Source: Acidobacteriota bacterium (GTDB lineage Bacteria; Acidobacteriota; Blastocatellia; Pyrinomonadales; Pyrinomonadaceae). Taken from it: a DNA stretch of 50,180 nucleotides. Both the position numbers and the translations under genes were made by a program. Of this stretch, positions 1 to 50,180 are shown one piece after another. The notes below the pieces were generated by a model that ran no database searches, was not told the origin of the DNA, and saw only the letters and a program-made list of their open reading frames with translations. Each line of letters starts with the position of its first letter. The first letter of the stretch is position 1. The stretch is from assembly GCA_003222945.1 (NCBI GenBank), contig QHXM01000093.1, forward strand, positions 1 to 50,180. Reading direction: 5' to 3'.

Positions 1-434
1 TCCTGATCGGGTTGTGTTCGAGCGCCTTCGATTGCTTCGAGCAGTCCCGATGTGGTCCTGTCGGCAGAATTGAGCGCGATTGTTACTTCAGGCACTGGTG
101 TCGCGTGCTGGTCCGTTATCATCGTAGCCATGCCTGCCGCAGCGCTGCCGTCGTTAAAGACTATCTCGGTCTCGCCGATCTGTATGCGCCCGCCGGAAGT
201 GAGCGGGATAGAGCCTTCAACGGTCGCGCCGTTGTAGAGCGTGCCGTTTGCCGAACCTAAATCCTGAAGTATGTATTGATCGCCCTCGCGCCTGACTTCA
301 GCATGAACACGCGAAGCGAAAGGGTCTGGTATGCAAAGGTCGTTTCGCGCAGAGCGTCCAATCGTTATGCGAAGACGCCCCAAAGGGAACGTGTCTGGAC
401 TACGGTCAGGATATTTAACTATAAGGTCGGGCAT
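1..434 (-). CDS. FHA domain protein (N-terminal part, runs off the window)
   Basis: The reverse strand reads from ATG at 434 (MPDLIVKYPDRSPDTFPLG...) with no stop to the window edge, giving 144 residues. An FHA domain spans roughly residues 1-95: the phosphothreonine-binding signatures are visible as ITIGRS, RVHAEV and the SANGTLYNG turn. FHA domains bind phosphothreonine peptides, so this protein probably reads out phosphorylation by the kinase encoded upstream in the same direction. After the FHA comes a linker and the start of an unknown second domain. The ATG lies 8 nt past the arm of a heptad hairpin and has no recognisable Shine-Dalgarno sequence. The ORF track omits it because it is partial and only shows shadow ORFs on the other strand. 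The C-terminal effector domain cannot be judged from here. Confidence 0.85.
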   Translation of the reverse strand, partial: MPDLIVKYPDRSPDTFPLGRLRITIGRSARNDLCIPDPFASRVHAEVRREGDQYILQDLGSANGTLYNGATVEGSIPLTSGGRIQIGETEIVFNDGSAAAGMATMITDQHATPVPEVTIALNSADRTTSGLLEAIEGARTQPDQ

Positions 435-442
435 AGCAGTTA

Positions 443-523
443 AGGGATGAGGGCGGGGGGATGAGGGATGAAGTAAAAAGCTGTCGTTCGCTTTTCATCC
501 CTCATCCTTCCGCCCTCATCCCT
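443..523. repeat. Heptad-unit intergenic hairpin (H1)
   Basis: The left arm (443-471) and right arm (495-523) are inverted copies matching at 27 of 29 bases. The arm is built on a 7-nt unit of the type GGATGAG. The right arm ends within the stop codon of the TPR gene (522-524), and the left arm ends 8 nt before the start of the FHA gene, so the hairpin fills the gap between the two genes. Confidence 0.9.
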
Positions 524-1901
524 ACTTTCTACGTTTATCGTATTCTTTGCCAAGACGCTCCGCGTATCTCTGGGCTTCGGCGCGGTGTGTGCCGCCGAGC
601 GCGGCGCGTTGAAAGAGCGCGAGAGCGCGCAAGAGTTCGGCTCGCTCCATCTGTTTCGGCTCGCGCCCGTTCACTACGTTCATAGCCTGAAAGTAGTAAG
701 AATCATAATCAACAGGGTTCGCGCCCGTTGCCAGTGTGGGCGCAGGCGTTGCGCGAGGCGCTGTTGTTGGCGAAGGCTTCGGCGCTGCTGTTTCAGGTTC
801 GCGCGCTTGCGGCTGCTGCTCGGTTGTTCGCGTGTCGCTCGGGTGCGCTGTGTTAACTGCGACCTCTGGTGATCCCATCTCCGCCAGATGCTGACGGGCC
901 GATTGCGCTATCGGGGCTGAGTTTGAAGAGGCGATCTTTTGATAAGCCGTGCGCGCCTCATTCATCTCGCCCGCAAGACGGAGCGCATCGCCATAAGCGA
1001 GCCATGTCTCGTCGTCCACATTGTTTCCGCTCGCCGAGACCAGACGACGATAACTTTCCGCACCATCCTTGTAAAGCTTCTCTTCCGTTTGCGCGGAAGC
1101 CAGAGCGTGCCAGGCAGAAGTGTCGTCAGCGTTGCTCTGCGCAACAGTTTTATATTCTTCTATCGCCTCCGCGCGCGACCCTGTTCTCTCAAGCGCATTG
1201 CCCAAACGCATGTGCGCTTCCGCGTTAGATGGGTCAAGCTTCACGGCCTCGCGCAAGACATCTACGGCATGATTGAACTCGCCCGATTCGAGCAAGGTTT
1301 CTGCTTCCGCCAACTTGTCCTTCGCAAGTTGCTTTTGATCTGGAGCGGAAGCTGACTGCTCTGTAGTTTGCGCAGGACTCGCTTTGCGCGATAGAACGAA
1401 GGCCAGAACTACTGCCACAACCGCAACGCACAAAAGAGCGACGAGAGCGAATGTCCACGTTCGACGTGAACGAGCCTTCTGCGAAGCTCCGACCACTTGA
1501 GTAGGTGAAACTTCGGGCGCAGTAGTAGTAGCAGCGGGCTTTTCCGCTTCGACCTGTTTAGCCGCAAGCGTTGTCGTCTGCGGGGCGGCAGCAGCTTCTA
1601 CATTAGCCTGCTCCTTCTCTTTACCGTCTTGAGCATAATCGGCCTCGACACGACGAAGTATTTCGTTAATCTCGGCGCGGTCAACTCTGGATGTCCTGGA
1701 TGCTCCGCGTCGCTCGTCCTCTTTTGTGAGTCCGTCGGTTGCGCGGCCTTCGCCTTTGAGCGGGACTGTTTGAGCGAGCGGCGAGACAGGCTCTTCGCCT
1801 TCGTGCGCGCCGCCCGTCTTTAGCGGCGCTCCGCAAAGGCGACAGAATCGCGCTTCGGGCACTGCCGTCGCTCCACAACTTGGACATGGCCTAGACTTCA
1901 T
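522..1901 (-). CDS. Zinc-ribbon, single-pass membrane, TPR-repeat protein
   Basis: The 459-aa product has three parts. An N-terminal zinc ribbon with two CxxC knuckles (CPSC and CRLC, residues 6-24) comes first. A long low-complexity Ala/Thr/Glu linker and one membrane helix at about 149-170 (WTFALVALLCVAVVAVVLAF) follow. A TPR-like solenoid occupies about 190-325 (AEAHMRLGNALERTGSRAEA). The C-terminal part is Pro/Thr/Ala-rich with a final helical segment. The predicted topology is zinc ribbon in the cytoplasm and TPR outside, which is an inference. It starts 7 nt after the RDD gene stop, so the two are probably co-transcribed. It shares the zinc-ribbon design with the kinase and FHA protein upstream, which argues for one signalling unit. 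The exact role is unknown. Confidence 0.8.
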   Translation of the reverse strand: MKSRPCPSCGATAVPEARFCRLCGAPLKTGGAHEGEEPVSPLAQTVPLKGEGRATDGLTKEDERRGASRTSRVDRAEINEILRRVEADYAQDGKEKEQANVEAAAAPQTTTLAAKQVEAEKPAATTTAPEVSPTQVVGASQKARSRRTWTFALVALLCVAVVAVVLAFVLSRKASPAQTTEQSASAPDQKQLAKDKLAEAETLLESGEFNHAVDVLREAVKLDPSNAEAHMRLGNALERTGSRAEAIEEYKTVAQSNADDTSAWHALASAQTEEKLYKDGAESYRRLVSASGNNVDDETWLAYGDALRLAGEMNEARTAYQKIASSNSAPIAQSARQHLAEMGSPEVAVNTAHPSDTRTTEQQPQAREPETAAPKPSPTTAPRATPAPTLATGANPVDYDSYYFQAMNVVNGREPKQMERAELLRALALFQRAALGGTHRAEAQRYAERLGKEYDKRRK

Positions 1902-1908
1902 CTCTTAC

Positions 1909-2538
1909 TCATTGCACGGCGCGCGAACCCTCTATCGCGCTCCGCTTAACGAAGCGGCCTCTTGCGCGCCGCACGTCATCGCGCATAACAACAGTGCCTG
2001 CGATTATGTCATGGAGCGCTCGTGCGTTCTCGCTAAACGACGCGACCACAAATCCAAGACCAAGCAGAAGAATGAAAACTCCGGTCATGATGAGCGCGCC
2101 CGACACTACTTCGGCCAATAGCAGTCCGAGTCCTAGCATGAGGAAGAAAGGCGGATACAGAAGCGTTTGACGGAGTAACGCGCGCCACCACTTCAGGCGC
2201 TCGCCATCTCTTCTTCTAATGATAAGCCCCGTCGCCCACTTGCCCAAGGTCTGCCCACGCAGGATAGGCAGCCCTATGAAATTGATTACGGCGACAACGA
2301 CAGCAATCAAAATCCCTATCATCTCCGCATTGCTTGAAGATGCGCGCGCGTTATTTCCCATGCGGGCCAGCAGAGTGCTGAAGGCTATGATGCCCACCAG
2401 CAGGATGTAATCAATCAGCAGCGCACCGCAGCGCAAAGAGAAGGGCGCGCGAAATCTCTCCACAAGCGTCTGCGCCTGCTCGCGCATGTCCGGCATATCA
2501 GTCGAAAGCAACGATGGTGTCTCTATTCTTGCGGTCAT
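1909..2538 (-). CDS. RDD family integral membrane protein
   Basis: The 209-aa protein begins its membrane region with the RDD-family Arg-Asp arrangement (FSLRCGALLIDYILLVGI, about residues 34-52). Helices follow at about 75-95 (IGILIAVVVAVINFIGLPI) and 125-165, with the family's GxxxGKWATGL-type loop between them (GQTLGKWATGLIIRR). RDD proteins are small polytopic membrane proteins of mostly unknown function; some act in ion or osmotic tolerance. It lies between the kinase gene and the zinc-ribbon/TPR gene on the same strand, so it may be a membrane component or target of that system, which is an inference. The start ATG lies 7 nt from the arm of hairpin H2 and has no clear Shine-Dalgarno sequence. 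Confidence 0.85.
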   Translation of the reverse strand: MTARIETPSLLSTDMPDMREQAQTLVERFRAPFSLRCGALLIDYILLVGIIAFSTLLARMGNNARASSSNAEMIGILIAVVVAVINFIGLPILRGQTLGKWATGLIIRRRDGERLKWWRALLRQTLLYPPFFLMLGLGLLLAEVVSGALIMTGVFILLLGLGFVVASFSENARALHDIIAGTVVMRDDVRRARGRFVKRSAIEGSRAVQ

Positions 2539-2545
2539 AAAAAAA

Positions 2546-2646
2546 CAGGAGTCAGGAGTCAGAATCCAGAATTCAGAAGAAAAGAAAATCTGTAAGAGCG
2601 GTTCACAGCCTTATCCCCTTCTGGCTTCTGGCTCCTGGATTCTGCC
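2546..2646. repeat. Heptad-unit intergenic hairpin (H2)
   Basis: The left arm (2546-2579) is five heptads of the type CAGRAKY (CAGGAGT, CAGGAGT, CAGAATC, CAGAATT, CAGAAG). The right arm (2618-2646) is the inverse of similar heptads. The pairing is imperfect but keeps the 7-nt register. It sits between the kinase stop (2652) and the RDD start (2538). H16 near 40.3 kb uses the same unit. Confidence 0.85.
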
Positions 2647-2651
2647 TTTCC

Positions 2652-4445
2652 TCATCCCACTAAAAAATGCAATGTCGTTTCGCCAAGACGCAGTTTGTCG
2701 CCGCTTTCAAGAACGCGCGGCTGGCGAGGCGCTAGACGCACGGCGTCGTTAATTACTGTTCCATTTACAGATTCTAAATCTTCAATTAAAAATGTCTCGC
2801 CTTCGCGCCAGATTCTTGCATGACGGCGCGATACTTTTGTCTCAGGATCAAAACGCGAGAGATCAACTTCCGGGAAAATGTTTGACTGCGGATCGCTTCT
2901 GCCCAAAAGGTTGCTCTCTTTCTGCAAGATGAACGAAACGTCCAACTCAGTTGTTCCTGCAACGATTAACTTCGCCGTAGCACGCGCCGCCCGCAGTGCT
3001 GCGCTTGAGCCTACGCCGACGAGCGGCTGTTTCATGCCGCAGTGAGCGCAGAAAATATCGTCCGCTGCGATGCGTCCTCCACAGAAGCCGCAGAAAACGG
3101 TCTCGACCTGAATCGTCTCGCCGCCCAGATGTTGCGCAGGTATCGAGCCGTAACTGACTTCGCCTCTCCGAAGTCTCTCAAGATGATTTGCGATCACGTC
3201 GCGCATCTCCGCAGCAGAGCGAAAACGGCCTTCTGGCTTATACTCAACGGCTCGCATGAGTATGCGCTCCATCTCTGTAGAGATGCTCGGATTTATCTGG
3301 CGCGGGCGCGGGTTCTTAGTGAAGTCGAATATCAGAAGCGGATTGTCCTGCGGGTCTGAGCCTGTCAGAAGATGAAACATTGTCGCGCCTAAACTGTAGA
3401 TGTCCGTGCGCGGCTCAGCCTTGCCGCTGAAAAGTTCCGGCGGCGCGTAGCCCATTGTGCCCACAGCCGTCACGCCCTTCTCCTGCGGCGCAACCCAGCG
3501 CGCAATCCCGAAGTCAATCAACATCACGCGACCAGTGTTTCCGTCAATCATCAAATTCGCAGGCTTAAGGTCTCTGTAGATGATTGGCTTCGGACGCTTG
3601 TGCAAGTAGTCCAGAACGTCCGCAGCCTGCATGGACCATTCCGCGACGGTCTTTTCGTCAATGCGACCATTGGGGGCGTTTCGCAGGCGACCCGCGATGT
3701 CGCCGCCGGAAATATATTTCATGACGAGATAGAATCGCTCCTTCTCGTCATCGTAAAAGTAGTCGTAGATGGTCGGAATCGAAGGGTGTTCGAGCGAAGT
3801 CAGGAGCAAGGACTCGCGTTTGAAATCGCCAATCGCTTTTTCGTGCTGCAAGGGATCAAGATGAGATTCGACCATCTCTTTGACCGCGCGCGGGGCGTCG
3901 CCCAAATGCCTGTCTTTGGCAAGATAAACCGCGCCCATGCCGCCGCCGCCAATGCGACGCACAATCTCGTAGCGGCCATTCAGCACTGCGCCCGGGTCCA
4001 GTTGTTTGGCAGCGGCCTTGCGCCCCCCGGTCGAGCCTGCGCGCGCAGTTTCGACCGGCGGCGCGCTTTCATCTCCTTGAGCGACTCCGCCCGTAGCCTT
4101 CTCTTGAGTGGAAGCGCTTTGAGCCGCAGGATTGTCGGCATACGGCGCAGAAGTTCCGCTCGACGAAGAACCATTCTGCGCAGTGTCAGCGCGTGATTCG
4201 CTTGCAGAAGCTTCCGCGCTCGAACTCTCTTCGGCAATCGCTTTTGAGCTATCTGAATCCGACCCTTCGTCAGGGCTTTCCATGTCCACAAGTTGAGGGC
4301 TTCGGGCTTCTGCGGCGAAAGAGCTTCCGCCATCTGTGATAATGGTCGAGCCTGTTGCGGACACAATCGATTGTGCCGCGCCGCAGTTGCCGCAGAAGGG
4401 ATCATCAGGCGCAATCTTCGCGCCGCATTCGTGGCAGAAAGACAT
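2652..4445 (-). CDS. Serine/threonine protein kinase with two zinc ribbons and a C-terminal FHA domain
   Basis: I place the start at the ATG giving MSFCHECG rather than 30 nt upstream, because it puts the zinc ribbon at the N-terminus as in the sister proteins (597 aa). Order: zinc ribbon (about 3-25), acidic Ser/Ala-rich linker, Hanks-type kinase (about 158-425), second zinc ribbon (about 451-472), FHA domain (about 495-597). Kinase motifs are the glycine loop RIGGGGMGAVY, the lysine in RAVKEM, the catalytic loop YRDLKPANLM, metal-binding LIDFGIAR and the GTMGYAPPE activation segment. The usual HRD histidine is Tyr. FHA signatures are LLGRSD, VSRRHARI and SVNGTVIN. It should phosphorylate Ser/Thr and recruit phosphoproteins, possibly itself, through its own FHA. 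No membrane helix is seen, so it is probably cytosolic. Confidence 0.92.
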   Translation of the reverse strand: MSFCHECGAKIAPDDPFCGNCGAAQSIVSATGSTIITDGGSSFAAEARSPQLVDMESPDEGSDSDSSKAIAEESSSAEASASESRADTAQNGSSSSGTSAPYADNPAAQSASTQEKATGGVAQGDESAPPVETARAGSTGGRKAAAKQLDPGAVLNGRYEIVRRIGGGGMGAVYLAKDRHLGDAPRAVKEMVESHLDPLQHEKAIGDFKRESLLLTSLEHPSIPTIYDYFYDDEKERFYLVMKYISGGDIAGRLRNAPNGRIDEKTVAEWSMQAADVLDYLHKRPKPIIYRDLKPANLMIDGNTGRVMLIDFGIARWVAPQEKGVTAVGTMGYAPPELFSGKAEPRTDIYSLGATMFHLLTGSDPQDNPLLIFDFTKNPRPRQINPSISTEMERILMRAVEYKPEGRFRSAAEMRDVIANHLERLRRGEVSYGSIPAQHLGGETIQVETVFCGFCGGRIAADDIFCAHCGMKQPLVGVGSSAALRAARATAKLIVAGTTELDVSFILQKESNLLGRSDPQSNIFPEVDLSRFDPETKVSRRHARIWREGETFLIEDLESVNGTVINDAVRLAPRQPRVLESGDKLRLGETTLHFLVG

Positions 4446-4550
4446 CTCTATTGATGGCTCGTTAGCGAGGGGCAAGATACTTTTTCAGAGTTCTGGATTC
4501 AGATTAAAGGGTCAAGTGCGCGTTCATGCTACACGCGCCGCCGCCCGTCT

Positions 4551-5138
4551 CTATTTAACTATATGAAAACGTAAAAAAGTCTTTCCAACGATAATCTCGT
4601 CGCCATCGCGCAAAGGTTGTTTGTCGCCCGGCAGAAGCCTTCGACCGCGATTTATGAAAGTGCCGTTCGTAGAACCCAAATCTTCAATGAAATACTGTCC
4701 GTTTCGCCGAAGTATGCGCGCATGACGACGCGACACTTTCGCCTCCGGGTCGTCCGCATCCAGATCGACATCCGGGAAGATTCCACCGTCCGCATCCCAA
4801 CGACCTATCTGCGATTCCTCGTCGCTCAAAGGAAACTGTTTTCCGGCGGAACGACCGCGCTCAATCACAAGGCGTGCGTGCGCGCCATCCATCAAGGCTA
4901 TTGAGCCTGCCGAGACTGCATAGGCTGGCTCGACTGCGCGCGCCGAAGTAATCTCATGATTTTTAGCGACCGAAGCCTGCGCTTCCCTTATCTCCTGGCT
5001 GTCCGTAGGGCTGCCGGAGTTGTTGCCCGTGCCGGACTGCTTCTTAGCCTGCTCGCCTTGATTCAGAGGCGCGCCGCACTCGTCGCAATATTTCGAGCCG
5101 TCTAAATTTTCAGTACTGCATCTTTCGCAGATTGTCAT
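4551..5138 (-). CDS. Zinc-ribbon plus FHA domain protein
   Basis: The 195-aa protein has an N-terminal zinc ribbon (CERCS...CDECG, residues 4-21), a polar linker and a C-terminal FHA domain at about 85-195 with the signatures QIGRWD, VSRRHARI and GSTNGTFIN. The FHA closely resembles the one at the end of the neighbouring kinase, including the insert FPDVDLDADDPEAKVSRRHA, so the two probably arose by duplication. It is the first gene of the minus-strand signalling cluster, 105 nt upstream of the kinase gene. The likely role is an adaptor recognising phosphothreonine made by that kinase, which is an inference from domains and position. Confidence 0.88.
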   Translation of the reverse strand: MTICERCSTENLDGSKYCDECGAPLNQGEQAKKQSGTGNNSGSPTDSQEIREAQASVAKNHEITSARAVEPAYAVSAGSIALMDGAHARLVIERGRSAGKQFPLSDEESQIGRWDADGGIFPDVDLDADDPEAKVSRRHARILRRNGQYFIEDLGSTNGTFINRGRRLLPGDKQPLRDGDEIIVGKTFLRFHIVK

Positions 5139-5475
5139 AACCTTTTATCCCGTCGTGCAATTCAGGCTGAGTGGGAGAGTGCGCCGCCCCTTACCCGATA
5201 AAAAAGCAGGCTAAGCCGCGCCGCCGTCTCGCGCGAGAAACTGTCGTATTGTAGCGCGAATCCTGAGCGTGCGCCAATAATGCTTTTCGTAGCACAGGGT
5301 CTAATCAATCTTGCATATAAAGATAAATTAAATTTTCACCACAGAGAACACAGAGGGCACAGAGGAAAGCGATTTGAGATAAGAAATTTGAAATCTCAAC
5401 TCCGCCATTTTAAATTTCTAATTCTCCCTCTGTGCCCTCTGTGTTCTCTGTGGTTAATCTCTTCTTTCTTAACGC
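5139..5475. other. Divergent intergenic region
   Basis: This region separates the leftward signalling cluster from a rightward gene. It should carry promoters for both, but I see no convincing consensus pair. The right half is occupied by composite hairpin H3. The ORF running through the hairpin reads HREHRGHRGK-type repeats and is not a real gene. Confidence 0.6.
5338..5454. repeat. Nonad-unit composite hairpin (H3)
   Basis: The left arm (5338-5366) consists of 9-nt units CACAGAGAA, CACAGAGGG, CACAGAGGA. The right arm (5423-5454) is its inverse with one extra C, nearly perfect over 28 bp. The roughly 56-nt loop contains a second inverted pair (AGAAATTT and AAATTTCT), so a small hairpin nests in the large one. 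H18 near 41.7 kb has the same design. Confidence 0.92.
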
Positions 5476-6288
5476 TTGGACTTTACCATCTACTTAAGAG
5501 AGCAGATAATCAGACTTCACGAGATGAGCGAACGAGCGCAGCCAACTGCTTTCTGGAACAATTTTATACGAGCCGTGGAAGCCCAGCCGCAGGAGGCCGT
5601 AAGCCTTACGGGTGCTTCCGCGATTCCTCACGCGGTCGCGGGCGTTGGTCTGGACAGGAGTCGTCATCGCCTGGTCGTCATCTCTTGCGAAGATGGTGCG
5701 CGCGAGGCCGCGTTCGTTCAAGCGGACCTTCAATCGGCTTTCAAGTCAATTCAGGTCATAGTCGTTCGCCCGTCCTCAAACGCAGAAACAATCGAACAGG
5801 ACCGGCGCGCAGGCATCTGCTCCTTCTCGCTCAGTCAGTTTGCGCACGAAGAGATTGAGTTAATCTTACGAGCGGGCGCGGACGTGGAAGCAGTCAAGGA
5901 TATGTTTCGTCGCCGCAACCTCTTTCAATACTTCTTCCCCGCGCCCGATCATCTAGCGCTCGGATTGATTGAAACGGGTCGCGTCCCCTTCCTTCACCAA
6001 CTGATAGATCAACTCGTACGAACGCCTGACCTAGGCCATCCCTTCGGACCGAATGAATTGATGGCAGTCCAATACTCCTTTACAGAGATGGTCAAAGAAT
6101 TGCAGAATCTCGGTCTGATTAAAGAAGAAGAAAGTGGTCTTGAGATTACAGACGAAGGATTGAAAGCACGCGCGCTTGTTAGCGAGACGGCGCGCGAAGC
6201 TCTCCTACACAAGATTCTGAATCAGCTTTCGGCCAATCTTTATCTGAAGTCTTTACTGCACCCCGAACTCAGACTGCGGCGTGAATGA
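5476..6288 (+). CDS. Conserved-looking hypothetical protein
   Basis: I do not recognise this 270-aa product. It is soluble with no signal peptide or membrane helix. An alpha/beta-looking segment lies at about 45-105 (HRLVVISCEDGAREAAF, IQVIVVRPSS). The second half is helical, with a C-terminal part resembling a winged-helix fold (VQYSFTEMVKELQNLGLIKE followed by GLEITDEGLKAR), which could mean DNA or protein binding; this is only an impression. The ORF opens with TTG at 5476. The ATG at 5524 (MSERAQPTAFW) is an alternative start, and neither has a good Shine-Dalgarno sequence. It overlaps the open frame upstream of the binding-protein gene, so the two may be co-transcribed. Confidence 0.65.
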   Translation: MDFTIYLREQIIRLHEMSERAQPTAFWNNFIRAVEAQPQEAVSLTGASAIPHAVAGVGLDRSRHRLVVISCEDGAREAAFVQADLQSAFKSIQVIVVRPSSNAETIEQDRRAGICSFSLSQFAHEEIELILRAGADVEAVKDMFRRRNLFQYFFPAPDHLALGLIETGRVPFLHQLIDQLVRTPDLGHPFGPNELMAVQYSFTEMVKELQNLGLIKEEESGLEITDEGLKARALVSETAREALLHKILNQLSANLYLKSLLHPELRLRRE

Positions 6289-6325
6289 AACCAGAGGGTC
6301 TTGCGGCATCTTTCAATTTTCAATT

Positions 6326-7906
6326 ATGAACCTAAAAAAACTTACTTTTACTTTTATCCTAATCAGCCTCATCGCCACCTTGCCGAGTTGCAGAAACCGT
6401 CAGAGCGGCGGATTCGTCATCGCAATCTCGGACAAGATTCTCACCTTGGACACGCTCTCGGCTCAGACTGTTGACGCCGGAAGCGAGCGCCTGCGCCAGA
6501 TGCTTTTTAACTCGCTCGTGCGTAAGAACGAAAAGTTCGAGTACACGGGCGAGATTGCTTCAAACATCATTACTTCGCAGGACGGTTTGACCATCACCTT
6601 CACCCTGCGCGACGGCGTGACGTTTCACGATGGCAAGCCGCTCACAGCCGCAGACGCAAAGTACACGCTGGACACTCTGCTCGCTTCATCTTCAGCCAAA
6701 GCCGCGAGTTTCTATGAAGGCACTGGCAACGCAAGGCAGCCCTTCATCACAGGCGTTGATGCGCCCGACGCGCGCACGCTTGTAATTCATCTGCACCGCC
6801 CCTGGATTCAACTCTTCGTCAATCTAGTTCCAATCAACATCATCCCTTCAGGAAGCATTGCGACTCAAAAGGATAAACCCGTTGGCTCTGGCCCTTTCAA
6901 GTTCAAGAGCTTCGACCAGACTCAGCAGGTTGTAGAGTTGGAAGCGAATCCGAACTACTGGGAAGGAGCGCCGCAGATACAGAACATACGCCTGCGCGTC
7001 ATCACAGACGCAAGCCCTTTGCAGGCGGAGTTGATGAGCGGAACGGTCCAGCTTGCGCCGAACGCCACAAACCTGACGCCTGACATCTTTCCCTCACTCG
7101 CACAGAACGCGAACCTGAAGGTTGAGCAGTTCGCGGGCGCAAACGTTGTCTATATCGGATTCAATGTAACGGAGCCTCCCTTAACGGATGCGCGCGTGCG
7201 TCAGGCAATCTGTTACGCGATTGACAGAGAGACGATCATTCACGATCTGCTTTTGGGACAAGCGAAGCTTGCTCACTCAATCCTGCCGGAAGAATCCTGG
7301 GCGTACTCTGCTGGCACGAAATACAATTTCGATCCTGAGAAAGCCAAGCAGCTTTTAGATCAAGCAGGCTTTCGTGACCCGGATGGCGATGGACCACAGA
7401 TGCGTTTTAAGCAGCCGCTCGTTCTGAAGATTTCTACGAGCGCTGCGACGCGGCAATATGCGGGCGTGATACAAGATTACCTGAAGCGCATCGGCGTTCC
7501 TCTCGAAATCGAATCGCTTGAGAACGCGACCATTACGGACCAGCAGATAAAGGGCGAGTACCAGATGATGTCCAGAGTCTCTGTCGGAGGCAATCAAGAC
7601 CCTGTGTTCTTACGCGACCTCTTCGCAACTTCCGGCATTCCTACTGCGGAGCGCACAGGTTTTAATCGCACGCGATACAGCAACACTGAGCTTGACCCCA
7701 TTCTTGATGAAGCCGCCAACGCTGCCGACAAAGAGAAAGCAAAAGCTCTCTACGCACGCGCGCAGGAGATTATAGCCCGCGATGTTCCCATGTTCCCGCT
7801 CTGGTATCCGAACATAATGGTCGTAGCCGCGCGCAACGTCGGCAACATCAAGATGAAAGGCGACGGCGATTGGAGCTTTACGCGCAGCTTGACTATTGAG
7901 AAGTAA
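6326..7906 (+). CDS. ABC transporter substrate-binding lipoprotein, peptide/nickel family 5
   Basis: The chosen ATG at 6326 gives a lipoprotein signal peptide (MNLKKLTFTFILISLIATLPSC) with lipobox LPSC; the ORF track's GTG at 6281 would bury this signal. The mature 526-aa precursor shows the family 5 solute-binding features: FTLRDGVTFHDGKPLTAADAKYTLD near residue 90, the NPNYWEG segment, RVRQAICYAIDRETI, and the C-terminal DVPMFPLWYP. It should bind oligopeptides or a similar ligand outside the membrane and deliver it to an Opp/Dpp-type importer. No permease is adjacent. OppD and a broken OppF lie 11-15 kb away on the other strand and may or may not belong to it. Confidence 0.9.
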   Translation: MNLKKLTFTFILISLIATLPSCRNRQSGGFVIAISDKILTLDTLSAQTVDAGSERLRQMLFNSLVRKNEKFEYTGEIASNIITSQDGLTITFTLRDGVTFHDGKPLTAADAKYTLDTLLASSSAKAASFYEGTGNARQPFITGVDAPDARTLVIHLHRPWIQLFVNLVPINIIPSGSIATQKDKPVGSGPFKFKSFDQTQQVVELEANPNYWEGAPQIQNIRLRVITDASPLQAELMSGTVQLAPNATNLTPDIFPSLAQNANLKVEQFAGANVVYIGFNVTEPPLTDARVRQAICYAIDRETIIHDLLLGQAKLAHSILPEESWAYSAGTKYNFDPEKAKQLLDQAGFRDPDGDGPQMRFKQPLVLKISTSAATRQYAGVIQDYLKRIGVPLEIESLENATITDQQIKGEYQMMSRVSVGGNQDPVFLRDLFATSGIPTAERTGFNRTRYSNTELDPILDEAANAADKEKAKALYARAQEIIARDVPMFPLWYPNIMVVAARNVGNIKMKGDGDWSFTRSLTIEK

Positions 7907-7982
7907 AGTTTAAACTTGGACTTCTTACGGAGCGACCCGCCTCGTAAAGTAAACTACGCCGGAAATCCCTGTTTTGAATCTT

Positions 7983-9092
7983 ATGAAACCTCGAAAACTT
8001 TTGTCCCTCGCCAGACTGCTGCTGGCTCTGGCCGCAACGATTTTAAGTCTAGCCTGCCAGCAATCTCAGTCGCGCACAGCCGACCTTTATCAAACAGGCG
8101 CGAAGCCCGTAGCCGCGCCTGAAGCCAGAGTCACATTCCTCTCCGCTGGCGACATAATGCTCTCGCGAGGCGTAGAGCGTTCTATCAGTAAAGCTGGCGA
8201 CCCGCTCTCGCCTTTCAAGCCGCTCTCTGGGGTTCTGCAATCGACAGACTTCAACTTCGCCAATCTTGAATCTCCCATCTCCGGCAACGACCAGATAATC
8301 GGCAAAGGTCTCGTCTTCAACGCGCACACGCGCGACATAACGGGACTCTCGAAGTACAACTTCAAGGTCCTGAACCTTGCGAACAATCACGCGATGGATC
8401 AGCGGCTGGCAGGATTACTGAGCACTGGCAAGTATCTCGACAACCTTGGCATCACGCACATGGGCACTGGAAACAATCTAACGGAAGCGTGGGAGCCGAA
8501 AGTTATCACCATCAAAGGCGTCCGTGTAGGATTCGTCGGCGCTTCATACTCATCTGTGAATGATGGCGGCGTCGCACGCAACGACTACGTCGCTCGAATC
8601 GAAGACACGCAGCGTTTGAAGAACGCGATTGACAAGCTAAAAACTCAGGCCGATTTCATAGTCGTCACGATGCACGCAGGCGTCGAGTACACGAGACGAC
8701 CGAATCAGGGTCAAGTTGATTTCGCGCACGCAGCCATTGATGATGGCGCGGACATAGTTATCGGCGCGCACCCGCACTGGGTTCAGGTTACGGAGCAATA
8801 CAAGGGCAAGTACATCTTCTATTCCCTGGGCAACTTCATCTTCGATCAGGAATGGAGTCAGGACACAAAAGAGGGGCTGGCCTTAAAGATTACCCTGCTC
8901 AGCAAAGATGCAACTCCGCTTCGACCATCTGCAAATGATCCGACAAAGGCAGCGCGCACAACCGAAGTCGAACAGATAGAACTCATCCCCGTCATCGTTG
9001 AACACTACAGCACGCCGCGCGCAGCCACAGACGAAGAAGCTAAAAAGATTCTGGCGAAGATCGGCCTGACGGATAGAATCCTCAAGCCTTGA
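7983..9092 (+). CDS. CapA family lipoprotein (PGA_cap metallophosphatase-like)
   Basis: Starting at ATG 7983 the 369-aa protein has a lipoprotein signal (hydrophobic run ending LSLAC at about residue 25). The body matches the CapA/poly-gamma-glutamate synthesis domain of the metallophosphoesterase fold: FLSAGDIMLSRGVE, FANLESPIS, LNLANNHAMDQ, ADFIVVTMHAG and DIVIGAHPHWVQ carry the expected metal-ligand Asp, Asn and His residues. Family members act in capsule polymer production or as cell-surface phosphatases; the substrate here is unknown. It follows the binding-protein gene in the same direction with a 76-nt gap. No other capsule genes are nearby, so a polyglutamate role is not supported by context. 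Confidence 0.88.
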   Translation: MKPRKLLSLARLLLALAATILSLACQQSQSRTADLYQTGAKPVAAPEARVTFLSAGDIMLSRGVERSISKAGDPLSPFKPLSGVLQSTDFNFANLESPISGNDQIIGKGLVFNAHTRDITGLSKYNFKVLNLANNHAMDQRLAGLLSTGKYLDNLGITHMGTGNNLTEAWEPKVITIKGVRVGFVGASYSSVNDGGVARNDYVARIEDTQRLKNAIDKLKTQADFIVVTMHAGVEYTRRPNQGQVDFAHAAIDDGADIVIGAHPHWVQVTEQYKGKYIFYSLGNFIFDQEWSQDTKEGLALKITLLSKDATPLRPSANDPTKAARTTEVEQIELIPVIVEHYSTPRAATDEEAKKILAKIGLTDRILKP

Positions 9093-9109
9093 ATTCCGAG
9101 AAAAGAATT

Positions 9110-9560
9110 AACAGGGATGGACAGGATAGACAGGATAAAAATAGAATCATTGCTGCATGAAGGATTGACAGAGAAGGTAATAGGAGCATGTTTTGAAGTT
9201 GCCAATGAACTCGGTGCCGGTTTCTTGGAGTCCGTTTATGAGAAGGCTTTATTGGTTGCCTTACGACAGAAGGGACTCCGGGTTGAAGCACAAGTGCCGT
9301 TAAAGGTCAAATTTCGCGGCGTTATTGTCGGCGACTTTTTGTAGATATTCTGGTTGACGACAAACTTATTATCGAATTGAAAACAGTCTCGACTCTTCGG
9401 CCAGAGCATCAAGCTCAAGTTATCAACTACCTCAAGGCCACTGATATAGATGTCGGCCTGTTGGTGAACTTTGGCAATCCTAAACTCGAATATCGAAGGT
9501 TACATAAATAAAGATTAGTTTCATCGCTTTTTCATCCTGTTTATCCTGTCCATCCCTGTT
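9110..9560 (+). mobile_element. Candidate cassette: GxxExxY gene enclosed by nonad inverted repeats (H4)
   Basis: The left arm 9110-9140 (AACAGGGAT, GGACAGGAT, AGACAGGAT, AAAA) and right arm 9530-9560 are inverted copies matching at 29 of 31 bases. The left arm contains the start codon of the enclosed gene and encodes its first residues MDRIDRIK. The right arm begins 18 nt after the gene's stop. Nothing else lies between the arms. The 9-nt unit architecture is that of the empty hairpins H3 and H18. I see no obvious target-site duplication and no transposase. Calling it mobile is an inference from its geometry. Confidence 0.55.
9117..9511 (+). pseudogene. GxxExxY family protein (PD-(D/E)XK nuclease-like), frameshifted
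   Basis: The first frame gives the family signature GFLESVYEKAL (GxxExxY) and runs into TAG after VGDFL. Adding one T to the run of five T at about 9336-9340 restores FFVDILVDDKLIIELKTVSTLRPEHQAQVINYLKA...GLLVNFGNPKLEYRRLHK, the complete C-terminal half, for about 132 aa in total. The VDxxVDDxxxxELK arrangement fits the PD-(D/E)XK nuclease fold to which this family is assigned; no activity is inferred for this copy. The lesion could be a sequencing error in a homopolymer, a true frameshift or slippage. The gene lies precisely between inverted repeats, and its N-terminus is encoded by the left one. Confidence 0.85.
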
Positions 9561-9788
9561 TGAATCTGTGTTATCTATCCGAACCCCTCGGTTTTGTTTG
9601 GTACTCTAAACGTCGCTCTTTTCCTTGCCAGCGAACTTCTGCCCGCCGTTGCTCATCGCGTATAATGAAACTGTTTACGCGGTTTCGACGTAAAAGCTTT
9701 GGCTGAATTGATCGCCACAAGTTTGAACGTAAAATTTTATAGGTTGGCCCGACACATCCAATCCCCATTAGTTAAGGAATAAACTAAG
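9512..9788. other. Intergenic region upstream of the efflux operon
   Basis: Apart from the right arm of the cassette, this stretch holds a TATAAT hexamer at 9661-9666 that could be a -10 element, without a convincing -35 at 16-18 nt. An AAGGA at about 9774-9778 is a good ribosome-binding site for the ATG at 9789. Confidence 0.4.
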
Positions 9789-11348
9789 ATGGCTTTGAGC
9801 CGTAAGAGAAAGATTGTTATAGCCGTTTCCGCAGTCGCACTGCTCGGAATCATTATCGTCATAAGCATACTCGCTGGCGGAAAAGATGAACCCGAAGTAA
9901 CGACCGTCATAGTCAAGAAGCGTCCTGAACTTCGCTCGACCGTGACGGCGTCAGGCGAAGTTCGCCCCATTCAATACGTCAACATGACTAGCGAGGTCGC
10001 AGGCCGCATAGAAGAGATTTACGTCAAAGAAGGCGACCGCGTGACTAAGGGACAGCAACTCGTCCGTCTTGACCCCACGCAACTTCAGTCGAACCAGGAA
10101 GCGCAGGCAGCAGCCCTTCAAGCCGCCATGAGCGACACGCAGAATGCTCGCACGCAGATAATCGCTGCGCAGAACGGTGTCGCAAACGCGCAGCAAGCGC
10201 AGACCGCTGCCGAAGCGAGTCTGGCGCAAGCTCGTCAGCAAGTCGTCTCTTCTCAAACGAGCGTTGACCGCGCGCAGGTTGATCTGAATACTGCTCAGCG
10301 CGAGTTGAAGCGCGCAACAGAGCTTGTCGAATCTGGCGTCGCCTCGCGCTCTGAGTACGATGCGGCGCGTGATAGATTCGAGCAGGCGAAGGTCGCGTTA
10401 AGCACCGCACGAGCGAACCTAAAAACACAAGAGATTGCTGTTGAAGAGGCGAAGGCTCGCGTTAATCAACAGCGCGTCGCCGTCGTTAATGCTCAGACAA
10501 ACGTCAAGGTCGCACAGCAAGGCGTTCAGACTAGCGAGGCGCGAGCCACACAGCAGCAGGCGCTCCTACGCGGTCAGGGCAGCCAGCTTGCCAAATCCTT
10601 GCAGCTTGCTCCCATCACAGGAATCGTCGCGGAGATTCCATCAAAGGTCGGTCAATTCGCAGTCGCAGGTCTTTCTACAACACCGCTTCTGACAATCGCG
10701 GACATGTCAACCGTGAACGTCGAAGTCAAAGTTGATGAAACGGAGATTACGGACGTTCAGGTCGGACAAAAAGCCAAGATCAAAGTTGATGCTTTCCAGA
10801 ACAGAGACCTCGAGGGCGAGGTAACGCAGAAGACTCCTCTCGCCGTAGGCAAGTCTTCAACTCAAGGCGGTCTTCAGAACACAATCAACGTTCAGGAGGC
10901 GAAAGAGTTTCGCGTCGTGGTGCAGTTAGTGAATGTGCCCGATGATATAAAGGATGGATTAAAACCAGGCTTGAGCGCAACCGCCGTCATCACTACCAAA
11001 GTTGAAAAAGATGTCATAGCAGTTCCACTTCAGGCCATAGTCGAAAAGCCTGCGACGCCGCCTCCGACTCCTGCCGCTACGGGAAGCGTGCCTCAGCCTA
11101 CGCCCTCTGGAGAGAAGCCGAAAGACGTAAAGGGCGTCTATATTCTACAGGCCAACAACAAGGTCAAGTTCATCCCCGTAGAGACAGGCATCACGGGCGA
11201 GTCCGACATTCAAATCTTGAGCGGCGTGCAGGATGGTATGGAGGTCGTAACTGGTCCGAGCCGCGTCTTGAAGATGCTGAAAGACGACACGAAAGTTAAG
11301 CGTCAGGTCTTGAAGCTTGGCGGCGGTAACGCCAACACGGAGAAATAA
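9789..11348 (+). CDS. HlyD/MacA-type periplasmic adaptor subunit
   Basis: The 519-aa protein has an N-terminal anchor helix (residues 7-28, IVIAVSAVALLGIIIVISIL). A first lipoyl half-barrel follows with AGRIEEIYVKEGDRVTKGQQLVRLD. A very long Ala/Gln-rich coiled-coil hairpin covers about 100-260. The second lipoyl half (LAPITGIVAEIPSKVGQ) and beta-barrel (VKVDETEITDVQVGQKAKIKVD) come next, then a C-terminal membrane-proximal domain with a Pro/Thr-rich insert. This is the membrane fusion protein of a tripartite MacAB-like exporter, linking the inner-membrane ABC unit to an outer-membrane channel. The ATPase gene starts 3 nt after its stop, so translation is coupled. No TolC gene is in the window. 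Confidence 0.93.
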   Translation: MALSRKRKIVIAVSAVALLGIIIVISILAGGKDEPEVTTVIVKKRPELRSTVTASGEVRPIQYVNMTSEVAGRIEEIYVKEGDRVTKGQQLVRLDPTQLQSNQEAQAAALQAAMSDTQNARTQIIAAQNGVANAQQAQTAAEASLAQARQQVVSSQTSVDRAQVDLNTAQRELKRATELVESGVASRSEYDAARDRFEQAKVALSTARANLKTQEIAVEEAKARVNQQRVAVVNAQTNVKVAQQGVQTSEARATQQQALLRGQGSQLAKSLQLAPITGIVAEIPSKVGQFAVAGLSTTPLLTIADMSTVNVEVKVDETEITDVQVGQKAKIKVDAFQNRDLEGEVTQKTPLAVGKSSTQGGLQNTINVQEAKEFRVVVQLVNVPDDIKDGLKPGLSATAVITTKVEKDVIAVPLQAIVEKPATPPPTPAATGSVPQPTPSGEKPKDVKGVYILQANNKVKFIPVETGITGESDIQILSGVQDGMEVVTGPSRVLKMLKDDTKVKRQVLKLGGGNANTEK

Positions 11349-11351
11349 GAG

Positions 11352-12116
11352 ATGAGCGACGCTACACTTGCTACCCCTACAGGCGCAAGCGCGCTCGAAC
11401 ACGGCGAGGTTCTTGTGCGCGACGCAGTACCAGCCGCGCTCATCTCCATGCGCGACATCTGGAAGACATATCAGATGGGTTCTGAAGAGGTTCACGCTCT
11501 TCACGGCGTATCGTTCGACGTGCAGAAGGGCGAGTATGTCGCAATCATTGGTCCATCCGGTTCTGGCAAATCAACCTTGATGAACCTGATTGGCTGTCTG
11601 GACACTCCCAGCAAAGGCGAATACTGGATCAACGGCAAGAACGTCTCAGAGATGGACGACGACGAATTAGCGCGCATAAGAAACAAAGAGGTCGGATTTG
11701 TCTTTCAAACCTTCAACCTTCTTGCACGCGCAACCGCGCTTCACAACGTAGAGCTTCCTTTAATCTACGCTGGCATGAGTTCTACCGAGCGCCACGAGAA
11801 GGCAAAGCAGTCGCTCGCAGCAGTTGAATTAACGGACCGCATGATGCACAAGCCCAACGAGCTTTCCGGCGGTCAGCGCCAGCGCGTTGCGATCGCACGC
11901 GCGCTCGTCAATCATCCTTCGATCCTTCTCGCGGATGAGCCAACAGGCGCGCTCGACACGCACACCTCTTACGAAATTATGAATCTCTTTGAAAAACTTC
12001 ATTCCGAAGGCAACACGATCATCGTGGTCACACACGAACCAGACATAGCCGCACGCGCCTACCGCGTTATCTCAATCAGAGACGGAATGATTGAGAAGGA
12101 CGAGCGGCTGAGATAA
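11352..12116 (+). CDS. ABC transporter ATP-binding protein, MacB/LolD type
   Basis: The 254-aa nucleotide-binding protein is complete: Walker [11 protein letters not shown]-loop VFQTFNLL, signature [15 protein letters not shown], Walker [13 protein letters not shown], and switch histidine VVTHEPD. About 30 non-conserved residues precede the core (the ORF start at 11352 fits the spacing after the adaptor gene). In the MacB/LolCDE group this subunit powers FtsX-like permeases that move molecules out of the inner membrane or periplasm by mechanotransmission. It is followed by four separate permease genes, so it may serve more than one permease pair. Its TAA stop is in the same frame as the truncated permease that follows. 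Confidence 0.95.
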
Positions 12117-12146
12117 GAAAGCGAGTCGAAGAGATGGAGAGAAGCG

Positions 12147-13430
12147 TTGACCGGGCGACGAGCGTGGGCGGCAAGCAGATCAGTGCTTCTCAAAAGCCCA
12201 AGCGACGACACCGCATCGCCGCCTCTGGTCTTCTCTGTCTCAAAGCGCCCGCAGATAATCACCTCGCGTGAAGATTTTCTGAGATTCAACAAGCGCAAGG
12301 ATGTGACGCACGAAGATTGGGAAGCGATTGCGCGGCTCTGTAATCTTTGCTGGCGCACGGGACTTTCTGCGAACGTGCCGCGCGAGACCATCAAGCACGC
12401 AGATCAGAAATCCGATGAGGTGACGATTCGCGGCGCAACAATCTCTATGTTCGACATAGACGCAGTAAACCTGGATGCTGGACGATTCTTCTCCGATAGC
12501 GAGTATGCCGCAGGACGCGAGGCCTGTGTGGTCGGCACGGACATTCTCGAAAATCTTTTCGGCGGCGCGCCGCCCGAAAGCGTCATAGGCCAGGATGTGC
12601 GTATAGCCGGACGCCCTTTTGAGATAGTCGGCGTCGCAGAAAAGAAAGGAAAAATCTTCGGCTTCTCGCGCGACAATTTGATTTACATTCCCTACACGGC
12701 CTATCAAAAAATTTACGGCGCGCGAAACTCTCTGGTCGTCTTCATTCAGGCAGCGTCGGCTGAAAAGATCACAGAAGTCGAGGATCAGGTGCGCGCGATT
12801 ATGCGCAACCGCCGGGGTAAAACTTTTCGTGATGAAGAGGACGGGTTCGCGCTTGAGACGCAGGATGTCTTTCTAAACCTCTACGGCTCGGCTACCTCCA
12901 ACATCTATCTGGTCACTATCGGAGTCGCCGCAATCTCGCTCGTAGTCGGCGGCATAGTCGTCATGAATATAATGCTCGTCTCCGTGACGGAAAGGACCAA
13001 AGAGATAGGCATACGCAAAGCCGTCGGCGCGCGGCAGACGGACATCCTTCGACAGTTTCTGATCGAAGCCGTCACCGTCACAGCCATCGGCGGAGCAATC
13101 GGCGTCGTCACAGGTTTTGGCCTCGCATACTTGATTTCTATGCTGATGGGCTTTCCACTTTTGATGAGCGCAGGCTCAGCCCTTTTAGGCGTCGGCGTCT
13201 CATCCTTAGTTGGAATCATCAGCGGATTATGGCCCGCATGGAGAGCAGCGCGCCTTCATCCGATTGATGCGTTAAGGGCTCGCCGTTTCGACGTTGCGCG
13301 CAAACAAGCTGCGCTCGTCTCTGACTATCCTGGGCGTGAGCGTCGGCGTCATCACGGTCATCTTCATGGTCTCGATTATTCAGGGATTGAATCGCGCGTT
13401 CGCCGAACAGATCGAAGCTCTTGGGTCTAA
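12147..13430 (+). pseudogene. MacB-like ABC permease 1, missing its first membrane helix and with altered C-terminus
   Basis: From about residue 25 the product aligns with permease 3 of the same array in the periplasmic MacB core (SREDFLRFNKRKDVTHEDWEA), and it keeps the three C-terminal helices with the VMNIMLVSVTERTKEIGIRKAVGAR coupling segment. The N-terminal 65 or so residues of the family (ETLKLAL...KLRSALTLLGMIIGV, helix 1) are absent: the TTG-started N-terminus reads an unrelated, non-hydrophobic sequence, and no frame between the ATPase stop and this ORF encodes the helix. At the other end the frame passes DALRA and runs on out of register into the start of permease 2. Both edges look like deletions. 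A functional protein is unlikely unless the assembly is wrong. Confidence 0.8.
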
Positions 13431-14487
13431 CACTATCTTCGTCTCGAAGTTCAATCCCAGCTTCGGGCGAATGCCGAAGGCCGAAGAGTTGCACCGCAAA
13501 GAGTTGACGATTGCTGATGCTGACGCAATCCGCCGCGAGGCCGCGTCGCTTGCGGGTGTATCGCCGATTCACAGATTGATTTCTGCAACTCTTCGTTACG
13601 AGGACAAGCAGACGGACACGCCCGTCCTGATTGGCGCGACGCCTTATTACGAGTTTGTGCATTCGCAATATGTTGACCACGGTCGCTGGATCAGCGACGG
13701 CGACATGGAAGCGCGCTCGAATATCTGCATCCCCGGCGTTGATGTCGCGCACGCGCTCTTTCCTTACGAAGACCCGCTGGATAAAGATATAAAGATTAAC
13801 GGCAACACCTATCGCGTCGTTGGGTTGATGGAGCCTCTTGGAAATTTCTTCGGCCAGTCGCGCGATAACACAGTCTTTATTCCGATTACGACTTACGACA
13901 AGTATTATCCCGATCTGCCTTCGCCCGAATCAGCCTTCTTCATCATCGCGCGCCCCATCTCGCGCGCTTACGTAAAATCCGCAATGGACGAGGTGACGGA
14001 AATCTTGCGCCGACAGCGCCGCGTTCGTCCGGGCGACACGGACAACTTTGCAGTCACTTCGCAGGATTCACTTCTCGACATCTACAACCAATTGACAGGC
14101 GCGACCGCGCTCGTGCTGACAGCAGTCTCATTCGTAGCCTTGATGATCGGCGGCATAGGCGTGATGAATATAATGCTAGTCTCTGTCACAGAGCGCACGC
14201 GCGAGATTGGGATTCGCAAAGCTGTGGGCGCAACGCGCGGCAACATTCTTTCACAATTCCTCGTCGAAGCGGTTTGCCTGACGGCCATTGGCGGCGTTGC
14301 GGGTTTGATTGTAGGCGAAGTTGCGAGCTTACTTGTAAATAAATATTCGCCGCTTCCTGCGTTCGTGCCGCTCTGGGCGATTGCGATTGGCCTGGGCATC
14401 TCGGCAGCCGTCGGAATCATCTTCGGATTATGGCCCGCTTGGAAGGCAGCGCGCCTTGACCCGATTGAAGCGTTAAGATACGAATAG
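13294..14487 (+). CDS. MacB-like ABC permease 2 (N-terminus slightly truncated)
   Basis: The 397-aa ORF begins at TTG with LRANKLRSSLTILGVSVGV, that is, in the middle of the family's amphipathic N-terminal segment; about 10-15 residues before it are missing and a TAA lies seven codons upstream in frame. The rest is complete: helix 1, periplasmic core domain, and the three C-terminal helices with GVMNIMLVSVTERTREIGIRKAVGA and the ending WKAARLDPIEALRYE. It would pair with a partner permease and the ATPase in a type VII ABC transporter. A 76-bp stretch is identical to permease 4. Whether it is expressed depends on whether the junction with permease 1 is real. Confidence 0.8.
   Translation: MRANKLRSSLTILGVSVGVITVIFMVSIIQGLNRAFAEQIEALGSNTIFVSKFNPSFGRMPKAEELHRKELTIADADAIRREAASLAGVSPIHRLISATLRYEDKQTDTPVLIGATPYYEFVHSQYVDHGRWISDGDMEARSNICIPGVDVAHALFPYEDPLDKDIKINGNTYRVVGLMEPLGNFFGQSRDNTVFIPITTYDKYYPDLPSPESAFFIIARPISRAYVKSAMDEVTEILRRQRRVRPGDTDNFAVTSQDSLLDIYNQLTGATALVLTAVSFVALMIGGIGVMNIMLVSVTERTREIGIRKAVGATRGNILSQFLVEAVCLTAIGGVAGLIVGEVASLLVNKYSPLPAFVPLWAIAIGLGISAAVGIIFGLWPAWKAARLDPIEALRYE
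14147..14222 (+). repeat. 76-bp exact repeat shared with permease 4
   Basis: Bases 14147-14222 are identical to 17406-17481. The tract encodes the GGIGVMNIMLVSVTERTREIGIRK region, while the flanks on both sides are clearly diverged. Confidence 0.9.
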
Positions 14488-14555
14488 GGGATTAGATACG
14501 TTTTCCTTATTGTGATAATGTCTCCGTCAAGAAAACTATAAGCAGGAAACAGATA

Positions 14556-15113
14556 ATGTCAGCCAAAGTAGAACCCATCTTAACAATCGAAGACCTTGAG
14601 GCGCTGCCCGATGATGGCAATCGCTATGAACTCTTTGAAGGAGAACTTTTCGTGTCGCGTGCACCTGGCCTTTCTCACCAACGTGTCCTTATGAACATCG
14701 CAACCCTTATCAGGATTTATCTTGAGCAGAATCCAATTGGGGAAGTGATACCAACGCCGGGCGTGATTTTTGATAATTATAACAGTGCCATTCCAGATAT
14801 CGTTTTCATAAGTAATTGGCAGATAAACAATATCGGTTCTGAAGAACGCATCTACGAAGCACCTGAACTCGCCATTGAGATTGTCTCGCCCGGCAAAGAG
14901 AATGCGCGGCGTGATCGTGAAGTTAAGCGTCAGGTTTACGGCAAGCACGGCGTCAAAGAGTACTGGATTGCCGATCCAGTGAATAAGTATTTAGAGATAT
15001 ACCGGCTGAAGAGACACAACCTTGCGCTCGACAAAACTCTGATGGATGAAGATGACGTGACTTCATCCGTGCTGCCCGGATTCAAATGCAAGGCGCGTCA
15101 ATTTTTTGGTTGA
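14556..15113 (+). CDS. Uma2 family (DUF820) restriction endonuclease-like protein
   Basis: The 185-aa protein shows the Uma2 pattern: LTIEDLEALPDDGNRYELFEGEL at the N-terminus, the PD motif in SAIPDIVFIS, the downstream PELAIEIVSPGKENARRDREVKRQVYGKHGVKEYWIADP with acidic and Lys residues of the PD-(D/E)XK fold, and the C-terminal VLPGFK. The family is very abundant in cyanobacteria and some other phyla; its biological role is poorly known. Here it interrupts an array of ABC permease genes in the same orientation. It has 68-nt gaps on both sides, so it could be transcribed with them or be an insertion. It has no visible link to transport. Confidence 0.9.
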   Translation: MSAKVEPILTIEDLEALPDDGNRYELFEGELFVSRAPGLSHQRVLMNIATLIRIYLEQNPIGEVIPTPGVIFDNYNSAIPDIVFISNWQINNIGSEERIYEAPELAIEIVSPGKENARRDREVKRQVYGKHGVKEYWIADPVNKYLEIYRLKRHNLALDKTLMDEDDVTSSVLPGFKCKARQFFG

Positions 15114-15181
15114 TGATTTTAGTAGTTACATAATCCCCCTCGGTTTGCAACCATCCCCAAAATTAAACGTAATAACGGGCA

Positions 15182-16417
15182 GTGAAATTCATAGAGACAT
15201 TAAAACTCGCGCTCTCCGCAATCTGGGCGCATAAGCTTCGCTCGGCCTTAACATTGCTCGGCATGATTATAGGCGTGACGGCTGTGGTCGTCGTCGTCTC
15301 TGTCATTCAAGGCTTCAACGCATACTTCGATGAGAAGGTCGCTAACATCGGCTCGCAATCTTTCAGCGTTCGCCGTTTCAGCTTTGACGATTTCAAGAAC
15401 GTTGACACGATTGCCGCCGCTCAGCGACGCAACAAGGATTTGACGCTCGATGAGTTTGACTACGTGCATGAGCGAACGCAGTTGATTGATAAGCTCGGAG
15501 CAAGAGCCAACGCTACGCGAGCGCAGGTCAAGCGCGGCTCTGAGATTATAGAAGACGTTCCGGTTGACGGAGCGACGGCGAACATGGCCGACATTGACAA
15601 TCTGGACATATCGGACGGGCGATTCTTCACCGACGCTGAAAACGACGCGCAGATGCGTGTTGCTTACATAGGCGCTGATGTGGCGAATAAGCTCTTTCCT
15701 TCAGGAAACTCGGTCGGCAATGAGATTACAATCGCTGGCCTGCCCTATCGTGTCATAGGCGTGCAGACGGCCAAGGGAACTGTCTTCGGCGTTCCGCAGG
15801 ACAACTTCATCACTGTTCCTTTGAAAACTTATGCGAGCAACTTCGGCAACCTGATTAATCAACGCTCGCTCTATTTCGTTGCTACGGCAAAGAAGGGCGT
15901 GAATTTCAATGACGCGGTTGAAGAGGCGCGGTTTCTGATGCGGACGCGCAGGCATCTGGCCGCAAACGATAAGGACAACTTCGGGATTTTGACGCCCGAT
16001 GCGATAACGGGCATACGAGACCGCGTTCTCGGCACAGTCTCAATCGTTGCGATTGCCGTGCCCGCGATTGCGCTCGTCGTCGGCGGCATAGTGATTATGA
16101 ACATCATGCTCGTCTCCGTAACGGAAAGGACCAAAGAGATAGGCATACGAAAATCAATCGGCGCTCGCCGGTCCGACATTCTAAAGCAGTTTATGGTAGA
16201 GGCCGTCACGCTCTCTGCAATCGGCGGAGCAATCGGCGTGATACTCGCCTGGATTGTGGGGCGCATTATAACGGCAGTTATTTTCCCGACCTATTTATCA
16301 ATAGCGGCGGTCATCGTCGCCCTAATAGTTTCGGGCGGCATAGGCATCATGTCCGGTATCTTCCCGGCGTGGAAGGCGGCGCGCCTGGACCCGATTGAGG
16401 CGTTGAGAGCGGATTAA
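15182..16417 (+). CDS. MacB-like ABC permease 3
   Basis: The 411-aa product is complete, starting at GTG with MKFIETLKLALSAIWAHKLRSALTLLGMIIGV (amphipathic segment and helix 1). The periplasmic core runs to about residue 270, followed by helices 2-4 with VIMNIMLVSVTERTKEIGIRKSIGARR and the ending FPAWKAARLDPIEALRAD. It belongs to the same subtype as truncated permease 1 (shared TERTKEIGIRK and GRFF segments). It is followed after 3 nt by hairpin H5 and then permease 4. It probably forms a heterodimer with permease 4 using the ATPase at 11352, because no second ATPase is present. Confidence 0.9.
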   Translation: MKFIETLKLALSAIWAHKLRSALTLLGMIIGVTAVVVVVSVIQGFNAYFDEKVANIGSQSFSVRRFSFDDFKNVDTIAAAQRRNKDLTLDEFDYVHERTQLIDKLGARANATRAQVKRGSEIIEDVPVDGATANMADIDNLDISDGRFFTDAENDAQMRVAYIGADVANKLFPSGNSVGNEITIAGLPYRVIGVQTAKGTVFGVPQDNFITVPLKTYASNFGNLINQRSLYFVATAKKGVNFNDAVEEARFLMRTRRHLAANDKDNFGILTPDAITGIRDRVLGTVSIVAIAVPAIALVVGGIVIMNIMLVSVTERTKEIGIRKSIGARRSDILKQFMVEAVTLSAIGGAIGVILAWIVGRIITAVIFPTYLSIAAVIVALIVSGGIGIMSGIFPAWKAARLDPIEALRAD

Positions 16418-16420
16418 AAA

Positions 16421-16483
16421 AGTGATGAGTGATGAGTGATGAGCAAAAACCAAGCTCTTACTCATCATTCATCACTCATCACT
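16421..16483. repeat. Heptad-unit intergenic hairpin (H5)
   Basis: The left arm 16421-16444 (AGTGATG repeated) and right arm 16460-16483 are inverted copies matching at 22 of 24. The arm starts 3 nt after the permease 3 stop and ends 3 nt before the permease 4 ATG. Confidence 0.92.
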
Positions 16484-16486
16484 ATC

Positions 16487-17740
16487 ATGATTCTTCGCAG
16501 CGATATTTACGAAAATCTGAAGATGGCGCTTCAGACTCTGCGCACGAATAAGCTGCGCTCGTTTCTGACCGTCATCGGCGTGGTCATTGGCGTGTGGACC
16601 GTTATGGCGATTGCCTCTATCATCAGCGGCATAGACCTTTCGGTCCGACGCGAGGTCGAATCTTTCGGCACGCGCTCGATCTTCATTGCAAAGTTTCAGC
16701 CCGGTCTTCGCTTGGGTCGCCTCACGCGCGAAGAGCGTATGCGCAAAAACCTGACTTACGACGACGCGCTCGCGCTCCGTAGTCTTCCGGCTGTCGAGTT
16801 GAGTGTCCCCTTCCTTGATGTCTCGAACAACTTCTTCGGACAGAAGATAAACGTTTCGGCAAACGGGAAGACATCGGCTGCGATTCAGTTGCAGGGGACG
16901 CTGCCGGATTACGAGCGCGCGGGCACGGAGATAGTCTCCGAAGGCCGCTACTTCAATCAGTTCGAGAACGACACGAACCAGCAGGTCTGCATCATAGGCT
17001 CTGGCGTCGCGGACAGCTTCTTTCCCTTCACTTCGCCAATAGATAAAACTCTTGAGATTGGCGGCAACGAGTTTCGCGTCGTAGGCGTTCTGGAAAAGCG
17101 CGAATCCTTCCTCTTCGGCGGCAGCAACGACCAGCAGAACAGCGTCATCTACATGCCCTACAACGTCGCGCACAAGCTCAAGCCGAATTCTCAGGATGTG
17201 TTCATCCTGGCCGTTGCTCGTCCGGGAATGATGGACGAGGCGAGAGATCAGATCACTGACATGCTGCGCGTGAGACGCGGCGTGCACTTCGGCCAGCCGG
17301 ACAATTTCGGAATGGCTACGGCTGAGAGCGTGCTGGATCAGTTTCGCGCCATCACGTTCGGGGTAGCAATCGCTATGGTCGTTATCTCAAGCGTTGGCCT
17401 AATGGTCGGCGGCATAGGCGTGATGAATATAATGCTAGTCTCTGTCACAGAGCGCACGCGCGAGATTGGGATTCGCAAAGCCATAGGCGCACGAAAGCGC
17501 GACATCCTCTGGCAGTTTCTGATTGAAGCTATGACACTGACAGGACTCGGCGGGTTGATTGGATTGGGAATCGGATGGTTGACAACATTGCTGATACGTC
17601 TAATCGTTCCCTCTTACGTTCCCATCTGGGCACCGCTCGGCGGCATCATAGCGAGCGTCGCCATCGGCCTCGTCTTTGGATTGTGGCCCGCGTGGAAAGC
17701 CGCGCGTCTTGATCCGATTGAAGCACTCAGGTACGAGTAG
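16487..17740 (+). CDS. MacB-like ABC permease 4
   Basis: I use ATG 16487 (MILRSDIYENLKMALQTLRTNKLRS) rather than the ORF-track start at 16436, which translates the hairpin. The 417-aa protein is complete: helix 1 (FLTVIGVVIGVWTVMAIASII), periplasmic core, three C-terminal helices with GVMNIMLVSVTERTREIGIRKAIGARK and the ending WKAARLDPIEALRYE. It is the same subtype as permease 2, with a 76-bp identical DNA tract. The start has no Shine-Dalgarno sequence and directly follows the right arm of hairpin H5. It is likely a partner of permease 3 in a MacAB/LolCDE-like exporter. Confidence 0.92.
   Translation: MILRSDIYENLKMALQTLRTNKLRSFLTVIGVVIGVWTVMAIASIISGIDLSVRREVESFGTRSIFIAKFQPGLRLGRLTREERMRKNLTYDDALALRSLPAVELSVPFLDVSNNFFGQKINVSANGKTSAAIQLQGTLPDYERAGTEIVSEGRYFNQFENDTNQQVCIIGSGVADSFFPFTSPIDKTLEIGGNEFRVVGVLEKRESFLFGGSNDQQNSVIYMPYNVAHKLKPNSQDVFILAVARPGMMDEARDQITDMLRVRRGVHFGQPDNFGMATAESVLDQFRAITFGVAIAMVVISSVGLMVGGIGVMNIMLVSVTERTREIGIRKAIGARKRDILWQFLIEAMTLTGLGGLIGLGIGWLTTLLIRLIVPSYVPIWAPLGGIIASVAIGLVFGLWPAWKAARLDPIEALRYE
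17406..17481 (+). repeat. 76-bp exact repeat shared with permease 2
   Basis: This tract is identical to 14147-14222 and is flanked by diverged sequence. It is long enough to confuse short-k-mer assembly. Confidence 0.9.
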
Positions 17741-17742
17741 AT

Positions 17743-17860
17743 AAGGTCAGTACCACCGCGAGAGCAGGGATGAGGGATGAAGTAAGAGCCGAATGCTCTT
17801 TTCATTCATCCCTCATCCTTCATCCCTTCCATCTCCCGCTTGCAGCAGTTGGTACTGACT
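17743..17860. repeat. Nested hairpin with heptad core (H6)
   Basis: The inner arms are GGATGAG-type heptads (left about 17766-17789, right about 17795-17827), the same unit as H1. An outer inverted pair GGTCAGTACCA (17745-17755) and TGGTACTGACT (17850-17860) encloses it. It lies between convergent permease 4 and YIP1 genes, where it could also act in termination. Confidence 0.88.
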
Positions 17861-17869
17861 TCAAGTCGC

Positions 17870-18799
17870 TTATCCAACGAAGCTTGGCGCGAACATTGCT
17901 CCGGCCAGAGCGAGCGCAACTCCCAGGAGCCAGAGTATAATTAAGATAGTCCAGGCAGAGCCGCTGCTCAGTTTCTCGCCCGCGTTGCGAAGTCCGGTCG
18001 CAGCCAGCCACCATCCGTAAAGAGTGAAGATGCCCATCATGCTTGCGATTGTGTAAAGATACGGATGGTCCATAGCAGAGACCAGAATCCCAAGGTCTGC
18101 TCGCGCAAGTCCTCTTTGCACCCTTATTGTTTCAAGATCATCTTTCGACTTCACGTAAAGCAAGATCAGGCTCAGTATCCTTTCAATCACTATGGGCGGA
18201 AGCGAGCTATAAGCGGCAACGCACAGCGCCTGCCAGAAATTTATGCGCCCTCCGAAGGCGAGCACGCAGAGCGTGTAAATTCCCGCCAGAAGCAACATGA
18301 TTAGGAACGCAAAGTTGATGCCCGAAAGCGGCGTGATGATTTTGGTAAGGACGCCCTGGTTCTCAGCCTGCGCAATAATCGCTGCTTTGGCTGCCTCTGC
18401 TCTATCAGGCGGAATGAAGCCGCCCGCAATCGCCCTGTCAGCAAGATCGCTCGCCATCTTCGCTGGTCCGAGTCGCTGCGTGGAAGCAATCGTGTATATG
18501 CTTGCGGCGAACGCGATGACAAGGAAGGCTGCGAGCCAGCGCGGGTGGTAGCGCAGGTTCTTAAAAACAGGCTCAGGCTCGTAGAATACGCGCGTGATTC
18601 TTTCTGCCGGAGAAAGCGGCGGCGGCGCGTCTGGACCGGGCTGCGGCTTTGGAACGAAGCTCAAGCCGAAGATAGCCGCGCCAACGACTGTCGTAGAAAT
18701 ACCAAACCATATTCCTATCTCCTGAACCTTCATCACGAAGTATGCGAGCAAGAGCAGCACTCCAATGATGAATATGATTATGCCAACGATGCGACGCAT
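17870..18799 (-). CDS. YIP1 family membrane protein
   Basis: The 309-aa integral membrane protein begins with two helices (IVGIIIFIIGVLLLLAYFVM and IGIWFGISTTVVGAAIFGL). A short linker leads into a YIP1-type domain: the characteristic RVFYEPEPVFKNLRYHPRW entry, a helix, a loop, then four helices (IMLLLAGIYTLCVLAF, FWQALCVAAYSSLPPIVIERIL, LYTIASMMGIFTLYGWWLAA, WTILIILWLLGVALALAGAM). Bacterial YIP1 proteins are of unknown function and often sit near transporters or secretion genes. It lies between the permease array and the Opp ATPase genes, converging on the former. The start lies about 24 nt from hairpin H7. Confidence 0.85.
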   Translation of the reverse strand: MRRIVGIIIFIIGVLLLLAYFVMKVQEIGIWFGISTTVVGAAIFGLSFVPKPQPGPDAPPPLSPAERITRVFYEPEPVFKNLRYHPRWLAAFLVIAFAASIYTIASTQRLGPAKMASDLADRAIAGGFIPPDRAEAAKAAIIAQAENQGVLTKIITPLSGINFAFLIMLLLAGIYTLCVLAFGGRINFWQALCVAAYSSLPPIVIERILSLILLYVKSKDDLETIRVQRGLARADLGILVSAMDHPYLYTIASMMGIFTLYGWWLAATGLRNAGEKLSSGSAWTILIILWLLGVALALAGAMFAPSFVG

Positions 18800-18823
18800 T
18801 ACGGGGAGTCCTTTCTTTGAAAA

Positions 18824-18941
18824 GCTGTCAGTAGTCAGTTGTCAATGGTCAGTGGTTTTCGCTTCATAAGCCTGTCGCTTGAAAATTAAAGGTTCAACTC
18901 GATAAAGCGAACAACTAACAACGGACAACTGATTACTGACC
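18824..18941. repeat. Heptad-unit intergenic hairpin (H7)
   Basis: The left arm at about 18824-18864 is GTCAGTA, GTCAGTT, GTCAATG, GTCAGTG, GTTTTCG. The right arm at about 18904-18941 is the imperfect inverse. H19 upstream of mutL uses the same GTCAGTN unit. Confidence 0.85.
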
Positions 18942-19005
18942 AAGATTTACTTCGCTGATACGTTAATCCCACAAGCGATGTTTCAACCGACGAGAGCGTG
19001 AAATT

Positions 19006-19862
19006 CTAAGCCGATGTCGGAGCTTCGGCCCAGCCCGGAACACGTATGCAGGCGACAGTATGGCCGGGCGAGACTTCGCGCAGGTCCGGGTCAATGTGCG
19101 CGCACTCTTTGATAGCCATCGGGCAGCGCGTGCGAAAGCGACAGCCCGACGGCGGATTGATTGGCGTGGGCACATCGCCCGTCAGAATTATGCGGTCACG
19201 CTTGCGCTTCGGGTCAGGAATCGGAATAGCAGAGAGCAGCGCCTGCGTGTAAGGATGAAGCGGTCGCGCGTAAAGCTCGCGAGAGCGCGTGCGATGCCTA
19301 TGCGTTGACGCTGCCCGCCAGAGAACTCGTGAGGGTAGCGGTTCATATACTCAGGGTCAAGCCCTACTCTTTTCAAAAGCTCTGCGACGCGCGCACGCTT
19401 CTCTTCCTTGCTCTTCAATCCGTGAATCACTAACGGCTCGCCGACGATGTCTCGCACCTTCATGCGCGGATTGAGCGAGGCATACGGGTCTTGAAAGATA
19501 ATCTGCATCTCGCGTCGGAGGCTTCTCAATTCGCTCTTGCTCAAAGCACGAACGTCGCGCCCCTCGAACTCAATCTCGCCCGCCGTAGGCTCAATCAAGC
19601 GAAGAAGGCAACGACCAACAGTAGATTTCCCGCAGCCAGATTCGCCGACAAGCCCAAGCGTCTCGCCGCTCAGGATTTCAAACGTCACGCCGTCCACAGC
19701 ACGCACAACATCGTCAGAGCCTTCGACCGGAAAATGCTTCACAAGCCCGCGCACGCGCACAAGCTCGTCAGCACCGCGCCCTTTCATCAAAGCATCACGC
19801 GCCTCTGCTGCCGCCGCTTCACGCAGAGGCACACTTGAATTTTCTTGTGACGGATGACTCAT
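19006..19862 (-). pseudogene. oppF: Oligopeptide ABC transporter ATPase, OppF/DppF type, with internal deletion
   Basis: The N-terminal part is normal: [21 protein letters not shown], Walker [11 protein letters not shown]-loop [13 protein letters not shown], and signature [16 protein letters not shown]. At about 19275-19285 the frame jumps. The other frame continues directly with [19 protein letters not shown] and the whole OppF C-terminal tail ([14 protein letters not shown]...CAHIDPDL), ending with TAG at 19006-19008. Walker B, D-loop and the switch histidine, about 80 residues, are missing between the halves. Both fragments fit one gene with a deletion of roughly 240 bp that also changed frame. 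The ORF track shows only the first fragment with a spurious tail. As assembled it cannot hydrolyse ATP. Its partner oppD upstream is intact. Confidence 0.85.
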
Positions 19863-19894
19863 CGCTCAATAGGTAATGAAAGAAGGAAGCATAG

Positions 19895-19966
19895 TCCGTG
19901 AAACGACGCTAAACAACGCGAAATGAATTCTAATCCTCTTCACGTTGTTTAGCGTGATTTCGCGGA
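19895..19966. repeat. Nonad-type intergenic hairpin (H8)
   Basis: The left arm 19895-19920 and right arm 19941-19966 match at 22 of 26 as inverted copies, built on CGCGAAA/ACGCTAAAC elements. H9 near 27.7 kb shares the GACGCTAAA unit. It lies between oppD and the oppF remnant. Confidence 0.82.
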
Positions 19967-20008
19967 TAAGTTATCGCTCGTGCGCTCAACCTTCCCTGCT
20001 CCTTTATT

Positions 20009-21034
20009 CTATGGTCTATCGTTAATCGCCGCATTGTGATCGGCTGTGACAGCCGCAGCCAAATCATATAGCACACAACGAACCCGCACGCCGCCCTCCA
20101 AATCATAGAGCGGAATCTCGCCCTGCTCGCAGCGCGGCATACGATGAGAGCAGCGCGGCGCGAAATGACAGCCGGGCGGCAAACTGGTCGGACTCGGCAC
20201 AACACCTTCGATTGTCTCAAGTCGCACAGCCTTTTTTACTTCAGCTTCAGTCAACTTAGGCACGGACCGCAGCAATCCTTCCGTGTAAGGATGCTTCGGT
20301 CGCGCGAATAATTCTTCGACCGGAGACTCTTCTACAATGCGCCCCGTGTACATCACGGCCACTCGGTCAGCGACTTCTGCGACCACACCCAGATCATGCG
20401 TAATCAGAACGACGCCAAGCTCGCGCGTTCGTCTCAGTTCATCCAAAAGTTCAAGTATCTGCGCCTGAATCGTAACGTCCAGCGCAGTCGTAGGCTCGTC
20501 TGCAATCAAAAGCTTCGGGTCACACGCGAGCGCCATCGCTATCATCACGCGCTGTCGCATCCCGCCCGAAAGCTGATGAGGATAATCGTCAACTCTTCGC
20601 GCAGGGTCAGGGATTGCGACCTCTTTCATAGCTTCAATCGTAGCTTCGCGTGCAGCTTTGCGCGAAAGTTTTCGATGCAGGCGAAGAGCTTCCGCAATCT
20701 GCTCGCCCACAGTGTAAACGGGATTGAGCGATGTCATAGGGTCTTGAAAGATCATAGCAATATCGTCGCCGCGAATCGCTCGCATCCGTTCATCAGACAA
20801 AGCCAACAGATTATTGTCCTCGAAAAGAATCTCGCCACTGACGATCTTTCCCGGCGGCGCAATCAACCGCATGATGGAAAGCGCCGTGATTGACTTCCCG
20901 CAGCCCGATTCTCCGACGACTCCCAGCAACTCGCCACGGTCAACATAAAAGCTCACGCCGTCAACCGCACGCACTAGTCCCGCGCGCGTCTTGAATTGCG
21001 TCTGTAGATTCCTGACTTCGAGTAGATGTGACAT
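20009..21034 (-). CDS. oppD: Oligopeptide/dipeptide ABC transporter ATP-binding protein, OppD type
   Basis: The 341-aa protein is full length for OppD/DppD. It has [27 protein letters not shown] (Walker A), [22 protein letters not shown] (Q-loop), [38 protein letters not shown] (signature and Walker B), and [12 protein letters not shown] (switch His). The C-terminal oligopeptide-transporter domain has [12 protein letters not shown] and Cys-rich [17 protein letters not shown], a cluster that binds Fe-S in some relatives. It supplies energy for peptide import with OppF and the OppBC permeases. OppF next door is broken and OppBC are not in the window. The start follows the DUF4177-like gene by 11 nt. 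Confidence 0.93.
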
Positions 21035-21045
21035 GAAGTTCTGTC

Positions 21046-21315
21046 TTAATCCTGCTTAAACTCTTTCTTAAGAAAGATCATACTCGTCATATTCGCAACC
21101 TCTGGACCATAGCTGACGGCTTGCTCTGCGGTAGCCACAAGCTCCCAACCGTCGCGTCCTGCGGAATCAAGATACTCCCAGACCATAGGGCAAGAGTTGT
21201 ATAACTGCGTCTGATCTATGCCCTCCTGAATCTGTAATCCTTGCCAGAGGCCGTTGACGAAAGTCACACGCGCCATCTGAACCTGGCACACGCGATATTT
21301 GAAAGTCTTTGCCAC
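21046..21315 (-). CDS. Small DUF4177-like protein
   Basis: I choose GTG at 21315 ([20 protein letters not shown]) because AAAGGA lies 9 nt upstream; the ORF-track TTG start would overlap that site. The 89-aa product contains the pattern of DUF4177: a beta strand start (FKYRVCQVQ), then [20 protein letters not shown] and a final strand TSMIFLKKE. The family is small, soluble and of unknown function. It lies between the acyl-CoA mutase gene (30 nt upstream) and oppD (11 nt downstream) on the same strand and is probably co-transcribed with them. Confidence 0.7.
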
Positions 21316-21345
21316 TCGGAGCAATCCTTTCTTCAGATAAATCAG

Positions 21346-22956
21346 CTAGACCGTCACGGCCTCTTGATACTCGCCCCAAACGCGGCGCAGGCGATGGCTG
21401 ATTTCGCCGACCGTAACAAAGGCTTCGACGCAGGCGAGTATGCGCGGCAACATGTTCTCTGTTCCGCGTGCGGCATCTTCGAGTTCGACGAGCGCGGTTT
21501 CGGCTGCAACAGCATCGCGCCGTGAGCGTAGCGCGCGAACACGCTCAACCTGCGCCTGCTCGATTGCAGGGTCAATGCGAAGAGTGGGAACAGTCGTCTC
21601 TTCTTCAACCTGAAAACGGTTTAGACCGACGACCGTTTGATCGTTTGTCTCTACGGCTCGTTGATATTTGTAGGCCGCGTCCTGAATCTCGCGCTGAACG
21701 TAGCCTGTCTCAATCGCGCGCAGCATCCCGCCCATCGCGTCAATCTTTTCGATGTAGAGGGCGGCGCGGCGCTCTATCTCGTTCGTTAATTCTTCAATCG
21801 CAAAAGAGCCTGCGAGCGGGTCAACCGTATCTGCGACGCCGGATTCGTAAGCTACGACCTGCTGTGTGCGCAGAGCAATACGCGCGGCGTCTTCTGTCGG
21901 CAAGGCCAGCGCTTCGTCCATCGCGTTCGTGTGTAGAGACTGTGTTCCGCCAAGGACCGCCGCGAGCGCTTGGATCGTCGTGCGGACGATGTTGACTTCG
22001 GGTTGCTGAGCCTGAAGCGTTGAGCCTGCGGTCTGCGCGTGAAAGCGTAGCATGAGAGAGCGGGGATCGCGCGCGTTGAAACGTTCGCGCATCAGGCGTG
22101 CCCACAGTCTTCGAGCGGCGCGAAATTTTGCTATCTCTTCAAGAAGATTGTTGTGCGAGTTGAAGAAGAATGAAAGGCGCGGTGCGAACTCGTCAATCTT
22201 CAGTCCCGTTTCTAGCGCAGCTTCGACATAAGCTATGGCGTCCGCAAGCGTGAAGGCCACTTCCTGCACGGCTGTCGAACCTGCTTCGCGTATGTGATAG
22301 CCGCTGATTGAGATCATGTTCCAGTTCGGAACTTCGCGCGAGCAGAAGGCGAAGGTGTCCGTAATCAGTCGGAGCGATGGACGCGGCGGATAGATGTACG
22401 TGCCGCGCGCTATGTACTCCTTCAGGATGTCGTTCTGAATCGTGCCGTTGACTTTGTCGAAGCTAATATTTTGTCGCTTTGCTACGGCGAGATAGAGACA
22501 GAGCAGCGTCGAGGCCGTCGCGTTTATCGTCATCGAAGTCGAGACTGAATCGAGCGGGATGCCGTCGAAGAGCCGCTGCATATCTTCTATAGAATCAATC
22601 GCAACTCCGACTTTGCCCACTTCACCTGTGGCGAGCGGGTCATCTGAATCAAGACCGATCTGCGTTGGAAGATCGAAGGCGACCGAGAGACCAGTCGTTC
22701 CGTTTGCCAAGAGATATTTGTAGCGCGCGTTTGATTCTTCAGCCGTCGCATAGCCCGCGTACTGGCGCATGGTCCAGAAGCGACCGCGATACATGTTCGG
22801 GCGTATGCCGCGCGTGTAGGGAAACTCGCCGGGCGCGCCAAGGTCTCTCTCATAGTCAATCGTTTCGACGTTGGACGGGTTGAAGTCCGCGGGCAGTTCA
22901 ATGCCCGAAGATGTCTCGAAATGCTCTCGCCGCTCAACGCTCTGTTTGGTGACCAT
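21346..22956 (-). CDS. Acyl-CoA mutase large subunit (methylmalonyl-CoA mutase family, without B12 domain)
   Basis: The 536-aa protein matches the catalytic TIM-barrel subunit. It has [93 protein letters not shown] and [47 protein letters not shown]. The C-terminal cobalamin-binding DxHxxG module is absent, so it needs a separate small subunit, as in the archaeal-type and isobutyryl/hydroxyisobutyryl-CoA mutases. The reaction is coenzyme-B12-dependent carbon-skeleton rearrangement of an acyl-CoA, probably methylmalonyl-CoA to succinyl-CoA; the substrate cannot be fixed from this sequence alone. The small subunit and its G-protein chaperone are not in the window. Confidence 0.92.
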
Positions 22957-23105
22957 GACTTTCGATTTTGCAAGAAGCCTAGCACAGCGCGAGCGAGCGT
23001 CGCAATCATGCTCTTCCTCGTGATAGCAGTTGACCGCAGCGTTGCTGGTCGCTTAGCATCCTCATTCAAAGCTTAAAGAAATCTCAAACGCGGCTCAGGT
23101 ATATT

Positions 23106-23375
23106 TTGGATATTAACGACGAGGCAAAAGAGATCGTTCAGGAACTTGGAACAGCCATTAACTCTGCTGTAGAGAAATCAACAGAGGTCGCAGAAGCCAT
23201 AGAGCGACTGCGCGAGGCTGGCTACGATATGGAGTTGACCCTTCGACTTGAGATAGCTCTGCGCCTGAATTCGCTGGATGAAGAGATTGAAAGCGAAGAT
23301 GCTTCGCTCGAATTGACTGATGAAGACATGCGAACGCTACGCCGCATGAAGATTCGCATTGAAGAAGAAGAGTAA
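23106..23375 (+). CDS. Small acidic helical protein, unknown
   Basis: The 89-aa ORF starts at TTG (MDINDEAKEIVQELGTAIN) 149 nt from the divergent mutase gene. The product is strongly acidic and looks all-helical (VEKSTEVAEAIERLREAGYDMEL, then LTDEDMRTLRRMKIRIEEEE). No signal or membrane segment is seen. I do not recognise a family. Codon use resembles the neighbours and no overlapping better frame exists, so I think it is a real gene, though a shorter start at the ATG 23229 is possible. Confidence 0.6.
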   Translation: MDINDEAKEIVQELGTAINSAVEKSTEVAEAIERLREAGYDMELTLRLEIALRLNSLDEEIESEDASLELTDEDMRTLRRMKIRIEEEE

Positions 23376-23406
23376 GAACAACGGCAGTGCATAAGAATTT
23401 CATTCT

Positions 23407-23925
23407 TTACGCAGATCGAATTTTTGGGAACATATACTCCCGAAGCAACAACACGAGCAATAGAACGGGAACGAATACTGCAAGCTCTATCAGGCTATAC
23501 TTGATAATTTCTGAAATACTATATCCACTTGGAAGCTCCAGAAAATCTATCAAGCCCAGCTTGAACCTCTCCGTTGAGAAAGGCCAGAACAGTTCAACGC
23601 CGCCCGCACTTTTAGTGGTCGCAAAATCCAGCAGTCCGTGAGAAAGAAAAGCTAATCCATAAGCAATAACATCTCTCGCGCGGCGCTTGCCCAAAAGAGC
23701 AAATAGAAGAGCCGTCACGACAACGGCCATCGTAATCGAATGCGTAAATCCGCGATGCCAGCCTCTTAAATGCAGTACCCATAGAAAGAAGAAATCTAAA
23801 TCGGGAGTGATGGCGAGCGCTGCGCCTGCAAGAAGCATCTTCCAATCACGACGCACAGAGCTATTGGCTCGCACAAGAGCAACTAACCCAGCGCCGACCG
23901 CTCCATGTGCTACAGGCAAAGGCAT
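23407..23925 (-). CDS. Membrane-bound metal-dependent hydrolase, YdjM/DUF457 family
   Basis: The 172-aa integral membrane protein has the family's metal-ligand layout: MPLPVAHGAVGAGLVAL with His7, then AITPDLDFFF, WHRGFTHSITMAVVV with a His cluster, and FLSHGLLDFATT. Three to four helices cover most of the length. Members are called inner-membrane metal-dependent hydrolases by fold; the substrate is unknown. Its start lies 33 nt after the stop of the GrdB-like selenoprotein gene, so it may be the last gene of that operon. The ending has no visible terminator. Confidence 0.85.
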   Translation of the reverse strand: MPLPVAHGAVGAGLVALVRANSSVRRDWKMLLAGAALAITPDLDFFFLWVLHLRGWHRGFTHSITMAVVVTALLFALLGKRRARDVIAYGLAFLSHGLLDFATTKSAGGVELFWPFSTERFKLGLIDFLELPSGYSISEIIKYSLIELAVFVPVLLLVLLLREYMFPKIRSA

Positions 23926-23958
23926 CAGAGTCTTCGGAATTCTTTGGTCGGCCTTCGG

Positions 23959-24687
23959 TTACTTCTTAACTCTGGGCGGCTCGTACTGCTCGCCGTAATC
24001 TGGATATTCGCGCGTGACGTAATCGCCTGGGCGCGTGTTCTCTGTCAACAAAGTGAGAGCGTCGCGCAAGACTTGGCGTTGAAGCTCGCGCATGTTCGGG
24101 CGACCCAGACTGTTGCCTATCTTAAATCCTTTCGGGTAGAGCGCGCGCGGCGGACGCATTTGAGCAGAAACCTCCGGGCTGACTGTAATTAGAACCGTTG
24201 AAATGCCGCGCATCTCTATCTCGCGCTGGACCGCAACGACCGTGCGGTGACAAACGTTCGGTCAACCGCCCGTCAGAATAACCGCGTCTGCGCGAGACCC
24301 CTTATCAATCTCATTTGCAATCTCAGGCGCTGTGCCTTCGTACATTGCCTTCAACTGCATTGTGTAGCCCATGTAGCCGATATGCTTTTTAGCAACAGCA
24401 GCGATGAAACCTTCTTCAACCAGATCGCGCAGCACGTCAACGGGGAAGACTACGTTGATGTCCGCGTCCGCGTCCGTGTGGTCGTAGTGGTGATGCGTGA
24501 CCATTAGCTTCTGCGAATCAACGTCCGGCGGAATCACGCGGTAAGTCAGATCGCCAAGCTCGTCCGCGATGTTGAAAGCTTCCTGGTCTTTAAGATGAAC
24601 TCCGCCCGCCGTGACAAGCGCGATTGTGCTTTTATCGAGCGTGCGATCAAAGGGCGTGAACGGAACGCATTTGCGCGAGAGGCTCAT
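23959..24687 (-). CDS. Selenoprotein of the GrdB-like family (glycine/sarcosine/betaine reductase selenoprotein B family), in-frame TGA read as Sec
   Basis: The ORF track splits this gene (24735-24262 and 24213-23959), but both pieces share one frame separated only by TGA at 24262-24264. Read through, the junction is ILTGG-U-PNVCHRTVVAVQRE, which matches the family's conserved UxxxCxR site, and the downstream half carries its PPRALYP and GxxxGRPN segments. The upstream half contains VPFTPFDRTLDKSTIALVTAGG, the usual N-terminal module. I start at ATG 24687 because AGGGA lies about 10 nt upstream and the longer TTG start overlaps the preceding gene. The product is 242 aa with Sec at residue 142. 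A hairpin right after the TGA could be its SECIS. The chemistry is presumably thiol/selenol redox; the substrate is unknown. Confidence 0.88.
24230..24248 (-). promoter_or_regulatory. Candidate bacterial SECIS hairpin for the GrdB-like gene
   Basis: Thirteen nt after the UGA the mRNA can form ACCGCA-CGGUCGU-UGCGGU, a 6-bp perfect stem with a 7-nt loop that contains GGUC. From memory, GGUC is the apical SelB-contact motif of the E. coli fdhF element. The GGUC starts 20 nt after the UGA, close to the 18 nt I count in fdhF. No clear bulged U is seen. Confidence 0.6.
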
Positions 24688-24715
24688 AACAGATTGTCCC
24701 TGGTAATAGCGATTA

Positions 24716-25096
24716 CTATGAGCGCGCGTCTTCAAGTGCTGTCACGCGCTTGCTAAGCGACTTGACCTTGCTACGCATATCATATAAATCCGAAGTTACA
24801 AGATCGAACTTGTCGTTCAGTCTATCAAACTTCACGTTCAATTCTTCGAGTTGAGCTTGCACTGCTTCCCACATCGGGCGCGTCTCCATTAAGCGCCTGT
24901 CAACCTTCTCTTCGAGGTTAGTCAAACGTGCGTCCAAGCCATCTAGCCGCGCTTCAACTCTATCCATCCACGCTTCAAGTTTAGTCAAACGACTATCAAT
25001 CGCGTCGAACCGCGCATCCATCGCATCGAAGCGCGCCATGATGCGCTCTTCAAACGAGCGCGAGCCGTTCATGTCTTGTGTCGTGTCGTCGCTCAT
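24716..25096 (-). CDS. Coiled-coil protein, unknown
   Basis: I choose ATG 25096 (MSDDTTQDMNGSRSFEERIMARFDAMD) because AAGGCG precedes it by about 8-10 nt; the ORF-track start adds 44 residues of doubtful sequence. The 126-aa protein is almost entirely one coiled coil built of repeats of the type RFDAMDARFDAIDSRLTKLE and VEARLDGLDARLTNLEE, with a hydrophobic residue every 3-4 positions. No catalytic motif is seen. It lies between two selenoprotein genes on the same strand (124 nt after the peroxiredoxin, 28 nt before the GrdB-like gene). It may be a scaffold or may be unrelated. Confidence 0.75.
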   Translation of the reverse strand: MSDDTTQDMNGSRSFEERIMARFDAMDARFDAIDSRLTKLEAWMDRVEARLDGLDARLTNLEEKVDRRLMETRPMWEAVQAQLEELNVKFDRLNDKFDLVTSDLYDMRSKVKSLSKRVTALEDARS

Positions 25097-25220
25097 GTTG
25101 CTTTCGCCTTGCGCCATTGTAACATTGCGGGCTGAATCCGTGCAGAGGCTTCGCTTACGAAGCATTAACAGATTCAGCCCGCTGGCCTTTAGGCGCACGA
25201 GAGAGAGACAGCGCCGATTG

Positions 25221-25688
25221 CTATTCAAGTTTGCGAAGAACCTCGAAGAGGTCTTCGTTGTCCGGTTGGTCTGAAATATTGTGTATGTCCTTGTAAGCGA
25301 GTTTGCCTTCCTTATCTATGATGAAAAGCGCGCGTTCCGAAATGCCATCCGATTCACGATAAGCATCGTAAGCGCGTGCAACTTCACCTTTCGGATGAAA
25401 GTCGCTCAAGAGATCGTAGGAAAGTCCGCCTAGGCTTTTAGCCCAGGCCGTGTTGCACGGGACGCTGTCAACAGAGATGCCCAGAACCTGAGCATCGTAG
25501 CCTTTGAAGCGTTCAAGGTCAGCTTCATAGGCTGGCATTTGTGCGGTTCACACGGGCGTCCAGGCCAGCGGGTAGAACGCCAGAACGACGTTCTTCTGCC
25601 CACGAAAATCCGAGAGCTTCACCGTCTTGCCTTTCTCAAGATGGCTCTTCAACTCAAAATCCGGGGCCATGTCTCCAACTTCAGGCAT
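25221..25688 (-). CDS. Selenocysteine peroxiredoxin (AhpC/TSA family), in-frame TGA at the peroxidatic position
   Basis: The ORF track begins only after the TGA (25538). Reading upstream in the same frame through TGA 25548-25550 to ATG 25688 gives a normal peroxiredoxin N-terminus: [36 protein letters not shown], and the active-site loop [19 protein letters not shown]. The peroxiredoxin motif is PxxxTxxC, so the TGA lies exactly where the peroxidatic Cys belongs (residue 47 of 155). The rest is typical ([32 protein letters not shown]); Cys78 could be a resolving residue. It should reduce peroxides with a selenol. A stem-loop follows the TGA. A TGA mutation from a Cys codon is the alternative, but the neighbouring selenoprotein makes Sec more likely. 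Confidence 0.9.
25500..25532 (-). promoter_or_regulatory. Candidate bacterial SECIS hairpin for the peroxiredoxin gene
   Basis: Fifteen nt after the UGA the mRNA can form GCCU-A-UGAAGC, loop UGACCUUGAAC, GCUUCA-A-AGGC. This is ten base pairs with one A-A mismatch and an 11-nt loop. The distance and size fit the range reported for bacterial SECIS elements; the loop sequence differs from fdhF. Confidence 0.55.
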
Positions 25689-25810
25689 AAAAAAATAGTC
25701 CTCCTCATTCAAGAGTTTTTGCAAAAGAGCTTCGTCTGTTTTCGGAAAAACTTAGTTAAGGTTACATCTTTGTGGAATTGGATTCAAGACTCGCGTGAAT
25801 CTTGCACAGA

Positions 25811-26479
25811 TTACTCCGCGCTGAAGTGCTCGGCTATCTCTAGCGGGCTTTTGCAAATCAGGTTTGCGCCTGCGCCTCTTAACTCTTCTTCCGAGCCGAA
25901 GCCGTAGGTGACGCCGATTGAAAGGCAGCCGTTCTCCCTTGCTCCGATGATGTCGTACATGCGGTCGCCAATCATCAAGGTCTCGTCGGGCGCTAGAGCA
26001 GTGCTCGATAAGACGTGGCGAATCAACTCAACCTTGTTGTCCAGCTTTCCGCTTAACTCGCTCCCAAAAATTGCGTCGAAATAGTCTGTCAATTGGAAGT
26101 GATTCAGAATCCTCTCCGTGAATACAAGAGGCTTGGAAGTCGCCACGAAGAGTCGTCTTGATGAAGCACTGAGGGCAGAGAGCGTTTCCGGTATGCCTTC
26201 ATAGACTCTGTTCTCGTAGATGCCTGTTTCAGAGAATCTAACGCGGTACAATCTCAGAGCCTCTTCTATCAAATCATCATCATCGGTCTTCATTATCAGC
26301 CCTAGAGCATTGCGTACCGGCGGACCAATGTGAGCGTGAAGCTCTGCCGGAGTTGGACACTCAAGGCTCAATTTTTCCAGAGCGTATTGCAGGCATCGCA
26401 CTATCCCTTCGCTGGAGTCCGTCAGCGTTCCGTCCAGATCGAACAGAATGTTCCTAATCGAATCAAGATTCTTTCTCAT
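25811..26479 (-). CDS. HAD family hydrolase, phosphoglycolate phosphatase-like
   Basis: The 222-aa protein has the HAD motifs in order: NILFDLDGTLTDSSEG (catalytic Asp pair), a four-helix cap (C1), LFVATSKPLVF (motif II Ser/Thr), and MIGDRMYDIIGARENG with Lys upstream (motifs III-IV). It resembles the Gph/PGP group, which dephosphorylates phosphoglycolate and similar small phosphates; the exact substrate is not determined. It lies upstream of the peroxiredoxin on the same strand with a 122-nt gap, and head-to-head with the methyltransferase gene, so the promoters of the two probably overlap. Confidence 0.88.
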   Translation of the reverse strand: MRKNLDSIRNILFDLDGTLTDSSEGIVRCLQYALEKLSLECPTPAELHAHIGPPVRNALGLIMKTDDDDLIEEALRLYRVRFSETGIYENRVYEGIPETLSALSASSRRLFVATSKPLVFTERILNHFQLTDYFDAIFGSELSGKLDNKVELIRHVLSSTALAPDETLMIGDRMYDIIGARENGCLSIGVTYGFGSEEELRGAGANLICKSPLEIAEHFSAE

Positions 26480-26543
26480 GATAAGAAGGTGCGTCTCTTT
26501 CCGAGTTAGCTCTCAAGTTCCCTTTTCTGATTTAATAGCACGG

Positions 26544-27710
26544 ATGGAACGAAGCGTCATTATCACACAACGCGGGGCGGAGCGCGCACGCGCCCGGCAT
26601 CTATGGATTTATCGCAGCGACGTGAGAGATGCTAAGGACATTTCCGGCGGCTCAATCGTGAGCGTGCGCGATGAGCGCGGGCGTTTCGTAGGCCAGGCGC
26701 TCTACTCTTCGCGCTCGGAAATCTCTCTGCGCATACTGACGCTCAGCGATGAAAAGATTGATAAGAGTTGGTGGCGCAATCGTCTGCGCGCAGCGGCGCG
26801 TCGGCGTAAGGGCATTAAGAATGAGGCGAACGCTTATCGTCTGGTCTATTCCGAAGGCGATCTTCTGCCGTCGCTGATAGTTGACGTTTACGACGACGTT
26901 CTTGTTCTTCAAACTCTCTCACAAGGCACGGAAGCTTTGAAAGAGATGTTCGTTGAACTTCTTGCGGAAGAGCACAGCCCGCGCGCAATCATAGAGCGCA
27001 ACGACGTGCGTGTGCGCCAGCTTGAAGGATTAGAGATGCGTGCCGGGTTGCTTTACGGCGACGCGCCAGAAGAGTTGGAGATTGTGCAGAACGGCGTGCG
27101 CTTTCTGGTTCAGCCTCTCGGCGGGCAGAAGACAGGCTCATTCCTGGATCAGCGCGAGAATCGCTTGGCGGTGCGCCGTGTCGCGCGGGGTCGCGCTCTC
27201 GATTGCTTCACCTTCAACGGCGCGTTCGCTCTGCATCTAGCGCCCGTTTGCTGGAGCGTGCTGGGGCTGGACATTTCTGCTGATGCTATCGCCACCGCGC
27301 GCCGCAATGTTGAGTTGAACGATGCGCGCAACGTTGAGTTTCGTGAAGCAAACGTCTTCGACGCGCTGCGCGAGATGGAAGCTGCGGGCGAGAGGTTTGA
27401 CACAATCGTTCTGGACCCACCCGCGTTCGCAAAGAATCGTGCGAGCGTCCGCGCGGCTGCTCGCGGCTACAAGGAGATAAACCTGCGCGCCCTCAAACTG
27501 CTAAACACAGACGGCGTGCTCATGACCTGCACCTGCTCATATCACATGTCCGAGCAGATGTTTCTTGAGATCATAGCGGACGCCGCACATGACGCTCGCC
27601 GCCGCGTGCAGCTTGTAGAAAAGAGGATGCAGGCAAGCGATCATCCAATCCTTTTCAGCGTGCCAGAAACTTATTATCTGAAGTGTGTAATTGCTCGCGT
27701 CCTCGACTAA
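26544..27710 (+). CDS. Class I SAM-dependent rRNA methyltransferase, RlmI family
   Basis: I start at ATG 26544 (MERSVIITQRGAERARARHLWIYRSDV), where the family's N-terminal PUA domain begins; the ORF-track start would overlap the divergent HAD gene. The 388-aa protein then has the RlmI EEHE-like middle region, the SAM-binding loop LDCFTFNGAFALHLA, LGLDISADAIATARRNVELN, and the catalytic motif LDPPAFAKN. RlmI (YccW) methylates C5 of a cytosine in 23S rRNA; RlmK/L relatives differ, so the exact target base is inferred. The C-terminal end lies 20 nt before hairpin H9. Confidence 0.9.
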   Translation: MERSVIITQRGAERARARHLWIYRSDVRDAKDISGGSIVSVRDERGRFVGQALYSSRSEISLRILTLSDEKIDKSWWRNRLRAAARRRKGIKNEANAYRLVYSEGDLLPSLIVDVYDDVLVLQTLSQGTEALKEMFVELLAEEHSPRAIIERNDVRVRQLEGLEMRAGLLYGDAPEELEIVQNGVRFLVQPLGGQKTGSFLDQRENRLAVRRVARGRALDCFTFNGAFALHLAPVCWSVLGLDISADAIATARRNVELNDARNVEFREANVFDALREMEAAGERFDTIVLDPPAFAKNRASVRAAARGYKEINLRALKLLNTDGVLMTCTCSYHMSEQMFLEIIADAAHDARRRVQLVEKRMQASDHPILFSVPETYYLKCVIARVLD

Positions 27711-27730
27711 CAGCTGACCGCGAGAGAACC

Positions 27731-27815
27731 AGACCGCGAAAGACGCTAAAGACGCTAAAGAAAAAAGAGAATTGCCATATTCTCTCTTCAACTCTTTCGC
27801 GTATTTCGCGGTCTA
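27731..27815. repeat. Nonad-unit intergenic hairpin (H9)
   Basis: The left arm 27731-27752 and right arm 27793-27814 match at 20 of 22 as inverted copies. The left arm continues as GACGCTAAA repeats of 9 nt. It fills the convergent gap between the methyltransferase and the protease, and the protease stop codon (27813-27815) lies in the right arm. Confidence 0.88.
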
Positions 27816-29531
27816 GCCCTGAGATGCGTTGTTGCGTGTGCTGTCGGCGAGGCGCTTGGCCTCTGGTAGGGCGTCAATTGCTCGAATAATCTGCGGGTCG
27901 CTGTCTAATAGTACGCGTGCGCCTGCGTCGCTCGCATAAGCGGCTGTGACCATTTCGTCGCGTATGCGAAGTTTCACGAAATCCAGTTCCTCATCAATCT
28001 GTGCGGAAGTTATTCCAAGATTGCCGTCGCGCTGAACGAAGTCGCGGAAGGCTTGCACGACCTTGTCTGTGATTGGGTAATCGGTGGAGCGCAAATTGTG
28101 ATCGTAGTCTGTTTTTTCGATGCGATAAGATTCGAGTCCTTGAATCTGGCCTGCTGCCAACTGGCGCGTGAAGAAGAAAGCGGCTTCGGCTATGCGCGCG
28201 CGAAGCGGCGTTACCTGAAGCGGCTTGACCTCTATGTCGGGCGTGATGCCGCCGCCGCCGTAGAAGACGCGGCCTGCGGCTGTCGTGACGGGCGGACCTG
28301 CGGGCGTCGGCGTAGGCACAGGCGTAGGCGTTGGTGTAGAGAGCGCAGGGTCAATCGCTTTCTGTGCGGGCGCGTGTGTCGTGTGTGCTGGCGGAGTCTC
28401 TTCGTCCTCTTCATCGCGCTTAACGTAATAATCGTAGAGCGAGCCGCTTGAGTAGTCGCGTTGAAGAGAGCGACCATAAGGCGTGTAGTATCTGGCTGTA
28501 GTCAACGTCAGTCCTGCGCCGTAATCAAGCTCGAAGATACCCTGAACCAATCCCTTGCCGAAGCTGGTCTGGCCGACGATGAGCGCGCGTCCCAAATCCT
28601 GAAAAGCGCCCGCGACAATTTCAGACGCGGAGGCAGAGTTGTGGTTGATTAGAACGACGAGCGGAAAATCTTCCGGCTCTGTTCCCGTTGAGCGATAGAT
28701 GTAAGGCTCTTTGTGCTCGACGCGACCGCGAATGGAGACTATGGGTTGGCCGCGCTGTAAGAATTCGCTTGCGACTTCAATCGCCTGATTCAAAAGACCG
28801 CCAGGATTTCCGCGAAGGTCCAAAACGACCTGACGCATCCCCTGAGCCTTCAACTTCGTCATGGCCTCGCGCAACTCATCGCCCGTCGTCTGTTGAAAGC
28901 CTCCGGTCAATCCTATGTAGCCTGTGCCCGGACGAATCATGTAGGCATTGCGAATCGAAGGCAGCGGAACAGATTCGCGCACGATTGTAAATGTGAGTGG
29001 TCCGGGCACACCTGCTCGCTCAATCTTGATCGTCACAGACTCGCCGCGTTCTCCGCGAACGTTCTTAGAGACCTGCTCGCTAGACCAATCGCGCGCGTCC
29101 TTGCCATCAACTTCAATGATGCGGTCGCCGTAGCGAAGACCTGCGCGCGCAGCCGGTGTGCCCTGGACCGCAGACTGAACATAAACGCCATCGCGGTGGC
29201 GAAGGATTGTGACGCCTATTCCTGTCAGGTGCGAGTCCTTGTCTTCCTCCAGCTTTCTGAATTCTGCGGGCGGAAAGAAGATGGAGTGCGGGTCCAGCGT
29301 GGAGAGCATTCCCTGAATAGCTGCCTGAGTAGCCTTTTCGTAATCAACGTCGCCAGCGTATTCGTCCGATATAACTTCGACGGCTTCCTGATAATTTTTT
29401 ACTACATCATGGCTTGCAGGCGCTGCCCCCCAAGTGCCTGCGACTCGCTTCCTGAAGATGTCAACCGTGCCTCCGACGAGCGTCGCCGAGATGATAACGA
29501 TCAGAGCAATTATTCCGAACTCTTTCGACAT
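27813..29531 (-). CDS. S41 family carboxyl-terminal processing peptidase (CtpA-like)
   Basis: The 572-aa protein has an N-terminal membrane helix/signal anchor (GIIALIVIISATLVGGTVDIF), so it acts outside the cytoplasm. A tail-specific protease N-domain follows (YQEAVEVISDEYAGDVDYEK, GMLSTLDPHSIFFPP). The PDZ domain is at about 95-175 (GIGVTILRHRDGVYV, PAARAGLRYGDRIIEVDG). The S41 core has VLDLRGNPGGLLNQAIEVASEFL, the catalytic Ser in NHNSASASEIVAGAFQD and Lys in GQTSFGKGLVQ. A Pro/Thr-rich insert (PTPTPVPTPTPAGPP) near residue 410 precedes the C-terminal GGITPDIEV segment. It cleaves C-terminal tails of exported proteins. Its stop codon lies within hairpin H9. Confidence 0.93.
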   Translation of the reverse strand: MSKEFGIIALIVIISATLVGGTVDIFRKRVAGTWGAAPASHDVVKNYQEAVEVISDEYAGDVDYEKATQAAIQGMLSTLDPHSIFFPPAEFRKLEEDKDSHLTGIGVTILRHRDGVYVQSAVQGTPAARAGLRYGDRIIEVDGKDARDWSSEQVSKNVRGERGESVTIKIERAGVPGPLTFTIVRESVPLPSIRNAYMIRPGTGYIGLTGGFQQTTGDELREAMTKLKAQGMRQVVLDLRGNPGGLLNQAIEVASEFLQRGQPIVSIRGRVEHKEPYIYRSTGTEPEDFPLVVLINHNSASASEIVAGAFQDLGRALIVGQTSFGKGLVQGIFELDYGAGLTLTTARYYTPYGRSLQRDYSSGSLYDYYVKRDEEDEETPPAHTTHAPAQKAIDPALSTPTPTPVPTPTPAGPPVTTAAGRVFYGGGGITPDIEVKPLQVTPLRARIAEAAFFFTRQLAAGQIQGLESYRIEKTDYDHNLRSTDYPITDKVVQAFRDFVQRDGNLGITSAQIDEELDFVKLRIRDEMVTAAYASDAGARVLLDSDPQIIRAIDALPEAKRLADSTRNNASQG

Positions 29532-29647
29532 TCCCCGAAACCCTTTCGCCCGCTCTCACACATGAACCCGCAACGGACAAGACAAATATAGCATAGCCAA
29601 TGGCCTCGCGCCGAAACAGGTAAAAGCCGAACGCGTATGATATATTC

Positions 29648-29693
29648 AGTTTCAAGTTTCAGGTTTCAAGTTAACAACCTGAAACTTGAAACT
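29648..29693. repeat. Heptad-unit intergenic hairpin (H10)
   Basis: Perfect 18-bp inverted arms (29648-29665 and 29676-29693) enclose a 10-nt loop. The unit is GTTTCAA/GTTTCAG, 7 nt. The right arm plus a T run ends just before the ATG at 29700, so despite its terminator-like look it sits in the leader of the GT2 gene. Confidence 0.92.
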
Positions 29694-29699
29694 TTTTTG

Positions 29700-30557
29700 A
29701 TGTCTCCATCTCTCTCAATCGTCATACCTGCTTATAACGAGGCGGCTCGGCTCGGCGAGTCCTTGCGCATTGTGTTTGAGTATCTGAATAAGCAGCGGCC
29801 TGAAACGGAAGTGATAGTGGTTGACGACGGATCGAGCGATAATACTGCGGATGTAGCCGAGAAGAGTTTTGAGGGACGTGGGGGCGTGGACGCTGAGCTT
29901 ATTCGCGTGCGAGAGAATCGAGGCAAAGGTTATGTCGTGCGCAAAGGTTTGCTCGCCGCACGCGCGCCCGTGGCTCTCTTCACAGATGCGGACCTCTCGA
30001 CGCCTATAACTGAAACTCCGAAACTCATCGCGCCGATTGAGCGCGGAGAGTATGACCTGACCTTCGGCTCGCGTGCGCTTGATAGAAGCTTGATAGGCGT
30101 GCATCAACCCTGGCGGCGCGAGCAGGGCGGGCGCGTCTTCAACCTGATTGTGCGACTCGCAACGGGGCTTCCCTTCTGGGACACTCAATGCGGCTTCAAG
30201 GCTTTCCGCCTAAACGTCTGCCGACCGATTCTGGAAGCCGCTACGATTGACCGCTTCGGGTTTGACGTTGAACTGATCTTTCTTGCTTATCTTGCCCAAC
30301 TCTCTTTGAAAGAGACGCCTGTGCGCTGGAATCATAACGAAGGGAGCAAGGTGAGCGTTGCGCGCGATAGCTGGCGCATGTTCAATGAAGTTCGATTGAT
30401 TCGCCGCAGGGCGCGGGCTGGCTTGTATGATGAAGCAATCGCTGCGGCGCGCACAGGGGCAAAAGATAGAGAGCGCGAACTGCACACTTCAGCGCCGCCA
30501 TCAACAGACAAGGGCACGCAGCGCAGAGTTGCAAGCTCTTTCAAAGCGGATGCCTGA
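29700..30557 (+). CDS. Glycosyltransferase family 2, dolichyl-phosphate glucosyltransferase-like
   Basis: I start at ATG 29700 (MSPSLSIVIPAYNEAARLGESL); the upstream part of the ORF translates the hairpin. The 285-aa protein shows the GT-A motifs VVDDGSSDNT, a nucleotide-sugar/metal-binding ALFTDADLSTP (DXD-type), and TFGSRALDRS, then FWDTQCGFKAFR and FDVELIFLA, typical of the DPG/DPM synthase group that transfers a sugar from a nucleotide to polyprenyl phosphate. No C-terminal membrane helices are seen, so it is probably peripheral to the membrane. The last 25 residues are polar and poorly conserved. pdxJ follows on the same strand after 46 nt. Confidence 0.9.
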   Translation: MSPSLSIVIPAYNEAARLGESLRIVFEYLNKQRPETEVIVVDDGSSDNTADVAEKSFEGRGGVDAELIRVRENRGKGYVVRKGLLAARAPVALFTDADLSTPITETPKLIAPIERGEYDLTFGSRALDRSLIGVHQPWRREQGGRVFNLIVRLATGLPFWDTQCGFKAFRLNVCRPILEAATIDRFGFDVELIFLAYLAQLSLKETPVRWNHNEGSKVSVARDSWRMFNEVRLIRRRARAGLYDEAIAAARTGAKDRERELHTSAPPSTDKGTQRRVASSFKADA

Positions 30558-30603
30558 AGTTAAGCAGTTGACCTTTTCTTTAACTAACATCTAACCTCTG
30601 CTT

Positions 30604-31362
30604 ATGACTGCACGACTCAACGTCAACATAGATCACGTCGCAACCGTTCGTCAGGCGCGGCGCGCTCCTGAGCCTTCAATCGTCGCTGCGGCAATGCTCT
30701 GCGAGCAGGCCGGAGCGGACGGCATCACGATTCACCTTCGCGGCGACCGTCGCCATATTCAGGACAACGACCTTTACGCTCTTCGTCAAACGGTTACGAC
30801 TTACTTGAACGTCGAGATGGCCGCGAACGAAGAGATGATGAAGGTCGCTCTCGACAATCTTCCAGATGCCGTCACGCTCGTTCCAGAAAATCCGAACGAG
30901 ATTACAACCGAAGGCGGCCTTGACGCTCGCGCGAATCTCTCAATCGTTCGTGCGGCGGTTCATCGCCTGCGTGAAGGAGGCATCATCACAAGCCTCTTCA
31001 TAGACCCGGACCCGCAGCAGATCGAAGTCGCGCACGAAATCGGCGCGCAGCAAGTTGAACTCTGCACGGCTGAGTATGCGGAAGCAACTCTGGGCGCTCG
31101 CGCCGCGCACAACGAAGGAGCAATGCGAGCCGCGCATGAACTAAGACGATTGCGCGAAGCCGCAACGCTCGCCATGCAGTATGGAATAAGAGTCGCAGCC
31201 GGACACGGCCTCACCTACCGGAACGTCGGCGCGGTCGCCTCAATTGAAGAGATAACCGAATTCAACATAGGCCACAACATTATCTCCCGCGCAATCTTCA
31301 CAGGTTTGGAGCGCGCAGTTTTAGAGATGCGCGAAGCCATCAGGGCGGGCAGCAAGAGTTAG
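30604..31362 (+). CDS. pdxJ: Pyridoxine 5'-phosphate synthase
   Basis: The 252-aa protein is a complete PdxJ TIM barrel. It has [21 protein letters not shown] at the N-terminus, [31 protein letters not shown], the phosphate/substrate segments [15 protein letters not shown] and [27 protein letters not shown], and [12 protein letters not shown] and [14 protein letters not shown] near the end. It condenses 1-deoxyxylulose 5-phosphate with 3-amino-2-oxopropyl phosphate to pyridoxine 5'-phosphate in the DXP-dependent vitamin B6 pathway. Its length is normal. It converges on ruvB. Confidence 0.97.
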
Positions 31363-31378
31363 GCTTTCTAAATCTATA

Positions 31379-31440
31379 AACCGAAGGCGACCGTCTCAAA
31401 GCAGCTCCCGATCTGCCTCAAAACAATCGCCCCCGGTTTT
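31379..31440 (+). terminator. Possible terminator between convergent pdxJ and ruvB
   Basis: AACCG-AAG-GCGA (31379-31390) can pair with TCGC-CCC-CGGTT (from 31427) followed by TTTATT. The loop is long (about 36 nt) and the stem is interrupted, so this is a weak call. The region otherwise holds no gene. Confidence 0.25.
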
Positions 31441-31487
31441 ATTCGGCCAGTCAATTATCCCGACCGAAACTTGAAAAGATTTTGAGA

Positions 31488-32534
31488 TTAACTCGCCAGC
31501 GCGCCCGCCTCTCTCTGAGTGGCTGTGACGCCAAGATGCTTGTAAGCTGCGCGGGTTGCGACGCGACCGCGCGGCGTTCGATTCAGAAAGCCAATCTGAA
31601 TCAGATAAGGCTCTATGATCTCTTCTATACTCTCGCGCTCTTCGCTGATTGAAGCTGAGATAGTCCCGACGCCAACAGGCCCGCCATCGAATTTTTCGAT
31701 AATCGCTGACAGCAATCTGCGATCAACTTCGTCAAGACCGAAGCGATCAACTTCCATTTCGTCGAGCGCGCGTCGTGCTACGGCCTGCGTGATTCGTCCA
31801 TCGCTCAGAACTTCGGCGTAATCGCGCACGCGGCGAAGAAGACGATTGGCGATGCGCGGTGTGCCTCTTGCGCGCCGCGCTATCTCGCGTGCGCCGCTCG
31901 CTTCGATCTCAACGCCAAGGATTTCAGCAGAGCGGTGAATGATGATCTCAAGGTCTTTCTGCGAGTAGAAATCAAGGTGCTGGATGATGCCGAAGCGTCC
32001 GCGCAAAGGTGCTGTGATGAGTCCGGCGCGCGTAGTAGCTCCGACGAGAGTGAATTTCGGAAGCTCTAATTTTATAGAACGCGCGGCAGTTCCCTGACCG
32101 ATCATCACATCGAGTTGATAATCTTCCATCGCAGGATAGAGCACTTCTTCTATCTGCGGGCGAAGACGATGAATCTCGTCTATGAAGAGAACCTCGCCTT
32201 CCTGCAAATTCGTTAGAAGCGCCGCCAGGTCGCCGCCGCGCTCAATCGCTGGAGCGCTGACGCTCTTTAAGGGCGCGTCCATTTCTGCCGCGATGATGTT
32301 GGCGAGTGTAGTCTTGCCCAATCCCGGCGGACCATAAAATAGAACGTGGTCGAGCGCTTCGTGGCGCGCACGCGCGGCCTTCAGAAAAATCCTCAGATTG
32401 CTGGTGACCTTCGTCTGCCCTATGTACTCATCCAGGCGACGCGGGCGAAGGCTCTGCTCGACCTGTATATCTTCGGGCGTAGCCTCGCCTGAAACGGGGC
32501 GCGGACTTTCTGCTTCTGCTATGACTTGCGACAT
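31488..32534 (-). CDS. ruvB: Holliday junction branch migration ATPase RuvB
   Basis: The 348-aa protein is full length: [23 protein letters not shown] at the start, Walker [14 protein letters not shown], Walker [11 protein letters not shown], the sensor/arginine-finger region [20 protein letters not shown], and the C-terminal winged helix ([44 protein letters not shown]). It forms the hexameric motor that, with RuvA, drives branch migration of Holliday junctions. ruvA and ruvC are not adjacent. It is downstream of atpC on the same strand with a 177-nt gap that contains hairpin H11, so it probably has its own promoter. Confidence 0.97.
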
Positions 32535-32633
32535 TCCCTTGAAAAACCCTTCTTGACGATTACCGGACCAACTGATTAACGAGATGCATTATACCGTCTT
32601 TGGGCTGTCGTTTCAAGCATGAAACAAGAAAAT

Positions 32634-32710
32634 AGTTCCAAGTCTCAGGCTCCATGTTCCAAGAGAAAGGTGGTTTTCAACTTGAAACATGGAACTTGAG
32701 ACTTGGAACT
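32634..32710. repeat. Heptad-unit intergenic hairpin (H11)
   Basis: The left arm 32634-32663 and right arm 32681-32710 match at 27 of 30 as inverted copies (GTTCCAA, GTCTCAG, GCTCCAT, GTTCCAA). The right arm ends 1 nt from the atpC stop codon. Confidence 0.93.
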
Positions 32711-32711
32711 T

Positions 32712-33131
32712 TTAAGTGATATTCGGAGCGCCTGTTGCTAATTGTAGTCGCACCACGGAGCGCTCAAGGCGTGCGCGTGCTATCTCAAAATCTTCTTCAG
32801 TCCCTGTAAAAGAGATTAACGTCTTCTCGGCGTGCTCACGCGCAATGCGCGCACGCGCGGCATCGATCTCTTCAGGACGCTCTGCTATCTCAGCAAGCAC
32901 GGAGGCGCGGTCTGCATTGACCTCTACGAATCCGCCGGAGACGAGCAACTTGTGCGTCACTCCGCCTTGCGCGTAGGAGAGAACGCCTGTTTGAAGCTGA
33001 GAGATGAGCGGCGTGTGTCCGGGCAGTATGCCAAGCTCACCGTTCATACCCGGCACGTTCACGGAATCAACAGTTTCTGCCAGCACGCGGCGCTCAGGCG
33101 TAACAACCTCTAATTGAATCTGTTCAGCCAT
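32712..33131 (-). CDS. atpC: F1F0 ATP synthase subunit epsilon
   Basis: The 139-aa product shows the epsilon N-terminal beta-sandwich (IQLEVVTPERRVLAETVDSVNVPGMNGELGILPGHTPLISQL), the VSGGFVEVNADRASVLAE strand pair, and a C-terminal helical hairpin (DAARARIAREHAEKTL...ARARLERSVVRLQLA). It is the central-stalk subunit that couples F1 to F0 and inhibits hydrolysis. It is downstream of atpD with hairpin H12 filling the 76-nt gap; its ATG is 5 nt from the arm with no Shine-Dalgarno sequence. Hairpin H11 abuts its stop codon, so the gene is bracketed by two different hairpins. Confidence 0.95.
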   Translation of the reverse strand: MAEQIQLEVVTPERRVLAETVDSVNVPGMNGELGILPGHTPLISQLQTGVLSYAQGGVTHKLLVSGGFVEVNADRASVLAEIAERPEEIDAARARIAREHAEKTLISFTGTEEDFEIARARLERSVVRLQLATGAPNIT

Positions 33132-33136
33132 AAAGA

Positions 33137-33205
33137 AGTGATGAGTGATGAGTGATGAGTAATGAGTTAAGACAGGCTCTTACTCATCACTCATTACTCA
33201 TCACT
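33137..33205. repeat. Heptad-unit intergenic hairpin (H12) between atpD and atpC
   Basis: The left arm 33137-33160 (AGTGATG repeated) and right arm 33182-33205 match at 23 of 24 as inverted copies. It is the same unit as H5. It runs from 2 nt after the atpD stop to 5 nt before the atpC start. Confidence 0.93.
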
Positions 33206-33207
33206 GC

Positions 33208-34746
<1,539 letters not shown>

Positions 34747-34824
34747 CTAATCAACTCCTCTTGCAATAAGCCATGAAGGCGAAAAATCGGCAGGGTTAAA
34801 AGATGGTCAAGATAGCACAGGGAA

Positions 34825-34926
34825 AAGGCAAAAGTAAAAAGGCAAAAGGTAAAAGGGAAGACGAAAAACTCGCTCTCCCTCTTCTTAACTTTTGCCTTTT
34901 ACCTTTTACCTTTTTACTTTTGCCTT
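34825..34926. repeat. Heptad-unit intergenic hairpin (H13)
   Basis: The left arm 34825-34860 (GGCAAAA, GTAAAAA, GGCAAAA, GGTAAAA, GGGAAG) and right arm 34889-34926 are near-perfect inverted copies. The right arm contains most of the HD-GYP gene's stop codon (34925-34927). Confidence 0.92.
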
Positions 34927-35938
34927 ATGCAGCGTGGTGCAGTCGCTCCAAGAATTTTAAGCTGAGCGTGGGTGCGTGCTCAGCATTGTAAGTTGAGAGG
35001 CATTCGACAAGTTTTTCTACAACCAGGGCGTCGAATTGAAGACCTGCTGCGGCGCGAAGTCTCTCGATTGCCGTTGCCTGCGAGAGGCGTCTGCGATAGG
35101 GGCGGTCCGATGTCATTGCGTCGTAGGCGTCTGCGGCTGTGACTATTCGCGTGCCTAAAGAAATCTCTTCGCCTTTCAAACCTTCCGGGTAGCCGCCGCC
35201 GTTCCACCACTCGTGATGATGCTTGACGATTGCGCGCACGGTCTCCATGTGCGGCACGCCCGCAAGCGCCTGCTCGCCATAATGCACGTGCTGGCGCATG
35301 ACGACTATCTCTTCGGGCGAAAGATAACCGGGCTTGCAGAGGATACATTCGGGCACGCCTATCTTTCCGATGTCGTGCAGAAGCCCGCCGAGCTTTATGT
35401 GCATGACTTCAGTATCCGGTAGATTGAAGCTGCGAGCAACGCGCTCCGCAAGGTCCGCCGTCATAGTCGAATGCTCGCCCGTGTAGTTGTCTTTAATAGA
35501 TAGGAGCGAGATGAGCGCGCGTACCGTAGAGACGAAAGACTGGCGCGACTCTGCCTCAAGAACTCTGTTTCGCTCCTTTATCTGAGAAGTGATGAGCACG
35601 TTGTCAATCACGTTCAGCAGTTCGTGATGGCCGAAAGGCTTGCACAAGTATGCAGCCATTCCAAGCTCAAGTAGTTCGCGCTGTTCGTGATGATTGTCGG
35701 TCTTCGCCGTGAGCATTACAACGGGCGTGCGCCGAAGGCGTTCATCCTCACTTGTGGCAAGCGTGATGAATACTTCTTTCCCGCTGATGCCGGGCATCAT
35801 ATAATCAAGGAGGATTAGATCGGGGTATAGCTCGCGCGCCGTGCGTAGGCCCTCGCTTCCGTTTGCAGCGCCTAAATGCAAGGAACAGATTTTATGCTCG
35901 TAACCGGAGCGTTCGGGGAACAACTTAGAACAGCTCAC
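34925..35938 (-). CDS. Response regulator with HD-GYP domain, receiver N-terminus damaged
   Basis: The 337-aa product ends in a clear HD-GYP domain (about 135-320): ISLLSIKDNYTGEHS, LGGLLHDIGKIGVPE with the HD pair, and HHEWWNGGGYPEGLKG, where the usual HHExxDGxGYP Asp is Asn. HD-GYP proteins degrade cyclic di-GMP. The receiver domain keeps the phospho-acceptor strand DLILLDYMMPGISG and the VVMLTAK and YLCKPF segments. Its first strand with the two acidic Mg ligands is missing: the frame upstream reads TKAVRVSCSKLFPERSGYE after a stop, with GTG 35938 as the only start. An in-frame deletion of beta1-alpha1 seems likely. As assembled it could not be phosphorylated normally. Confidence 0.85.
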   Translation of the reverse strand: MSCSKLFPERSGYEHKICSLHLGAANGSEGLRTARELYPDLILLDYMMPGISGKEVFITLATSEDERLRRTPVVMLTAKTDNHHEQRELLELGMAAYLCKPFGHHELLNVIDNVLITSQIKERNRVLEAESRQSFVSTVRALISLLSIKDNYTGEHSTMTADLAERVARSFNLPDTEVMHIKLGGLLHDIGKIGVPECILCKPGYLSPEEIVVMRQHVHYGEQALAGVPHMETVRAIVKHHHEWWNGGGYPEGLKGEEISLGTRIVTAADAYDAMTSDRPYRRRLSQATAIERLRAAAGLQFDALVVEKLVECLSTYNAEHAPTLSLKFLERLHHAA

Positions 35939-36071
35939 GCGAACAGCCTTTGTTCAAGGCGTCAGGAGAGGCGTCGGGCTTAGCAGTAAAAAACTTTCAA
36001 TCGTCAGACTTTCGTGGTAATGCCCCGAAGATGTTATAACTAAACCAGTGAAATTCAATATTTTTATTTCC

Positions 36072-36101
36072 TTGCAATTTAATTGCATAAAGATTTAGTA
36101 A
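36072..36101 (+). promoter_or_regulatory. Possible promoter for greA
   Basis: TTGCAA at 36072-36077 and TAGTAA at 36096-36101, 18 nt apart, lie in a very AT-rich leader. The match to consensus is modest. Confidence 0.3.
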
Positions 36102-36141
36102 AATGAAGCGCTCGGATGAAGCGCCACTACAGGAGCGGAAG

Positions 36142-36621
36142 GTGACACAGGAGATAAAGCAGAAGCTACAGGCGGAACTGGATGAATTGGAGAGCGAACT
36201 GCGCGTGCATCTGCCGAAGGAGATAAAGCGCGCTCTGGAATTCGGCGACCTGCGCGAAAATGCAGAGTATCGCGCAGCACTCGATAGGCAGAACATCGTT
36301 AAGGCGCGAATCGTCGAGCTAAGACAGCGCATAAGCGAGATAGGCTCTATAGATTTATCGAAAGTGCCCAGAGACCGCGCTGGCTACGGCTCAACGCTCC
36401 TACTCTACGACTCGGAGCGCGATGAAGAGATAACCTATCGTCTGGTCACACCCGAAGAGAGCGACCCGCAGGCCGGGATGATCTCAACAATGTCGCCTGT
36501 AGGCAAAAGTCTTCTGGGCAAAGAAGAGGGCGACGAAGTAACCGTGCGAACGCCCGCAGGCGCGCGTACATTTGAAATCAAGCGATTGACGACGATCCAT
36601 GACGAAGTGAAAAGTGAATAG
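36142..36621 (+). CDS. greA: Transcription elongation factor GreA
   Basis: I choose GTG 36142 ([20 protein letters not shown]) because AGGAG lies 6 nt upstream and it gives 159 aa, the normal GreA length; the ORF-track ATG adds 13 residues. The N-terminal coiled-coil carries the functional tip [19 protein letters not shown] (acidic residues that act in the RNA polymerase secondary channel). The C-terminal FKBP-like domain contains [35 protein letters not shown] and [12 protein letters not shown]. It rescues backtracked polymerase by stimulating transcript cleavage. The last codons and TAG stop lie inside the left arm of hairpin H14, so the tail EVKSE is repeat-encoded. Confidence 0.93.
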
Positions 36622-36667
36622 TGAAAAGTTAAAAGTTAAAAACCGTCTTCACTGTTCACTTTTCACT
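36606..36667. repeat. Heptad-unit hairpin overlapping the greA stop (H14)
   Basis: The left arm starting at 36606 (GTGAAAA, GTGAATA, GTGAAAA, GTTAAAA, GTTAAAA) pairs with the right arm 36651-36667 at 16 of 17 positions. The greA stop codon 36619-36621 lies in the left arm. Confidence 0.88.
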
Positions 36668-36776
36668 AATCTTGACAAGCCATTCAGCGCGTTCCTATGA
36701 TGCGCTGTTTGAGTAGGCTATACTGCACGGTGGGTAAAGCCTTTCGTTTTTGTTAGCAGGAGAAGGACCAAAGGAA

Positions 36777-37505
36777 GTGTTTGGGGCGAGCATAGGGCGC
36801 GGCGCGCAAAGAATTATCAGTGCGATGGTGCGCTGGCTGGCGTATGGCGGGATTAACCCGAACCTCCTGACTGTCATCGGCGTCGCCATTAACGTGGGCT
36901 GCGGGCTTCTCTTCGGTTTAGGCTACTTCTTCTGGGCCGGAATCATACTGATAGTAGCCAACCTGTTCGACATGCTGGACGGTCAGGTTGCGCGTCTATC
37001 GGGTCGCGTCACACGCTTCGGTGGCTTCCTTGATTCATCGCTCGACCGTCTCTCGGACATGGTAGTCTTCGTCGGTCTCATGGTCTTCTACGCGCGCGAC
37101 ACGCAATTCCATTCGACACTCAACGTTCTTCTGGCTGGTGTAGCCATGATGGGGTCTGTGATGGTCTCTTATGCGAGCGCGCGAGCGGAGAGCCTTATAC
37201 CGAAGTGCGATGTTGGATTCCTGCGCCGACCTGAACGTGTGGTCCTTTTAATCATCGGCGCGCTCTCGACGCACTGGGGGTCTGAGAACTTCTTTGCCAA
37301 CCGAATGCCTGCGGTCCTGTGGATTCTGGCGGTCGGCTCTTACTGGACCTTCGCGCATCGCATGTACCACACGTGGCATGAGGTCAAGAAAGGCGACGCG
37401 GCGCTTGCGCCTAAAGCTAAATCTGAGAAAGCATCGAGCGGCGGACCTGAAAGAAGACCTGAGCCGGACTTTGCGCGGACGATGCGGGCGCGACATAGCG
37501 ATTAA
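36777..37505 (+). CDS. CDP-alcohol phosphatidyltransferase family protein
   Basis: I prefer GTG 36777 (MFGASIGRGAQRIISAMVRWL) because AAGGA lies 9 nt upstream; the ORF-track TTG start at 36750 covers that site. The 242-aa membrane enzyme carries the CDP-OH-P signature D-x2-DG-x2-AR-x(n)-G-x3-D-x3-D in FDMLDGQVARLSGRVTRFGGFLDSSLD. About five to six helices follow (LLFGLGYFFWAGIILIVANL, MVVFVGLMVFYA, VLLAGVAMMGSVMVSYA, AVLWILAVGSYWTFA). It transfers a phosphatidyl group from CDP-diacylglycerol to an alcohol (glycerol phosphate, inositol phosphate or similar); the acceptor cannot be told from sequence. The C-terminal tail is charged and cytosolic. Confidence 0.9.
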   Translation: MFGASIGRGAQRIISAMVRWLAYGGINPNLLTVIGVAINVGCGLLFGLGYFFWAGIILIVANLFDMLDGQVARLSGRVTRFGGFLDSSLDRLSDMVVFVGLMVFYARDTQFHSTLNVLLAGVAMMGSVMVSYASARAESLIPKCDVGFLRRPERVVLLIIGALSTHWGSENFFANRMPAVLWILAVGSYWTFAHRMYHTWHEVKKGDAALAPKAKSEKASSGGPERRPEPDFARTMRARHSD

Positions 37506-37569
37506 GAATGGGAGAAGAGCGGCTCAGAAAGCTTTTATTAAACTTCTTCTCGAAACGTTTTTGAGGTAA

Positions 37570-38311
37570 ATGAATTTGACTGTCTGCCCCTGCTGCGGAT
37601 TCAAGTTTGAAGGCGACCTTGTGCACGACGGCTGCTCGTCTTGCGGCGCGCGTGCCGTCGGTCCTCCGCTCTCAAAGCCTGTCAGTGAACTCCCCTTCTA
37701 CGGGCGGGCTGAGTCATCTAATCTGCAAGAGCATTCGCAGCAACCCGAAACGCTTTGCCGGAATCCGCATGGCTCACGGCGGACTCGCTTCTTCTGCCCT
37801 CGTCGCTGTGCTGATGTTGACTTTCATAGGCATCACCATCCCTGCGCGCCTTCACCAGCGAAGTGAAGCCGATTATGCTGCCGCCTACGCACATGGTTAT
37901 GCAATCAATCTAGGCTTTCTTGAATACCGCGAGCGCTTTGGAACTTTACCTGCGACGCCCGATGACTTAAAAGAAGCTCTTGCGAGCAAGGCTATTCAAG
38001 ACCCGGACGGCGCAATCGCCGAAGCTCTTAAGGACATGGACGGGAGTTCTTACAGCCCTAGCGGTGACCTTGCCGCGCTGCCTAAGAAGAAGACGCGCAC
38101 ACTTCGCGGCACTGCGCTTCGCAACGCCTCGCTTCGCTCAACCGACGACGAGCCTGCTGGCGGAATCGCTTTCACAAGATACGAACTTCGCCTGCCCGGT
38201 CCAGACAAGAAACTTGGGACGGACGACGACCTGATTATGCGCGACGGCCTTATCATCAAAGCGGTCGAGCCTGAAGAAGAACAAACACCTGATGCCACGA
38301 ACAAGCCTTAA
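37570..38311 (+). pseudogene. Zinc-ribbon membrane protein with frame break/internal deletion
   Basis: The first frame (ATG 37570) encodes a zinc ribbon MNLTVCPCCGFKFEG...CSSCGARAVGPPL and SELPFYGR, then loses sense. A second frame (ORF 37607-38311) makes sense only from about NPKRFAGIRMAHGGLASSALVAVLMLTFIGITIP onward: a membrane helix, then a soluble region with LEYRERFGTLPATPDDLKEA and GPDKKLGTDDDL, resembling pseudopilin-like C-terminal modules. Both halves read as one protein with a break between about 37690 and 37750. From memory, relatives have more membrane sequence here, so I think a segment of about 200 bp was lost along with the frame. The function is unknown. Confidence 0.65.
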
Positions 38312-38328
38312 GAGAACAGCGACGCCAC

Positions 38329-38619
38329 ATGCCCCTCCCCAACTTTCTACGAAGGAAGAAGACAGACCACGAAGCAGAACGGCGTGCGCGCCTTCTAAAG
38401 TTCGGGCGCATAGTTGACGGCACAATCTTGGACACAGGCATTGATGACGCTGGCGCTGTCAGGCAAATCTATTACAGGTACGAAGTGAGCGGCGTCGAAT
38501 ACGAATCATCGCAACTCTTAGACGAAGAGCAGCGCCACCGCGAATCAAGCTACTTCCCCGGCGCTTTCGTAACCATTCGCTACGATCCTCATCAACCCGG
38601 CAATTCAGTAGTAGTCTGA
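38329..38619 (+). CDS. Small DUF3592-like protein
   Basis: The 96-aa soluble protein has a charged N-terminus (MPLPNFLRRKKTDHEAERRARLLKFG) and a beta-rich body: VDGTILDTGIDDAGAVRQIYYRYEVSGVEYESS and the ending FVTIRYDPHQPGNSVVV, the strand pattern of DUF3592. Unlike most members it has no membrane helix. Its role is unknown. It starts 17 nt after the broken zinc-ribbon gene, and its TGA stop lies in the left arm of hairpin H15, which leads directly into accC. Confidence 0.75.
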   Translation: MPLPNFLRRKKTDHEAERRARLLKFGRIVDGTILDTGIDDAGAVRQIYYRYEVSGVEYESSQLLDEEQRHRESSYFPGAFVTIRYDPHQPGNSVVV

Positions 38620-38684
38620 AGTCTAAAGTCTGGAGTCCAGAGTCCGTTTGACTCTCCAGACTCCAGACTCTAGACTCCAGACTT
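38613..38684. repeat. Heptad-unit hairpin upstream of accC (H15)
   Basis: The left arm 38613-38644 (AGTCTGA, AGTCTAA, AGTCTGG, AGTCCAG) pairs imperfectly with the right arm 38650-38684. It contains the preceding stop codon and ends 3 nt before the accC ATG. Confidence 0.9.
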
Positions 38685-38687
38685 CTC

Positions 38688-40241
38688 ATGTTTCGTAAAA
38701 TTCTAATCGCCAATCGCGGTGAGATTGCCGTGCGAATCATTCGCGCGTGCCGCGATCTCGACATCTCGCCCGTTGCTGTTTACTCGGAAGCGGACACGGA
38801 CTCTCTTCACGTCAGACTTGCGGACGAAGCCTACTTGATAGGTCCTGCGCCTTCAATCGAAAGCTACTTGCGAATTGAGAAAATTATAAATGCGGCTCGC
38901 GCGTGCGGGGCAGAGGCGATTCATCCCGGCTACGGCTTTCTAGCGGAGAACGCGGATTTCGCGCAGGCAGTCCTGGATGCGCGTCTGACTTTCATCGGTC
39001 CAAGCCCTGAAGCTATGCGATTGATGGGCGCGAAGACGAGTGCGCGGCGTGTGGCGACGGAAGCTGGAGTGACGGTTGTTCCGGGCACGACCGAGCCGCT
39101 TGAATCTTTGGATGAAGCGCGGCGTGTGGCTGCGCAGATAGGCTACCCAGTGATGCTGAAAGCTTCTGCCGGAGGCGGCGGCAAGGGTATGCGGTTCGTT
39201 GCGACTGAAGAAGAGTTGCCGTCGGCTTTCGACACGGCGCAATCGGAAGCCGCCGCCGCATTCGGAAACCCGGAAGTCTATCTTGAGAAAGCAGTGGAAC
39301 GCCCGCGCCACATAGAGATTCAAATCTTTGCGGACCAGCACGGAAACTTCGTACACCTCGGCGAGCGCGAATGCTCCATACAGCGCCGCCACCAGAAAGT
39401 TATTGAAGAATGCCCGTCGCCGATTAATGACGCGGCTTTGCGCGCTTCGATGGGCGAGGCTGCGATCAAGGCTGCGCGTGCTGTGAACTACGTGGGCGCG
39501 GGCACAGTCGAGTTTCTTGTTTCGGATCGAACGCGAGAGTTCTTCTTCCTTGAGATGAACACGCGCCTTCAGGTCGAGCATCCTGTCACAGAGTTGGTCA
39601 CAGGCTTTGATCTTGTGCGCGAGCAGATAAGTGTTGCGTTGGGTGAACCGCTCTCTTTCAGGCAGGAAGATGTTTCATGGCACGGTCACGCAATCGAATG
39701 CCGCGTCTATGCAGAAGACCCTGATAGCAACTTTCTACCGTCGCCGGGGCGCATAATGCATTTGCGCTCTCCCTCCGGCCCCTGTGTGCGCGATGACAGC
39801 GGAGTAGAAGCGGGCGCGGAGGTCTCGATCTATTACGACCCTATGATCTCAAAGCTCGCGGCGTGGGGACGAACACGGAGTGAGGCAATTGATCGCCTGC
39901 GCCGCGCTCTGGATGAATACATGGTCGGCGGAATCAAGACGACGCTCCCCTTCTTCCGCGAAATCGTGCGCGACGCGGAGTTCACAAATGGAAACCTTGA
40001 CACAGGCTTCATCTCACGCTTCTTCGAGCGACGCGCGGAAGCCGCGCTTCGTATGAAATCTGAAGAGACGGACGAAGCGGAAACAACGCGCCGCGACATG
40101 GCTGCAATCGCCGCCGCTCTTGATTACATGCAGGCGCAGAAGCAGAATTCAACAGGCAATCAAACACATGCACAGGAGGAGCAGCAGAGCAACTGGCGTC
40201 TAACGGGGCGCGCAGCATTACATCGAAGAATTTATGAATGA
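38688..40241 (+). CDS. accC: Biotin carboxylase (acetyl/propionyl-CoA carboxylase type)
   Basis: The 517-aa protein has the complete biotin carboxylase fold: FRKILIANRGEIAVRIIRACRDL, GYGFLAENADFAQA, the ATP-grasp glycine loop MLKASAGGGGKGMRFV, RPRHIEIQIFADQHGNFVHLGERECSIQRRHQKVIEE, FFLEMNTRLQVEHPVTE, and HAIECRVYAEDP. It is longer than E. coli AccC (449 aa), with a roughly 45-residue polar tail rich in Gln that is not part of the fold. It carboxylates biotin on a carrier protein using bicarbonate and ATP. The next gene encodes a biotin carrier, so the pair probably forms an acyl-CoA carboxylase; carboxyltransferase genes are not in the window. The ATG directly follows hairpin H15. Confidence 0.95.
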   Translation: MFRKILIANRGEIAVRIIRACRDLDISPVAVYSEADTDSLHVRLADEAYLIGPAPSIESYLRIEKIINAARACGAEAIHPGYGFLAENADFAQAVLDARLTFIGPSPEAMRLMGAKTSARRVATEAGVTVVPGTTEPLESLDEARRVAAQIGYPVMLKASAGGGGKGMRFVATEEELPSAFDTAQSEAAAAFGNPEVYLEKAVERPRHIEIQIFADQHGNFVHLGERECSIQRRHQKVIEECPSPINDAALRASMGEAAIKAARAVNYVGAGTVEFLVSDRTREFFFLEMNTRLQVEHPVTELVTGFDLVREQISVALGEPLSFRQEDVSWHGHAIECRVYAEDPDSNFLPSPGRIMHLRSPSGPCVRDDSGVEAGAEVSIYYDPMISKLAAWGRTRSEAIDRLRRALDEYMVGGIKTTLPFFREIVRDAEFTNGNLDTGFISRFFERRAEAALRMKSEETDEAETTRRDMAAIAAALDYMQAQKQNSTGNQTHAQEEQQSNWRLTGRAALHRRIYE

Positions 40242-40252
40242 AGGGAAAGATA

Positions 40253-40352
40253 GAAGTCAGGAGTCAAAATACAGAATTCAGAAGGGAAAGGGCAGCGAAG
40301 CCTCCTCTTTCTTTTATTCTGAATTGCGACTTCTGGATTCTGTATTCTGCTT
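40253..40352. repeat. Heptad-unit hairpin between accC and the biotin carrier gene (H16)
   Basis: The left arm at about 40253-40283 (CAGGAGT, CAAAATA, CAGAATT, CAGAAGG) and right arm at about 40317-40352 keep a 7-nt register with imperfect pairing. It is the same CAGRAKY unit as H2. The right arm ends about 2 nt before the next ATG. Confidence 0.82.
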
Positions 40353-40354
40353 TT

Positions 40355-40864
40355 ATGAAACTCATCGCAGAGATTGACGGCGAAAAGCGTGAGCTTGAAA
40401 TCAAGCGCGACGCCTACAGTGTTGTCGCGCAACTGAACGGACGCCATTACGAGATTGAGGCGCGAGACATACGTCAGGGCATCTTTCTTCTTATTGTCAA
40501 CGGGCACGCTTATGAGTGTCGATTAAATCAAGCAGATACAAAACGCAAGTCATTAGAAGTCTCGGTCGGCACTCACGCATACAATGTCGCCTTAACTGAC
40601 CCGAAGCGTCTGCGCACGGCACAACAGCCGGGCGCTCACTCTGACGGCACTACTGCGCAGATCGTCGCGCCCATGCCCGGCAAAGTCGTTCGCGTGCTTG
40701 TCGAACAGGGCGCGCAGGTCGAAGCTGGCGCTAACTTAGTTGTCGTCGAAGCCATGAAGATGCAGAACGAGATGAAGTCTCCGAAAGCGGGCATCGTCAC
40801 AAGCATCAACGTCAAGGCTGGCGCAACCGTCAACGGCGGCGACGTGTTAGTAGTTGTAGAGTAG
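40355..40864 (+). CDS. Biotin carboxyl carrier protein-like subunit
   Basis: I start at ATG 40355 (MKLIAEIDGEKRELEIKRDAYSVVAQLNGRHYEIEARD); the earlier ORF start translates the hairpin. The 169-aa protein has a beta-rich N-terminal domain similar to that found before the biotin domain in acyl-CoA carboxylase alpha subunits. A biotinyl domain occupies about 95-169: IVAPMPGKVVRVLVEQGAQVEAGANLVVVEAMKMQNEMKSPKAGIVTSINV, with the biotinylated Lys in EAMKMQ. It carries carboxybiotin between AccC and a carboxyltransferase. Together with accC it looks like a propionyl/methylcrotonyl-type alpha subunit split into two genes. Confidence 0.93.
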   Translation: MKLIAEIDGEKRELEIKRDAYSVVAQLNGRHYEIEARDIRQGIFLLIVNGHAYECRLNQADTKRKSLEVSVGTHAYNVALTDPKRLRTAQQPGAHSDGTTAQIVAPMPGKVVRVLVEQGAQVEAGANLVVVEAMKMQNEMKSPKAGIVTSINVKAGATVNGGDVLVVVE

Positions 40865-40867
40865 AAA

Positions 40868-41665
40868 ATGAATAACAATAGATTAAATTTGAAAGTGGAA
40901 AGGGAAAGGGGGATGAAAAACCCTTCTCCCTTTTCGCCTTTAACCTTTGACGCTTCTTCCCTTCGCTGCCTTCTATGGGACATTGACGGCACTCTCATGC
41001 GCTCATCGCGCATAGACGCTTTCAAGGACTACACGGTGCCCATGCTCGAAGGAGTCTTTGGGACGGCAGGGCGTTTGCCTGAGATGACTGTTTCGGGCAT
41101 GACTGATTTACAGATTGTTGCGGAAGCTCTGCGCGACGAAGGGTTCACGCACGAGCAGATACGCGAGCGGATTGACGATATGCGTGAGCGCTACATGCAG
41201 GAGATGGAGCGTGCGACGCGCGAGTGTGCCGTGCTGTTCTATCTTCTTCCGGGAGTGCGCGCTTGTTTGGAAGCAACTCACAATCACCCGCGCTATCACA
41301 ACGCTCTTCTGACGGGAAACATAGAGCCTGCGGCTCATTTGAAGATGCGAATCGTTGGTCTCTCCGAGTTCTTCGATCTGCCGGGCGCGTTTGGCGACGA
41401 ATCTCACGACCGCCGCGATCTTCCAGCGCTCGCAGCCGGGCGCATCAACGCTCATCTCAATCTAGACCTTCAACCCTCGCAGTTTATCATTATAGGTGAC
41501 ACGCCAAACGACATAGCCTGCGCACGCCACTTCGGAGCAAAGTCCGTAGCCGTCGCAACAAGCCGCATGTACTCAGTAGATGATCTTCTGGCTTGTGAGC
41601 CTGATGCGCTCCTGCCTGACCTGTCTGATGTTGAGTTGGTGATGCAGACGTTCGCCAAGCTGTAG
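40868..41665 (+). CDS. HAD family hydrolase
   Basis: The 265-aa ORF starts 3 nt after the carrier gene. An ATG at 40913 (MKNPSPFSPLTFD) is an equally plausible start because the first 15 codons fall in a purine-rich arm (H17) and GGAAAGGG-type sequence precedes it. HAD motifs are CLLWDIDGTLMRSS (nucleophile Asp and acid/base Asp), ALLTGNIEPAAHLKM (motif II), and FIIIGDTPNDIACARHFGAKSVAVAT (motifs III-IV). The cap is helical, as in the phosphoglycolate phosphatase/beta-phosphoglucomutase group. The substrate is unknown, and its operon position with accC does not point to one. Confidence 0.88.
   Translation: MNNNRLNLKVERERGMKNPSPFSPLTFDASSLRCLLWDIDGTLMRSSRIDAFKDYTVPMLEGVFGTAGRLPEMTVSGMTDLQIVAEALRDEGFTHEQIRERIDDMRERYMQEMERATRECAVLFYLLPGVRACLEATHNHPRYHNALLTGNIEPAAHLKMRIVGLSEFFDLPGAFGDESHDRRDLPALAAGRINAHLNLDLQPSQFIIIGDTPNDIACARHFGAKSVAVATSRMYSVDDLLACEPDALLPDLSDVELVMQTFAKL
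40892..40942. repeat. Weak heptad-type hairpin in the HAD gene leader (H17)
   Basis: The purine arm 40892-40912 (GAAAGTG, GAAAGGG, AAAGGGG) and pyrimidine arm 40921-40942 pair at roughly three quarters of positions. It overlaps the first codons of the HAD ORF, with ATG 40913 in the loop. Confidence 0.6.
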
Positions 41666-41676
41666 AAGCAATTTTC

Positions 41677-41789
41677 AACACAGAGGACACAGAGGGAAGA
41701 TTTAGAAATCTTAAATCCGCTATCTCTAATTTCTAGTCTGCTATTTTCACTCTCTATAAATTCTCTGTGCCCTCTGTGTCCTCTGTGGT
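41677..41789. repeat. Nonad-unit composite hairpin (H18)
   Basis: Perfect 18-bp inverted core: CACAGAGGACACAGAGGG at 41679-41696 and its complement at 41770-41787. The roughly 73-nt loop contains a second inverted pair TAGAAAT/ATTTCTA. The architecture and unit are those of H3. It lies in the convergent gap between the HAD gene and mutL. Confidence 0.92.
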
Positions 41790-41829
41790 AAACCTATTTC
41801 ATTTATCAGTGTCAGTCCCAGAGTAATAA

Positions 41830-43756
41830 TCAGCTTCTGTGAAAACCTTTTTCTATGTCGCGCGTTGCGAGGCGCAGGATGACGGGGCGACCGTGCGGGC
41901 ATGTTGTGGGCGAAGATGTGAGCAGCAGGCGATCAATCAGCCAGCGCATCTTCTCAAGCGCGAGCGGAGTATTGATTTTTATGGCGGCGCGGCAGGCCAG
42001 CGAAGCTGCGACCTCATCTCGAAAAGTCGCGCGCGTAGAGCCGCGTTTCTCCGCATCAACAGTCTCTAAAACTTCTGCGAGCATGTTGCGCGCTTCACCT
42101 GCCGGTAAATCCGCAGGCACAGCTTTGATTGCGACCGTTCGGCCTGAGAGCCGCATCAACGCGAAGCCGTAAGCCTCAAGCTCTTCTGCTACGGAATCGA
42201 AAGCTGCCGTCTGCGCTGGCGTCAAATCGAATGTTTCGGGCATCAGTAGATTCTGCGAATCTGCCGGGCGCGCGTTTTCGAGCGCGCGATATTTATCGAA
42301 GAGTATGCGCTCGTGCGCCACGTGCTGGTCAATCAAGAGCAATCCTTCATCATCTGTAGCTATGATGAAACTCTCTTCAAGCTGTCCGAGCGGGCGAATG
42401 TTTGTCGAGATATCTTCGAATGAGACTTCGCGGACCAGATTTGCAGCCGAGACGAGCGGCGGCAGAGTGCTTTTAGAATTCTCAGGGGTCTCGGTCTTCC
42501 TCTCTTCGTTGACGACAGGCACGCTCTTCTCAATCGTCTCTTGTATGAAAGGAACGACAGTCGCGTTGTCGGCAACCTGCCCTGCCTCCTGCGATGCAGA
42601 TTGAGTGTGGCGCAGGATGGCGTCGAGTCCTCTGGCAGTATCGGCCTTCGGCTTCGTCGCGCATGTCGAAAGTTGAATCTTCACTTCCGCTCCACTCTGT
42701 AGATTGAGCCGCGTTTCTCGTCGGCGTCACCGTCTCATGGACCGCCTCTATGCCGCGCGCGTAACCTGCGCTTGCAAGAGCGGCGCGCACAGATTCGCGC
42801 ACGGCGTCCGAGACGGCAGCAGCGCGACGAAACCGCACTTCCGTTTTGGCGGGATGCACGTTCACGTCAACCTCTTCGAGCGGGACATCAAGAAAAAGCA
42901 GTGCCGCAGGATAGACGCCGTGCGGGAGAACCGCGCGGTAGCCTTCCGAGAGCGAGCGGCTAACGAGACGGTCGCGCACGTAGCGACCGTTGATGAAAAG
43001 ATACTGTGCATCGCGCGACGTGCGGCGTTCGCGCGGGGCTGATACGAACCCGCACACAAGCGCAACGCTCGTGTGCCCGCCTTCGACCTCCAGAAGATTT
43101 TCCAGAAATTCCGCGCCGAAGATTTGATAAGCGCGCTCGCGTAAATCGGACGCGGGCGCAGCGCGCAAGGTCTCGCGCCCGTTGTTCGTCAGGGTGAATG
43201 CAATCTCAGGGTGAGCGAGCGCGTAATGCGTGACCAGGTTCGTCAGATGAAAGCTCTCGGTCGCTTCCGAGCGCAGGAACTTTCGACGCGCAGGGATGTT
43301 GAAGAAGAGATCGCGCACCGTGATTGTCGTCCCCTTTGGGTGCGCAGCATCCTTCACGTCGCGCATACGCCCGCCTTCAATCAGGACGCGCGTGGCAGCT
43401 TCGGCCTCTTCCGTTTTAGTCACAAGCTCTACGCGCGCAACCGACGCGATTGAAGCAAGAGCCTCGCCGCGAAAGCCAAGCGTTGCAATCGCATTCAAAT
43501 CTTCCGCGCGGCTGATCTTCGACGTGGCGTGCCGCTCGAAAGCCAGCACAGCATCATCGCGCGTCATCCCACAGCCATCATCCGCGATGCGCAAGAGCCT
43601 GCGGCCTCCCGCCTCAACGTCAACAACCACGCGCCGCGCGCCAGCATCAATAGCGTTCTCGACCAACTCCTTCGCAACCGAAGCCGGGCGCTCCACGACT
43701 TCGCCCGCCGCAATCTGATTAGCCAATTGATCTGAGAGGACGCGAATCTTTGACAT
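41830..43756 (-). pseudogene. mutL: DNA mismatch repair protein MutL, frameshifted in the linker
   Basis: The first frame (ATG 43756) encodes the whole GHKL ATPase: ANQIAAGEVVERPASVAKELVENAIDAGA, IADDGCGM, HATSKI, TLGFRGEALASIASVA, NIPARRKFL, and VDVNVHPAKTEVRF. It then drifts into nonsense after about residue 355. The second frame (42684-41830) supplies the C-terminal dimerisation domain: IIATDDEGLLLIDQHVAHERILFDKY (close to the endonuclease motif DQHA-x2-E) and CPHGRPVILRLATRDIEKGFHRS. The two frames overlap around 42600-42735, in the non-conserved linker, so one indel accounts for the break and no domain is lost. Either a real loss of mismatch repair or a sequence error explains it. Confidence 0.9.
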
Positions 43757-43761
43757 AAAAG

Positions 43762-43835
43762 ATGTCAGTGGTCAGTAGTCAGTTGTCAGTTGTATCAGCT
43801 TTTGCAACTGACAACTGACAACGGACAACTGACAG
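43762..43835. repeat. Heptad-unit hairpin between bshC and mutL (H19)
   Basis: The left arm 43762-43792 (GTCAGTG, GTCAGTA, GTCAGTT, GTCAGTT) and right arm 43805-43835 match at 27 of 31 as inverted copies, with a 12-nt loop. It starts 5 nt from the mutL ATG and ends 2 nt from the bshC stop. Confidence 0.93.
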
Positions 43836-43837
43836 CT

Positions 43838-45523
43838 TTACAAATACACTATCTGATGATCGGAAGAACCCAGGTTGATAGCATCGTAAATCCAACTGAT
43901 GATGTAAGAGCCGTGACGCGCGAGCAGGCTTGTGATGTTGATGTGGCGCTCCTGCAAAGTTTTGTCGGGGTAGAGCGAAACAACGGCGCGTTCCAGTTGA
44001 CGATGCGCGGCGCGGTCGCGGCTCATCTGCGCGCGATGAAAGCGCGAGCGCAAGCCCTCGAGTTGATAGTTGATCTTGCGCCGCCCCGTCTCAAGCGCGT
44101 CCGCGAGCGTAGGATCAACGCTGTGCAGTTGCTCTTTCAGAGAATCCAATTCACGGTTGACCGTCTCCTCTGTATGCTTGAAGGTTTGCGCAGTCTCCGC
44201 GCCCAGGTGCTCTTCAACTACGCGCGCGAGCACAACGTCCAATCCTTCAAAGAAGTCGCTCAGGCCCAGCCCGTAGCGTTCGAGCGTGCGCCACATGTGC
44301 CGCTCAACAATCGTCATACTCGCGCGATGAAGAATCGGCGTCGCCGGACGATTGAGAACGCGATAGACTTCAGCCGTCTGAGCGAAGTAGGCGATTTCTG
44401 CCGCTCCGCCGAAGTAGGCGACGGTAGGAAGAAGATAGTCTTGAACGACTGCGCGAAGCGTAACGTTCGGGCTGAAACGCTCTGGCTCTCGCGCGGCCAT
44501 TTCAGCCAACTCTTCAACAGAATATTCACGCCGCGCATCCTTCATCTTGTAGCGGCCATCCTTTGTGCGCGCGACCGCGTGACGAGTGCCGTCCTCCGTA
44601 TGAAGAAAGAGCGGGAAGGCGTTTTCAGATGTTGCCACCTGCGCGTGATAGCCTGCGGCTTCCAACTCGCTGCTGCGCGCCACTAAATTGCTCGCAATCT
44701 CTGGCGCATGACGCGCGGCCTCAGCATAAAGCGGCGCGGCGAGCTTTTTCAATTTTGCGTCGAGAGGGTCTAGCAGGATCAGACCATAACAACCAATCAA
44801 CTTTGTAATCATGCGCGCGAAGGCTTCGCCATACTTTCGTCCCGAACCCCAGGTCTCGCGCAAGAGTCTTTCAACTTCGGGCGTGAATTCCGTCGTCGGC
44901 AAAACTTCAAGCAGTCGCTTTATCGTCTCCGCAATCGAATCATCAAGCACGACGCTCCCGACGGGTGCGCCTTCTTTGTGCATCTCTGCGGAAACGGAGA
45001 TGCTCGCCAGACGGCAATCGCAGCCTATGAACTCTACGGCAGCGACCTCAGCGAAATCGTGATCTTCGGTTGCGATCCAGAAGACTGGAACGGCGGGCGT
45101 TCCGCGCTGCAAGAGGCATCCAGCGAGTTTGACTGCCGAGAGAGCTTTGTAGATTGTGTAGAGTGGTCCGGTGAAGAGTCCTGCCTGCTGGCCTGAGACA
45201 ATTGCCACGCAATCCTTTTCGCGCAATCGTTCGATATTGGCTAAAGTTTCCTTGGTCGCGCCCCAGCCTCTATTCATCTCTTCGAGCGCGTCGCAAAGCT
45301 CGCGGCGATCAGTCCCGTAAGCACTCAGGACTTCAGGCGCGCGCTCGGCCAACTCGTGATGAAAGCGAACTGCTGAAGGATAGAAGCGGCGGAGTGCTGT
45401 GGGATCGCGCAGGTAATCAAGAAAGAGCCGCGACTGGTGCGGCACGCGCTCAAACGGCAGAGTCTCAACTCTCAGCCCTGCCTCTTCAGGCGTGCTATAA
45501 CATGCGGCTTCCGTCGTGCTCAT
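43838..45523 (-). CDS. bshC: Bacillithiol biosynthesis cysteine-adding enzyme BshC
   Basis: The 561-aa protein matches BshC (YllA): an N-terminal Rossmann-like part with LPFERVPHQSRLFLDYL and VAIVSGQQAGLFTGPLYTIYKALSAVKLA, the signature WIATEDHDFAEV, a central FLHTEDGTRHAV segment, LRAVVQDYLLPTVAYFGGAAEIAYFAQ, and a C-terminal antiparallel coiled coil (FKHTEETVNRELDSLKEQLH). It adds cysteine to glucosaminyl-malate in the last step of bacillithiol synthesis. bshA and bshB are not in the window. It is upstream of mutL and downstream of the DapA-like gene, separated from each by a hairpin. Confidence 0.95.
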   Translation of the reverse strand: MSTTEAACYSTPEEAGLRVETLPFERVPHQSRLFLDYLRDPTALRRFYPSAVRFHHELAERAPEVLSAYGTDRRELCDALEEMNRGWGATKETLANIERLREKDCVAIVSGQQAGLFTGPLYTIYKALSAVKLAGCLLQRGTPAVPVFWIATEDHDFAEVAAVEFIGCDCRLASISVSAEMHKEGAPVGSVVLDDSIAETIKRLLEVLPTTEFTPEVERLLRETWGSGRKYGEAFARMITKLIGCYGLILLDPLDAKLKKLAAPLYAEAARHAPEIASNLVARSSELEAAGYHAQVATSENAFPLFLHTEDGTRHAVARTKDGRYKMKDARREYSVEELAEMAAREPERFSPNVTLRAVVQDYLLPTVAYFGGAAEIAYFAQTAEVYRVLNRPATPILHRASMTIVERHMWRTLERYGLGLSDFFEGLDVVLARVVEEHLGAETAQTFKHTEETVNRELDSLKEQLHSVDPTLADALETGRRKINYQLEGLRSRFHRAQMSRDRAAHRQLERAVVSLYPDKTLQERHINITSLLARHGSYIISWIYDAINLGSSDHQIVYL

Positions 45524-45533
45524 CTTTTTTTTG

Positions 45534-45614
45534 AGTTATGAGTTATGAGTTCTGAATTTTGAATTAAAAGCCTTCCGCCCTTAACTCAAAATTCAAAACT
45601 CATAACTCATAATT
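45534..45614. repeat. Heptad-unit hairpin between the DapA-like gene and bshC (H20)
   Basis: The left arm 45534-45567 (GAGTTAT, GAGTTCT, GAATTTT) and right arm 45581-45614 match at 31 of 34 as inverted copies. The right arm contains the DapA-like stop codon (45600-45602) and the codons for its last residues NYEL. Confidence 0.93.
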
Positions 45615-46550
45615 ATCTCCAACCTCTTTCAGAACCGCAGCAATATCGCGTCGCGCCTCTTCGCTTGCATCCTGTAGCGGCGCTCGCACGTGCCCTCCGA
45701 CAAGCCCAAGCCTATCAAGCGCAGCCTTCAATCCGCTAATGCCGTAGCGCACGAGTATGCGTCTAGTCAACACGGTCAACCGCTGCTGCATCTCACGCGC
45801 ACGCTCATGCTCTCCTGCCTGAAACGCATCGTAGATAGCAACGGCAAGGCGCGGAGCAACGCACCCGATGGCTAAGATACCGCCCCACGCTCCGACGCAC
45901 AGCGCAGGATACAACGCCGCACCGTTTCCAGTCAGTACCGCGAAATCGCGGGGCACAAGCCTTACAGTCTCCGCTAGAGCCAGAATGTCGCCAGAGCTAT
46001 CCTTCACCCCGACTATATTCTCATGCTCAGCGAGCCGCGCAATCGTCTCAGGCTGAATCGTCACCCCCGTCAAATGCGGAACACTATACAACATCACGAG
46101 CACAGGCGAAGCATCCGCCACCGCTATGTAATAATTGATGAGCGCAGCTTGCGTCATCCCCGCTCTGTAAAAGCTGGGCGTAATGACGAGCACTGCGTCC
46201 GCGCCCGCTTCTGCAACGCGGCCAACTTCATCAATAGTCGCTAGCGTGCCCTGCTGCCCCGCTCCAACAACTAGCGCCATCCGATTCGTCACAGTCATGC
46301 GCGCCGCTTTAATCGCTTCCAGGCTTTCGCGTTCACTCAAGTGCACACGCTCGCCCGTCGAGCCGAGCGCAACATAACCGCTGATGCCTGTCTCATTCCA
46401 CATCTCAATATCGGAGCGCAAGGCGCGCGCATTTATTCCGCCGTCACTATTGAATGGAGTGGTAAACGGGAGAAGTACGCCGCGCAGTTTTTCTAAAGAG
46501 AATCTGGCTGCTGAAGAGGTCTCTTCGACTGTTTCATCTTGCTGCTTCAA
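45600..46550 (-). CDS. Dihydrodipicolinate synthase (DapA) family aldolase/lyase
   Basis: The 316-aa protein has the DapA/NAL TIM-barrel motifs: GVLLPFTTPFNSDGGINARALR, GYVALGSTGERVHLSERESLEAI (the GxxGE pyruvate site), the tyrosine in VLMLYSVPHLTG, and the Schiff-base lysine in IVGVKDSSGD, then VLTGNGAALYPALCVGAWGGILAIG. The family condenses pyruvate with aldehydes or cleaves keto-acid sugars. GERVHLSE instead of the GESPTLT of true DapA suggests a relative rather than the lysine-pathway enzyme. An N-terminal extension of about 20 polar residues is present. It is the first gene before bshC and mutL on this strand. Confidence 0.88.
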   Translation of the reverse strand: MKQQDETVEETSSAARFSLEKLRGVLLPFTTPFNSDGGINARALRSDIEMWNETGISGYVALGSTGERVHLSERESLEAIKAARMTVTNRMALVVGAGQQGTLATIDEVGRVAEAGADAVLVITPSFYRAGMTQAALINYYIAVADASPVLVMLYSVPHLTGVTIQPETIARLAEHENIVGVKDSSGDILALAETVRLVPRDFAVLTGNGAALYPALCVGAWGGILAIGCVAPRLAVAIYDAFQAGEHERAREMQQRLTVLTRRILVRYGISGLKAALDRLGLVGGHVRAPLQDASEEARRDIAAVLKEVGDNYEL

Positions 46551-46908
46551 GCCGAAGCATTATAGCGAGCGCTTTTGGAGATGCGCAATGATCGAAGTCG
46601 AAGGCTGGCGCACAATACACGCTTGATAGTGTCTGAGTTATCAAGCGCTTCTGCAAGTGGCAGCGATGGCCTTGAGAAGCAGTATGTAGATTCTATTAAA
46701 GAAGACCGCATTGAAGGGTAAGTTGTATCTGATATTTTCACTATCAAAAGAGTCTTGTGGATGCCTGTGTTGGCACGAATATGGTCAGCATCTGAAAAAG
46801 ATGCTGGCTTATACGCTCCTGGAAGAGTCGTTCTCCGAAGACCTGTCACAGCCTGATGCTATTTAGTACTTTGCGTGCTGTCCTGTGGGAGATCAAATAG
46901 CCCGTACA
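46551..46908. other. Intergenic region without a convincing gene
   Basis: This region lies between two minus-strand genes. A minus ORF (46547-46849) overlaps the DapA-like start and has no family features or ribosome-binding site. Short plus-strand frames are no better. It probably carries the promoter of the DapA-bshC-mutL cluster and the 3' end of the large exported-protein gene; I see no clear hairpin of the heptad type. Confidence 0.5.
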
Positions 46909-49656
46909 TTATTGAGCAATTGTTCCCTGCTGAACTACACCTTGCTTAGTGACGATGGCGACCCGTATCTTAAAGAAGTAAGGGCAAATCTCACTGATGC
47001 GAACGTCATGGCCGCGAATCAGTCCATGGATTGTTTTCTTGGGAATGAATATGACCCGCGTAATATCGGAGCCGAACGGAATCTCTTCGATCTCCTTCAT
47101 GGCTTGCGAGACAATATTTTGTCGTTGCTGCTCCTTGTAGTTCGGGTAAAGTTTGTCTAGACCCGGAATCAACAAGTTCCGATACTTCTCTAGTCCCAGA
47201 GGTAGATCGCTGCTTGGGCCTGGAATGGCGACTGAAGTTACAAAGGAAGTGCCTGTCCCGATAAAATCAAGTATCCTGAAAACCTTGCTGCGCGTGCTCC
47301 GCTCCTCGCGCCTATCAACAGTATTGACCATCATCTCGAAGGTGAACGGGCGATAGGTAACCACACCGACACACGGAGGGTCTTGCCTATCTTCATCTTC
47401 GGCAGGAGATGGACTTGGGGAAGGCGGCGGAGTAGGCGTCGGCGTTTGTGTCGGCATAGCGCGAAGTCCCGCATCTGTCAGAGGTGGAAGCAGTCCCAAC
47501 CCGTTTGCGTCTGGTGTCGGCGTCGGCGTCGGCTCAGGAGGCGGCATAATTCGGTTAAGGTCATACTTGGAAGCCGGATGCCATTTGTAGTCGTTAATGG
47601 CTATGCTGGGGTCAAAGTATGTGGAGATATCCGGGTTAAGGATGGCACGGTCGGCGGCTGCGCGTGCTGCTGCCGCGCGAAGTTTCTCGACCTTGTCTTC
47701 CGCGTCTCGCGCTTTCTCTAGCGCAGCATCAGCACTAATAAACGCGGTGTTGTAATCATTGATGGCGATATTGGCTGCGTTTTGATCCGCCTTACTTTGG
47801 GTCAATCGAGCGTGCTCGATTGACTTCTCAGCGACGACTTTTTTCTCAATAGCAGTATTAACGAAGTTAATTGCCGTCTGTCGTGCACTATATTGTTCGT
47901 TAATAGCAGTCATCAGCGCTGACTGTGCATTTTGCGCCGCCGTGACTTCATTGTTAATCCGCGTGTTTGCCAACTCTGCGGCCTTCTCTGCCCTGAGTTT
48001 GGCGAGTCTATCGGCTTCGCTTTTACTAATAACGCTGGGGAAGAAACTATCTCTACCCGGATTGAATCTCTTCTCCAAGCCGACAGCCACTTCAATTGAC
48101 GAGCTATAAGCGAGTATGGATTTGCCCGTTCCTTGTTGAGTCTTCTCGTCCTTCAAATCATTGAAGAGGCGTACTGTCAGCACGTAATACTCATCGCTGG
48201 TCACTTTCCCGTAGAGATCGGTCGCCGTGCGCGCATCCATTATGTTGAGCTTGATTTTCAGGAAATCGAAGCCCTGAATCTCACCCATCTCGATGGCGAT
48301 CTTGCCGGTGATCTCCGGGCTGTCTGCGGTCAGGCGCGACGTGGCTACTACTACGACATCCTGCGGCCTCGGCACGACCTGATTATTGTTGGCAGCCTTA
48401 ATTTCCTCGTCCGTCGGATTTTTCCACACCAGCGTAGCCTCATTGCCTGACTGTAAGAGAGTAACCCATAAGCTGTCGGTCGGCTTCTCAAGGCTAAAGG
48501 TTACATCCGGGCTAGGAATGACAGCACCGCCGCTTCTACCAACCACCACTGCGTTGATAACGACGCGCCCACCCTGAATCAGTGTCGGACTCGACGAAGT
48601 CAACTTGATAGCTCCGGCTTTCTGTATGACTGATACTTCTATCGTCGTCGTAACATCTGTGGGACTACCGGTCGCAGGATCAACTTTACCTCGCCCCTGT
48701 ATTTTGAGTATTAAGTCTTGTTTTCCTAAAGGAGTTCCTAAAGGTAAATTATTAGTGGTCAGTTGAAGGTTATCACCGTCGCGCTTAGCTTTGATAAAGA
48801 AGGGGGCAACGGCTGGCTCCGGGTCGCCGATCGTGATATTGAGCGTAGGAAAATCCGATGGCTTATAGACAGTCCCATTTACACCTACTATTTTTACCGT
48901 CAGATTCTTAGTATCGCCCTCCGGGACTGGCAGCTTTTTGTTGATGGTAACTCCATCACTGATAACCTCGATTCTATCAATTGCCTCGATTACTTGAACC
49001 TTGATCGGGTCATACGGGACATCATCAACCTTAACACTGATGCTTGCGTCAGCCATTCCCGTAACGTTTTGCGCTATGAGCTTGGTCTTGTCATTGCTGG
49101 AGCTGACGACATCTGGATTATTACTTGTGAGTATGGCCTGGACCTGGCGAAGTTCCTGTGTTTTGAAATCTTTTCCCATTATTGTCGGAACTATTGATTG
49201 TCCTGAGACCAGCTTTAATATCTCATCCTTCTTTAATGGCTCGCCTTTCTGAGGCACCTGTAATCTTGCTTCTGTATAAGGCACGACAACGTTGATGCTG
49301 CCCTGTAAGACGGTCTGACCATCCTCATATCTGATTGTTAGAGTTGTTGCTCCGCTCTTTAGCGGTGTCACCTCGAATACGCCGTCATTTTGCGTCGGAG
49401 GGGTAACGCTCACAATCCCTGCCGTAGATTGAGTGATGGGCTTAAACTTACTTGGGTCGAATTGACGGGTGGCGTTGGCTGGATCGGCTACTGTAATTTT
49501 GCCTTTCCCATTTAGCGGAGACGGCGGATCAAGAGTGAGTTTAAGTTGGCTTTGGGCTGTGACCCCACGTAAAGTCGCACACAATACGCAGAGAAGTATA
49601 ACGACAGCAAAAGTTAATAGAGTTCTATTTTTATAGATGGAGCATGAGAAATTCAT
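46909..49656 (-). CDS. Large exported protein with Ig-like repeats, coiled coil and Pro/Thr linker
   Basis: The 915-aa product starts with a Sec signal peptide (LLTFAVVILLCVLCATLRGVTAQS, cleavage near residue 35). Residues about 36-480 are beta-rich tandem segments typical of bacterial Ig-like/Big modules (GVFEVTPLKSGATTLTIRYEDG, IIGVNG-type strands, SSSPTLIQGGRVVINAVVVGRSGG). A helical Ala/Lys/Glu-rich coiled coil follows at about 555-665 (KSEADRLAKLRAEKAAELANTRINNE). A proline-rich linker comes next (PTPTPTPDANG and PTQTPTPTPPPSPSPSP). A C-terminal domain of about 150 residues has a single Cys pair (PPCVGVV ... EICPYF). It is probably anchored or secreted at the cell surface. I do not recognise a family, and no secretion partner is adjacent. 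Confidence 0.8.
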   Translation of the reverse strand: MNFSCSIYKNRTLLTFAVVILLCVLCATLRGVTAQSQLKLTLDPPSPLNGKGKITVADPANATRQFDPSKFKPITQSTAGIVSVTPPTQNDGVFEVTPLKSGATTLTIRYEDGQTVLQGSINVVVPYTEARLQVPQKGEPLKKDEILKLVSGQSIVPTIMGKDFKTQELRQVQAILTSNNPDVVSSSNDKTKLIAQNVTGMADASISVKVDDVPYDPIKVQVIEAIDRIEVISDGVTINKKLPVPEGDTKNLTVKIVGVNGTVYKPSDFPTLNITIGDPEPAVAPFFIKAKRDGDNLQLTTNNLPLGTPLGKQDLILKIQGRGKVDPATGSPTDVTTTIEVSVIQKAGAIKLTSSSPTLIQGGRVVINAVVVGRSGGAVIPSPDVTFSLEKPTDSLWVTLLQSGNEATLVWKNPTDEEIKAANNNQVVPRPQDVVVVATSRLTADSPEITGKIAIEMGEIQGFDFLKIKLNIMDARTATDLYGKVTSDEYYVLTVRLFNDLKDEKTQQGTGKSILAYSSSIEVAVGLEKRFNPGRDSFFPSVISKSEADRLAKLRAEKAAELANTRINNEVTAAQNAQSALMTAINEQYSARQTAINFVNTAIEKKVVAEKSIEHARLTQSKADQNAANIAINDYNTAFISADAALEKARDAEDKVEKLRAAAARAAADRAILNPDISTYFDPSIAINDYKWHPASKYDLNRIMPPPEPTPTPTPDANGLGLLPPLTDAGLRAMPTQTPTPTPPPSPSPSPAEDEDRQDPPCVGVVTYRPFTFEMMVNTVDRREERSTRSKVFRILDFIGTGTSFVTSVAIPGPSSDLPLGLEKYRNLLIPGLDKLYPNYKEQQRQNIVSQAMKEIEEIPFGSDITRVIFIPKKTIHGLIRGHDVRISEICPYFFKIRVAIVTKQGVVQQGTIAQ

Positions 49657-50070
49657 GCTTAAACCTCATTTGAAGTGAAGTACTCGTTGGAAACCGTTTA
49701 TCTATTTTGCAAAGACTAAAGACTGTAGAGCCAAATTATTGAGTCTGCCTTCTCACCCTAGTGTATGGCTGAAGAACTTGAGTAAGGGCGTGCCTTGTTA
49801 TTGCGAGAGAAGGAACTAGTAAATGCGAGCGAACAATAGTGCAAGTTCAATTGCTTGTCAAGAACTTTTGCAAGAAATGTTGCTGGGAAGATTGGATTTT
49901 TCGGACCAGCATCCTACCTTGAATCCTTCGCCTGAACTTCGGACCAAACAGAGCCGCGAATCGTTTTGAAAATCTTACGGGACGGGCGAGCCGCCTGCTT
50001 TGCTTTGTTATGAAACTTACGTCAGGTCTTTGACTCCGCAGACCCGAAGACTCTAGACTCTTACACTCCG
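49657..50070. other. Divergent intergenic region
   Basis: No gene is visible in 414 nt between the exported-protein gene and the next plus-strand gene. The base composition is AT-richer near 49660-49900. Short AGACTCT-like heptads occur just before the last ATG (about 50028-50063), but no complementary arm is found nearby. Confidence 0.5.
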
Positions 50071-50180
50071 ATGAGCAACGAACGATTAGACCTGTTGATT
50101 ATTGGCGCTGGTCCTGCCGGATTATCTGCGGCGGATGCGGCGGCGCGCGAAGGATTGAACTACCTGGTCATAGAGAAGGC
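50071..50180 (+). CDS. FAD/NAD(P)-binding oxidoreductase (N-terminus only)
   Basis: The last 110 nt encode MSNERLDLLIIGAGPAGLSAADAAAREGLNYLVIEK, a Rossmann dinucleotide-binding start with GxGxxG (GAGPAG) and the acidic residue ending the second strand (IEK). Thioredoxin reductase-like flavoproteins and the YpdA bacillithiol disulfide reductases begin this way. With bshC 4.5 kb away a YpdA-type enzyme is an attractive guess, but 36 residues cannot decide between YpdA, a thioredoxin reductase relative and other monooxygenase-like flavoproteins. It runs off the window. Confidence 0.75.
   Translation, partial: MSNERLDLLIIGAGPAGLSAADAAAREGLNYLVIEK

What the first reader, a model, noticed from the sequence alone, without database searches (positions are those of the whole stretch)
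443..45614. About 20 intergenic hairpins share one grammar: arms made of 3-5 imperfect 7-nt units, or about three 9-nt units
Arm sequences differ between loci (GATGAGT, GTCAGTT, CAGRATY, AGTCTGG, GAGTTAT, GTTTCAA, GGCAAAA, GTGAAAA in the 7-nt class; CACAGAGGN, GACAGGATN, GACGCTAAA in the 9-nt class). The architecture is constant: a drifting short tandem repeat, a small loop, then its inverse. Most unit types occur twice in this window (H1/H6, H2/H16, H3/H18, H5/H12, H7/H19, H8/H9, H10/H11). Heptanucleotide tandem repeats (STRRs) are known in filamentous cyanobacteria, but systematic inverted pairing with two period classes looks like a distinct repeat system.
Basis: seen in the sequence. Interest (0 to 1): 0.9.

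Follow-up and report, generated by a model that had tools for sequence, protein, structure and literature searches.

The report
Dispersed hairpins built from seven-letter units
This soil bacterium (an Acidobacteriota, not a cyanobacterium) carries many hundreds of dispersed palindromic DNA elements, mostly built from imperfect 7-letter repeats and sitting directly after stop codons; relatives often keep a hairpin in the same gap but swap in a different one, which suggests the hairpin matters, or is tolerated there, more than its sequence.

Summary
The window has 16 strict hairpins (0 in shuffles); all arms have a period of 7 (or 14) or 9-10. A further 520 kb of the same genome shows the same, about 680 periodic hairpins extrapolated to the whole genome. 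The host is not a cyanobacterium but a Pyrinomonadaceae MAG (Acidobacteriota), and its family shares the system. The hairpins are families of dispersed palindromes: arms and loop are copied together, flanks are not. 105 of 125 in same-direction gene pairs start within 15 nt of the upstream stop codon; they are depleted between divergent genes. In several slots (atpD-atpC, bshC-mutL) most relatives carry a hairpin, but of unrelated units, replaced wholesale even at 92-95% protein identity. Arm mismatches show no G.U bias (96 G.U, 95 A.C; classical terminators 21:5), so long-term in-place RNA selection is not supported. RAYT/IS200 and reverse-transcriptase genes are not required. Best reading: REP-like dispersed palindromes with heptad arms, copied at DNA level, accumulating at stop-start junctions. 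Cyanobacterial heptad hairpins are a known precedent, so this is a new variant of a known kind; the mover and any function remain unproven.

The parts
443..523 (.). hairpin, GGGATGA heptads, 30-nt arms, between two minus-strand genes, overlapping the stop of 522-1862(-)
2553..2637 (.). hairpin, CAGAATY heptads, between 1909-2538(-) and 2652-4445(-)
5335..5457 (.). hairpin, 9-nt class CACAGAGGN, divergent gap; loop related to that of 41679-41787
16421..16483 (.). hairpin, GTGATGA heptads, fills the gap between two MacB/FtsX permease genes (3 nt to stop, 3 nt to start)
18827..18940 (.). hairpin, GTCAGTN heptads
19895..19966 (.). hairpin, 9-10-nt class GACGCTAAA
27731..27814 (.). hairpin, 9-nt class, between convergent genes
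29648..29693 (.). hairpin, GTTTCAA heptads
32631..32713 (.). hairpin, GTTCCAA heptads, on the stop codon of atpC; a promoter-like TTGAAA-N17-TATAAT for ruvB follows
33133..33209 (.). hairpin, GTGATGA heptads, fills the atpD-atpC gap; slot mostly occupied by hairpins of other units, or by other palindromes, in relatives
34825..34926 (.). hairpin, GGCAAAA/GGTAAAA heptads
36606..36667 (.). hairpin, GTGAAAA heptads, includes the stop codon of a GreA/GreB gene; a promoter-like TTGACA-N17-TATGAT follows
38610..38686 (.). hairpin, AGTCTGG heptads, fills the gap before the biotin carboxylase gene 38688-40241(+); slot conserved with changing units
40265..40349 (.). hairpin, CAGAATA heptads, foot 5 nt before the next start codon
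41679..41787 (.). hairpin, 9-nt class CACAGAGGN, between convergent genes
43758..43839 (.). hairpin, GTCAGTT heptads, fills the bshC-mutL gap; slot occupied in most of 30 genomes with unrelated units
45536..45612 (.). hairpin, GAGTTAT/GAATTTT heptads, on the stop codon of the DHDPS-like gene 45600-46550(-)

Best explanation
The hairpins are copies of several families of dispersed palindromic repeats of about 60-135 bp. A copy consists of two 20-40-nt arms, each made of 3-5 drifting heptads (a minority of 9-mers), around a family-specific loop, often with an A-run before and a T-run after. SHOWN: arms and loop are copied together while flanks are not; families have many full-length copies per genome; each heptad family keeps one handedness; most start at a stop codon and they avoid divergent (promoter) gaps; whole copies are replaced by copies of other families in the same slot; inside a slot a copy decays by one-sided mutation. 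INFERRED: new copies arise by DNA-level copying without a dedicated HUH transposase or reverse transcriptase (replication slippage gives the heptads, template switching or ectopic conversion the mirrored arms and the spread). They persist at stop-start junctions because there a transcribed palindrome folds away and leaves the stop and next start codon close together, and in some slots because a hairpin between the two genes is useful (translational coupling, step-down of downstream expression, or protection of the upstream mRNA).
For: 16 of 16 strict window hairpins periodic, 0 in shuffles; same genome-wide. Heptads match their partner heptad at 91% but the neighbour heptad at 76%, so arms mirror each other unit by unit. 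Loops of nearest-arm pairs are related (30% with z>4 against 9% for random pairs, p=2e-4), flanks are not. The GTTTCAA element has 40-76 matching stretches per genome in four genomes (fewer distinct elements, because a palindrome can match on both strands), the best over most of the 79 nt at 85-92%. Its loop recurs in both orientations in genus g20, and 18 of 21 tandem copies begin within 20 nt of a stop. Handedness: no heptad class of G000 occurs with its reverse complement in the 5' arm; same-sense pairs 409 against 83 opposite. Position: 105/125 tandem hairpins within 15 nt of the stop; 0.98, 0.73 and 0.20 per kb in tandem, convergent and divergent gaps; where >=60 nt are free, 17 of 30 lie at the stop against 3.3 expected. 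Slot kept, family changed; where arms differ, loops are unrelated in 29 of 30 pairs. Slot occupancy is heterogeneous, p=3e-4. G.U = A.C (96:95) against 21:5 in classical terminators, Fisher p=0.003; upstream A equals downstream T (0.39, 0.38).
Against: No mover is identified, and no target duplication or clean insertion/empty pair within one species was seen. Very high occupancy in a few slots despite replacement looks more like selection for a hairpin than like passive insertion. Nesting of one element in another, which would explain replacement, is rare (1 of 315). Many hairpins in the sample (40 of 122 in G000) are not clearly periodic. The strict short-loop subset has G.U 25, A.C 18, so a weak RNA signal is not excluded.
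Confidence: 0.62

Rival explanations
1. They are functional intercistronic RNA hairpins kept by selection on structure (partial terminators, mRNA 3' protection, or ribosome-stalling/coupling elements); the sequence is free, so families turn over.
For: Tight stop-codon anchoring; persistent occupation of atpD-atpC, bshC-mutL and the biotin-carboxylase slot by hairpins of unrelated families, including REP-like ones; slot heterogeneity p=3e-4 and loss of Shine-Dalgarno cores next to hairpin feet, 1/25 against 73/215 (partly trivial because the 3' arm occupies that stretch); E. coli REPs within 15 nt of a stop reduce translation (PMC12306157).
Against: No G.U over A.C excess and no U-tract asymmetry although the same test sees both in classical terminators; orthologous hairpins show mainly one-sided, pair-breaking changes; several slots are empty or only 0-22 nt long in other genomes. 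The symmetry tests do not exclude selection on mere presence, because copies are replaced quickly and can insert in either orientation.
Confidence: 0.35
2. Ordinary intrinsic terminators with long stems.
For: Position after stop codons, A-run/T-run ends, promoter-like sequences behind two of them (window 32631 and 36606).
Against: Many lie inside tight operon junctions with no room for a promoter (e.g. inside the atp operon); A/T ends are symmetric; no G.U bias; dispersed families with shared loops.
Confidence: 0.1
3. Pure mutational by-product: tandem heptad slippage plus local template switching creates each hairpin in place, without dispersal.
For: Heptads are the commonest long simple repeats in bacteria (cited in PMC4679880); template switching creates and homogenises hairpin arms (PMC8794818, PMC8604942); mismatches are symmetric.
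Against: Shared loops and fixed handedness among dispersed copies; anchoring at stop codons; no loop inversion between orthologues in the well-aligned pairs.
Confidence: 0.12
4. Classical REP/REPINs or MITEs moved by RAYT/IS200 transposases.
For: Size, extragenic position, palindromy; REP-like palindromes of other families do occupy the same slots.
Against: Y1_Tnp has no match in hairpin-rich G007 and G011 and is abundant in hairpin-poor G010 and G013 (densities); heptad arms; no GTAG/CGTC tag in the listed elements. Both MAGs are only about 90% complete.
Confidence: 0.08

Closest known systems
STRR / heptad-armed hairpins of cyanobacteria (hupS-hupL spacer, hoxW region)
   Same: 7-bp repeats that fold into hairpins between genes; suggested roles in transcript stability or translational coupling (PMC2670836)
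   Different: There described at single loci; here many hundreds per genome in another phylum, as loop-sharing families anchored at stop codons
P6b stem-loop of the Nostoc trnL group I intron (Class I TDNGATT / Class II NNTGAGT)
   Same: Stem built from one of two heptad motifs; one class has repeatedly replaced the other in the same place (PMC4476775)
   Different: Inside an intron, two classes; here intergenic, dozens of classes, many slots
REP / REPIN elements
   Same: Short dispersed extragenic palindromes, often next to stop codons (PMC3733652, PMC12306157)
   Different: GTAG REP stems are 5-13 bp and CGTC stems 8-9 bp, each with a tag; these have about 18-41-nt heptad arms, no tag seen, and no consistent link to RAYT
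TAACTGA direct repeats of Beggiatoaceae
   Same: Intergenic heptads shared across phyla (PMC4679880)
   Different: Direct repeats, mostly just before start codons, only one indirect repeat reported in that genome

Membership tests
REP/REPIN (GTAG or CGTC superfamily) | short stem with unpaired GTAG or CGTC tag at one end | tested here: not met
   By inspection of about 80 elements listed; arms mostly 18-41 nt, ends A-rich/T-rich, no constant tag
REP/REPIN (GTAG or CGTC superfamily) | dispersed, extragenic, many copies | tested here: met
REP/REPIN (GTAG or CGTC superfamily) | associated RAYT (Y1_Tnp) gene (GTAG class) | tested here: not met
   No Y1_Tnp match in hairpin-rich G007 and G011; no correlation with density by eye
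Cyanobacterial STRR | tandem, degenerate heptanucleotides | tested here: met
   lag-7 match 0.62 against 0.23-0.31 at other lags up to 13
Cyanobacterial STRR | occurs in cyanobacteria | tested here: not met
   Nearest named genomes are Acidobacteriota/Pyrinomonadaceae
Intrinsic terminator | GC stem followed by a U-tract on the transcribed strand, stronger than the A-tract on the other side | tested here: not met
   A upstream 0.39 = T downstream 0.38, against 0.36/0.49 in the control
Structural RNA under selection | G.U preferred over A.C; two-sided compensation | tested here: not met
   96:95; 2 two-sided Watson-Crick changes against about 27 one-sided ones, a few non-periodic stems included
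MITE | target-site duplication and a transposase with matching ends | tested here: inconclusive
   No duplication seen by eye at filled and empty slots; Y1_Tnp and RVT_1 not required; other transposases not tested
Rfam families | match to a curated RNA family | tested here: not met
   0 matches at gathering scores in the window

The most novel reading that the evidence does not exclude
A sequence-agnostic hairpin module: the bacterium (and its family) needs or exploits a stem-loop between particular operon genes that brings the stop codon next to the following start codon, and fills those slots again and again with whichever dispersed palindrome family is active. Function would then be conserved at the level of position and foldedness while sequence is exchanged like a cassette.
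Probability: 0.3. Interest if true: 0.82.

Novelty: new variant of a known kind. Interest (0 to 1): 0.62.

Why it matters
Comparative RNA biology usually takes conserved sequence plus compensatory change as the sign of a functional hairpin. Here position is kept while the hairpin itself is swapped wholesale, and compensatory change is rare, so covariation methods would miss any function. The system also makes an old question testable: where the heptad hairpins long known in cyanobacteria come from and how they move, with hundreds of copies per genome, over a hundred genomes of one family, and slots with empty, heptad and REP-like alleles.

Tried and rejected
RAYT/IS200 transposase as mover: rejected by distribution. 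Reverse transcriptase as mover: none found in 8 hairpin-bearing genomes. Rfam: nothing. RNA-level selection by G.U:A.C asymmetry: not seen with a working control. Non-periodic hairpins of Acidobacteriota: 37:30, also no bias. Compensatory evolution in orthologous hairpins: rare. Loop inversion as a sign of template switching between orthologues: not seen in well-aligned pairs. Nested insertion as the way of replacement: rare with this finder (1 of 315), though the atpD-atpC slot of G014 looks nested by eye. Unit sharing between slots of one genome: two clear cases (G015, G007) but not significant overall. 'Heptads give stops in all three frames': 68 of 94 on the coding strand, 55 opposite, 39.5 shuffled; suggestive at most, many units have no stop. 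Nostoc plasmid records for a direct cyanobacterial comparison were not held. A first pass over the atp slot ignored locus orientation and was redone.
Full report
WHAT WAS CHECKED. An ungapped search for inverted repeats (loop <=100, arm score >=15) finds 16 hairpins in the window and none in three dinucleotide shuffles; every one has its best arm autocorrelation at lag 7/14 or 9-10. With a looser threshold (>=12) there are 21 against 0-3 in shuffles, of which about 18 are of the described kind. In 267 kb of further contigs of the same genome there are 58 hairpins and 1 in the shuffle, with mean arm match 0.62 at lag 7 and 0.23-0.31 at the other lags from 2 to 13. In 571 kb in all: 122 hairpins, 74 with period 7, 8 with period 9, 40 without clear period. 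Extrapolated to 4.74 Mb this is about 680 periodic hairpins (about 1,000 of all kinds).

WHO IT IS. The best named relatives of the biotin carboxylase at 38688 are Acidobacteriota, several of them Pyrinomonadaceae (lineage). The window is a contig of a 325-contig MAG, G000. It is not a cyanobacterium. Relatives in the same family carry the same kind of hairpins at up to 2.7 periodic ones per 10 kb, while G021 and G022 have none in 40 and 60 kb. As a marker, the GTCAGTN triple occurs in several sampled Blastocatellia families and is rare in the rest of the phylum. Because relatives are independent assemblies, the hairpins are not an assembly artefact.

ANATOMY. Median arm 27.5 nt, loop 22 nt, span 80 nt. 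Each heptad matches its partner in the other arm at 91% but its neighbour in the same arm at 76%: the order of unit variants is mirrored, which two independently evolving tandem arrays would not give. Handedness is fixed: among the heptad classes of G000 none occurs with its reverse complement in the 5' arm, and over all genomes 409 pairs share a unit in the same sense against 83 in the opposite sense. The 5' arm has more G than C in 107 of the 118 hairpins where the two differ. The ends are often AAAAGC...GCTTTT, equally on both sides: A in the 8 nt upstream 0.39, T in the 8 nt downstream 0.38.

THEY ARE DISPERSED FAMILIES. Hairpins with the most similar arms also have related loops (30% with z>4 against 9% for random pairs, p=2e-4) but unrelated flanks. 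The GTTTCAA element taken from one slot of G020 has 76, 76, 66 and 40 matching stretches in G020, G065, G066 and G000, the best over most of the 79 nt at 85-92%. Because a palindrome can match on both strands, the number of distinct elements is lower. In most of the g20 copies examined a common loop recurs, in either orientation relative to the gene; in the G000 copies the loop differs. 18 of 21 tandem copies begin within 20 nt of a stop codon.

WHERE THEY SIT. In 125 same-direction gene pairs with a periodic hairpin, 105 hairpins start within 15 nt of the upstream stop codon (median 4 nt). Density per kb is 0.98 in tandem, 0.73 in convergent and 0.20 in divergent gaps. Where at least 60 nt are free in the gap, 17 of 30 still lie at the stop, 3.3 expected. 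In 46 of 101 the hairpin fills the gap to within 15 nt of both codons. Next to such feet a Shine-Dalgarno-like core is present in 1 of 25 genes against 73 of 215 without a hairpin, partly because the 3' arm takes that place.

SLOTS ARE KEPT, HAIRPINS ARE EXCHANGED. At atpD-atpC, bshC-mutL and the gap before the biotin carboxylase gene, most relatives with a gap of more than about 50 nt have a hairpin there, but made of different heptads. Genomes without one have gaps of 0-22 nt in several cases. In genus g20, the slot at L291:8474 holds a GTGACAA hairpin in G065 and G066 and a GTTTCAA hairpin in G020, although the flanking proteins are 92-95% identical; L293:2604 and L291:16575 show similar exchanges. 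When arms differ between orthologous slots, loops are unrelated in 29 of 30 pairs; when arms are related, loops are related in the same orientation in 6 of 10. So whole elements are replaced. In the atpD-atpC slot some genera carry REP-like palindromes of other families instead (e.g. GTAGCACAGGCTTCAGCCTGTG-type pairs in G003, G010, G128). Occupancy differs strongly among slots (chi2 31.9, 10 df, Monte Carlo p=3e-4, counts taken by hand).

IS IT RNA OR DNA THAT KEEPS THE ARMS ALIKE? On the transcribed strand, an RNA stem tolerates G.U but not A.C. In 125 tandem hairpins there are 96 G.U and 95 A.C mismatches. The same procedure on classical terminators of other phyla gives 21 to 5 and a downstream T excess (Fisher p=0.003). 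Orthologous hairpins change mostly on one side only: about 27 one-sided changes against 2 two-sided Watson-Crick changes (a few non-periodic stems are included). Hence copies look born near-perfect and then decay, rather than being mended in place. This does not exclude selection for the mere presence of a hairpin in some slots, since copies are replaced quickly and can enter in either orientation.

WHAT MOVES THEM. Not settled. Y1_Tnp (RAYT/IS200) has no match in hairpin-rich G007 and G011 and is abundant in poorer genomes; RVT_1 is missing from G000, G001, G002, G011, G015, G020, G065 and G066. Some of these MAGs are only 82-91% complete. Copying by replication slippage, template switching or ectopic conversion fits what is known of such processes (PMC8794818, PMC8604942) but is inferred here.

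COMPARISON WITH WHAT IS KNOWN. Hairpins of 7-bp repeats between genes are on record in filamentous cyanobacteria, with suggested roles in transcript stability or coupling (PMC2670836). In the Nostoc trnL intron one heptad class has repeatedly replaced another in the same stem (PMC4476775), the same behaviour as in these slots. REPs share position and dispersal, and those within 15 nt of a stop affect translation in E. coli (PMC12306157), but REP-defining tags and RAYT association (PMC3733652) are not met here. The literature held gave no report of heptad palindromes in Acidobacteriota; the library is not complete. I therefore rate it a new variant of a known kind.

Noticed in passing
window 41830-43756 (-): mutL is split: the N-terminal part (42530-43756) and the MutL_C domain (41830-42684) lie in different frames, while most relatives have one open frame of about 600-745 aa. 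It is a frameshift in this genome or an assembly error.
   Followed up: partly
L239, L240, L241, L243, L247, L248 (atpD-atpC slot of G067, G128, G010, G133, G003, G130): REP-like palindromes of other families (GTAGCACAGGCT..., CCTGCGGTAGCGGG...) occupy the slot that holds heptad hairpins elsewhere.
   Followed up: partly
G026 (same class, 8.4 Mb): The GTCAGTN triple pattern occurs over 1,000 times (607 forward, 474 reverse), with long tandem arrays, far more than in any other genome searched.
   Followed up: no
L256 (G014, atpD-atpC slot): A GGGATGA hairpin appears to contain a second hairpin of CAGAATA-like units in its loop, possibly one element inserted in another.
   Followed up: no
G020 gap orthologous to L293:8825 (G066): A large inverted repeat with long arms that themselves hold short hairpins (CCCGGCACTTTAGTGCCGGG) stands in a G020 gap and is absent in G066.
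   Followed up: no

Follow-up and report, generated by a model that had tools for sequence, protein, structure and literature searches.

Three hairpins in the window (the whole 50,180-nt stretch of DNA that was analysed), designated H3, H18, and H6, are probably composite, non-autonomous, mobile intergenic elements, in which one hairpin became nested in the loop of another and the composite was then copied as a unit. What was directly observed is the nesting itself, hosts with and without an occupant, junctions that recur among composites, nearly identical composites at sites that are not linked, a bias in genomic position, and no target-site duplications. An earlier note had interpreted the nesting as sequential insertion; the nesting is real and an order of shell before core is readable, but a few events, duplicated since, account for most of the nested copies.

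Genome sample and hairpin survey

The source genome, probably of a member of the Blastocatellia (Acidobacteriota) to judge by the 65-79% DNA identity of its syntenic genes to those in named Blastocatellia and group-4 Acidobacteria records, is a 4.74-Mb draft, of which stretches totalling 1.10 Mb were sampled, and 60 relatives were compared, including G004 and G031 (same family), G038 (same class), and G001 (same genus). In 611 kb of the source genome 171 hairpins were found, versus 2 in a first-order Markov control. Arms were periodic at 9 nt in 24 of them and at 7 nt in 101, the latter being tandem 7-nt units in intergenic DNA as in heptameric simple-sequence repeats (SSRs); the density of the CACAGAG family is inflated in this count because the stretches were picked around CACAGAG sites. 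The 1.10-Mb sample held 292 hairpins. The 9-nt repeat CACAGAGRNCACAGAG matched the window eight times at two or fewer mismatches (0.16 expected) and had 95 sites in the source genome, versus 0 for the reversed control. Arms, folds, and this genome-wide excess together bear out the nested hairpins that had been described at H3, H18, and H6.

A nonamer shell with a heptamer core

H3 (5335-5457) and H18 (41674-41792) represent one element, in which a shell of 9-nt repeats (TTNACCACAGAGGNCACAGAGG ... mirror) surrounds an AT-rich core with 7-nt periodicity. Their parts are as follows.

5335..5365, strand not given: H3 left shell arm, TTCACC(ACAGAGAAC)(ACAGAGGGC)ACAGAGG, 9-nt repeats
5366..5426, strand not given: H3 core, AT-rich, 7-nt-periodic decayed hairpin of AAATCTG type, with an inner AGAAATTTGAAAT/ATTTTAAATTTCT helix
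5427..5457, strand not given: H3 right shell arm
41674..41696, strand not given: H18 left shell arm, TTCAACACAGAGGACACAGAGGG
41697..41769, strand not given: H18 core, AAATCTG type as in H3, plus one unpaired right-hand shell unit
41770..41792, strand not given: H18 right shell arm

The H3 arms, 31 nt each and 97% complementary, are separated by 61 nt, and the RNA fold (-70.3 kcal/mol, z -13.1, equalled by none of the shuffles) pairs AGAAATTTGAAAT with ATTTTAAATTTCT inside the loop. H18 folds with a z of -5.8 and has an AGAAAT/ATTTCT pair inside. This pair, which the earlier note had seen in both loops, is present but forms part of something larger: since the core has a period of 7 nt and its consensus folds into a long helix, the pair is what is left of a longer palindrome of heptamer type, set within a nonamer hairpin.

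Complete sequences were readable for 50 CACAGAG elements in the source genome, which share a shell of TTNACCACAGAGG, one or two more nonamers, and the mirror copy. The AAATCTG type made up 37 of their cores and the TTATGAG type 9, the remaining 4 being short or of another kind; one more TTATGAG-in-shell site, the tenth, came to light later. Autocorrelation of the AAATCTG core reached 0.45 at 7 nt and 0.44 at 14 nt, versus 0.33-0.34 at 6, 8, and 9 nt, and its majority consensus forms an 18-bp helix. Single AAATCTG cores are largely decayed (mean z -1.2; z < -2 in 9 of 38), and RNAalifold returned no structure for 38 aligned cores because they are decayed and their orientation is ambiguous.

Hairpins of 9-10-nt units (CGCGAAAGA/CGCTAAAGA and CGCAGAG) with the ACC...GGT ends of the CACAGAG shell were observed in the window (27731-27814, 19895-19966) and at L072:9759, and may be sister shells. 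At another locus (L296, G004:C149:2900-4200) the two CACAGAG shell halves are separated by 800 nt that contain, as judged by eye, a transposase-like frame, which may be an insertion sequence that entered the loop of a shell.

The 22-nt outer shell half TTAACCACAGAGGACACAGAGG occurred exactly in at least 112 genome stretches, which came from one archaeal bin and a wide range of bacterial phyla and suggest that a non-coding element has spread horizontally. A mirror partner was nearby at 34 of 83 such sites (L148-L227), and at L202, L224, and L176 among these stretches the loops held further hairpins. A literature search on the CACAGAG repeat returned unrelated papers only.

A second host family with empty and occupied loops

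H6 is a clean nest, with a GGGATGA hairpin inside a GTCAGTACCRCCTGC hairpin whose loop is usually empty and 9-13 nt long. The earlier description of an inner hairpin within an outer pair held: GGTCAGTACCACC / TTGGTACTGACTT at 17745-17862 encloses the GGGATGA hairpin (z -7.7). The parts of H6 and two stand-alone hairpins of nesting families are listed here.

17745..17765, strand not given: H6 outer element (GTCAGTACC family), left part, GGTCAGTACCACCGCGAGAGC
17766..17827 (about), strand not given: H6 inner element, a heptamer hairpin of the GGGATGA family lying within the GTCAGTACC element
17828..17862, strand not given: H6 outer element, right part, ...CCCGCTTGCAGCAGTTGGTACTGACTTC
443..523, strand not given: GGGATGA heptamer hairpin standing alone, of the same family as the inner hairpin of H6
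45529..45612, strand not given: stand-alone TTATGAG heptamer hairpin, the family elsewhere inside CACAGAG shells

The family of the outer pair (GTCAGTACCRCCTGCGGTAGCGGGYGGGT, a short loop, and the mirror) had 76 half sites in the source genome and was present in 26 of the 60 relatives. In the relative G015 the GTCAGTACC element is strongly amplified (284 half sites versus 71 in the source genome when both are counted with one search pattern). Thirteen two-ended GTCAGTACC elements were found in the 1.10 Mb, nine of them unoccupied at 50-73 nt and four with a central hairpin, namely GGGATGA (H6, L109), GATGAACGCTGAAC (L037), and AAGGCAAAAGG (L123). The order of the H6 nest is thus readable, as the host is empty at many sites and its loop holds at least three hairpin families (GGGATGA, AAGGCAAAAGG, and GATGAACGCTGAAC).

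If 250 other hairpins were scattered randomly over the 151 kb of non-coding DNA, 0.26 occupied loops would be expected, giving a roughly estimated P of about 1.5e-4 for four or more, an enrichment that depends on few events and on taking the loop alone as target. With the whole element as target, 1.5 would be expected (P = 0.07), yet all four occupants are central. Further GTCAGTACC nests were L287, L367, L368, L380, and L384 in the source genome and, among the relatives, L369 and L370 (AAGGCAA) and L377, where a GGGAGCGC-type hairpin lies within a longer insert. The element at L377 (G038:C70) is 367 nt long, and its GGGAGCGCTGGC hairpin resembles the RAYT-linked repeat described below.

Order of shell and core

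The diagnostic 19-mer of the AAATCTG core had five exact sites in the source genome, all in shells, and was absent from all 60 relatives; outside shells, the tandem form occurred once in the 1.10-Mb sample, within a coding region. The TTATGAG core stands alone at about 15 places in the source genome, including 45529-45612 of the window. Shells in G004, G031, and G038 have short loops, mostly of 12-33 nt, without a core. The best reading of these comparisons is that in H3 and H18 the shell came first and the core later, after which the composite was copied, because the shells of relatives are mostly empty, the AAATCTG core is confined to the source genome and to the inside of shells, and the TTATGAG core also occurs by itself. 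Loss of the core in relatives, rather than gain in the source genome, is a less likely alternative that would require more events. The AAATCTG core, which is absent from other shells and today never found alone, may itself once have been an independent insert.

Shell and core could also have arisen together as one long palindrome, with H3 and H18 as ordinary copies of a single composite unit. For this speak the 37 of 50 CACAGAG elements in the source genome with an AAATCTG core found nowhere else, and the core consensus, which continues the palindrome; the uniform structure that the earlier note would have taken against sequential insertion is therefore nearly what H3 and H18 show within their own genome. 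We consider such a joint origin unlikely, since it is already largely refuted by the empty shells (16 of 17 in the relatives lack the core). Moreover, shells of the source genome also hold the TTATGAG core, one G031 shell (L304) has a AAGGTAAAAG heptamer hairpin in place of the core, the period is 9 in the shell and 7 in the core, and the H6 host is demonstrably empty elsewhere.

Single and nested versions, whose genome-wide comparison had been proposed as a way to order the types, were both recovered as empty shells in relatives and as empty GTCAGTACC elements and lone TTATGAG hairpins in the source genome, while the AAATCTG core was never alone. The proposed relative age order holds for a given pair of events at one locus but not for whole unit types, because nested copies are mostly not independent insertions but were copied as composites, and because AAGGCAA entered the GTCAGTACC host family independently in another genus (L369, L370). 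Core decay is unfit as a clock, as the inner core of H3 and H18 is more decayed than the older shell.

Position in the genome and possible RNA role

According to gene calls from a simple codon-usage script, 11 of the 292 hairpins lay inside called genes. The share of gaps with a hairpin was 55% between convergent, 38% between codirectional, and 27% between divergent genes, and the median distance past the upstream stop was 9 nt, so that these hairpins, like heptamer SSRs, lie near stop codons and are scarce between divergent genes.

The recurrence of hairpins in orthologous gaps had seemed striking by eye; with a size filter it amounted to 46 of 104 versus 12 of 66 cells (gap-level P 0.03), and for gaps of 50-300 nt P was 0.13; this enrichment is suggestive and weak after control for gap size. 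The same gaps in relatives often carry a post-stop hairpin with a different heptamer in each genome (window 16418-16486 and 17741-17869; L088-L107, L315-L334).

The hairpins might instead be RNA structures under selection, acting as bidirectional terminators or mRNA 3'-end stabilisers, with nesting as an accident of turnover. Their sites just past stop codons and the bias toward convergent gaps would fit such a role, as would the CAGAATA elements, which end in A-runs and T-runs in 13 and 11 of 23 cases versus a background of about 6%. Nevertheless, selection of this kind appears improbable as the explanation: H3 lies between divergent genes, T-runs of at least four follow only 4 of 34 CACAGAG elements, a terminator scan flagged neither H3 nor H6, the recurrence in orthologous gaps is weak under gap-size control, and purifying selection on insertions would also yield the position bias. 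An intrinsic terminator with a GC-rich stem and a U-tract is unsupported for the CACAGAG family, given the few T-runs and the lack of a scan flag, and the CAGAATA family partly fits it.

Copying of composites as whole units

Composites are copied whole as single units, as is evident from junctions shared between loci and from near-identical composites at unlinked sites. GGGATGA-in-GTCAGTACC has at least three junction types, the first common to three loci (L109, L367, L368), the second (GCGAGAGCAGGGATGA) to four (H6, L063:1776, L145:1194, L287), and the third at L384. TTTTCAG-in-CAGAATA has one junction at four loci (L067, L116, L143, L053) in both orientations, and TTATGAG-in-CACAGAG occurs at about 10 loci, likewise in both orientations, with 78-95% alignment across shell and core. 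The composites at two unlinked sites (L046:8743 and L071:4015) match at 100% across 115 bp and lie in unrelated flanking sequence, and the likeness between CACAGAG copies covers shell and core and ends about 5-8 nt outside. The shared junctions indicate few insertion events and many copies. None of the relatives is similar enough in DNA (about 70-80% identity for same-genus G001) to reveal empty orthologous sites at H3, H18, or H6.

Arm identity was 91-95% within elements versus 82-93% between elements. In G038, L307 and L308 are near-identical CACAGAG copies with shared flanks that differ by exactly one nonamer per arm, as though the two arms had expanded jointly. The better match within elements and this gain in both arms suggest that the arms of an element are copied from, or corrected against, each other, and slippage in place clearly contributes, because unit numbers in the arms vary freely. 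That the hairpins are not mobile at all and arise in place, by replication slippage and template switching in tolerant non-coding DNA, as 7- or 9-nt arrays with their mirrors, would agree with arms made or corrected from each other, with the differing unit numbers and the paired gain in L307/L308, and with unrelated heptamers in many of the same gaps of relatives, but is the least probable of the alternatives, since slippage cannot time and again yield loops, cores, and junctions that agree between unlinked sites, the identical 115-bp pair among them, or the exact 22-nt shell half across phyla.

Target sites, candidate enzymes, and a proposed mechanism

Flanking direct repeats were no longer than in shuffled pairings for the heptamer families (P 0.77 pooled) or the GTCAGTACC family, and beyond TTNAC those of CACAGAG elements measured 3.18 versus 2.94 nt, too small a difference for a target-site duplication. 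Terminal inverted repeats, short length, non-coding sequence, and multiple copies, as in miniature inverted-repeat elements (MITEs), were all present.

A match to a REP-associated tyrosine transposase (RAYT; NF047646, nt 71-664 of L043) scored 82.6 bits versus a cut-off of 80, and the gene has GCTGGGAGCGCAGGC hairpins at its flanks instead of CACAGAG or heptamer hairpins; RAYT was therefore rejected as mobiliser of H3 and H18. In L043 (G000:C105, 30-790) GCTGGGAGCGCAGGCGGCTCGCCTGC hairpins lie on both sides of the NF047646 gene; this repeat has 19 half sites in the sample, and gene and repeat are apparently a genuine RAYT/REPIN pair. Around two further loci with a Y1 transposase, none of these hairpin families was found within the 2-3 kb examined, and at the loci covered no transposase could be linked to hairpins of H3, H18, or H6 type. 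The short GTAG-tagged palindrome is absent from H3 and H18. Within the GTCAGTACC element, GGTAGCGGGYGGG/CCCRCCCGCTACC would fit a GTAG REP core, and linkage of the element to a RAYT was not found.

For mobile composites of this kind we propose that a host hairpin (the CACAGAG nonamer shell or the GTCAGTACC element) would take another hairpin into its loop, the cargo usually being a hairpin with arms of 7-nt tandem repeats. The two-layer element would then be copied to new intergenic sites as a unit, in either orientation and without target-site duplication, presumably by transposition-like copying through a single-stranded or hairpin intermediate, for which loops of existing hairpins may be a preferred target besides intergenic DNA. 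Copies would settle mostly a few nucleotides past stop codons, where they would be tolerated and could act as mRNA 3'-end stem-loops, and after landing the two arms may evolve in concert, gaining units in both, by slippage and arm-to-arm correction.

Significance and comparison with known systems

Tandem heptamers are among the commonest prokaryotic intergenic repeats. Nested composites that are copied whole mean that heptamer arrays can travel as hairpin units and not only grow by slippage, so that mobile hairpins may be one form in which the common 7-base tandem repeats of bacteria spread. It is conceivable, if rather doubtful, that bacterial heptamer arrays in general are arms of mobile hairpins that prefer the loops of other hairpins through single-stranded loop targeting, with both arms changing unit number together and each lineage building its own library of nested hairpins. 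Empty and occupied hosts provide natural before-and-after pairs in one genome, so that the insertion mechanism is directly testable.

Heptameric SSRs close to stop codons have been described in Xanthomonas and Nostoc (Rehm et al. 2015; PMC4692102); those of Xanthomonas sometimes form inverted pairs and sometimes occupy the corresponding gap in two species, where their sequence varies (PMC4692102). Heptamer arrays are also formed by the TAACTGA repeats of Beggiatoaceae (MacGregor 2015; PMC4679880), and the SPADE survey reported intergenic heptamer arrays across prokaryotes with no clear clue to function (PMC6344855); all three papers left mobility and function open. The hairpins described here share the 7-nt tandem units, the intergenic position near stop codons, and the scarcity between divergent genes, but within a single genome they comprise many unrelated heptamers arranged as inverted-pair hairpins, which sit inside other hairpins and are copied together with loops and hosts. 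REP/REPIN sequences mobilised by RAYT are short palindromes downstream of coding regions (PMC3116915, PMC2817692, PMC3733652). Dispersed short palindromes after coding regions and the lack of coding capacity are common to both, whereas H3 and H18 have no GTAG-tagged palindrome and have 7- or 9-nt tandem arms, and the genome's own RAYT stands beside another hairpin family.

Like MITEs, the elements have terminal inverted repeats, measure 60-160 nt, are non-coding, and are dispersed in both orientations; unlike MITEs, they have no target-site duplication, a variable unit number in the terminal arms, and no matching transposase that could be found. The small dispersed repeats (SDRs) of cyanobacteria, described by Elhai and co-workers in 2008, are reportedly mobile and nested, 21-27 nt long, and located within tandem heptamer arrays. 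By that description, they resemble the present elements in being very small and mobile, in their nested insertions, and in their link to tandem heptamers, but SDRs are said to sit in heptamer arrays, whereas here the heptamer hairpins are the cargo inserted in larger hairpins. The composites thus fit the general description of such repeats and depart from MITEs in target-site duplication and from REP sequences in RAYT linkage; REP-, MITE-, and heptamer-SSR-like repeats are already known, and what is new here is the hairpin-in-hairpin composite.
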